Positions 1 through 28,919 of a stretch of DNA of 28,919 nucleotides are shown in pieces. The notes beneath the pieces are model-generated. The model worked only from the letters and a program-made list of their open reading frames with translations. It made no database searches and had not been told where the DNA came from. Position numbers and translations under genes: made by a program. Numbering within the stretch: position 1 is the stretch's first letter; each line of letters starts with the position of its first letter. Source of the stretch: a virus; the IMG/VR virus record IMGVR_UViG_3300037137_000724, positions 1 through 28,919 of that record. One strand, 5' to 3'.

Positions 1-262
1 GCTCGCGCATCATGGCCAGCAAGGCATCGACGGATCGGCTCTTGAGATCCTCCACCTGCCGCTCCAGCGAGGTGAGCTTCTCCTCCAGAATGCGCACCTC
101 ACCCTCCAGGGTCGCATTGCGTTCACGTAGGTCAGCGTTCTGGCTGCGCGCCGTTCTCCCAGAACGAGAGATGCCGAGCACATCGAGTGAGAAGATCAAG
201 GCGGCGGCGATGACCGCCCACTCCGCGAAGCCTAGGCCGAAGGCGGTCGTCTCGGTGAGCAC
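1..262 (-). CDS. Membrane-anchored coiled-coil protein (3' end beyond window)
   Basis: The reading frame starts at GTG 262 (or TTG 268) and runs off the left edge, giving about 87 visible residues. After a short N-terminus there is one hydrophobic segment at about residues 9-30 (core EWAVIAAALIFSLDVLGI), then a basic patch (SRSGRTARS). From about residue 40 a charged heptad-like stretch (NADLRERNATLEGEVRILEE) continues to the edge. The picture is a single-pass membrane protein with its coiled coil on one side, a common design among small phage proteins near lysis genes; holin or spanin function cannot be claimed. It begins just after the TAG of the upstream methyltransferase and in the same frame. 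No Shine-Dalgarno sequence is visible, but TAGACT lies 6 nt before the GTG. Confidence 0.6.
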   Translation of the reverse strand, partial: MLTETTAFGLGFAEWAVIAAALIFSLDVLGISRSGRTARSQNADLRERNATLEGEVRILEEKLTSLERQVEDLKSRSVDALLAMMRE

Positions 263-268
263 GTCCAA

Positions 269-274
269 AGTCTA
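269..274 (-). promoter_or_regulatory. TANNNT -10-like hexamer before the membrane protein gene
   Basis: TAGACT on the minus strand is followed by 6 nt and then GTG at 262. It overlaps the stop codon of the methyltransferase. The spacing would put transcription start on the GTG itself (a leaderless mRNA). No -35 element is visible. Confidence 0.3.
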
Positions 275-853
275 GGTAGCCGGGAAGACGCCGTAGTACG
301 CCTCTCCAACGCAGCCGTGTTCGTCGAGTCGCGCGACGTATCCATGACCGGCGAGCAGACCATCCAGCAGCTCGCTCGTTAGCGTGTGTGGATGCCCTGG
401 GTAGGGCGCAACGTTTACCCACTCGAAGACACGCACAGCCTTCCTAGCGGCTGCCCGCGCGTTCGCGACTACGCGTGCCGGGTCGTCTACGTGCTGAAGG
501 ACGTTGTAGATCCAGGCTTCGTCGAAGCCTTCATCCCCAACATCGCCGTAGTCCTCGGCTCGCGTAGAGATGAGCTGAATCCCGCACTCCGCGTAGCGGG
601 CAGCGATCCACGTCGGGAACGCTCCGGGATCAACAACCACGCTACGCCCACGGCGACGGCACTTAAGCAGGAGCGAGACGGGTCCGCCTCCGATGTCGAG
701 AACAGCCCGGCCGTCGAGGTCGTATTCGGGCGGGTGAGCACCGCCCCACTCGGGTTGCAGACCCATGCGTATCGCGTACACCTGCTGCTTCTCCTCCTCG
801 TGCCAGGTATTCCCACAGTCGCTCCACCAGACGGCCTCATCGAACGAAGACAA
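272..853 (-). CDS. SAM-dependent methyltransferase (class I)
   Basis: 193 residues. The Rossmann-type SAM site is clear: motif I AVLDIGGGPVSLLLK at about residues 50-64, an acidic strand-2 end (VVVDPG) at about 73-78, and a motif IV/V-like stretch (YNVLQHVDDP) at about 115-124. The start is TTG 853, chosen because GGAG lies 5 nt upstream on the minus strand; it overlaps the end of the preceding methyltransferase by 17 nt. It is the last of three modification genes (GT-B glycosyltransferase, methyltransferase, methyltransferase) in a coupled set, so a sugar or small glycan substrate is more plausible than DNA. The substrate is inferred from context only; there is no DNA-methylase motif such as DPPY or PC. 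Confidence 0.72.
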   Translation of the reverse strand: MSSFDEAVWWSDCGNTWHEEEKQQVYAIRMGLQPEWGGAHPPEYDLDGRAVLDIGGGPVSLLLKCRRRGRSVVVDPGAFPTWIAARYAECGIQLISTRAEDYGDVGDEGFDEAWIYNVLQHVDDPARVVANARAAARKAVRVFEWVNVAPYPGHPHTLTSELLDGLLAGHGYVARLDEHGCVGEAYYGVFPAT

Positions 854-1409
854 GACCGCTCCAGTCGAAGTAGCCGTTGGGCGTGAGCTGGCGAGCGCGT
901 CGCGTCGCCGGTCGGTTCAAGCGGAAGCCGTGTTCGCGCATCCGTTCGATCCAGTAGTCGGGCGGCTGGCAGTTGACGTGGTGGTGCCCACCCTGCCCTG
1001 GGAGACCGTGCGTCATCGCGATTATCCTCGCATGCGCGAATGTCGCCAGAAAGTTCTCCTCGTACTCGGCCTCCACGTGCTCCACGAACTCGCAGCACCA
1101 GCAGAGGTCGAACTCGCCGAGTGCATGCGGGTAGGGACCTGTGGAGTAGTCATGCTGCACGATGTCTTCGGCGTCCTGCGCGATCCCGTCAATGCCCAGC
1201 ACCGCGCAGCCGAGGCCTCGAAAGTAGGCGACGGAGTGGCCCTCACCGCAGCCCACATCCACAACGCTGCGCAGGTGGTACTTCGTTACGAGCCAGTGCC
1301 AGAGGTCAGGATAGTAGGAGCCTTGATCTCCTCCGATGAGATAGCCGCCGAGGTGAGGCCGCTCCCTGTCTACGTACATGAAGTCGGGTATCCACTCCTC
1401 GGCCTTCAT
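837..1409 (-). CDS. SAM-dependent methyltransferase (class I)
   Basis: About 190 residues from ATG 1409, where ATGA overlaps the stop of the glycosyltransferase; a longer frame from 1430 is open but less likely. Motif I is SVVDVGCGEGHSVAYFRG at about residues 48-65, followed by LGIDGIAQDAE (strand 2) and the helix CWCCEFVEHVEAEYEEN typical of small class I O-/N-methyltransferases. A His-rich stretch (GQGGHHHVN) and the C-terminal WIERMREHGF complete the family pattern. Junctions on both sides overlap, so it is probably co-translated with the glycosyltransferase and the second methyltransferase. A sugar-modifying role is inferred from neighbours. The two adjacent methyltransferases are clearly different proteins rather than a recent duplication. 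Confidence 0.75.
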   Translation of the reverse strand: MKAEEWIPDFMYVDRERPHLGGYLIGGDQGSYYPDLWHWLVTKYHLRSVVDVGCGEGHSVAYFRGLGCAVLGIDGIAQDAEDIVQHDYSTGPYPHALGEFDLCWCCEFVEHVEAEYEENFLATFAHARIIAMTHGLPGQGGHHHVNCQPPDYWIERMREHGFRLNRPATRRARQLTPNGYFDWSGLVFVR

Positions 1410-2536
1410 GCGTCGTAGCCACGCTCCCACAAGGTATCTAAAGTGTCGAACCAGCGCGAGAACATCGGCCCGACCGCCTCCTGCGAGTAGCGTGCCTTCG
1501 CCGCCTCCCGGATGTCCTTGCGCTTCAACTTCTGTACCTGCTTGAAGGCCTCGGCTCCCTGCTTCGGCGTGCGGAAGCGCGCCCCCACGTCCGGCGTCAC
1601 GATCTCGGTGAAGCTGCCCCAGTCGCTCGCGATCACGGGACTACCTGCCAGCATGGCCTCCACCGCCACGCCGCCGAACGGCTCGATGTAGAGCGTCGGT
1701 ACGATGGTCGCAGCGGCGTTGCGCATCAGCTCGTTGCGCTCCTTGAAGCCGACCGGTCCGACGTGGTGCACGTCGCCCTCGATGCGGATGCCTTGCTGCG
1801 TCACGACCAAGCCCTCCGAGACTTCTCTCGCGCCCGGCCCGGCGACGTACAGCGGTAAGCCCAAGCGCTTCGCTATCTCGGCGGCGACGTGCGGACCCTT
1901 GCGGTTGATGATTCGCCCGATGAACAGGAGGTAGTCGCACGAGGGGTTCCGCGCTACGGAGAACTGACTCGCGTCGAAGAAGTTGGGGATGACCTGGTCG
2001 AACGCGCGCCCGTCTCCGACTCCCTGTATTCCGTAGACGTGGTGCATCCAGGCGTAGGACTCATACGCGTGAAAGGAGCGCGCATCGACGCCGATGTAGC
2101 CGACACCCCACTCGACCGTGATCGGATTGTTCCAGCGTGGCCCGGCGATGGCGTCTGCGATCGGAGACTGCGTGCTCGTCATCAGGCAGAGGAAGTGCCC
2201 GCGCCGATCTTCCGGCATGCGCTCACGCAGCGCGTCGATGGTGCGCGTGGCTGACTCGAACCAGTACGGCTGCGCGGCGTCCCACTCAAACGCCTTCGTG
2301 GTGTCGTAGCCGTTCGGCCCGCCGTAGCCCCAGCGCAGGCGATCGGCCTCGGTCGTGACGACGACGTGCTCGTCCGGGGAGCAGTCGATCTCATCCGGGC
2401 CGTAGAGGATGACATGGCAGCCCTGCGCCTGCATCATCGGCACAAACTTGAGCGCTTTCATTGAGTAAGCGCACGAGGAGTCCTTCTCGGTGAGAGTTGT
2501 GTGGGGGAGGCAACAAACATGGAGCGTGCGGGTCAC
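1406..2536 (-). CDS. Glycosyltransferase, GT-B fold (GT4-like)
   Basis: 376 residues. The C-terminal half has the nucleotide-sugar-binding pattern of GT4 enzymes: LLFIGRIINRKGPHVAAEIA at about residues 205-224, VAGPGAR, the HHVGPVGFKERNELMRNA strand-helix, and the EPFGGVAVEAMLAGSPVIAS segment with the E-x7-E pair at about 283-302. The N-terminal domain carries the acceptor side (HVCCLPHTTLTEKDSSCAYS). GTG 2536 overlaps the upstream stop as GTGA. Expected activity is retaining transfer of a sugar from a nucleotide donor in the host cytoplasm. It sits directly downstream of tail-tip genes and upstream of two methyltransferases. Virion-protein glycosylation is a reasonable guess; modification of a host surface glycan is the alternative. 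Confidence 0.85.
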   Translation of the reverse strand: MTRTLHVCCLPHTTLTEKDSSCAYSMKALKFVPMMQAQGCHVILYGPDEIDCSPDEHVVVTTEADRLRWGYGGPNGYDTTKAFEWDAAQPYWFESATRTIDALRERMPEDRRGHFLCLMTSTQSPIADAIAGPRWNNPITVEWGVGYIGVDARSFHAYESYAWMHHVYGIQGVGDGRAFDQVIPNFFDASQFSVARNPSCDYLLFIGRIINRKGPHVAAEIAKRLGLPLYVAGPGAREVSEGLVVTQQGIRIEGDVHHVGPVGFKERNELMRNAAATIVPTLYIEPFGGVAVEAMLAGSPVIASDWGSFTEIVTPDVGARFRTPKQGAEAFKQVQKLKRKDIREAAKARYSQEAVGPMFSRWFDTLDTLWERGYDA

Positions 2537-3990
2537 GTGTCACTCGGGTTCACGAGCGCACGCGTCGCAACCTTGTGCCGCTGCGCCTCGCGCCAGTTCA
2601 TACCCACCCAGAACTCCGGACAGGTCGGCTCGGCACCTCCGCCGAAGTCATCCAGGCGCGTAAGCGCATCACCCCACACCGAGATCGCCAACCGATTCTG
2701 ACCAGGAATGTTGTTTGGACCGAACGAGGTCTCGTTCCAGGCGGCTATCCACTCCCAGCCCGAGCCACGATTGATCCACGCATGAAGGAAGTTCGCTGGA
2801 CAGGTCGTGCGCTGTATGCCGATGCTCCAGTTGTCCTGCATATCGATCCAGCTGTAGATCGGATTGCCCGCAAAGAAGCCGGTGTTGCCCGTGAAGCCGA
2901 GCACGACAGCATCGCCCGCGATATAGCCGCCGTACTGCGGTTGATTGACTACCGCGTAGCCGCCCATCGTGGCGTCAGCGCCGCAACCCGTCTCGTCGAG
3001 ATGGATGATCGCTTGCCCGGCGACGTTCATCTTCACGAATCCCTCCGCGTAGCCTCCGAAGCTCACGGCGTCGTCCTTCCAGATGGCACCAGCCGCACCG
3101 AAGGCATAGATAGCACTGCGCTGCACCTGGTTGCCGACGAGTGCGACCAGACCGCCGCCGTAGCCCGGTGCGCACTCGGACGGCTCGACCGGCGGCCCCA
3201 TGTACCAGGAGTCGGAGCCGTCGAGCGGGTCCTCGTTAGCCCGATTGAAGTCATCGAGAATCGAGAAGCGCGGGAAGTCGGGAATGTACGTCGCCTCGTA
3301 GATGCCGACCACTAGCGAGTCATAGGCGCGGTCGGCCGTGTTCGAGACGACGGTAATGGTGTCGTTCGCGAGCACGCCGATGCGGAAACCGCCGCGGATG
3401 TGGATGTTAGAGATGTCGCTGCCGCCGGTCGTACCGTCGCCGTCGATTTCGGTGTAGTCGGAGTCCCAGGTGTACGTGTCCGTCTCCGGACCCATGGCTG
3501 AGAAGCCATGCAGGATGAGCACTTCCTGACCATTGAAGGGCACGTTCATCACGGTCGGGTCGCCGCCGCCGCCGCCTGGCCCTCCGAAGGTGCCTGCCAC
3601 GAACGGCCCGTGATTGCGTGCCCACACCTTCGTCGTGTCCATCGAGAACTCCCAGACGCTCATCGCCTTCTCGTCATGATTCGAGTTGCGGTGCGTGACC
3701 GTGATCGTGTCGCCGGTCGTGAGTTGGGCAGTAACGCGACAGAGCGTGATCGCCACGTGCGACTCCCACATCCAGGAGCCAAGTAACGAGTAGACGTTCT
3801 CCTGTGTGTCGTGGACAGCGACGGCCGGATAAACCGAGCCTTCCGGCGTACCGGTGTAGTCCTGATCCCAGGCCGTCCAGATCGCGAGCAGCCGCCCAAC
3901 CGGAACGGTGCGCGAGGGATTGATGCTGAGCGTGCCGCCGGAGGTCTTGGCGTTCGCCGTTCCCAGGCTGCCGATGCTCGTGAAGGACAC
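2533..3990 (-). CDS. Tail-tip / fibre protein with two beta-sandwich regions
   Basis: 485 residues with no enzymatic motif. Residues 1 to about 235 look like a beta-sandwich module (IGSLGTANAKTSGGTLSI at the N-terminus, RAYDSLVVGIYEA at its end), interrupted by a glycine loop (GTFGGPGGGGGDPTV). From about 243, FSILDDFNRANEDPLDGS opens a second module with the DDFNRAN motif seen at the start of concanavalin/LamG-like domains in phage tail proteins. It ends with LTRLDDFGGGAEPTCPEFWV. It starts at GTG 3990, 4 nt after the preceding stop, with no good ribosome-binding site, so coupling is likely. A carbohydrate-binding role at the tail tip is inferred. Confidence 0.6.
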   Translation of the reverse strand: MSFTSIGSLGTANAKTSGGTLSINPSRTVPVGRLLAIWTAWDQDYTGTPEGSVYPAVAVHDTQENVYSLLGSWMWESHVAITLCRVTAQLTTGDTITVTHRNSNHDEKAMSVWEFSMDTTKVWARNHGPFVAGTFGGPGGGGGDPTVMNVPFNGQEVLILHGFSAMGPETDTYTWDSDYTEIDGDGTTGGSDISNIHIRGGFRIGVLANDTITVVSNTADRAYDSLVVGIYEATYIPDFPRFSILDDFNRANEDPLDGSDSWYMGPPVEPSECAPGYGGGLVALVGNQVQRSAIYAFGAAGAIWKDDAVSFGGYAEGFVKMNVAGQAIIHLDETGCGADATMGGYAVVNQPQYGGYIAGDAVVLGFTGNTGFFAGNPIYSWIDMQDNWSIGIQRTTCPANFLHAWINRGSGWEWIAAWNETSFGPNNIPGQNRLAISVWGDALTRLDDFGGGAEPTCPEFWVGMNWREAQRHKVATRALVNPSDT

Positions 3991-3994
3991 GGGT

Positions 3995-4249
3995 TCAGTC
4001 GATCACGTAGACCCGCGCTCGGGTGACGGCGGTGACGTTCTGGATGAGTACTTCGACCACGTTCTGCGAGATCCGTGCCTTGCCGCTCGTCGGTGTGACG
4101 AGGACCTCGACCGGCTCCTGGCTCAGCCGTGCCTTGCCGCTCGTCGGTGTGACGAGGACCTCGACCGGCTCCTGGCTGGTACGGGCCTTCGCGTCGGTCG
4201 GCTGGACGAGGACCTCGACCGGCTCTTGCGAGATGCGGTCGTTCGCCAT
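3995..4249 (-). CDS. Small repeat protein of the tail-fibre cluster
   Basis: 84 residues, almost entirely four tandem copies of an 18-residue unit. The unit reads RISQEPVEVLVQPTDAKA, then RTSQEPVEVLVTPTSGKA, RLSQEPVEVLVTPTSGKA and RISQNVVEVLIQ plus a degenerate end. Each has a polar SQEP turn and a beta-strand pattern (VEVLV), so a stacked beta structure is plausible. Similar SQ-VxEVL repeats occur in small phage proteins beside tail fibres, from memory. No enzyme motif, signal peptide or membrane segment is present. ATG 4249 is preceded by a weak AAGGTGG. It lies between two LamG-like tail proteins, so a structural or accessory role is inferred. Confidence 0.6.
   Translation of the reverse strand: MANDRISQEPVEVLVQPTDAKARTSQEPVEVLVTPTSGKARLSQEPVEVLVTPTSGKARISQNVVEVLIQNVTAVTRARVYVID
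4019..4234 (-). repeat. Four tandem 54-bp repeats inside a coding region
   Basis: Units lie at 4019-4072, 4073-4126, 4127-4180 and 4181-4234. The two middle units match exactly over their first 51 bases; the outer units are diverged. The period of 54 nt equals 18 codons, so copy number can change without a frameshift. Confidence 0.85.
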
Positions 4250-4273
4250 GCTACGCAGTCACCACCTTGGGGA

Positions 4274-5272
4274 TCACGCGACAACTTTTACGCCGAACTC
4301 GGCGTTGTTGACGTCAGTGATCGTCCACACGCCGCCGCCCGGCTTCGCCTCGCGGATGTCGGTGAAGTAGGCGTAGGAAGCGCCGAGCGTCTGGTCTGCG
4401 GAGTCCACCTCCGTCCCGGAGAGTCTCGCGATGGACGCGATTTTGCGCGTGCCTGCGTCGGTCTTCTTCGCGTACAGGCACGGCTGGACGGCGTAGACGG
4501 TGCCGGTCGTCGGGGTGAGGTTCCCGAAGGCGTATGTGTCCTTGTCGCCCACCGTGCTCGACTCCACGTAGTCCGTATCGTCGTTCGGTGTCACCTCGTC
4601 CACGAGCAGGTAGTTGTCCGTTGAGTTGCCGTCCGAGCCGGTGAGGTTCGACGTGTTGCCGTTCCCGTTCGGGAACAGGGCCTCCACCCGAATATCCCCA
4701 AGGTAGTCGTTGGTCGGAGCACCTCCTGAGGTGTCAACCACATAGATGTCGTCGATGTCGCCGACCGTAAACTGGGCGCCGTTGCTGAGCACGATCTCAT
4801 TCACGGTGGCATTGGCCCCGTTGCGCGTGTCCTGGCTCGACAGGTTGATGACCGATACGCCGTCGATCTTCAGCTCGACCACGCCCACCGTGTCCGAGAT
4901 TGTCGCTTTGAACTCCAGGTAATACCACTGGTTCAGCGTCAGCGGCTTGATGTACGTCCCAAGCGAGGTGCCTGCCCGCGTGATCGAGAATGTCGTCGTC
5001 GAAACGGTGTAGCGCAGATCGACGTGAGCTGTTCCGGAGTCGCGGAACTGGACGAGGATGGGCGTGTCTACAACAGCCCGGTACTTGAAAGCGAAGCCCA
5101 TGATGATCGTGGCGTAACTCGCAGGCAGGGACTTCAACCTAGAGGTTGTCTCCCCGTTGTAAGCGTTGCCTCCGAACCTGCCCGAAGCCATCGAGACGTT
5201 GCCCGACCAGCCCTTCTCGGGTGCGTCACCGGCAGCCATGTGATCCCAGCCTTCGACAAGCACGACGGTCAT
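4274..5272 (-). CDS. LamG/concanavalin-like tail protein
   Basis: 332 residues. The opening VLVEGWDHMAAGD and the run TSRLKSLPASYATIIMGFAF, later LNQWYYLEFKATISDTVG and VELKIDGVSVINLS, are typical of LamG/concanavalin-like jelly-roll domains in phage tail proteins (about residues 1-185). The second half has GDIDDIYVVDTSGG, FPNGNGNTSNLTGSDG and YVESSTVGDKDTYAFG, seen in a common phage minor tail family; it ends with a beta-rich domain. ATG 5272 follows the upstream stop directly (TAGATG), with AGGAGGG as the ribosome-binding site. A carbohydrate-binding or tail-tip structural role is inferred; no hydrolase residues can be assigned. Confidence 0.7.
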   Translation of the reverse strand: MTVVLVEGWDHMAAGDAPEKGWSGNVSMASGRFGGNAYNGETTSRLKSLPASYATIIMGFAFKYRAVVDTPILVQFRDSGTAHVDLRYTVSTTTFSITRAGTSLGTYIKPLTLNQWYYLEFKATISDTVGVVELKIDGVSVINLSSQDTRNGANATVNEIVLSNGAQFTVGDIDDIYVVDTSGGAPTNDYLGDIRVEALFPNGNGNTSNLTGSDGNSTDNYLLVDEVTPNDDTDYVESSTVGDKDTYAFGNLTPTTGTVYAVQPCLYAKKTDAGTRKIASIARLSGTEVDSADQTLGASYAYFTDIREAKPGGGVWTITDVNNAEFGVKVVA

Positions 5273-7123
5273 CTAGTTGTCCCTCCTTACGGTCAGCGAG
5301 AGCGTAACGCGGGTGATCGTCGCCGCGCTGTCCACGTTGAAGCGAATGATATCGCCCTTCGCCAGTGCAGTTGTCCAGCCGGTCAGCGTCGAGTCCTCGC
5401 TCTTGGTCGCCGAGGAGATCGTGGGCTTCGCGCTCGCGGTGATCGAGTCGCCCACGACCGGCGGATAGTTCGCGTACGTGTCCTTCCAGATGTCGATGAC
5501 GATAGAGCCGGACTGGTCAGCGAACAGCCGGTTCGAGATGATCGTGCAGGCGAAGGGCACCTCGAAGTCGGCTTTGACGCCCGTCGTAATCACCGCCCCG
5601 CCGCCGTCGATGATGAACTCGATGCCTGCCGTCTTTACGAGCAGCGGACGCTGACTCATCACAAAGCCGCTCGTCGTCGTGTCCGCGATGAACACCACCG
5701 CCGTCACCTGCCCCGCCGTGGTCGGCTCGGTCGTCGTGAGTAGACCGGCCGTACCCGCGCTCAGGAAGTAGACGCTGCCCGCCGTCAGCCCCGAGAGGCC
5801 GGTGGCGTAACCGTGACTCAAGACTCTGAAGGTGCTGCTATCTACCACCTGCGTCACGATCCCGACCTCACGAGCGTTCGCCAGCGAATCGGCCTGCGCC
5901 TTGATCCAGGTCGTACCCGAGAGCCGCACCACGTCCTTGACCGTGAAGCCATGCGCAGCCTGTATGACCGTGAGTGAGGAGGTCGCCGCACCGTCGCCCG
6001 CACGGGAGAAGTGCAGCACCACAGGGTCGTTATTCGCGAACGGGCTGGCCGTCGAGGAGTCGATGTAGGTGACGGTGACGTTCCGGTAGCCGGACTCTGA
6101 GCCGACCGCTGAGACTGCGAACAGAATCCAGGCCGAGGGATCATCACGCTTGACGATTTGCATGAGGCCCTTCACTGCATTCGTGCTCGCATCGAGAGCG
6201 TCGATGGCATCCGTCCAGTTGGTCGAGAATGAGTCGAGAAGGTCGAGTCGAACGACCGTGGTGAGGTTCTGATTGGCATCGTTGAAACGCATAAACCCGT
6301 TGCCGGGATCCGCGTCCGTCGTGGTCGTGGAGAACGTGTAGTGCGTCGCCATCGCACCCGAATGCACGCCGGTAGCTCCCGTGGCACCTCCGGGTGACCC
6401 TGCGGGTCCCGTTGCCCCAGTCGCCCCAGTCGCCCCGCCAGCTGATCCCGTGGCTCCTTGCGAGCCTGCTGCCCCCGTAGCCCCTGTCGTACCGGCTCCT
6501 GTCGCGCCGGTGTTGCCCTGGGTGCCAGTGGCTCCCGTATTTCCAGTCGCACCGGCTGGTGTACCGGTCGCACCCTGAGCACCCACCGTCCCAGTCGCGC
6601 CCTGCGGACCGACGCCGCCTTGCGCCCCGGTGGCTCCGGTTGTATTCGTCTGCTGGAAGATCCAAACCTGGCCTTCCAGCGCGTTTCCGACCGGGTAGAT
6701 CACGACGCGGCCGACGACGAACTCGTTGGTTCCGGGATCGAAGAGGTCGGTGAGGAAGCTGATCTCGTGTGCCGGGACGAAGTTCGGCTCAACGGTGATG
6801 GCCGAGGGCAGCGTGTACGCGAGCGCGTCCCAGGTGCCGGGTATCAGGAAGCCCTTGAACTCCAGCGAGCCGTCAGCGTGCCACCGGAACTCGTGCTTGC
6901 CGAGGTCCTCCTGGTCGGGATCGCCGTCGTCGGGCTGCGTCCAGCCGTTTTGTAGTTCGGGCTGCGGGCCGGGACCGACGTCGGCGGGATCGGCGTCAGG
7001 GTCGCCGTTGTTCTTCGGCCTGTTCCAGCGCCCGGCGAGTGGACGGCGCTGGAGGTCACTGCCGCGAAAGTTCGCCTGCACCAGGCGCGTGGTCGCGTTC
7101 TCCTCCCAGATCGGCCTGGTCAT
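5273..7123 (-). CDS. Tail fibre with collagen-like stalk (616 aa)
   Basis: Modules in order: N-terminal tail-attachment region (about 1-158, with [20 protein letters not shown]); a Thr-rich Gly-X-Y stalk (about 160-258, [19 protein letters not shown]); a beta region (about 260-385); a beta module at about 386-492 that recurs in the 1204-residue fibre ([14 protein letters not shown]); and a C-terminal sandwich from about 495 ([20 protein letters not shown]). The stalk has small register breaks such as GTPAGAT and GAGTT. Collagen triplets normally give trimeric coiled stalks; here the trimer would project beta domains from the tail tip. ATG 7123 overlaps the hub stop (ATGA), the usual place for a baseplate or tail fibre gene. 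The specificity is unknown. Confidence 0.8.
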
Positions 7124-8427
7124 AGCTGGTCGAGGTCAGGCGAGCACTCCAGCTCGCCGAGGCCGTAGACACCGTCGTCGTCGATATCGACCGTGAAGGC
7201 GTAGATGCGCTGCACCATGTTCGTCACGGCCTCGCGCGCTCGGGTACCGACGTTGATCGCGATGAGATCACCCTCGTTGAAGTCTCCTAGCTCGACCGGA
7301 TTCGAGATGCCCAGGCCCGCGCGTGCGGGAGTGAGGAAGACCTGCCGCCGTGGGTTTACGCGGAACAGCGACTCCATCTGCCAGATGCGCCGCTGGAGCG
7401 GGCGCACCGAGTCCTCACCGCCCTGGTCGTCGGCTATCTGGAACTCCATGAGCACGCCGATGCCATCACGGGAGGCCTGGATGAGGTCGCCGAGCTGAGG
7501 CGGCCCCGCTATGCCGTAGTTCGGTCGCGTCGGCAACGCACCGCCGATGCCGGGTCCGCCAGGCGTGCCCACTCCGTTGAGACTGTTGCCCGGCAGGAAG
7601 GGATCGTCGCCCGTCACGTTCGCTCGCCAATGCTGAAGATCCTGGCGTGAGCCGAGATAGCGCCAGATCTTGTTTGCCGTGTCGGTCATGTCCTCGGTGC
7701 GATGTAGGGTGCTCGCGTTGAAGTCGCCGGTCGCGTAGTCGAGATGCACGCTGCCGGTGAGATTGGTGCCCCAGTTGCCGTTGTAGGTATCGACCCGACC
7801 CATCTCGGCTCCGTTGTCCGTAGGCACGACACGGACGTCGAGCTGCCCGCTGCTCATCAGCAGTCCCGCGATCGTCCCGATGTACATGGGGAAGTTCGTC
7901 GGGGCGGCGGAGAGGTCAACGCCGCCACCGGGCCAGTTACCCGTCGTGATATCCACGAACAGGTCGCCCTCGGCGTCGTCGGGTGGGCCGATGCCAGCGT
8001 TCTCGGAGGCGTCGAGGATGGCCTGAAGGATGGCCGGGCCGGTCATATTGTCCTTCATGAAGGTCGGATCGGTGAAGTCGCCGTCCGGGTCGCGCGCCGG
8101 ACGCTTCGGCCAGATCATCATGGGGTCCCAGCAGGTCACGCGCGTATAGGCCATGTCCTCGTCGCCCTCGTCCTCCAGCGCCCAGACGATGCAGTTCGCG
8201 TATAGGCCCACGGTATCGAGCGTTACGAGTATCTGCCGATAGCCGGTACAGAGGTAAGGCAGGCCGTCATCGGCCAGCGTCCAGATTAGGTCTGAATCGG
8301 AGGGCACTCGGAAGCTCACCATGCGCGGTCGGCTCAGCGCCACGCGCACGCGCTTACCGTAGGAAATCGAGGTGATGTCGGCTAGGGGTGTGCCGTCGCG
8401 CTTGCGCAGAACGAAGGATGTCGCCAT
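7120..8427 (-). CDS. Minor tail protein, probable tail hub (Tal-like)
   Basis: 435 residues. It follows the tape measure and distal-tail genes, the classic place for the siphovirus hub. The sequence has [20 protein letters not shown] at the start, the domain II-like [18 protein letters not shown], and the closing domain with [18 protein letters not shown] and [20 protein letters not shown]. This last pattern is common at the C-terminus of Gp28/Gp37-type siphovirus tail proteins. No endopeptidase catalytic set is recognised. It probably forms the ring or trimer that closes the tube and carries the following collagen-like fibre. Overlap with the next gene suggests coupled translation. Confidence 0.68.
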
Positions 8428-8428
8428 C

Positions 8429-8908
8429 TCACGACGGCTCGGCGGCTGCGGTCGCCAGCCCGAATGACCAGGTCATATGACCTTCTGCCCACACTGAGTC
8501 GAGCGGCACCTGTGAGAGGAACTGGATCGAGCGAGCGCCGATCCCACGCTCCACCCAGCTCAGTGTGCCCGGAGCTGCCGGACTGCCGCAGTCGTCGAGA
8601 ACGGCCTGGAGCGCCGCCTCCATCTGGTTCCAGAGGGTGGCTACGGCGTCCTCGTTCAGCGTATTCGGCACGAGATAGATGCCCTCGAAGAGGGGTAGCC
8701 GACCGCCCTTCTTGCGCGCGTGCAAGATCGCTCCATCGGTCTGCGCCGCCGGATCGTTCGGGGCACGGATCGGTGCCTGTCCTGTCAGACCGGAGATGCG
8801 AGTGACGTAGTAGCCGGTCTGCCCGTCACCCGGGCGCAAGCTGTTGGCGTTGAGCACGAGGTCGGCCAGGTTCGGAGGGTTGAGCGTGTAAGCGGCTGCG
8901 AGGTCCAT
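8429..8908 (-). CDS. Distal-tail-like minor tail protein
   Basis: 159 residues, directly after the tape measure (TAGATG junction) and before the hub. The pattern YYVTRISGLTGQAPIRAPND with TDGAILHARKKGGR is characteristic of siphovirus distal-tail N-terminal domains, in which the early strands carry the GL-G-PIR motif. The C-terminal half contains LSQVPLDSVWAEGHMTWSFG, consistent with a ring-forming beta domain. It is shorter than classic SPP1-type Dit proteins and lacks the galectin-like second domain. Function as the tail-tube/tip adaptor is inferred from fold-like motifs and position. Confidence 0.65.
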   Translation of the reverse strand: MDLAAAYTLNPPNLADLVLNANSLRPGDGQTGYYVTRISGLTGQAPIRAPNDPAAQTDGAILHARKKGGRLPLFEGIYLVPNTLNEDAVATLWNQMEAALQAVLDDCGSPAAPGTLSWVERGIGARSIQFLSQVPLDSVWAEGHMTWSFGLATAAAEPS

Positions 8909-11900
8909 CTACGTCGGTTGGTGATCCATAACGTGCTTGTTCCACTTCTCTGAGTGGCGGTTGGACGGATGCCCGGCTCCCTGACGGAGTAGATGGACCT
9001 CGCGAACGAGCAGCCTGACCTGGTGCACTAGTTCGTGTCCCTGGCCTGTCGTGATCCCGGTGCCGCCTGCCTGCCGTGCTCGCTCCGCCTGTGAGCGCAC
9101 GGGCGCGACACCTGGAACGGTGCTCGTTGGCGGTCGCCGAGGAGCAACCGAGGCCGTGGTGCTCGTCCCGCCGCCGACGGAGAGCGCGCCCTGCGGAAAG
9201 AAGTTGGGGCCGAAGTTCGCCAACACGCCCTGCTGCTCCTGAAGGAAGGCGAACGAGAGCGCCCCGAAGTCCTGCTGAGTCTTGTCGCGTTGCTTCTTGA
9301 GGTCACGGATCGCCTGCTGCTCTGCGGCGATCTCATTCCGCAGTCGCTTCCACTCGACCGTGCCCTTGCGGGTGAGGTCTTGCGCCCGCTTGAGGGCACG
9401 GATGAGCCGCTGGCGAGCACTCACCTCTTTGCTGATCGAGCCTCGCGAGCGGTCGTCTCCAGAGGTCGAGCCGATGGTCGCTAGTTCCACATCGAGCTGG
9501 AGCGACTCGATGCGTGTCTCTACCTGCTGCTGCTTCGACTCCTGCTGGAGCCGGGTGATCTCTCGACGTACGTCGGCCTTCGCCAGACGCAGCGCCTGTA
9601 GCTCGGCTGTCAGCCCCTTCGTCTCGTGCCCGGCCTGGCGCGCCTCGCGGATGCGCTTGCGCACCTCCTCGATGGAGCGGCGCAGGAAGTTGCGCAGCGC
9701 GGCGGATGCCTTGATGTCGTCTCCGAGTGCCTCCGTCGAAGCGGTCGCGGATACCCGCGCCTCACGTCGGGTCTGCTCCGCGTTGATGGCGCTCAGGAAC
9801 GCTTGATCACGCTCCTCGGCGGCCTGGAGGATGTCCTTCGCCTTGCTCTTAGCATCCGCCGCTGCCGCTTCCTCCTTCGTCTTCTGATCACCGAGGATCG
9901 TCTCGATCTGGCTGCGCGTCTGCTCAAGCTGATCACGCGCCCGCTCGACCGCAGCGTCGTGCTCCTTCGACGGCGGCTTCGCCACGAGTCTGTTGAAGAT
10001 GGAGAGCTGCTTAGCCTCCTGTTCTCGCAGCAGGCTTAACTCCTGGTCCTGGTTGCCAGTCACCTGCGCGATGGCGATCTTGGTAGAGATTGAGCGCGCG
10101 CCGACACCGGCTTCGGCTGCGCGCTTGTTGATGATGGTGATGAGATTCCCGAGTGCGCTGTCTACCGCGCTGTTCAGATGATCGAGGATCGACGGGATCT
10201 CCTCGTCAGCATGTCGGAAGTGCCCGATGAGCGCGTTGACGCCCCTCGCGATCCCGATTGTCGGGAAGGCTTGGATGAACGCGATCTTCCCGATCGTGCT
10301 CACGAGATGCTCGCCGCCGGGCACAGCCGATTCGAACTTGCGTCCGAGTCCAGCGGCTGCGCCGCCGATCGCGCCGAATCCGAAGAGCAAGTTGTCCGTC
10401 GCCCTCGCTAGTTCGTTCAGGTTGGTGAGCAGTAAGGTGGCTGGCCCCGTCGCCAACTCCCCGAGCTGACGTCCGGCATCCGCTGCGCTGTCCTTCGTCT
10501 CGTCGAACTGCCCGCCCAGACTCCGCGTCCGGGCTTCCGCCTCCCTCTCCGCCACACCGACCTCACGTGCTGCGGTCGCCATGCGCTCATATCCTGCGCG
10601 CTGCTGATCAACGATTCGGATGACCGCCAGCGCCGAGCGCCGCGAGAAGATCTGCGTGAGGATCGCTAGCTGCTGCTGGCGATCCACATTCTGGAGCGCG
10701 TCGGCAAGTCGCACGAACGCGTCCGGCCGCAGGTGTCCCATACTGTCGATGAGGTCCCCGACGCCGATGGCGCTTCCACCCGCACTCTGTCCGATCTGCG
10801 CGAGCCCCTTCGATACAGCGGGTGAGCCGCTGGCTAGGCGCAGGAACGACTGCCGGAGCAGTCCCGACGCCTGCCCGGCACTCAGGCCGGACTCCGAGAG
10901 CTGGAGGACGAGTGTGTTCGTCTCCTCCAGGCTGAGGCCTAGCGTGTCGGCCGCTGGCCCGATAGATGCCAGGGCGCTAGCGAACTCCTCGGCGTTGCCC
11001 TGCGTGAAGCGCAGACCGACCGCGACTGCGTCCGCTACTCGCTCAGAGTCAGCGGCGGTCAGATTGAAGGCATCGAGCAGGCGATCGATCTCACGAACGG
11101 AGGACTCAAGGTCGCCGCCAGCGGCTGCGGTGAGCAGTAGTGCGCCTCGGGCGGCAATCTGCGACTCCGTCAGGTCGAAGCCAGAGCGGGTGAGGAAGTT
11201 GATCGCCTTGGCCGCTTCGACCGCACTCGTCCGGGGGAGATCAAGATCATGGCCGAGCGCAACAGCCGTGCCACGTGCCTGCTTTAGCTGCTTCTCGGTC
11301 GCCCCAGTAGCGGACTCGATCAGATGCATCGCCTCGTCGAACTCAGAGGCCTGCTCGACAGATTTGAAGAAGGCCACTGCTGCTACGGTCGCGCCCAGGA
11401 ACGCCGGGCTAACACCGAGCGAGGCACCGCGTAGACCGGCCATCGTGGCCGTCTCGGCAGAGATGGCCTCCCCCGCCAGCAAGCTCGCCGAGCCGTGTTT
11501 GCGAGTCGCGAAGGCTGCGCGCTCTTCGGCCGTAGCCTTCGCGTTCAGCGATCCGGTGGCCGTCACCAGCGCATCGATCTCGGCGACCGTAGCCGCTGTC
11601 GTCTCGCCAGTGATCGCGAATAGCGCGCGCTGAGCGGCTGCATCGGCCTCAGCGGCAGCGGCCTTCTGGAGGTGCGACTTCGCCGCCCGCCCCTGTACGC
11701 CCTCCCCGGCGATCAGCGCGGCGTCGTAGCGCCCCTGCGCCTCCGCGAGCAGCGTGGTGGCACTTGCAGCCTCTGTCTCAGCGGCGGCGAGCGCCCCGAG
11801 TTGCTTCGTCGCGACGGTGGTCTGCGGAGACGCTGGAACGGCAAACTGGGTGCCCGCGAGCTGCCGCCGCAACTGCGCTTCCGTCGCGGCTCGGAAGCCC

Positions 11901-11953
11901 GCCGTCTCCGGCAGAACCTCAACGAACGCTACCGCTATTGGCTCGCCTGGCAT
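8909..11953 (-). CDS. Tail tape measure protein
   Basis: 1014 residues, the longest head-tail gene outside the fibres. ATG 11953 has AGGAC 10 nt upstream. Residues 1-180 are Ala-rich helices; a hydrophobic segment follows (AFLGATVAAVAFFKSVEQAS, about 182-201). Then comes the TP901-type tape-measure core: EFDEAMHLIESATGATEKQL, SAVEAAKAINFLTRSGFD and LSLEETNTLVLQLSESGLSA. A second apolar stretch (LLFGFGAIGGAAAGLG) is at about 520. Residues 640-900 are Lys/Glu/Arg-rich coiled coil. It fixes tail length and is ejected with the DNA. At about 1.5 angstrom per residue, a tail near 150 nm is expected, as a rough family rule. No muralytic domain was recognised. Confidence 0.93.
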   Translation of the reverse strand: MPGEPIAVAFVEVLPETAGFRAATEAQLRRQLAGTQFAVPASPQTTVATKQLGALAAAETEAASATTLLAEAQGRYDAALIAGEGVQGRAAKSHLQKAAAAEADAAAQRALFAITGETTAATVAEIDALVTATGSLNAKATAEERAAFATRKHGSASLLAGEAISAETATMAGLRGASLGVSPAFLGATVAAVAFFKSVEQASEFDEAMHLIESATGATEKQLKQARGTAVALGHDLDLPRTSAVEAAKAINFLTRSGFDLTESQIAARGALLLTAAAGGDLESSVREIDRLLDAFNLTAADSERVADAVAVGLRFTQGNAEEFASALASIGPAADTLGLSLEETNTLVLQLSESGLSAGQASGLLRQSFLRLASGSPAVSKGLAQIGQSAGGSAIGVGDLIDSMGHLRPDAFVRLADALQNVDRQQQLAILTQIFSRRSALAVIRIVDQQRAGYERMATAAREVGVAEREAEARTRSLGGQFDETKDSAADAGRQLGELATGPATLLLTNLNELARATDNLLFGFGAIGGAAAGLGRKFESAVPGGEHLVSTIGKIAFIQAFPTIGIARGVNALIGHFRHADEEIPSILDHLNSAVDSALGNLITIINKRAAEAGVGARSISTKIAIAQVTGNQDQELSLLREQEAKQLSIFNRLVAKPPSKEHDAAVERARDQLEQTRSQIETILGDQKTKEEAAAADAKSKAKDILQAAEERDQAFLSAINAEQTRREARVSATASTEALGDDIKASAALRNFLRRSIEEVRKRIREARQAGHETKGLTAELQALRLAKADVRREITRLQQESKQQQVETRIESLQLDVELATIGSTSGDDRSRGSISKEVSARQRLIRALKRAQDLTRKGTVEWKRLRNEIAAEQQAIRDLKKQRDKTQQDFGALSFAFLQEQQGVLANFGPNFFPQGALSVGGGTSTTASVAPRRPPTSTVPGVAPVRSQAERARQAGGTGITTGQGHELVHQVRLLVREVHLLRQGAGHPSNRHSEKWNKHVMDHQPT

Positions 11954-11976
11954 CAGGCGCGTCCTATCGCTTTCGT

Positions 11977-11982
11977 TATAGT
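11977..11982 (+). promoter_or_regulatory. TANNNT -10-like hexamer before the HNH gene
   Basis: TATAGT lies 6 nt before GTG 11989 on the plus strand, in the 35-nt gap between the divergent tape-measure and HNH starts. No purine-rich ribosome-binding site precedes the GTG, so a leaderless transcript from this promoter would account for expression against the operon. No -35 element is visible. Confidence 0.4.
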
Positions 11983-11988
11983 TGCACC

Positions 11989-12660
11989 GTGTATTGCCAG
12001 TGCGGTTGCGGCGAGATCACGCCCATCGCGAAGCGTACGAACGGTGCTGCGAGGAAGGGTGAGCATGTGCCCTATGCGCCCTACCACTCGATGAAGGGAG
12101 CGCGCACGATCGTCGCTCCACCAAACCCGAGCGGTGTCTGTCAATGCGGCTGCGGAAAACCAGCCCCGACCGCCACTACGACCAACGCGCGAAACGGCCA
12201 CATGAAGGGGGAGCACGTTCGCTTTATCCGAGGGCACGTCGTCTATCTCCGCGTGCGGCAGAAGCTCACACCGGATCTGTGGCACGAAGAGGATCGCGGC
12301 TATATCACGCCATGCTGGATCTTCAACCTCAGACCGCAGACTAAGGCGGGCTATTGCCGAGTCAGCATCAAAGGGAAGGTGGTACTTGCCCACCGAGCCT
12401 CGTACAAGCAGTTCGTTGGGCCGATCTCGCCTGGGAAGCAGCTCGATCACCTGTGCCGCCAGACATCGTGCATTCGACCCGACCATCTCGAACCCGTGAC
12501 GCATGCCGAGAACGGTCGTCGAGGGAACGCCGCGAAGCTCTCGCATGCTACCGCCGCTTTGATCCGCGAATCGCCGCTGCGAACAGGTGCCATCGCCGAA
12601 CTTCTCGGCGTCAGCCGCGAGACGATCCGGCAGGTACGCAAGGGCGAGACGTGGGCTTAG
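11989..12660 (+). CDS. HNH endonuclease (homing-type), opposite strand
   Basis: About 223 residues from GTG 11989; the frame is open further upstream but that part lies inside the tape-measure gene. Two copies of a Cys motif open the protein (CQCGCGEITPIAKRTN and CQCGCGKPAPTATTTN, about 45 residues apart), each followed by a KGEHV segment. The HNH core is KVVLAHRASYKQFVGPISPG, LDHLCRQTSCIRPDHLEPVT and HAENGRRG (HNH_3 type), with the paired histidine, asparagine and CxxxxC-type zinc residues present. The C-terminus, HATAALIRESPLRTGAIAEL then GVSRETIRQVRKGETW, is a helix-turn-helix like those fused to homing nucleases. It is the only plus-strand gene and separates the chaperone and tape-measure genes. 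A free-standing selfish element is likely. Confidence 0.9.
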   Translation: MYCQCGCGEITPIAKRTNGAARKGEHVPYAPYHSMKGARTIVAPPNPSGVCQCGCGKPAPTATTTNARNGHMKGEHVRFIRGHVVYLRVRQKLTPDLWHEEDRGYITPCWIFNLRPQTKAGYCRVSIKGKVVLAHRASYKQFVGPISPGKQLDHLCRQTSCIRPDHLEPVTHAENGRRGNAAKLSHATAALIRESPLRTGAIAELLGVSRETIRQVRKGETWA

Positions 12661-12672
12661 CAGCTCCGGCAT

Positions 12673-13008
12673 CTATGCCCCCAGTCCGAGGCCCATGGCG
12701 TCAAGCGCCTGGTTGTTCATCATCGCCACCCGCTCGTCGTCCTGCTCGACAGCCTCCAGGCCAGCCGTGGCCTCCAGGAGGCGCTCCTCGTGCTCGGCGT
12801 GGACACCCACGGCCCACTCGCGTAGCAGTTCAACTGACTCGTCCAGCGAGATACCCCGCCGTCGGAAGTCGTCGATGAGAAGCGCGTATGCCGAGTCGCA
12901 GTAGTCACGGATCGTCAGTGAACCTCGGCTGCCGCCGGAGAGGATGACTTGTCCTTCGATGAGGCTTCGTCGCTCCCAGGCCCATCCCCAGAGGGCAAGT
13001 CCGATGTG
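12673..13008 (-). CDS. Tail assembly chaperone, -1 frame extension (GT-like)
   Basis: This is the -1 frame continuation of the chaperone gene; by itself it has no convincing start near the junction. After the slip at 13008-13014 it would add about 111 residues, giving a fused product of about 219. The extension reads helical from SLTIRDYCDSAYALLIDDF through ISLDESVELLREWAVGVHAE to the end (NNQALDAMGLGLGA). A helical T-domain that contacts tape measure and tail tube is typical of lambda gpGT. Offset between the two frames is exactly -1. The slip position is inferred from sequence; a later slip in the shared 190 nt cannot be excluded. Confidence 0.65.
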   Translation of the reverse strand, partial: HIGLALWGWAWERRSLIEGQVILSGGSRGSLTIRDYCDSAYALLIDDFRRRGISLDESVELLREWAVGVHAEHEERLLEATAGLEAVEQDDERVAMMNNQALDAMGLGLGA

Positions 13009-13331
13009 AAAGGGCGGGCGGTCATCTGCTCCCACACCCACTGCCGAATCGAGTCGAGCTGGCCGAAGTCGATCAGCTTCTTGTCGCGTAGCTCCTGCCA
13101 CGAGACCGTGTCCTCCTCGACAATCGCGAGCCGGATCAGGTTGTCGATACCTTCGGCGCTGACGCCCAGAACGGTGCCGCCGCCCTTGATAGCCTTACGC
13201 TCCTCCGTCGCGCCCGCGTTGAGCGTCTCTGCCCAGTCCTGCGGATCGACGGGTCGCGTGCGGAACGTGTAGCCCTCGATTTCCAAGGTCGGTCGTTCCT
13301 TCGTGAAGCTGACGGTTCCGTTACTCGACAT
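12915..13331 (-). CDS. Tail assembly chaperone (G-like)
   Basis: 138 residues. ATG 13331 has a strong ribosome-binding site (GAGGAGGT). The fold pattern fits siphovirus tail chaperones: an N-terminal beta part (VSFTKERPTLEIEGYTFRTR), then helices (PQDWAETLNAGATEERKAI and LIRLAIVEEDTVSWQELRDK), and a flexible Ser/Asp/Lys-rich end (SDEASSKDKSSSPAAAEVH). Position before the tape measure and overlap with a -1 frame are the defining features of lambda gpG. It should bind the tape-measure protein during tail assembly and be absent from the virion. The major tail protein gene, often just upstream of this gene, is not here. Confidence 0.8.
   Translation of the reverse strand: MSSNGTVSFTKERPTLEIEGYTFRTRPVDPQDWAETLNAGATEERKAIKGGGTVLGVSAEGIDNLIRLAIVEEDTVSWQELRDKKLIDFGQLDSIRQWVWEQMTARPFTSDLPSGDGPGSDEASSKDKSSSPAAAEVH
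13008..13014 (-). other. Probable -1 ribosomal slippery site CCCTTTC
   Basis: On the minus strand the zero frame reads nnC CCT TTC, a canonical X XXY YYZ heptamer. After a -1 slip the P-site pairs CCC and the A-site TTT. It lies about 90 nt before the zero-frame stop at 12915, inside the region where both frames are open. Confidence 0.55.
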
Positions 13332-13346
13332 TCGGTCGTACCTCCT

Positions 13347-13745
13347 CTACAGACGAGCCGCCTCTAGGGCAGGCTCAAGATATGGACGTGCGTGACTGCC
13401 GGGATGATGCACGACCGCCACCGGGTGTTCGGCTCCCGGCCAGAATAGCGCCCGCTTATTGACGGGGCGGATCTCATGCGGCGGCGTGCCTTCCTCGACA
13501 TAGCGCGCGTACTCTACGTTCGTCCCGATCCGCGCGACAAGCCCCGTCGGCCCCTGGACAAGCTCGTGCGTGATCGAGGATCGTAGGCGGCCGGTATCCA
13601 CGTTCGGCCCCGGCCGACCGGAGGCATTCAACTTCGCCGCCGATTCGACGTTGATCGCGCGACGTGTGAGGTCACGTCCGACCGGGCCGAGCGGATCGCG
13701 CAGCATCCGCTGGACGGCCGCCTCGTTGAAGACGATGCGCGGCAC
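13347..13745 (-). CDS. HK97 gp10-like tail completion/neck protein
   Basis: 132 residues. The family pattern is clear: SAAKLNASGRPGPNVDTGRL then RSSITHELVQG, VARIGTNVEYARYVEEGTPP and the end SHARPYLEPALEAARL. These match the HK97 gp10-like group (A-K...G.LR.SI...VGT.V.YA.Y.E.GT...PFL), which closes or attaches the tail tube at the head. GTG 13745 overlaps the upstream stop by one base (TAGTG). It lies last in the connector set and just before the tail chaperone, as in many siphoviruses. Confidence 0.85.
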   Translation of the reverse strand: MPRIVFNEAAVQRMLRDPLGPVGRDLTRRAINVESAAKLNASGRPGPNVDTGRLRSSITHELVQGPTGLVARIGTNVEYARYVEEGTPPHEIRPVNKRALFWPGAEHPVAVVHHPGSHARPYLEPALEAARL

Positions 13746-13915
13746 TACCAGTTCCCCTTCTCGATGACGCGGCGCAGCTTCTGAACAGCCTCCAGGATCG
13801 CGTCGGTGACAAGCATCGCGTCCGCATCCTCGACCTCGGCTAGTAGATCAAGTGTGGTCGCTACGAACGTCGGCGCAGCGTCGGCGAGACTGATCTCTAC
13901 GAATGCGCCCTTCAC
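13745..13915 (-). CDS. Small neck-region protein of unknown function
   Basis: About 56 residues from GTG 13915, which overlaps the upstream stop as GTGA. A longer frame to 14029 is open but would lie inside the upstream gene. The sequence is acidic and helical (ATTLDLLAEVEDADAMLVTD then AILEAVQKLRRVIEKGNW). No motif is recognised. Its size and its tight coupling between the neck protein and the gp10-like protein suggest an accessory assembly role, which is inference only. Confidence 0.5.
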   Translation of the reverse strand: MKGAFVEISLADAAPTFVATTLDLLAEVEDADAMLVTDAILEAVQKLRRVIEKGNW

Positions 13916-14445
13916 GTAGATAGGTCCTCTCGATATCCGTCCAAGCCGACGGTGAACTGCATCTCCCAGCCAGCGCAGCCACCGCTCGGCGTGAGCGCCT
14001 GCATGCTCCAGTTTACGAGGTCGGCGCATTTCGCGAACAGTAGATCAGCGTTGATGAGATTGAAGATGTGGTTCCAGAGCGCCCAGCCGTCGGCGTGAAT
14101 CTGCTCCGCGGCCGCGGTGAGCACGAGCGGGTCTGGCGGGACGTACTGCTTCCCCACGATCGCGCCGGTGGGTACGCAGCGCGTGGAGTGGACGCGGAAG
14201 GTCGGCCGAGTGATCTGTATGTCGGGAGCGAGCGTGCCCGGAGAACGCGCGCCTTCGCCGATCGGGTTTACCCATACCGCGAGCTGCTCGCAGCAGTCAT
14301 GCACGACGTTGCCGGGCGCGACTAACTGTCGGTCGGGTGCACCGGCGAAGCTCGTCCCCAGCAAGTCAGGGATCGTGTCGAGCGCCCCGGCTGCGGCCAG
14401 TAGTAACTCGTTGGCGGTGGCGAACAGGTCGCCGGGTCCAGCCAC
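13912..14445 (-). CDS. Neck / tail-terminator-like protein
   Basis: 177 residues from GTG 14445, 3 nt after the connector stop. It starts with MAGPGDLFATANELLLAAAG, followed by APDRQLVAPGNVVHDCCEQL, VHSTRCVPTGA and TPSGGCAGWEMQFTVGLDG. The paired DCCEQLAV and the RCVP motif recur in neck-region proteins of actinobacteriophages as I recall them. The family name is not certain. Position between the head-tail connector and the gp10-like protein favours a stopper or tail-terminator role. The five cysteines could form disulfides or bind metal. Confidence 0.55.
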   Translation of the reverse strand: MAGPGDLFATANELLLAAAGALDTIPDLLGTSFAGAPDRQLVAPGNVVHDCCEQLAVWVNPIGEGARSPGTLAPDIQITRPTFRVHSTRCVPTGAIVGKQYVPPDPLVLTAAAEQIHADGWALWNHIFNLINADLLFAKCADLVNWSMQALTPSGGCAGWEMQFTVGLDGYREDLST

Positions 14446-14448
14446 GGG

Positions 14449-15594
14449 CTAGGTCCCCGTCGGCGGTCGGAACCTCACGGGATAGTCCAGGTCGGGCGAC
14501 CATACGCTCGACCGTCCTGCGCCAGCATCGGCGAAGATCCCGATGAAGGCGTCGATAGCCGTAATGCCCGTCTGCCCTGTCTTGATTGCCGCCGCGACTA
14601 GAGCCGCCGACTCCATCGCGATCCCCTCGCGCAGGACGCGTGTCACGTTGTCAGGGAGAGCACAGTCGCCACTTCCCGTCGGGCAGGCGCGCCAGATCTC
14701 GCACGCGAGCGCCATCGCCGCGGTGCGTCCAGCCTGCGGCGGATCGGCACCGTACGTGTAGGTGATCGCGAAGGTACCGTCCTCTGTCTCGGGCAGGTCG
14801 ATGATCTGACAGCCGGGCCACACCAGCCTGCGGTTCGGCTCGGTGATGTCGCGCTGGCGCACTAGCCGGTTCGGCTCCATGATCGCGTACTCATCCGGGT
14901 CGAGCGGTACGCCGTCGATCAGCACCTCGCTGATCTCGCGGATCGGTACGCCAGCGAGCACGACGTCGCTCGTAGGCGAGCAGCCGCAGACCTTGCCTCC
15001 ACAGGCCCAGCGCGTGCGCATCGAATCCCAGGAGTAACTCAGACCGTAGGCCCACGGCCCCCAGCACGAGCATCCCTGGTTGCAGGGGCGCACCGTGACC
15101 GGCCCGCACTCGCCGGGATAGAGACCGTTCGAGAGTTCGTACAGGATCTCGGTCGCCGCGCGGATCGCAGCGTCCTGTGCATCCGTCGTGTCGGCGGAGA
15201 AGCCCTCGCAGCACGAGGCGACGGCTGCGCGAGTAGTCCAGGCCGAGCACGGTGGGGTCGTGCCCGGCCCGAAGTCGGTGAGCGGCGGCAGCACCGAGAG
15301 GCCGAGGATCGAGGCAGCGACGAGTAGATCCTCCGAGGAAGAGGTATCCGCCTCGAAATCGCCGGTCTCCGACCAGACGATCGAGTACTGGCCCTCGGCT
15401 ACCGGAGCCACCAGAATCGCGGAGTAGATGCCGGTCGGGTTGCCGCCGACGATGATCTCGGAGATACCTAGCGCCGTAGGCCCGACTACGGTATTGCCCT
15501 CGTTGTCGTTGATGGCGACTTCGACCGTGCCGACGAGACCCGCCAGCCCGGAGTTGAATGTCGCCTCGAAAGTTGCACCCGGCTCCTGTTGCAC
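14449..15594 (-). CDS. Head-tail connector (adaptor) with N-terminal beta domain
   Basis: 381 residues; GTG 15594 has GAGGAGA 5 nt upstream. Residues 1 to about 95 are beta-rich and Ig-like (GTVEVAINDNEGNTVVG, PTGIYSAILVAPVAEGQYSI). From about 110 the typical adaptor follows: CSAWTTRAAVASCCEG, AAIRAATEILYELSNGLYPG, the Cys cluster GPVTVRPCNQGCSCWG, then GVPIREISEVLIDGVPLDPD and ITYTYGADPPQAGRTAAMAL. The helical start with AATEILYxLS and the VRPC motif match head-tail adaptor proteins of actinobacteriophages. It should form the ring below the portal. The N-terminal domain is an extra compared with plain adaptors, which are nearer 250 residues. Confidence 0.75.
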   Translation of the reverse strand: MQQEPGATFEATFNSGLAGLVGTVEVAINDNEGNTVVGPTALGISEIIVGGNPTGIYSAILVAPVAEGQYSIVWSETGDFEADTSSSEDLLVAASILGLSVLPPLTDFGPGTTPPCSAWTTRAAVASCCEGFSADTTDAQDAAIRAATEILYELSNGLYPGECGPVTVRPCNQGCSCWGPWAYGLSYSWDSMRTRWACGGKVCGCSPTSDVVLAGVPIREISEVLIDGVPLDPDEYAIMEPNRLVRQRDITEPNRRLVWPGCQIIDLPETEDGTFAITYTYGADPPQAGRTAAMALACEIWRACPTGSGDCALPDNVTRVLREGIAMESAALVAAAIKTGQTGITAIDAFIGIFADAGAGRSSVWSPDLDYPVRFRPPTGT

Positions 15595-15636
15595 GCGGTC
15601 TCCTCGTCGAACTCGTAGGCTACCGCGTCAGGCGGA

Positions 15637-15927
15637 CTATGGCACCTGAATCATGATCTCGGGCGCGTGGTCGTCCGTCCAGCTCGGCCCGGTACACATC
15701 GGCTCCATACGTTGGTCGTTGCGCTCCTGACGGCCGCACACCGCACAAACAAAGGTGAAGCCGGTGCCCGTCTCGAACAGTCCCGTCTCGACGAGCACGC
15801 GCCCGACCTCGTCCGTGCGATAGGCCTTGCGCTCCGAGTTGACGAAGTTCACGTCGGCACCCGGCGGCAGCCAGACCGGTACCCCCTCCGTCGGGCGCAT
15901 CCGACCGTGAACCATCCGCTGCTGCAC
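15637..15927 (-). CDS. Small Cys-containing protein of unknown function
   Basis: About 96 residues from GTG 15927; ATG 15915 is an alternative, and the frame is open to 15981, inside the methyltransferase. The sequence has PVWLPPGADVNFVNSERKAY, GRVLVETGLFETGTGFTFVC and CAVCGRQERNDQRMEP followed by MC. The CAVC pair plus a later Cys could form a partial zinc knuckle, but a fourth ligand is unclear. It lies just upstream of the connector gene and could be a virion accessory protein. No ribosome-binding site of standard spacing is present; TATACT sits 6 nt before the GTG. Confidence 0.5.
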   Translation of the reverse strand: MQQRMVHGRMRPTEGVPVWLPPGADVNFVNSERKAYRTDEVGRVLVETGLFETGTGFTFVCAVCGRQERNDQRMEPMCTGPSWTDDHAPEIMIQVP

Positions 15928-15933
15928 GCTCGC

Positions 15934-15939
15934 AGTATA
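15934..15939 (-). promoter_or_regulatory. TANNNT -10-like hexamer before the neck gene block
   Basis: TATACT is followed by 6 nt and then GTG 15927, 5 nt after the methyltransferase stop. It would start transcription of the neck genes on the start codon. No -35 element is seen. Confidence 0.35.
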
Positions 15940-15943
15940 CGCC

Positions 15944-16507
15944 TTAGACACGTCGGATCGCCACCAGCGAGTCGATGACACGCACCTCTTGGATCGGCCA
16001 CTTCGGGCTGATACCAGCCCAGCTCGCGTGTAGCTCCTCGATCAGCGTCTTCACGAACTCGACCGTACTCCCTTCGCCGTACTCGGACCAGTAGGAGGTA
16101 TGCAGGTCCTCGATGAAGTACCAGCCGTCGGGATTCATGCGCGGGAACAGCACCTCGAAGCTGCCGACTTGCTGCTCCGGCCGGTGCCCGCCGTCATCCA
16201 CGATTACGTCGAAGGCACCAAGGCTTTCTAGCAGCGTGCTATTCGACTGATCGCCGAGTACGAAGGTGGCACCTGGTACTCGCCTTAGGTCATCCATATT
16301 CGTAGGCCCGCCGAGCGAGAGGTCAAGACCAACGATCTCCGCAGCGGGGAAGCACGAGCGCCACATCATCAGTGAGTCCGCACTGACGCCGATCTCCAGC
16401 AGCCGGAGCGGCTGGTCGGCTTGCGCGCCAAGCGCCTCGTCGTAGACCCGGAAGTAGCGGTCGTACTTGTGGTGCCCGTGCTTCTCCGCATAGCGGGTGA
16501 GACTCAC
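15944..16507 (-). CDS. SAM-dependent methyltransferase, TylF/MycE-like class
   Basis: 187 residues from GTG 16507, which overlaps the upstream stop (GTGA); an open extension to 16927 lies within two real genes and is rejected. It starts SLTRYAEKHGHHKYDRYFRV, a close match to the opening of sugar O-methyltransferases that act on glycosylated natural products. LRLLEIGVSADSLMMWRSCF is motif I, then AEIVGLDLS, VLGDQSNSTLLE, and FDVIVDDGGHRPEQQVGSFE with the metal-site-like DDGxH. GWYFIEDLHTSYW closes the core. The usual GxxxGSL in motif I reads GVSADSL, and DDGSH reads DDGGH. A sugar hydroxyl is the likely target, consistent with the glycosyltransferase two genes away. Confidence 0.78.
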   Translation of the reverse strand: MSLTRYAEKHGHHKYDRYFRVYDEALGAQADQPLRLLEIGVSADSLMMWRSCFPAAEIVGLDLSLGGPTNMDDLRRVPGATFVLGDQSNSTLLESLGAFDVIVDDGGHRPEQQVGSFEVLFPRMNPDGWYFIEDLHTSYWSEYGEGSTVEFVKTLIEELHASWAGISPKWPIQEVRVIDSLVAIRRV

Positions 16508-16881
16508 GCGTAGCTGTACCCGCCCACCGTCAGAAGGACAATGTTCGCGCCCGACGTGTCCGACTTGTAGCCGAGCCATGAGGCCGCCGTCGCCGCGACG
16601 ACCCACCAGCCATTGAAGATGGCCGGGATGTTCGTCGTCAGAGCGAAGGCGTCGAACAGACGCGTCGCCGCCGCATCCGCACCGCCGGTAGAGACGGTGA
16701 AGTTGTGCGCCGCCGCGTTGGCCTGCGCGTGGATCGTGCGCAGCACGCCGGTAGTAGCCGCCGTGCTCGTCTGGTAGGCGGCTGTCGAGGTAATCGACGT
16801 CATCGCCGGGACCAGAGCTGCGGGCGTGTAGGCCGCATAGTGGAACTGCGGCCGACCCATGTGAACGCCAGGAATCCTCAC
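16504..16881 (-). CDS. Small structural protein (capsid or fibre accessory)
   Basis: 125 residues from GTG 16881 (GTGA overlap, AGGAGG ribosome-binding site). It opens with MRIPGVHMGRPQFHYAAYTP, then Thr/Ala-rich strands (VLRTIHAQANAAAHNFTVST), and ends with DAFALTTNIPAIFNGWWVV and TSGANIVLLTVGGYSYA. The pattern of small residues and NIPxIxNGWxVV is seen in short phage beta-sandwich proteins encoded beside fibres. It is flanked by a glycosyltransferase and a methyltransferase with overlapping junctions. A virion surface protein that the two enzymes modify is one possibility, inferred from position only. Confidence 0.5.
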   Translation of the reverse strand: MRIPGVHMGRPQFHYAAYTPAALVPAMTSITSTAAYQTSTAATTGVLRTIHAQANAAAHNFTVSTGGADAAATRLFDAFALTTNIPAIFNGWWVVAATAASWLGYKSDTSGANIVLLTVGGYSYA

Positions 16882-17573
16882 TGACGGACCTCCTCTGGGG
16901 CGATTCGGTTGCCATCTCGGCCGTCAACCTCGATGAGGTTCACGTCTTCGCCGACCATATTACGTACTTCGGCGGTCGGATAGATCACGACTGTCTTGTG
17001 GTGCCCGGGCTTCGACTCCGGTACCAACCACGGGATGTAGCCCGCCTCACGGGCACGCCAGGAGAACGAGACATCCTCGCCCGCCCCAGGGTAGAGCGCC
17101 GAGTACGGGTTCTCGCCGACGGCCTCGTAGACCTCGCGATGGACGAGCGTGAAGCCCGCGCCCGCTACTCCTACCTGCGTAGGACGATCAGGGATCAGCA
17201 CGAGCGGGTGATAGACCTGCTCTATCTCCGAGTCCCACGGCCCGGCGGTCATCACGCCCTCCTCGGTGACGTAGGGGGCGGTATAGATCCCAGGGCCATG
17301 CTTATCGGCCACCTCGTACAGCGCCCACACGTCGCGCGGCTCGAACACCATGTCGTTGTCCACCATCATCAGCCACTCGCGCCCGGCTTCCTGAAACTCA
17401 GCTACGACGCGATCGCGGTTGGCGTGGATGTACGGGCCGTGGACGAGCAGATAGTCGGCCAGGAAGCGATGAGCGAAGTCGTCCTTGAATAGGTTGACGA
17501 CCGAGTGCATGAACCAGAAGGAGACGGTGGCTCCGGTGATGAAGCCCAGGTGGGAGTCGCCTTCGTTTGGCAC
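16878..17573 (-). CDS. Glycosyltransferase, GT-A fold (GT2-like)
   Basis: 231 residues from GTG 17573. The GT-A metal/nucleotide site is visible as WLMMVDNDMVF (about residues 67-77), followed by a helix, then TAPYVTEEGVMTAGPWDSE. The acceptor-side motifs are GVAGAGFTLVHREVYEAVG and GEDVSFSWRAREAGYIPWLV, the ED pair being the usual catalytic base region, and GHHKTVV near the C-terminus. It should transfer a sugar from a nucleotide donor in the host cytoplasm. It lies between a collagen-stalk fibre and a small structural gene, so virion glycosylation is a plausible role. The gene has no ribosome-binding site but has TAGGCT 7 nt upstream. Confidence 0.82.
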   Translation of the reverse strand: MPNEGDSHLGFITGATVSFWFMHSVVNLFKDDFAHRFLADYLLVHGPYIHANRDRVVAEFQEAGREWLMMVDNDMVFEPRDVWALYEVADKHGPGIYTAPYVTEEGVMTAGPWDSEIEQVYHPLVLIPDRPTQVGVAGAGFTLVHREVYEAVGENPYSALYPGAGEDVSFSWRAREAGYIPWLVPESKPGHHKTVVIYPTAEVRNMVGEDVNLIEVDGRDGNRIAPEEVRQ

Positions 17574-17580
17574 TGGCGTG

Positions 17581-17586
17581 AGCCTA
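17581..17586 (-). promoter_or_regulatory. TANNNT -10-like hexamer before the GT-A gene
   Basis: TAGGCT lies 7 nt before GTG 17573 in a 30-nt gap. No ribosome-binding site is present and no -35 element is seen. It fits the same leaderless-like pattern as four other genes here. Confidence 0.28.
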
Positions 17587-17603
17587 CAGCAACACGTCGT
17601 CGA

Positions 17604-18623
17604 TTAGCCCAGGTACTCCGTGATGTAGACGATGCCCGCCGCGCCTGCGGCTCCGAGCCGGTCGGTCACGCTCACGGCGTGTGCCCCCGCCGCGCCGCCG
17701 CCGTAGAGCTTTCCTGCCACGCCCGCCGTGTCGTTTCCAGTGCCGAAGGTAAGGGGTCCCCATCCCATCGCAGACGGACCCCCGTCCCCACCCTCGCCGA
17801 CGGTGCCCGACTCCACTAGACCGGCGGCACCCGCGCCGCCTGTCAGGTTCACGTCCCCGCTACTGCCGACCCCGCCCGCGCCACCCGCGTTCGAGACACC
17901 CGTGCCCGAGGTCGTCCCGCCGCCGCCCGTGGCGGAGATGAGAGCGCCCACCGAGGTGGTGCCGCCAGCCGCGCCGGGAGAGCCTGCCGCACCGCCCGCG
18001 CCGACCGTGACAACCTGCGAGACTCCGACCTGCGCGGCCGTCACCAACCGCATACTCGCGCCGCCGCCGCCACCGCCGCCGCTGGCCGAGTCGGTGGCCA
18101 AGCAGTCGCCGGTTCCACCGCCTCCCCCGACGACCACGATGTATGCCCGTTTCATCCGAGCCGTGGGCGTGTAGGTGCCGCTACCTGTGAACACCTGCGT
18201 CACGACGTCGAGGACACCGGGTTGCCCGTCGAGTCCGTCCAGACCCTGGGGGCCGGTAGCTCCGGTACTTCCAGCGCCCGTTGCTCCGGTAGCTCCGGTT
18301 GCGCCGAGCGAGCCATCCATTCCGTCCAGACCCTGCGGGCCGGTAGCGCCGTTCGCGCCCGTCGCGCCCGCGCCGGTAGCTCCAGGTGAACCAGTGCTAC
18401 CGGTGGCGCCTACACCTCCGAGAACGCCGTCGATCCCATCCAAGCCCTGCGGCCCAGAGGCTCCCGTCGCGCCGTTGATACCGGACGTTCCTGTTGCGCC
18501 GGTGGTTCCTCGCTCGCCGGGCATCCCGTCCATGCCGAACTGCCCGTCGGCACCCACAGCACCACTGGCCCCTGTTGCGCCCTGAGGGCCGACTCGCTGG
18601 CTGAAGGCTGAAGGTGATGTCAT
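17604..18623 (-). CDS. Fibre with collagen-like stalk and glycine-rich tip
   Basis: 339 residues. Residues about 12-138 are Gly-X-Y triplets, with [20 protein letters not shown] and [10 protein letters not shown] nodes and register breaks such as GAGATG. The tip (about 139-339) starts [20 protein letters not shown], then [47 protein letters not shown] and ends [16 protein letters not shown]. Such glycine-rich tips of stacked polyglycine helices are receptor-binding domains in tail-fibre adhesins (T-even gp38 is a precedent for the general design). ATG 18623 has AGAGGGA 13 nt upstream and TACGAT 6 nt upstream. This is the best receptor-binding protein candidate in the window. Confidence 0.82.
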
Positions 18624-18629
18624 GTTCGG

Positions 18630-18635
18630 ATCGTA
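18630..18635 (-). promoter_or_regulatory. TANNNT -10-like hexamer before the glycine-rich fibre gene
   Basis: TACGAT is followed by 6 nt and then ATG 18623, in an 18-nt gap. A weak AGAGGGA further upstream could also serve translation of a longer transcript. No -35 element is seen. Confidence 0.28.
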
Positions 18636-18641
18636 GTCCCT

Positions 18642-19445
18642 CTAGTAGACGAAGGACTCATCCGGCGTCCACAGTTCAGGACGCTGCCAGAGGCCGCTAA
18701 GAGAGCGACGCCAGCCCTGCATGAGGACGCCGGGGTCCTGTAGGTTGATCGCGGGATTGCGCGGCACAAAGGCTGCGGCTACCGGCTTCAGCGCGACGAC
18801 GAAGTGCCACTTGAAGGCCGCGGTCGCCTTCGTGTACGTGGTCGCGGCGAAGGTCCCGGCTGCGGCCTTCTCGCCAGTCGCGAGCCCGAGATGGCCGCCG
18901 TTGCCCTCGTTGCGCGCGTTATCGGCGCGCTCGGTGAGATTTGCGAGGTCGGCGTTCGTCCAGCCCGAGACCTCAGCCGTACCGAGCGAGTCGGGCTTGG
19001 CTGAGCCCACAACGACTGCGATGAGGCAGTCGGCGACCGTGGTCGTACCGCCGGTTGCCGAGCCGGTTGTGTCCTCGACCGCCTCGGACGAGGTGACGAT
19101 GATGTCCCAGGGATTGTCCGTTGTAATGCAGCCCGAGAAAGCGAACCTCTGGAGGATGATGTGATTGCCGGGGTCGGCAACAATCGCGTCAGCCTGCCCG
19201 GAGTAGCGACGCCAGAAGAGGGCGCCGCGAGTCGCGATCGTGGCCGTACCGCTAGCGACCGAGATCGGCGAACCAGGAACCTCGACAAAGCCGCCGGTCG
19301 TTGACAGTGAGATCGTCTCATCCATCGACTCGCAGACGAGGAACTCGATGTCGTCGGTTGCAAGCCCGGCCGGAGCGTTGAACGCCTGCAATGCTGCGGT
19401 GTCGCCTTGCGCGGTGCTCGCCGCACGGAATGCCGGGAGTGCCAT
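18642..19445 (-). CDS. Beta-rich virion protein, probably fibre-associated
   Basis: 267 residues. ATG 19445 follows the long collagen gene with a GAGG ribosome-binding site. The sequence is beta-rich without enzymatic motifs: GLATDDIEFLVCESMDETIS, TIATRGALFWRRYSGQADAI, VADCLIAVVVGSAKPDSLG and YTKATAAFKWHFVVALKPV. This layout (a strand ending FLVCES, later AxxxxGWT, and a closing VVALKP strand) matches a beta-sandwich found in many phage and environmental virion proteins; it also resembles the N-terminal half of the 485-residue tail protein at 2533-3990. The C-terminal tail, PNDRxxxL-like, has DPGVLMQGWRRSLSGLWQRP. Surface or fibre function is inferred. Confidence 0.55.
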   Translation of the reverse strand: MALPAFRAASTAQGDTAALQAFNAPAGLATDDIEFLVCESMDETISLSTTGGFVEVPGSPISVASGTATIATRGALFWRRYSGQADAIVADPGNHIILQRFAFSGCITTDNPWDIIVTSSEAVEDTTGSATGGTTTVADCLIAVVVGSAKPDSLGTAEVSGWTNADLANLTERADNARNEGNGGHLGLATGEKAAAGTFAATTYTKATAAFKWHFVVALKPVAAAFVPRNPAINLQDPGVLMQGWRRSLSGLWQRPELWTPDESFVY

Positions 19446-19448
19446 TTC

Positions 19449-22400
19449 TTACAACCTCGTGTACGTGATCATGACGCCGAGCAGACGGGCAGTCGCCGCC
19501 AGCGTGTCGGAGCCAGAGGTCGGATCTCGCGAGACGCGGAACTGTACTAGCTCGGACGCTCCGGCCCCGGCGATCGTGATAGCAGCGGTAGCAGGAGAGA
19601 TCGCCAACTGATTCGCAGTGCCGTTCAGAGCGTCCTGCACGGTTTGCTCTGCTCCCCAGGCAGCGTCGATGGTCTCGAAGTTGCCGTAGGAGATGCCCTG
19701 GCATCCCCAGAGGACGGGGTTGGTAGAGGCGCTGTTGGCCGTCCAGTAGAAGACAGCCGTGACCGTGCCTCCGTTCCAGTCGGAGGGCATCGCGATCGTG
19801 GCCTGCGCCAGCAGCTTCGTCGCGCCGTCGGCGAAGTCGAGCACGTAGAGATCCTGATCGTTGGTACCGAAGTCAACCTTGGCGTTAGCAGCCGCACCGT
19901 TCGTCGTCGAGGGCCACATGCCCGCCGCGGAGAGGAATATCTGCCCGGCGGGCTTGCTCCCAGGTGAGCCGTCGAGGCCGGGAGTACCTTCCGGCCCGGT
20001 TGCTCCCGTCGTGCCCGCTCCGGTCGGCCCCGTCGTTCCCTGGCTGCCTGTATTACCGGTCGCACCTTGCGTTCCCGTAGGCCCAGTTGTGCCCGTGAAG
20101 CCCTTATCACCTTCCAAGCCATCTAGCCCTTGCGGGCCGGTTGCCCCGGTAGCGCTGGTTGCGCCTGTCGGCCCGGTCGTTCCCTGCGCACCGGTGGCAC
20201 CCGTAAAGCCCTTGTCGCCCTCAAGACCATCCAATCCTTGTGGGCCAGTCACACCTTGCGCTCCAGTTGGTCCAGTGGTGCCCTGAGCGCCCGTGGCCCC
20301 GGTGGTGCCTTGCACTCCCGTCGCACCCGTCACTCCCTGCGCACCGTCAAGACCGTCTAAGCCCGAGGGGCCTGTCGTGCCCTGAGCGCCGGTCGGTCCT
20401 GTAGTTCCTTGCGAGCCCGTTGCGCCGGTCGTTCCCTGCGCGCCGGTGGCCCCTGTGAAGCCCTTGTCCCCCTCTAAACCATCAAGGCCCTGCGGTCCAG
20501 TCGTTCCCTGAGATCCCGTCGGCCCCGTTGTTCCTTGGGTGCCAGTTGGGCCGGTTGTGCCCTGGACTCCGGTGGCTCCGCTGACCCCTTGCGTGCCATC
20601 GAGTCCGTCGAGTCCTGCGGAACCGGTTGTACCAGTAGCGCCCTGCGTACCCGTCGGCCCGGTCGTCCCTTGCGTACCAGTTGCCCCGGTGAATCCCTTA
20701 TCGCCCTCTAGGCCATCCAAACCCTGAGGCCCGGTTGCTCCCGTTGTTCCCTGAGTACCCGTCGGTCCAGTCGTTCCTTGGGTGCCAGTTGGACCCGTGG
20801 TTCCTTGTGCTCCCGTAGCGCCGGTGCTGCCCACCGCGCCGTCGATGCCGTCGATGCCAGCAGGTCCAGTCGCACCAGTAGTTCCCTGGGCGCCCGTCGG
20901 CCCAGTAGTGCCCTGAGCGCCGGTGTTGCCCGTAGCGCCCGCCGTTCCTGTGGCTCCGGTGACGCCCAGACCTCCGTCAATCCCATCCAAACCCTGTGGG
21001 CCGGTAGCGCCGGTGCTGCCAGCTGTACCTGTCGGGCCGGTCGTTCCGGTCGTGCCCTGAGCGCCGGTCGCACCCGTGGTTCCCGGTGTTCCGTCGATAC
21101 CGTCGTTCCCTGCGGGGCCGGTGGTGCCCGTGCTCCCCTGCGCGCCCGTGGGTCCGGTTGTCCCTTGTGCTCCTGTCGCGCCTGTCGTTCCCTGCGGGCC
21201 AGTGTTTCCGGTTGTCCCGGCGGCTCCATCAAGGCCGTCCAGGCCCGCCGGGCCTGTCGCGCCGGTTGGCCCAGTCGTTCCTTGTGTACCCGTCGGCCCT
21301 GTCGTGCCCTGGGTTCCTGTGGCTCCCGTCGTTCCCTGCGGCCCAGTCGCTCCGCTGACACCGACCTGTCCGTCCAGACCGTCTAAGCCCTGCGGCCCGG
21401 TATGTCCGGTGGTGCCCTGCGTTCCTGTCGGACCGGTCGTGCCTTGCGAACCCGTCGGCCCGGTCGTGCCTTGCGAACCCGTTGCACCGGTGCTGCCGGT
21501 TGCGCCTGGACTTCCATCCAGGCCGTCCAGACCCACGCCGGTCGGCCCGGTGACACCCGTATTGCCGGTCGTACCTTGTGCTCCAGTCGGCCCTGTCGTT
21601 CCTGCGCCAGTCGCACCCGTGGAACCTGGCCCGCCATCTAGCCCGTCTAGTCCAGCCGGTCCAGTGACTCCCGTAGTCCCAGTCGATCCCTGGGAGCCGG
21701 TCGCGCCCGTCGATCCCTGGGAGCCGGTCGCGCCCGTGCTTCCAAGACCTGTGGCACCTGTAGAGCCTGGCGCGCCGTCCAGCCCATCGAGGCCAACCGG
21801 ACCCGTCGCGCCCGTCGATCCGGGCTGGCCCTCCGAGAGCAGCTCACCACGGAAGTTGAAGAGGTATCCGGAGGTCGCCGCGTTGGCGATGATGATGGGC
21901 TTCGAGACCTCTCCGAAGGTCGGCTCGGTGCTCGTCAGCGCACCGGCGACGCTCGGACTCAGGAAGTAGACCGTTCCGGCTGTGAGACCTGCGAGACCGG
22001 TGATGTAGCCGATGAACTGGATCGTGAAGTTGTTGGCGTCTGCGACCGCCGAGACCACTCCGACTACTTCGGCATTAGCCGCGGTATTCGCTTGAGCCTT
22101 GACATAGGTCGCGCCGCTCAGACGAACGACATCACCGACTGCGAAGCCGTGTCCTACCTGGTTGATGTCTCGGGTCGCACTCCCGCCCGGGCCGGTAGCT
22201 CCGGTGGCTCCCGCGCCGTCCAGCCCGTCTAACCCTTGCGGCCCGGTCGGCCCCGTCGTGCCGGTATTGCCAGTCGTGCCTTGAGTACCTGTCGGCCCTG
22301 TGGTTCCCTGTGCCCCGGTCGGTCCCGTTGTTCCCTGGACACCTGTAGCGCCCGTGATGCCGATCGGACCCGTCGAGCCTGGGCCTCCATCAAGGCCGTC

Positions 22401-23063
22401 GAGGCCCTGTGGGCCGGTCGCGCCTGTTAATCCCTGCAAGCCAGTCGCGCCCGGTGATCCGTCGAGTCCATCTACACCTGCGACTCCGGTAGCTCCGGTC
22501 GGGCCGGTGGTGCCAGCGCCCGTCGCACCCGTAGTGCCGGTGCCCGTAGCGCCGGTGGTGCCCTGCGATCCGGTTGCCCCGGTTGTGCCGACGCCGGTGG
22601 CTCCGGTTGCCCCGGTCGCGCCTTGTGGCCCAGTCGGACCCGTGGTTCCCTGCTGCCCCGTCGGCCCGGGTGAGCCGTCCAGTCCGTCCAGTCCCGCGGG
22701 ACCGGCTGAACCAGTCGCGCCGCTCGGCCCTTGCGGCCCCGTAGCGCCAGTGAAACCCGATCCGGTAGCGCCGGTGGCCCCAGCGCTTCCTGTAGCCCCA
22801 GAGACGCCCTGAGCGCCCGATGCACCCGTAGCGCCCTCGGTACCCGTAGCGCCGGTAGTGCCGACCGACCCCGTCGCCCCGGCGGAGCCGGTCGGACCCG
22901 TTGCGCCATCGGGTGAATCGACGTACTCGTGCATGAAGCTGCCGGGGAAGCCCGGCTCGCCCAGCACTGACGGGCGCGTCTTGAGGAACTTGTCCGCCGC
23001 GATGGCGGCGTCGTCTACATCGAACAGCCGCCGCAGGAACCGGATGACCTTGACGGCTGGCAT
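19449..23063 (-). CDS. Giant collagen-like fibre protein (1204 aa)
   Basis: 1204 residues in five parts: an N-terminal anchor (1-51, [20 protein letters not shown]), collagen block I (about 52-293), a beta module (about 296-408) shared with the 616-residue fibre, collagen block II (about 411-1033), and a C-terminal beta domain (about 1034-1204, with [20 protein letters not shown] and [11 protein letters not shown]). Triplets are dominated by GPT, GTT, GAT and GTQ with Thr in Y; acidic GLDGLDG or [10 protein letters not shown] nodes recur every 36-48 residues. Assuming 0.29 nm per residue, 860 triplet residues give a stalk near 250 nm, longer than a typical siphovirus capsid is wide. The start ATG 23063 lacks a ribosome-binding site and follows a strong hairpin. 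It could be a capsid or a tail fibre; the nearest upstream genes are head and tail tube. Confidence 0.85.
19964..22910 (-). repeat. Collagen-type 9-bp periodic DNA repeats
   Basis: The coding strand repeats GGN-NNN-ACN units for about 2.6 kb, broken by the beta module at roughly 21840-22175. Higher-order units of 108-144 bp start at each GLDGLDG node. The reverse strand reads as open proline/valine-rich frames, which are by-products. Such DNA is prone to recombination and copy-number change. Confidence 0.85.
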
Positions 23064-23084
23064 CAGACGTAGTTCACGCGCCCC

Positions 23085-23116
23085 GACACCGCCCCGGGGA
23101 TCTCCGGGGCAGTGTC
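23085..23116. terminator. Strong intergenic hairpin between tail-tube and fibre genes
   Basis: GACAC-C-GCCCCGG, loop GGATCT, CCGGGGC-A-GTGTC: 12 base pairs with one C/A mismatch and a 6-nt loop, centred in the 86-nt gap between 23150 and 23063. There is no T-run on either side, so it may be a weak terminator, an RNA-processing or stabilising element for the upstream mRNA, or an attenuator limiting fibre expression. Confidence 0.5.
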
Positions 23117-23149
23117 AGAGCTACGCGATAACTCTCCTGTCGGTCAGCT

Positions 23150-23800
23150 CTAGCTCCCGATGGCACCTGTCCCGAGCACGCCACAAGCCGTGGCGGTGGG
23201 CAGGTCATCGTTGGTGAACCAGCGCGCCCACTCGACTACGTCCTGGCCGTCCGGCGGGCCGTCGCCGTAGGGGCCGCCGCCCCAGAGCGGGTTCGACGCC
23301 GAGACACCGTTCAGCACGGTGCGGCCCACGCCCTCCTCCTGGGTGTTGTCGCCCCACCACCAGCGCGTCCGCGGGAACACCCAGTGGACGAGCTTATAGG
23401 TGGCGTCCGGCGAGTTGCCGACGTAGTGCTTGGCCCAGAACTCGAACCCGACGAAGATCGGATCTTCGTCGCAGTCAAGCGGCGACTGACCGTTGACGCC
23501 GATCGCGAGACCGCCTGCGGTAATCGGCGTATCACCGGTCATCATGGCCTCGATCGCAGGCTCGATCACGTCCTTGCCGAATGTGAAGTCGAACCAGTTG
23601 AAGATCGGTCGCCCTTTGATGTTGACGGTCGCACAACCGCACCCGTCCCGAGCGGTGATGTCGGTGCCCTGGTCGATGTTCGGGTTGAACCCCACCGTCA
23701 CCGGCTTGCGGCTCACGGCGAAGTCGTCGTCCGCGTTTCCGTCGCTGTCGAGGCGCGTCACGCGGATCGCGCAGAGACCATAAGGTGCTCCACAGTTCAT
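23150..23800 (-). CDS. Probable major tail (tube) protein
   Basis: 216 residues; ATG 23800 has a strong ribosome-binding site (GAGAGGAGG), as expected for a highly made protein. The N-terminal pattern, CAIRVTRLDSDGNADDD then VSRKPVTVGFNPNIDQGTDI and ARDGCGCATVN, followed by FNWFDFTFGKDVIEPAIEAM, MTGDTPI, and the CDEDPIFVGFEFW stretch, matches siphovirus tail-tube proteins of actinobacteriophages as I recall them. A late GGGPYGDGPPDGQDVV also fits. The eight cysteines include the motif GCGC. It lies after the capsid genes rather than directly before the chaperones. A head decoration protein is the alternative. Confidence 0.62.
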   Translation of the reverse strand: MNCGAPYGLCAIRVTRLDSDGNADDDFAVSRKPVTVGFNPNIDQGTDITARDGCGCATVNIKGRPIFNWFDFTFGKDVIEPAIEAMMTGDTPITAGGLAIGVNGQSPLDCDEDPIFVGFEFWAKHYVGNSPDATYKLVHWVFPRTRWWWGDNTQEEGVGRTVLNGVSASNPLWGGGPYGDGPPDGQDVVEWARWFTNDDLPTATACGVLGTGAIGS

Positions 23801-23825
23801 CTGTTCTGCCTCCTCTCCAGCGAGG

Positions 23826-24680
23826 TCACGGAGTTGCGCTCCTATCGACTCGAACGCCCGCGAGCAGCGCCGTGTCCCAGTAAGCGATGTAGTTCCGCTC
23901 AGCGCGGAACGTCACGTCGTTCGTGTTCGTGTCGATCACTTGAGCCGTCGGCCCAAGGACTTCCACCTCGTCGCGAGTGAGCCGGACTGGCCCCGTCGCC
24001 CAGGCGTAACCCTCATCGGCGGTCAGTGCTGTACCCGGCTGTTGCCCGGATGCCGGGAGGTAGCCATCGCCGATGATGACCGTCGTGCCGCGAGCGGTGT
24101 ACGCCCGCGTCCCGTCGGTCTCGATCAGGTTCCAGGCGGCCATCGCGATGAAGGTGCCGGAGTCCACGTGGATCATGCCGTCGTGCGCCGTGGCGCCGAT
24201 TGCATTCTCCAGTAGGGCTACGGCCTCGCGAGGCCCGATCGCCGCGTTGATCCCGGCCGGGTATGTCGCCAGGCCGGGCTTCGTGAAGTGCGGACGATCG
24301 GAGTCCGTCACCCCGAAGGCCAACTCGCGCTCCACCTGGTAACCCTCCGTTGCAACGAACGCTTGCCTGACGCGACTGCGCGCCCGCTCAGCCCCCGCCT
24401 CGTTGCCCAGACCGATGCCCGAGCAAGAGAAGGGATAGACCACGGTGAACGAGCTGAACTCGGGCTGCGGTGGCTCGCCGCCCACTGCCTTGACCCGCAT
24501 CGTCCCGACGGCGCACGGGTTGTGCGACTCGGGAAGATCGTCGGGATAGGAGTCGATCAGAACTCCTGCCCGCCAGTGACCGTCTCCCTCGGGCACGATC
24601 GTGCCCGGAGTGGTCACCAGCCCGTAGGGCCGGGGAGTCGGAGGAGGGCCGTCGATCCGCAGTGGTGCAAGTGCGCTCAC
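23826..24680 (-). CDS. Conserved capsid-associated virion protein
   Basis: 284 residues from GTG 24680 with a strong ribosome-binding site (GGAGGAGG). It lies between the major capsid and the probable tail-tube genes. The C-terminal half contains DGMIHVDSGTFIAMAAWNLI, ARGTTVIIGDGYLPASGQ, YAWATGPVRLTRDEVEVLG and AERNYIAYWDTALLAGVRVD. This order (probe-like helix, GxxVxxGxGY, WATGPV, TND, AER...WD) is a recurring pattern in phage head proteins next to capsid genes. A minor capsid, portal-vertex or decoration role is possible; no enzymatic site is visible. Confidence 0.5.
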   Translation of the reverse strand: MSALAPLRIDGPPPTPRPYGLVTTPGTIVPEGDGHWRAGVLIDSYPDDLPESHNPCAVGTMRVKAVGGEPPQPEFSSFTVVYPFSCSGIGLGNEAGAERARSRVRQAFVATEGYQVERELAFGVTDSDRPHFTKPGLATYPAGINAAIGPREAVALLENAIGATAHDGMIHVDSGTFIAMAAWNLIETDGTRAYTARGTTVIIGDGYLPASGQQPGTALTADEGYAWATGPVRLTRDEVEVLGPTAQVIDTNTNDVTFRAERNYIAYWDTALLAGVRVDRSATP

Positions 24681-24725
24681 TGGTTACCTCCTCCGACTCG
24701 TGTCCGATTCCTCACCTAGCTCCGA

Positions 24726-26480
24726 TCAGCAGGCTCGGGCAGTGCCCGTCCCTGCCGTCACGCCCGTCGGGCAGAGCGTGAACTGGCCGTAGAAGGCCTC
24801 AGCTGCGACCACGGCCGCGTTCTCGAAGGTCTCGGAGAAGAACTTGACGTCGTTCGTCTCGTTGAGAATCGAGTCGCGGACGAGGCCGATGTTCAGCTCG
24901 CCCTGGTCGATGAACAGGATGCCGCCCTCCGGCCAGAGGAGAACCTCTGCGATGTCCGGGAAGTCGACGATGTCACCATCGGTCTGTGCTCCGATGATCT
25001 GCGCGCCGCCCGTGCGGCTGTCGAGGTAGAAGTCCACGGAGACCTGCGTGCGCCGCTGAATCTCTGCCGCGACTCCAGCTCGGTTGTCCACACCGTTCGG
25101 GAACTGCCGCGCATTCTGATCCGCCACGATGAGGTCAGCGAGCCAGGCCGGTGCGAGCGACCGCAGATTCGCGTCCGCCGAGAGGCGGTGCCGCGACCGG
25201 TAGCCCGCCGCGAGACGCAGCAGGTTGTAGACAAGGCCGTCGAACGCCGAGTACGCCTGCGCCGTCTCCGTCGGAACGATCGTTTGCGGGTCGGCGAAGA
25301 CCGCATCGAGAAGGAGCGAGTCTCGCGTGCGAGCTGCCTGGACGCCCAGGAGATCCTGGTACGCCGCGATCAGCTCCGGGAAGGCGATGCTCGCCAGGTT
25401 CCCGGCCTGAAGGCAGGCCGCGATGATGTCTGCCCGCACCTCGGAGTCCGACGGACACTGGACTACGACGCAGTCCTTGGTGAACGTGCCACCTTCGTCC
25501 TGTGCCTCGGTCAGGTGCGTGATCCCGTCCGTCACGTCCGTGGACGCGATGGAGATGTCCGGGTAGTAGCGCAGGCCGCCGCGCGTGGCGTTGAAGCCAG
25601 CGAAAGCGTCCCGCACCGGGCGCTCGGTGACGCCCATGGCGCCGACGTCGTAGCGGATGGTCGAAGGTGCGCACCAGCCGCCGGAGGCCGTGAGAGCCTG
25701 CGGGCCGCGCACCGCGCGGATCTTCTCGTCGTCCGCCTGGATGGAATCACCGTAGAGCTTGCGCTCCTCCGGGTAATCCCACTGGGCGGACGCCACGACG
25801 ACCTTCTGCACGAAGCCAGGAGGTGTCGAGACCATGCCGCGCAGCGAGGTCATCAACGCATGGGCCAGACCTTCACGGTCAAGCTTCTCGCCCTGCGGGA
25901 TGCCCTCGATACCCGCCGAAGCGACGAGGGACACGCCCTCCTCGATCTCGATGGGCTGATGCTTGCGAGGAACTGCGGGCGGCCGATGCCGGAAGGGCTG
26001 GGCCGGAGCAGCAGCAGCGACGACGGCATCAGGTTCAACCGCTAGCTCGGAAGCGCCCTCATGCGAAACCTCGCTTGCAACTTCAGCCGCCGCTTCTGCG
26101 TTCTCTGGCTCGGATGGCTCCGCAGGCTCGGGGTCTGGTTCGCTCGGCTCCGGCTCGGACGGTTCGTCCTCACGCGGCTCCGCAACGGCTTCGGCGACGA
26201 CGCCTGCGTCGGCTGCGATCTCGGCCATGTCGGCCGCGAATCGCTCGCGCTCCTCGGTGCGCTCGCTGAGCGCGACCTTGAGCGCCTTCAGCGTCTCCGC
26301 TCCGGCCTGCGCGAGCGTCTTGCGCTCGTTCAGGTCGGGTGGGTTCTCTACACCTTCAAACGCGGCCCCGGAGGCGATGGCCCCGAAGGCGGCGTTGTAC
26401 TGGTCGATGAGCGAGGAGATGTCCTCGTCGGACATCCCCGCGATCTGCTCTAGATCGACCACGGGAAACAGCGGTTCCAT
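24726..26480 (-). CDS. Major capsid protein (HK97 fold) with N-terminal scaffold-like region
   Basis: 584 residues; ATG 26480 has GGAAGGA 7 nt upstream. Residues 1-100 are helical and acidic (AGMSDEDISSLIDQYNAAFG, LSERTEERERFAADMAEIAA). Residues 101-128 are a Glu/Pro/Ser repeat (EPSEPEPSEPDPEPAEPSEP), 129-160 Ala-rich, and 161-174 basic (FRHRPPAVPRKHQP). The capsid domain follows: LTASGGWCAPSTIRYDV at about 268-284, GGLRYYPDISIASTDVTDGI, EGGTFTKDCVVVQCPSDSEV, and a late GGAQIIGAQTDG and VLLWPEGGILFIDQGELNIG. WCAPS and the -INRGELDLG-like end are typical of actinobacteriophage capsids. The first 190 or so residues probably act as a delta/scaffold domain removed by the protease encoded upstream; no separate scaffold gene is present. 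Confidence 0.9.
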   Translation of the reverse strand: MEPLFPVVDLEQIAGMSDEDISSLIDQYNAAFGAIASGAAFEGVENPPDLNERKTLAQAGAETLKALKVALSERTEERERFAADMAEIAADAGVVAEAVAEPREDEPSEPEPSEPDPEPAEPSEPENAEAAAEVASEVSHEGASELAVEPDAVVAAAAPAQPFRHRPPAVPRKHQPIEIEEGVSLVASAGIEGIPQGEKLDREGLAHALMTSLRGMVSTPPGFVQKVVVASAQWDYPEERKLYGDSIQADDEKIRAVRGPQALTASGGWCAPSTIRYDVGAMGVTERPVRDAFAGFNATRGGLRYYPDISIASTDVTDGITHLTEAQDEGGTFTKDCVVVQCPSDSEVRADIIAACLQAGNLASIAFPELIAAYQDLLGVQAARTRDSLLLDAVFADPQTIVPTETAQAYSAFDGLVYNLLRLAAGYRSRHRLSADANLRSLAPAWLADLIVADQNARQFPNGVDNRAGVAAEIQRRTQVSVDFYLDSRTGGAQIIGAQTDGDIVDFPDIAEVLLWPEGGILFIDQGELNIGLVRDSILNETNDVKFFSETFENAAVVAAEAFYGQFTLCPTGVTAGTGTARAC

Positions 26481-26548
26481 ACTGGTCCTTCCACGAGAAG
26501 TGACTTACACGACTCGCGGTGCCCGTCTGGACGTCCGCTGGCGCTCGG

Positions 26549-26564
26549 TGACCCGTCTGGGTCA
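26549..26564. promoter_or_regulatory. Hairpin in the capsid gene leader
   Basis: Perfect inverted repeat TGACCC, 4-nt loop, GGGTCA, about 70 nt before the capsid start. It would form at the 5' end of a leader from the promoter at 26581-26610. The 9-mer CCCGTCTGG occurs within it and again 30 nt away at 26522-26530. Confidence 0.35.
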
Positions 26565-26580
26565 GCCGCCGTTGCGCAGC

Positions 26581-26610
26581 AGTCTAGGCGAAAGAGCAGA
26601 CGGAGCGCAA
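26581..26610 (-). promoter_or_regulatory. Candidate promoter for the major capsid gene
   Basis: On the minus strand TTGCGC (26605-26610), an 18-nt spacer and TAGACT (26581-26586) resemble sigma70-type -35/-10 elements; the start would be near 26574, giving a leader of about 95 nt. It lies between the tRNA gene and the capsid gene, the largest non-coding stretch here. The -35 match is weak. Confidence 0.35.
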
Positions 26611-26616
26611 GTGCAA

Positions 26617-26687
26617 TAGCGCGGCCGCGATTCGAACGCGAGATTCCGGCGTATGAGACCGGCGTGATGCCATTTCACTACCGCGCG
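26617..26687 (-). tRNA. tRNA-Met (CAU anticodon)
   Basis: 71 nt on the minus strand that folds as a cloverleaf. Acceptor CGCGCGG pairs with CCGCGCT (six of seven pairs; C1 and U72 mismatch), followed by A73. U8-A9; D stem GTGA/TCAC with GG in the loop; anticodon stem CCGGT/GCCGG with loop CTCATAC (U33, CAU, A37); 4-nt variable loop; T stem TCGCG/CGCGG with loop TTCGAAT. CCA is not encoded. A C1 mismatch recalls bacterial initiators (C1-A72), but the anticodon stem lacks three G-C pairs and position 11-24 is U-A, so it is an elongator or a CAU tRNA-Ile2. It starts 11 nt after the glycosyltransferase stop. Confidence 0.85.
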
Positions 26688-26698
26688 GGCGTCGAACC

Positions 26699-27364
26699 CT
26701 AATCGGCGGTGAAGACGGCTGCTCGCCGCGCCGGGTTGCGCCCTTGGTAGCTGCGCTGCTTGACCAGACTCGGCATGAGGTCGGGATGCTCGACGAGACA
26801 CGGAACCGTGGCCCAGACGGCCAGCTTGTGCTGACGAACGAAGCGCCCCACCACCGGATCGTCCCCCAGCGTGCTCATGCGCCTGCGCGCGCGCTCGGCC
26901 ACGTGCTCCTCAGCAAACGGTACGAAGGCTTCAGCCAGCTTGCGCGGCCAGGCGAGCGCGACGGTCGGCACCCAGTTCGCACTGGGCGGAAGTTGCACCC
27001 AGCGGTCTCCGCGCTTGGCTGCCTCCCGTACCCAGCGTCCGTGCAGTCCCATGCCTGGAACGAAGAACGCGACGAGCGTGTCCGGGCGCTCGCGCAGCGC
27101 GTGGTGTGCCCGAGAGTCGAAGTCGCGGACTAGCTTGACGTCGTCCTGGAGCACGAGCCGGTGGCTGACGCCTGGCGGCGTGCGTCGCAGGCACTCGATA
27201 TAGGTGCGGATCGCTGACGGCTTGCCGTTCGGGTCCGGGTCTGTGACGACCTCATAACGCGCCAGCTCTGGCGGTAATACCCGCGAGGGGTGGTGCTGGA
27301 TGACAGTGGAGAGGAGCAAGCCGGGCGGCGGGGGAGAGAGGGCCTTGTGAGCCGTCAGGGTCAC
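26699..27364 (-). CDS. Small glycosyltransferase, GT-A-like (GT25-type pattern)
   Basis: 221 residues from GTG 27364 with no clear ribosome-binding site. The sequence carries STVIQHHPSRVLPPELARYE, then DPNGKPSAIRTYIECLRRTP, and HRLVLQDDVKLVRDF at about residues 69-83, where QDD is the metal/nucleotide-binding DxD-type site after an apolar strand. The C-terminal STLGDDPVVGRFVRQHKLAV and WATVPCLVEHPDLMPSLV complete a pattern seen in short phage glycosyltransferases of the GT25/LPS-type group. Sandwiched between the protease and capsid genes, it may glycosylate the capsid or another virion protein; a host surface target is the alternative. Confidence 0.7.
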   Translation of the reverse strand: MTLTAHKALSPPPPGLLLSTVIQHHPSRVLPPELARYEVVTDPDPNGKPSAIRTYIECLRRTPPGVSHRLVLQDDVKLVRDFDSRAHHALRERPDTLVAFFVPGMGLHGRWVREAAKRGDRWVQLPPSANWVPTVALAWPRKLAEAFVPFAEEHVAERARRRMSTLGDDPVVGRFVRQHKLAVWATVPCLVEHPDLMPSLVKQRSYQGRNPARRAAVFTAD

Positions 27365-27387
27365 CGCCCGGCTACTTGGAACGCACG

Positions 27388-28919
27388 TCAGTCGTCGTAG
27401 AACACAAGCTCGACGAGCATGTTTACGTCATCCTCGCGCTTCAGCGCATACTCGGCTCGCAACGCCTCAGCCATGTCCTCTTCGTCCGGCGGCCCAAGGA
27501 TCAGCGTCGCGATCTCCAGCGACTCGGCTGATGCACTCAGCGCGAGCTGCGAGCGCGTAACCGGGAACCCAGCCACGTTGACGGCGAGCGCCGCCTGAAG
27601 CTCCAGTCCGCCTTCGTATGCACGCCAGTCGCCCGAGGGCGGGCAGGCACGGAAATCGCGGATCTGCTCCGGCGTGGCGTCTGACTTGAGCACGCCGCAG
27701 ACCCATATCCCGAACACGCCGTCGTGCGCGCGACCGAAGGCGACGCAGGTGCCGGTGTGGTCGTAGTGCTTGCGAGCGGCAGCGGCGCCCAGGTGCAAAG
27801 GCGCGTGTCCGGTCCCGATCGTGATGCGCCCGACCGACACCTCGGCACCGTCGTCGCAGAGCATCGCGCCCAGGTGGAACTGCGAGTAGTTCGTACGCGA
27901 GTGCGGCGCGTACATACACGCCGAGTAGGCCCCGTTCGCGCGCCCCGCGTGGCAGGTATTCCAGAGCGCGAGGTGCCCGTAGAACTCACCCGTCGGCAGG
28001 ATCTTGAGCGGCGTCGGCTCGTCGGCCTCGTCGCGGTAGAACCACTCGCGCGGAGGCATGAGCGGAGGTTGCGTCTCTACTGCGCTTGCGACCACTGCGT
28101 TTGCCCAGTCGAGATCGTCACGATGAATCTCGACCGCTCGGATCGCGAAGCCCGAGGCCACCAGCGCCCGATCCTCCACGATGCGGATCGTCGTCTCCTC
28201 GAAGGCGGCGATTGAGGCGAGGCTTGCCCCGCCAATCTTGCCCGCGATGCCGCGCAGGTAGCCGTCAGGAACCATGCCGAGCATGATGCCCAGTAGATCC
28301 TCCTCAGTCATCCCGCTCGGATCAACCTCCTCGTACGTCTTCGCGTCGATGAGCGCCTGCCGATCCATCGGCAGATCGAGACTGACGCCGACGCCGTTCT
28401 CCATCTGACGGATCGCCTCGTCTGCGTCAGGTGAGCCGTCGAAGGTGCCCTCACCCCAGATCACGACCGCCTGCTCGGGCAGATCCGCAGGAAGCAGCCA
28501 GTCCAGTTTGTCGAACTCGGCGAGCGGGATGTGTTCGATGACTTCGATGCGTCCGACCGTCCGCGTCTCGTGCTGGTTCTCGTGGGAAGCGGCGAGCGGA
28601 AGTGGCAAGTCACGCTGGCCGATCTCGCCCGGGATCAGATAGCGACCGTCGCTGGTCGGCGATCCGGCGATGGCGAGCACGCCCTCCCAGGGAGTGCGCT
28701 GCGCTGCGCCCGTGGCTGCGCCGTCCTCGACGGTGATGGTGACGGCTGCGGTGACTCCGTTGTTGTCCATGGCGGCAGGGTAGGCGTTCGGGAGGACGGC
28801 ACTGGCGACCATCTCGTCCGCGGCAGCTGGCTCATCGCCCGAGCCGCCCGAGTATACGAGTGTGCAGCGGCAGTTGATTACCTCCTCGTCAGGAAGATCA
28901 GGGTCGCCCGGATACATCG
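27388..28919 (-). CDS. MuF-like C-terminus fused to capsid maturation protease (5' cut by window)
   Basis: At least 509 residues are visible; the ATG at 28917 is at the window edge and is probably internal. The first residues, YPGDPDLPDEEVINCRCTLV, are the ending of a MuF/SPP1-gp7-type domain, so a portal-MuF or MuF-protease fusion is likely. Residues about 65-240 form a capsid-protease-like domain: PTSDGRYLIPGEIGQRDLPL, PLAASHENQHETRTVGRIEV, VGVSLDLP. Residues about 330-490 carry a recurrent actinobacteriophage C-terminal domain: FYGHLALWNTCHAGRANGAY, HYDHTGTCVAFGRAHDGVFG, SGDWRAYEGGLELQAALAVN and AGFPVTR. It would cleave the capsid delta domain during maturation. Catalytic residues are not assigned here. 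Confidence 0.85.
   Translation of the reverse strand, partial: MYPGDPDLPDEEVINCRCTLVYSGGSGDEPAAADEMVASAVLPNAYPAAMDNNGVTAAVTITVEDGAATGAAQRTPWEGVLAIAGSPTSDGRYLIPGEIGQRDLPLPLAASHENQHETRTVGRIEVIEHIPLAEFDKLDWLLPADLPEQAVVIWGEGTFDGSPDADEAIRQMENGVGVSLDLPMDRQALIDAKTYEEVDPSGMTEEDLLGIMLGMVPDGYLRGIAGKIGGASLASIAAFEETTIRIVEDRALVASGFAIRAVEIHRDDLDWANAVVASAVETQPPLMPPREWFYRDEADEPTPLKILPTGEFYGHLALWNTCHAGRANGAYSACMYAPHSRTNYSQFHLGAMLCDDGAEVSVGRITIGTGHAPLHLGAAAARKHYDHTGTCVAFGRAHDGVFGIWVCGVLKSDATPEQIRDFRACPPSGDWRAYEGGLELQAALAVNVAGFPVTRSQLALSASAESLEIATLILGPPDEEDMAEALRAEYALKREDDVNMLVELVFYDD

Follow-up and report, generated by a model that had tools for sequence, protein, structure and literature searches.

Glycosyltransferase and methyltransferase genes among the virion genes of an uncultured phage: a probable virion glycosylation system

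Gene content and organization of the locus

The window, by which we mean the whole 28.9-kb stretch of DNA analysed, is a fragment of the genome of an uncultured phage, whose host group is probably the actinobacteria. Three glycosyltransferases (GTs), one of them weakly supported, and three methyltransferases (MTs) are interspersed among its virion genes, alongside three Thr-rich collagen-like proteins. All nine frames, six for enzymes and three for collagens, are on the minus strand and lie where an initial annotation had placed them. The features are as follows.

272..853, minus strand: class I SAM methyltransferase, phrog_3603 (PF08241 above cut-off, PHROG match)
837..1409, minus strand: class I SAM methyltransferase (PF08241 above cut-off)
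1406..2536, minus strand: GT4 (GT-B) glycosyltransferase, phrog_3408 (Pfam, PHROG and PDB matches)
2533..3990, minus strand: presumed minor tail protein, its end overlapping the GT4 start by 4 bases (gene order)
5273..7123, minus strand: collagen-like tail fibre protein, Thr in 45% of Y positions
15944..16507, minus strand: MycE-like SAM methyltransferase, likely a sugar O-methyltransferase (PDB, PHROG)
16504..16881, minus strand: small conserved protein with a Ser/Thr patch, possible acceptor (alignment, gene order)
16878..17573, minus strand: putative GT-A glycosyltransferase, after the collagen fibre 17604-18623 (PHROG matches, motif)
17604..18623, minus strand: collagen-like tail fibre protein with a glycine-rich C-terminal domain (PF01391, PF21722), Thr in 29% of Y positions
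19449..23063, minus strand: large Thr-rich collagen-like protein, 274 GXY triplets, Thr in 51% of Y positions
23150..23800, minus strand: major tail protein, phrog_792 (PHROG match), possible acceptor
24726..26480, minus strand: major capsid protein, phrog_777 (PHROG match), likely acceptor of the phrog_854 enzyme
26699..27364, minus strand: GT-A glycosyltransferase, phrog_854, the Che8 gp110 family (PHROG, fold, motif, conserved place)

The coupling of enzyme genes to structural genes claimed in the initial annotation is physical, in the form of overlapping frames. There is a 4-base overlap at each junction of the 2533-3990/GT4/MT 837 run and of the GT-A/16504/MT 15944 run, and MT 837 and MT 272 overlap by 17 bases. 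Five of the six enzyme genes thus share bases with an adjacent gene, in runs that include virion genes or genes presumed to be such, and would be made together with these. Purifying selection acts on all six enzymes, with dN/dS of 0.16 to 0.37 compared to 0.23 for the capsid gene; values for which dS is above 1 are rough.

Two relatives, G002 and G003, carry a second enzyme block between the terminase and portal genes. It comprises three likely GTs and a fourth, putative one, together with two MTs and a PIG-L-like deacetylase. The GT termed putative, GTb of G003, is so called because it has a motif only, without a library match. Since the window is a fragment and its relatives hold this second block, the list of six enzymes is incomplete for the virus. 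Genes of the compared loci were called with a codon-score caller trained on the window genes.

Assignment of the six enzymes

The GT at 26699-27364 falls by PHROG match in the same family as gp110 of the actinophage Che8. Its match to phrog_854 is remote (E 7e-12, 46.5 bits, compared to 333 bits for gp110 itself) and is confined to residues 66-218; its profile aligns with gp110 and McProf gp45 at an hhalign probability of 80% (E 1.5e-5, 131 columns). It matched no Pfam family at E <= 0.1, and a PDB search gave nothing credible. The acidic metal-site motif, Q73 D74 D75, is invariant among five aligned sequences, and the predicted structure (pLDDT 76.5) has a GT-A fold according to both Foldseek and VIA. 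The best matches of this model include mimivirus R655 and COLGALT1 (Foldseek E 3e-5; VIA Z 13.2, rmsd 5.2, 173 aligned), the latter tied within 1 Z with beta-1,4-galactosyltransferase, with many other GT-A enzymes at Z 11-12. The GT25-type label given earlier therefore stands for the fold, which is the extent of the likeness to COLGALT1, and falls for sequence membership, no GT25 Pfam model being matched.

In the window, and in all seven relatives examined at that place, the phrog_854 gene is flanked by the protease/MuF gene and the capsid gene. In the four most distant relatives the gene keeps this position at 28-33% identity, and it is present in all nine records of the actinophage group, two of which are near-identical. 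Che8 gp110 has been reported to be essential for capsid glycosylation (PMC12363180); its reported targets are the capsid and the tail-tube protein, not a fibre. No capsid gene is listed in the 15 kb examined around the Che8 GT genes, so proximity to the capsid gene does not characterise the gp110 family.

The GT at 1406-2536 is a GT4 enzyme, with PF00534 and PF13692 above cut-off, a strong match to phrog_3408 (E 3e-51) and the E-x7-E motif, of which E285 is nearly invariant and E293 invariant in 16 sequences. It matches glycosyltransferases in the PDB, and PimA and other envelope-building enzymes are among its broad relatives. The adjoining MT 837-1409 has an ATG start, its frame being open also from a GTG at 1430, and the profiles of MT 272 and MT 837 gave weak PDB matches only. 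GT4 and MT genes keep company across unrelated phages: homologues of GT4 and MT 837 form a single open reading frame in another phage (L136:7728-9341), and a homologue of MT 272 adjoins GT4 in cyanophage ACG-2014f. The protein at 2533-3990 matched no family and has a weak relative in L014.

Of the six assignments that of GT 16878-17573, a putative one, is the weakest. PF00535 was below cut-off (E 0.002), and PHROG matches were to phrog_1574, of unknown function (E 2e-13), and to phrog_34859, annotated as glycosyltransferase (E 3e-5). Its DND motif is invariant in all four aligned sequences; the structure model has a pLDDT of 34, the profile found no match in the PDB, and a peptide scan confirmed no relative. 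Relatives do occur in loci L002, L009, L010 and L011. A homologue of the 16504-16881 protein, for which no PHROG match was found, directly follows the GT-A gene in 4/4 loci. In L009, homologues of the GT-A enzyme, the 16504 protein, the MycE-like MT, GT4 and MT 272 are found in one cluster.

MT 15944-16507 matched phrog_21658 (E 5e-23), with PF13578 just below cut-off, and the PDB entries 3ssm (E 3e-17), which we take to be MycE, and 8ia9 (E 5e-13). Its 187 residues, short of the full 419 of MycE, align with residues 206-335 of 3ssm; the catalytic domain is homologous. From this homology it likely methylates a sugar hydroxyl. The TylF/MycE-like character proposed at the outset is thereby borne out for one of the three MTs.

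Collagen-like proteins and their association with GT4 genes

Thr occupies 29-51% of the collagen Y positions, compared to 6.7% of residues overall in the other window proteins, in agreement with the initial annotation. GXY repeats with frequent Thr, as in BclA-type proteins, are found in all three collagens.

Thr-rich collagen genes were present at 13 of 16 GT4-family loci, but at none of 120 random viral loci and none of seven matched structural modules. The 16 were reached by dropping close relatives judged by eye (L010, L021, L022, L025) and the cyanophage locus L008, though it bears collagen, and by excluding L121, L123, L136 and L152, since they had been found through collagen. If L022 is kept and L024 dropped, the count is 12/16, because the Thr-rich frame falls outside the shorter L022. 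Collagen was found at 4/6 loci of the actinophage group and 9/10 outside it; the three loci lacking it are L023, a 5-kb fragment, and two loci, L009 and L033, for which collagen is present in the complete record (G084 and G002). The random loci were shorter (mean about 8 kb, compared to 15 kb) and unmatched for gene region; when only loci of at least 8 kb are considered, the comparison is 13/15 to 0/53. The seven modules are matched for gene region, but are few and come from phages with related capsids. One of the seven has a short Thr-poor collagen stretch of 14 triplets.

Thr content was also considered as a predictor of GT4, and rejected. At E <= 0.001, PF13692 matched in 9 of the 48 Thr-rich collagen records, leaving 39 with no match, and in 6 of the 32 Thr-poor ones (Fisher p = 1); 8 and 5 of these, respectively, were above cut-off. 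Within 10 kb of the collagen stretch, counted by hand, the numbers were 6/48 and 4/32. The records, hand-chosen and of at least 23.6 kb, represent 48 of at least 103 Thr-rich and 32 of at least 57 Thr-poor loci; at least 34 loci of middling Thr were left out, as were 30 of at least 224 pattern loci having no collagen frame by the rule used. Collagen loci were taken from the matches listed in pattern scans, and are therefore samples. Since Thr-poor records show a PF13692 GT as often as Thr-rich ones, Thr alone is no sign of glycosylation. No report of glycosylated phage collagen was found among the matches listed for the open-licence PMC literature.

A probable virion glycosylation system and its relation to known systems

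The virion glycosylation attributed to Che8 gp108-gp110 (Freeman et al., 2023, as described in citing papers) is the closest precedent. Che8 shares with the window a phrog_854 GT, an actinophage setting and the pairing of GT with O-methyltransferase, there a GT2-TylF fusion (gp108); profiles of the enzymes of the window and its relatives gave no clear match to gp108 or gp109. The window differs in adding a GT4, its two accompanying MTs and a MycE-like MT, in having collagen fibres, and in the placement of its enzyme genes among capsid and fibre genes. McProf and similar Mycobacteroides prophages carry a member of the MycE-like family (phrog_21658), which in McProf (gp43-45) lies between two GT genes, the last of which, gp45, belongs to phrog_854. 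Unlike the window genes, this McProf cassette is a single operon near replication and terminase genes, and there was no collagen in the 18.6 kb examined. The Gordonia phages GMA2 (Orf21-23) and Phendrix (gp79-80) have a capsid protein related to that of the window, and their structural modules contain GT genes of which one is phrog_854 or phrog_854-like, accompanied in GMA2 by an MT. In contrast to the window, these genes have Che8-type partners and are found a short distance ahead of the major tail protein gene, and the 35-37 kb examined held no Thr-rich collagen.

Cyanophage ACG-2014f, a T4-like phage, has a collagen/MT/GT4/PiuC block in which homologues of MT 272 (44% identity) and GT4 (33%) adjoin a gene for a collagen-like protein whose Y positions are 45% Thr; the block also includes a gene annotated PiuC. 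Cluster O phages are described as having an O-methyltransferase followed by three GTs (PMC11600133). Among bacteria, the collagen-like surface protein BclA3 of C. difficile is reported to have a dedicated GT, SgtA (PMC7157674), and Bacillus BclA to bear an O-methylated sugar (PMC6222408); these are likewise collagen-like surface proteins, but of spores rather than virions.

From gene content, homology, synteny and selection we infer that the six enzymes are probably parts of a system, encoded by the phage, for glycosylating its virion; the acceptors, the linkage, the sugars, their methylation and any advantage for the phage are proposed. Cytoplasmic GTs would draw on host nucleotide sugars, no PF01370 epimerase gene having been found in four phage records, and would assemble O-linked glycans on the Ser/Thr residues of freshly synthesised virion proteins, with SAM methyltransferases capping or modifying the sugars. 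The phrog_854 GT would most likely act on the capsid and/or tail-tube protein, as reported for gp110. For the GT4-MT-MT operon, which follows the distal tail genes, and the GT-A/MycE-like MT set, which follows a collagen fibre gene, tail fibres or the 16504-16881 protein would be the most likely targets, the collagen fibres being possible ones. The own-virion target suggested by the initial annotation is supported by the homology to Che8 gp110, the conserved place of the phrog_854 gene and the Che8-type genes that cultured phages with a related capsid protein carry in their structural modules; the link to Thr-rich collagen is weaker, given the equal frequency of PF13692 in Thr-poor records. 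The O-methylated glycan it envisaged is plausible, with one MycE-like MT and with MT genes or domains beside GTs in McProf, Che8, GMA2 and cluster O phages.

The enzymes might alternatively alter host cell-surface glycans in the manner of serotype conversion, blocking adsorption of other phages, as has been proposed for GTs of the actinophages E7 and F5 (PMC10202952) and as the relation of GT4 to PimA could suggest. We consider this unlikely: five of the six genes overlap neighbours in virion or presumed virion runs, the gp110 family, to which one of the enzymes belongs, modifies virions, and a GtrA-type gene (PF04138), which was matched in 7 of 14 control genomes, was found in none of four records, fragments among them. 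Hypermodification of phage DNA against host nucleases is very improbable, even though DNA-modifying phage GTs are known (cited in PMC12619734) and a DNA-glucosyltransferase PHROG and TAGT are among the weak matches of McProf gp43. The enzyme genes sit in the structural module, the one MT with a close solved structure (15944-16507) resembles sugar O-methyltransferases, and no PF00303 gene able to make hydroxymethyl bases was found in the same four records. The Tet/JBP oxygenase model (PF12851) matched neither these records nor any control genome. As the window and G001, and maybe G002, are fragments, their apparent lack of other pathways is provisional.

The phrog_854 GT could instead modify the capsid while the other GT and MT genes, with unrelated jobs, are passengers of variable fibre regions. 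In actinophages of fresh water, such regions are described as variable islands (PMC10202952), and the modules come and go separately, G003 being without the GT-A gene, 16504 and MT 15944, and G002 without MT 15944 and MT 272. This too is unlikely, in view of the purifying selection on all six enzymes, the joint occurrence of GT4 and MT across unrelated phages and the fusion of GT4 with MT 837 in one of them.

Within the favoured reading, virion glycosylation, a more specific proposal can be made tentatively: phrog_3408 GT4 with one or two MTs may be a mobile, dedicated system for O-glycosylation and capping of Thr-rich collagen-like virion fibres, common to unrelated tailed phages (actinophages, a cyanophage and others), beside a separate capsid-directed GT, and with GT-A 16878 having its own small Ser/Thr-rich acceptor in 16504.

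Virion glycosylation encoded by phages is a recent finding, reported for a few actinophages in the sources available to us. The known kind here is actinophage virion glycosylation; the new part is the collagen-linked GT4/MT module, which travels with collagen-like fibres across unrelated phages. The gp110 enzyme family is extended to an uncultured group, in a conserved place before the capsid gene, and likely sugar-methylating enzymes are added to phage virion glycosylation. The outcome is a specific set of phage enzymes for glycan building, and of acceptors, that can be put to the test. It is relevant to the question of how collagen in phages is kept stable when hydroxyproline is lacking: if the proposed GT4/MT collagen system is real, glycosylated Thr would take the place of hydroxyproline in stabilising it.

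Genes and enzymes of the window

The window, an IMG/VR virus record of 28,919 bases, has a G+C content of 65.6%. Its host is probably an actinobacterium, since the encoded capsid protein matches 774 phage records, chiefly from phages of Mycobacterium, Gordonia and Microbacterium. The three glycosyltransferases (GTs), three methyltransferases (MTs) and three collagen genes of the initial annotation were all confirmed in place.

Features of the window in order of transcription
27388-28917, minus, end of protease/MuF gene
26699-27364, minus, GT, phrog_854
26618-26686, minus, tRNA-Met (CAT), between the phrog_854 GT and capsid genes
24726-26480, minus, capsid, phrog_777
23826-24680, minus, phrog_779 gene
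23150-23800, minus, major tail protein, phrog_792
19449-23063, minus, collagen
18642-19445, minus, unlabelled gene
17604-18623, minus, collagen
16878-17573, minus, GT (GT-A)
16504-16881, minus, small protein with Ser/Thr patch
15944-16507, minus, MT
15637-15981, minus, unlabelled gene
14449-15594, minus, head-tail adaptor, phrog_783, followed by neck and tail-assembly genes
8909-11953, minus, tape measure, followed by more tail genes
5273-7123, minus, collagen
4274-5272, minus, unlabelled gene
3995-4249, minus, repeat protein of 84 aa, about four repeats like SQEPVEVLVTPTSGKAR, phrog_13560
2533-3990, minus, unlabelled gene
1406-2536, minus, GT4
837-1409, minus, MT
272-853, minus, MT

At 12673-13331, the position of the tail assembly chaperones, two frames overlap with a two-base offset and a single CCCTTTC heptamer lies near 13014; a programmed frameshift is probable from this arrangement.

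GT4 (1406-2536) is above the cut-off for PF00534 and PF13692, and its E-x7-E glutamates are kept in nearly all of 16 homologues. The GT at 26699-27364 matched no Pfam family at E ≤ 0.1, was assigned to phrog_854 by its PHROG match, and has an AlphaFold model (pLDDT 76.5) that matches GT-A enzymes. The top Foldseek matches of this model were mimivirus R655 and human COLGALT1; in VIA, COLGALT1 was at Z 13.2 (rmsd 5.2, 173 aligned), with beta-1,4-galactosyltransferase less than 1 Z away and many GT-A enzymes at Z 11–12. The weakest call among the six enzymes is the GT at 16878-17573: it matches PHROGs and its DND motif is invariant, with PF00535 below cut-off and no reliable structure model. The MTs at 272-853 and 837-1409 are above the PF08241 cut-off. 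The MT at 15944-16507 matches PDB entries 3ssm, MycE (E 3e-17), and 8ia9, demethylmacrocin O-methyltransferase (E 5e-13). MycE methylates a macrolide sugar. Pairwise dN/dS against relatives ranged from 0.16 to 0.37 among the enzymes, and the capsid gene had 0.23; the values are rough where dS exceeds 1.

The phrog_854 gene and probable virion glycosylation

The initial annotation proposed that the phage glycosylates its own virion, and this is likely in view of the kinship of its phrog_854 gene with mycobacteriophage Che8 gp110. The family matches gp110 at 333 bits, and hhalign of the window GT family with gp110 and McProf gp45 gave a probability of 80% (E 1.5e-5, 131 columns). Che8 gp110 and Corndog gp38 are described as essential for capsid glycosylation in a passage of PMC12363180 citing Freeman et al. 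2023, and according to PMC12619734 glycans have been observed on subunits of the capsid and the tail tube, at their C-termini. In the window and in the related records G001, G002, G003, G084, G086, G087 and G088, the phrog_854 gene is placed after the protease/MuF gene and ahead of the capsid gene, in some loci with small additional genes in between; its identity is 28–33% in the last four. It was found in 9/9 records of the window's group (G084 and G085 are near-identical) and in none of 12 other GT4-bearing records, several of them short.

Actinophage virion glycosylation with MT partners is an already known kind, as several cases indicate. In McProf, gp43 (GT2-like), gp44 (phrog_21658, the family of the MT at 15944) and gp45 (phrog_854) stand in a row, and Che8 gp108 joins a GT2 domain to a TylF-type MT domain. 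Two cultured Gordonia phages with capsids related to that of the window have such genes inside the structural module: Orf21 (phrog_6608), Orf22 (phrog_1721) and Orf23 (phrog_854-like, profile E 4e-5) in GMA2, and gp79 (phrog_8858) and gp80 (phrog_854) in Phendrix. In cluster O phages an O-methyltransferase is followed by three GTs, according to an excerpt of PMC11600133. Six further phages, cultured or from lakes, gave no match to a phrog_854-type profile in the capsid-region stretch covered: DSL-LC01, Atuin, JKSyngboy, Mischief19, Pumpernickel and MaryV, the last a phage of another kind.

The window holds part of the enzyme suite. Two long relatives were examined, G002 (64,173 bases) and G003 (56,589 bases), the latter probably a complete circular assembly because its ends of 127 bases are identical. 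Their terminase-portal interval, which falls outside the window fragment, contains a GT-like gene, a PIG-L-like deacetylase, an MT, an FkbM-like MT, a putative GT and two GT2-type genes. In the copy tested, from G003 or G002, the first GT matched phrog_14945 (E 9e-6), the PIG-L and FkbM genes fell slightly short of their Pfam cut-offs, and no library entry matched the second, putative GT. This second glycan block, with its likely GTs, deacetylase and MTs, is represented in relatives at L034:4784-6506, L034:7062-7499, L005:218-3003 and G002 27810-35405.

The GT4-METHYLTRANSFERASE module, collagen and the small protein

The MT at 272 and GT4 occur together in the window (with the MT at 837 in between), G003 and the loci L022, L024 and L026. 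In L136:7728-9341, GT4 and an MT of the 837 type form a single 538-aa open frame, flanked on both sides by Thr-rich collagen genes. Cyanophage ACG-2014f (L008:8184-13660) has in a row collagen, a hypothetical gene, the MT 272 homologue, GT4 and a PiuC-annotated gene, presumably of the iron/2-oxoglutarate hydroxylase type; a gene of this type close to collagen and a GT deserves attention. The cluster at L009:3290-10016 comprises GT-A 16878, the 16504 protein, an FkbM-like MT, MT 15944, the 15637 protein, GT4, MT 272 and three small extra frames, with the head-tail adaptor afterwards; the named genes other than the FkbM-like MT are split over two places in the window. Of the window's fibre-side enzymes the cluster lacks MT 837 alone, and it has in addition a weak GT2-like frame, a Pfam-less MT-like frame and the FkbM-like MT.

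Of 16 GT4 loci (close relatives dropped), 13 contain a collagen frame in which Thr fills at least 35% of the Y positions, at a median distance of 970 bases, compared with 0/120 random viral loci and 0/7 matched actinophage structural modules. Yet PF13692 GTs were no commoner in Thr-rich than in Thr-poor collagen records (9/48 vs 6/32, chosen samples). The window GT4 family thus keeps company with Thr-rich collagen, and Thr-rich collagen can do without this GT4. The profile of this family was met in 4 among 120 listed Thr-pattern loci and in 1 among 120 listed Gln-pattern stretches, the one being L136, common to both samples. Collagen Thr, an acceptor suggested by the initial annotation, is possible but rather doubtful in that role. 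L246:1-2628 includes a frame that has an FkbM-like MT domain; the phage collagen genes close to it carry Gln at most of their Y positions.

The protein at 16504-16881 may be the acceptor of GT-A 16878, a candidacy we infer from its fixed place, its higher conservation and its Ser/Thr patch TSITSTAAYQTSTAATT. It comes next after the GT-A in 4/4 loci having it (window, G002, L009 and L011), and its identity to G002 is 82% vs 66% for the GT; neither homologue was found in G003. Equally rich Ser/Thr patches occur in several other structural proteins of the window.

Alternative targets and proposed function

The enzymes could instead alter the host surface or the DNA. Both readings are less likely because neither a GtrA gene, in the former case, nor a PF00303 gene, in the latter, nor a PF13640 oxygenase or PF01370 epimerase was found in four records, which include two fragments (the window and G001) and perhaps a third (G002). 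A Tet/JBP oxygenase (PF12851) search gave no hit in these four records, and none in the control genomes either.

For glycosylation of the virion, the enzymes would be made together with the adjoining virion proteins, several by coupled translation, as 4-base overlaps suggest. The GTs would transfer host sugars to Ser/Thr residues in the capsid, in the tail tube, in the fibres or in the 16504-16881 protein, and the MTs would methylate the attached sugars; a methylated glycan on the virion is plausible. The phage may benefit through receptor mimicry, protection from proteases or stiffer collagen fibres.

Follow-up and report, generated by a model that had tools for sequence, protein, structure and literature searches.

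Genomic context and architecture of the fibre gene

The DNA analysed here, referred to as the window, is the 28,919-base virus record IMGVR_UViG_3300037137_000724 at its full length. Its minus strand holds a siphovirus structural cluster in which a collagen-like fibre gene follows the major tail protein gene. The fibre carries 18 short acidic motifs of the form G-[LVNI]-D-G-[LI]-[DE]-G, which we term nodes. The annotated genes of the cluster are given below from high to low coordinates.

27388-28917, minus strand: portal
26699-27364, minus strand: glucosyltransferase-like gene, located between portal and major capsid and also retained by most relatives in the group
26618-26686, minus strand: tRNA-Met (CAT) between the major capsid and glucosyltransferase-like genes, sharing about 80% identity with tRNA-Met of Stenotrophomonas phages
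24726-26480, minus strand: major capsid
23826-24680, minus strand: conserved gene without assigned product
23150-23800, minus strand: major tail protein, upstream neighbour of the fibre (phrog_792, E 2e-13)
19449-23063, minus strand: collagen-like fibre gene, 1204 residues, ATG start (open reading frame list; Pfam Collagen PF01391, E 1e-111)
17604-18623, minus strand: second collagen protein, 339 residues, with three fibre-type nodes ([21 protein letters not shown]) at residues 60, 98 and 127 and a glycine-rich C-terminal domain
16878-17573, minus strand: glycosyltransferase-like gene, candidate fibre modifier (weak Pfam GT2 match below the cut-off; PHROG 34859)
14449-15594, minus strand: head-tail adaptor
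8909-11953, minus strand: tape measure, 1014 residues

The nearest capsid proteins among named phages belong to actinophages, at no more than 36% identity; the source virus is an uncultivated actinophage-like siphovirus. A DNA search of named phages returned only the tRNA match and no close relative of the fibre. The nodes of the second collagen protein indicate that the motif is used in two genes of one phage. A 267-residue protein is encoded between the two collagen genes. The glycosyltransferase-like gene is two genes away from the fibre in the window, such a gene also occurs beside the fibre in loci L020 and L021, and a methyltransferase-like gene is found near it in the cluster.

Between the tail protein and fibre genes lies a GC-rich hairpin without a T run (GCCCCGG-AGATC-CCGGGGC, 23091-23110, minus strand), which might reduce read-through into the fibre gene. 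A minor tail protein encoded downstream of the tape measure (5273-7123, minus strand) combines a node-less collagen stretch with a relative of the fibre middle domain, so that modules evidently pass from one tail gene to another. A tandem repeat with a 54-bp unit, present in about 2.8 copies, occupies 4073-4246.

Comparison of the fibre with the PF01391 model yielded a score of 365 bits against a curated cut-off of 27.2, and glycine occupies every third residue in 279 triplets. The Gly-X-Y total is 837 residues, which at a rise of 0.286 nm per residue gives about 239 nm. Threonine fills the Y position in 142 of the 279 triplets (51%), and prolines are few. The rod consists of more than one block, being split by a non-collagen domain of about 125 residues (approximately residues 287-411) and by several Gly-X-Gly slips. 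Its parts are as follows, all on the minus strand.

22902-23063, minus strand: N-terminal peptide, residues 1-54 ([14 protein letters not shown]...HEYVD), presumed virion anchor, kept in relatives
22206-22907, minus strand: collagen block I, residues 53-286, with four irregular nodes (node positions)
21831-22205, minus strand: middle non-collagen domain, residues 287-411 (homologues in L017, L023 and L032)
19953-21830, minus strand: collagen block II, residues 412-1037, with a regular node lattice (node positions, spacing test)
20109-21794, minus strand: 14 block II nodes, from residue 424 (first) to residue 979 (last) (motif positions)
21682-21737, minus strand: perfect local duplication of 27 bp, the only clear-cut recent copy (repeat search)
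19449-19952, minus strand: C-terminal domain, residues 1038-1204, predicted jelly-roll beta-sandwich resembling carbohydrate-binding modules (AlphaFold2 pLDDT 94; 23 viral loci)

Matches of the fibre to PHROG tail-fibre families are confined to the collagen stretches and are driven by collagen composition; for the end domains, matches came solely from uncultivated phages and EBPR siphovirus 2. The fibre is best read as a known kind of object, a collagen-like phage fibre, with a recurrent node detail. A sequence-only reading of this gene had suggested that the rod, if a single trimer, would be exceptional in length, which does not hold for the group, as relatives carry 1047 to 1233 Gly-X-Y residues.

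The node lattice

The four nodes of block I begin at residues 124, 196, 220 and 277, and their spacings of 72, 24 and 57 are irregular. Those of block II begin at residues 424, 471, 511, 559, 607, 652, 691, 736, 781, 817, 859, 901, 943 and 979. The resulting spacings (47, 40, 48, 48, 45, 39, 45, 45, 36, 42, 42, 42 and 36) reproduce exactly the thirteen counted in the sequence-only reading. The four DLEGDK variants ([10 protein letters not shown]) reported there near the C-terminus begin at residues 781, 859, 943 and 979. The coefficient of variation of the block II spacing is 0.09; equal numbers of nodes placed uniformly at random average 0.54, and none of 10,000 random sets was as regular (p<0.0001). 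Node positions and spacing statistics both establish that the proposed super-repeat is real. Tandem duplication would also yield regular spacing and was therefore tested separately, as described below.

The same spacing bears on the possibility that nodes serve as register locks. In this view they would interrupt an otherwise nearly uniform series of Gly-Thr-Thr/Ala/Pro triplets and so bring the three folding chains into a single register. Slipping block II by any amount leaves at most 4 of 15 nodes coincident, compared with the 14 that a perfectly even lattice would keep. However, the observed order of spacings prevents slip no better than shuffled order does (mean 3.3), and fairly even spacing is worse for this purpose than random spacing would be. 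An arrangement of the spacing order against slip was accordingly rejected. Most nodes are moreover entirely acidic, which permits no mutual pairing, although Glu-type nodes are followed by Lys or Arg in five lineages, as in inter-chain pairs. On this evidence we regard register locking as unlikely.

Charge in the fibre is concentrated at the nodes. The triplets between them had been described as nearly uncharged, and indeed 44 of the 51 charged residues fall within 13 residues of a node start. Adjacent charged triplets number 21, compared with 6.5 +/- 2.1 when triplets are shuffled, and lone acidic triplets between nodes are nearly absent. The collagen region holds 45 acidic and 5 basic residues, the acids clustering two per chain per node. 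Such clusters could form rings of up to six Asp per node that bind calcium or magnesium and thereby stiffen or bundle the rods. No known calcium motif was matched, however, and several lineages have basic residues mixed into the node; we consider cation binding very unlikely.

Recurrence among related phages

Relatives were collected with three probes, namely the C-terminal domain, the N-terminal peptide and a degenerate pattern for the node, which returned 23, 4 and 14 loci, respectively, in overlapping and partly duplicate sets; four of the 14 node-pattern loci (L050, L053, L056 and L058) proved to be non-collagen frames and were discarded. Fourteen lineages carry such a fibre downstream of the major tail protein gene (the window, L010/L020, L011, L017, L019, L021, L022, L027, L032, L036, L039, L040, L046 and L051). 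The distance between the two genes is less than 100 bases in some of these and about 0.9 kb, or occupied by additional genes, in others. No such gene occupies the corresponding gap in Actinomycetia phage DSL-LC01, Arthrobacter phage Atuin or Actinoplanes phage phiAsp2.

The N-terminal peptide is conserved from the same methionine in L010, L011, L032, L036, L040, L046 and others, and the parts behind it vary. The L040 fibre has the N-terminus and nodes of the window fibre and a different C-terminus, L010 and L011 contain different inserted domains, and in L017 and L032 the fibre modules are distributed over two genes. The ends and the middle of the fibre are thus exchanged among relatives. Searches of named phages with the middle domain and with two N-terminal peptides gave no match; the node peptide likewise found none there, which proves little given that a low-complexity filter blunts this search. 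The one genome match to the C-terminal domain, a contig of an Anaerolineae metagenome-assembled genome, is too little to name a host.

The node motif is found again, with other spacers and at other pitches, in L020, L021, L032, L039, L046 and L051; spacer dialect and pitch are specific to each lineage. Median pitch is 42 residues in L032, 43 in the window, 45 in L040, 57 in L021 and L051, 60-66 in L020, 79 in L046, about 89 in L036 and L039, and 102-135 in L017, L019 and L055. Random node spacing in relatives would have spoken against the lattice; most of those that have enough nodes for the test space them regularly. The regularity reaches significance in the window, L020, L021, L032, L039, L046 and L051; it is not significant in L036 and L055, which have few nodes, and in L040 it varies with the counting of the first nodes (p 0.006 vs 0.085).

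The L046 fibre (IMGVR_UViG_3300005836_000011, 41086-45207) is built of GATGVSGATG units that are nearly identical and carries a node every 72-84 residues, and its codons are scrambled to chance despite this near-identity (0.257 vs 0.258). The node-less fibre of L024/L025, which shares the C-terminal family, is made up of GVQGQT repeats, and its DNA contains exact repeats of up to 95 bases, the opposite of the scrambled codons seen in most node-bearing fibres.

Duplication versus selection

The variant nodes had been taken as a sign of recent unit duplication. When block II was shifted against itself, the same codon occurred at matching residues with a frequency of 0.286, compared with 0.293 expected from the gene's own codon usage, and on this comparison recent tandem duplication of the units is rejected. 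Codon sharing among the DLEGDK nodes is likewise near chance, with the exception of the pair at 859 and 943 (0.50 vs 0.36), and the GLDGLDG nodes use all six leucine, all four glycine and both aspartate codons. Shift-averaged codon sharing was at chance level in all ten fibres tested. Repeated 18-mers in the window fibre number 48 against 8.5 under a codon-shuffled null, pointing to recent copying only in short stretches.

The lattice might nonetheless be a by-product of an old unit duplication and have no function. Repeated 18-mers exceed the codon-shuffled null in L021, L039 and L024 as well as in the window, the perfect 27-bp duplication lies within block II, and the separate spacer dialect and pitch of each lineage fit such an origin. 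Against it, codons are saturated between units while the Asp and Glu residues stay in place, GPQGLDGL(D/E)G recurs in distant phages with different spacers, and acidic triplets are almost missing outside the nodes; a lattice without function is therefore quite improbable. Scrambled synonymous sites indicate that the units are either old or synonymously rewritten and that the acids were retained meanwhile. Because distant relatives also retain the motif at their own spacing, the marks look selected rather than accidental, and the lattice is apparently both recurrent and selected.

Acid at the Y position

Aspartate at Y is an unfavourable choice in a triple helix. The node consensus, GPQ-GLD-GL(D/E)-G, places its acids at precisely this position, and in the window fibre 38 acidic residues stand at Y compared with 4 at X. 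Acid at Y is also found in the other strongly noded relatives, whereas the node-less members of the same C-terminal family (L024 and L026) have acid at X. On an additive host-guest stability scale, which was measured on short proline-rich peptides, the acidic triplets score 26.9 against 33.2 for the remainder. Asp and Glu are reported to prefer X in the collagens of E. coli phages and humans (PMC3368898); the preference for acid at Y is new here and reverses that published preference.

The unfavourable position and the lower score of the acidic triplets weakly favour joints or charge-dependent sites over stabilising ones. We therefore prefer joints that also carry charge and assign register locks and ion sites a smaller, though real, probability. 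An observation that runs against weak joints is that Glu-type nodes with a subsequent Lys or Arg could stabilise rather than weaken the helix. Such a residue follows 26 of 27 Glu-type nodes in five lineages and none of 18 in four others, which makes it a lineage trait; because the nodes of a given protein do not count as independent cases, the pooled p-value of this trait is not to be taken at face value.

End domains and proposed function

The AlphaFold2 model of the C-terminal domain has a pLDDT of 94, and the solved structures nearest to it in fold are CBM36, CBM35 and CBM6 modules (Z 12.4 to 11). The best structural match, the CBM36 domain 7ay3 (Z 12.4), superimposes with an rmsd of 2.7 over 123 residues, and identity to the best matches is 7-13%. 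A Foldseek search of viral models returned close matches that include an uncultured Caudovirales protein, together with more remote ones to collagen proteins of Catovirus and Klosneuvirus. The model suggests a glycan-binding or trimer-capping knob. A sequence search of the PDB gave nothing convincing for the C-terminal or middle domain; the latter has homologues at 57-65% in L017, L023 and L032, and its structure model (pLDDT 52) is too poor for a fold comparison.

The N-terminal peptide is short and basic, and its conservation makes a virion anchor the natural reading. It may dock on the tail tube, neck or head. The adjoining major tail protein gene suggests a tail location, while the collagen-like trimer gp12 of SPP1 can sit on the head (PMC7602432).

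From these observations we tentatively propose, with somewhat less than even confidence, that the gene encodes a virion fibre of an actinophage-like siphovirus in which the nodes are selected, charged and weak joints. The N-terminal peptide would dock the fibre on the particle, and a probably trimeric Gly-X-Thr rod of up to about 240 nm would extend outward to a C-terminal beta-sandwich at the tip, probably a glycan-binding or trimer-capping knob. The neutral, hydroxyl-rich rod would lend itself to hydration, or to O-glycosylation by glycosyltransferases that the phage encodes. GPQ-GLD-GL(D/E) nodes, spaced fairly evenly in steps of about 12 nm, place acids at Y, and these charged, locally weak segments may provide both joints and hydration for the long rod. 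It is possible, although we consider it less likely than not, that phages tune node pitch, which ranges from about 40 to 120 residues (12 to 34 nm), to set bending, register or ion response of the rod. No description of such a node lattice, or of a rule of pitch tuning, was found for any collagen in the literature searched.

The relatives constitute a natural series of collagen rods that bear one charged motif at differing, fairly even pitches in otherwise neutral sequence. The role of charge clusters in the triple helix, whether as joint, register mark or ion site, is therefore directly testable with recombinant rods. The motif may also offer a spacing element to collagen engineers working without hydroxyproline.

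Comparison with known systems

Collagen-like tail fibres of tailed phages (PF01391; PHROGs 6320, 5073, 819 and 1806) share with the window fibre the Gly-X-Y rod, the virion-structural gene cluster and the non-collagen ends. The window fibre differs from them in its regular acid-at-Y lattice and in the position of its gene directly after the major tail protein gene. EPclA and EPclB of E. coli prophages are likewise phage-borne collagens with non-collagen ends, but they contain many charges, with Asp and Glu at X, Lys and Arg at Y and much proline at X (PMC3368898), whereas the window fibre has few, with the acids at Y and in nodes.

By analogy, the fibre also resembles the BclA-type Gly-X-Thr collagens of Gram-positive bacteria (PMC8968730) in having threonine at about half of the Y positions, a jelly-roll-like C-terminal domain and, possibly, glycosylation. 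Helix stability in these proteins is attributed to hydration and, for BclA, which is glycosylated, also to its glycans (PMC8968730). BclA is, however, a spore surface protein, and a node lattice is not described for it (PMC8968730). SPP1 gp12 provides a further parallel as a collagen-like trimer on a siphovirus particle (PMC7602432). It is a small spike on capsid hexamers, whereas the window fibre is a long multidomain protein whose gene stands beside that of the major tail protein.
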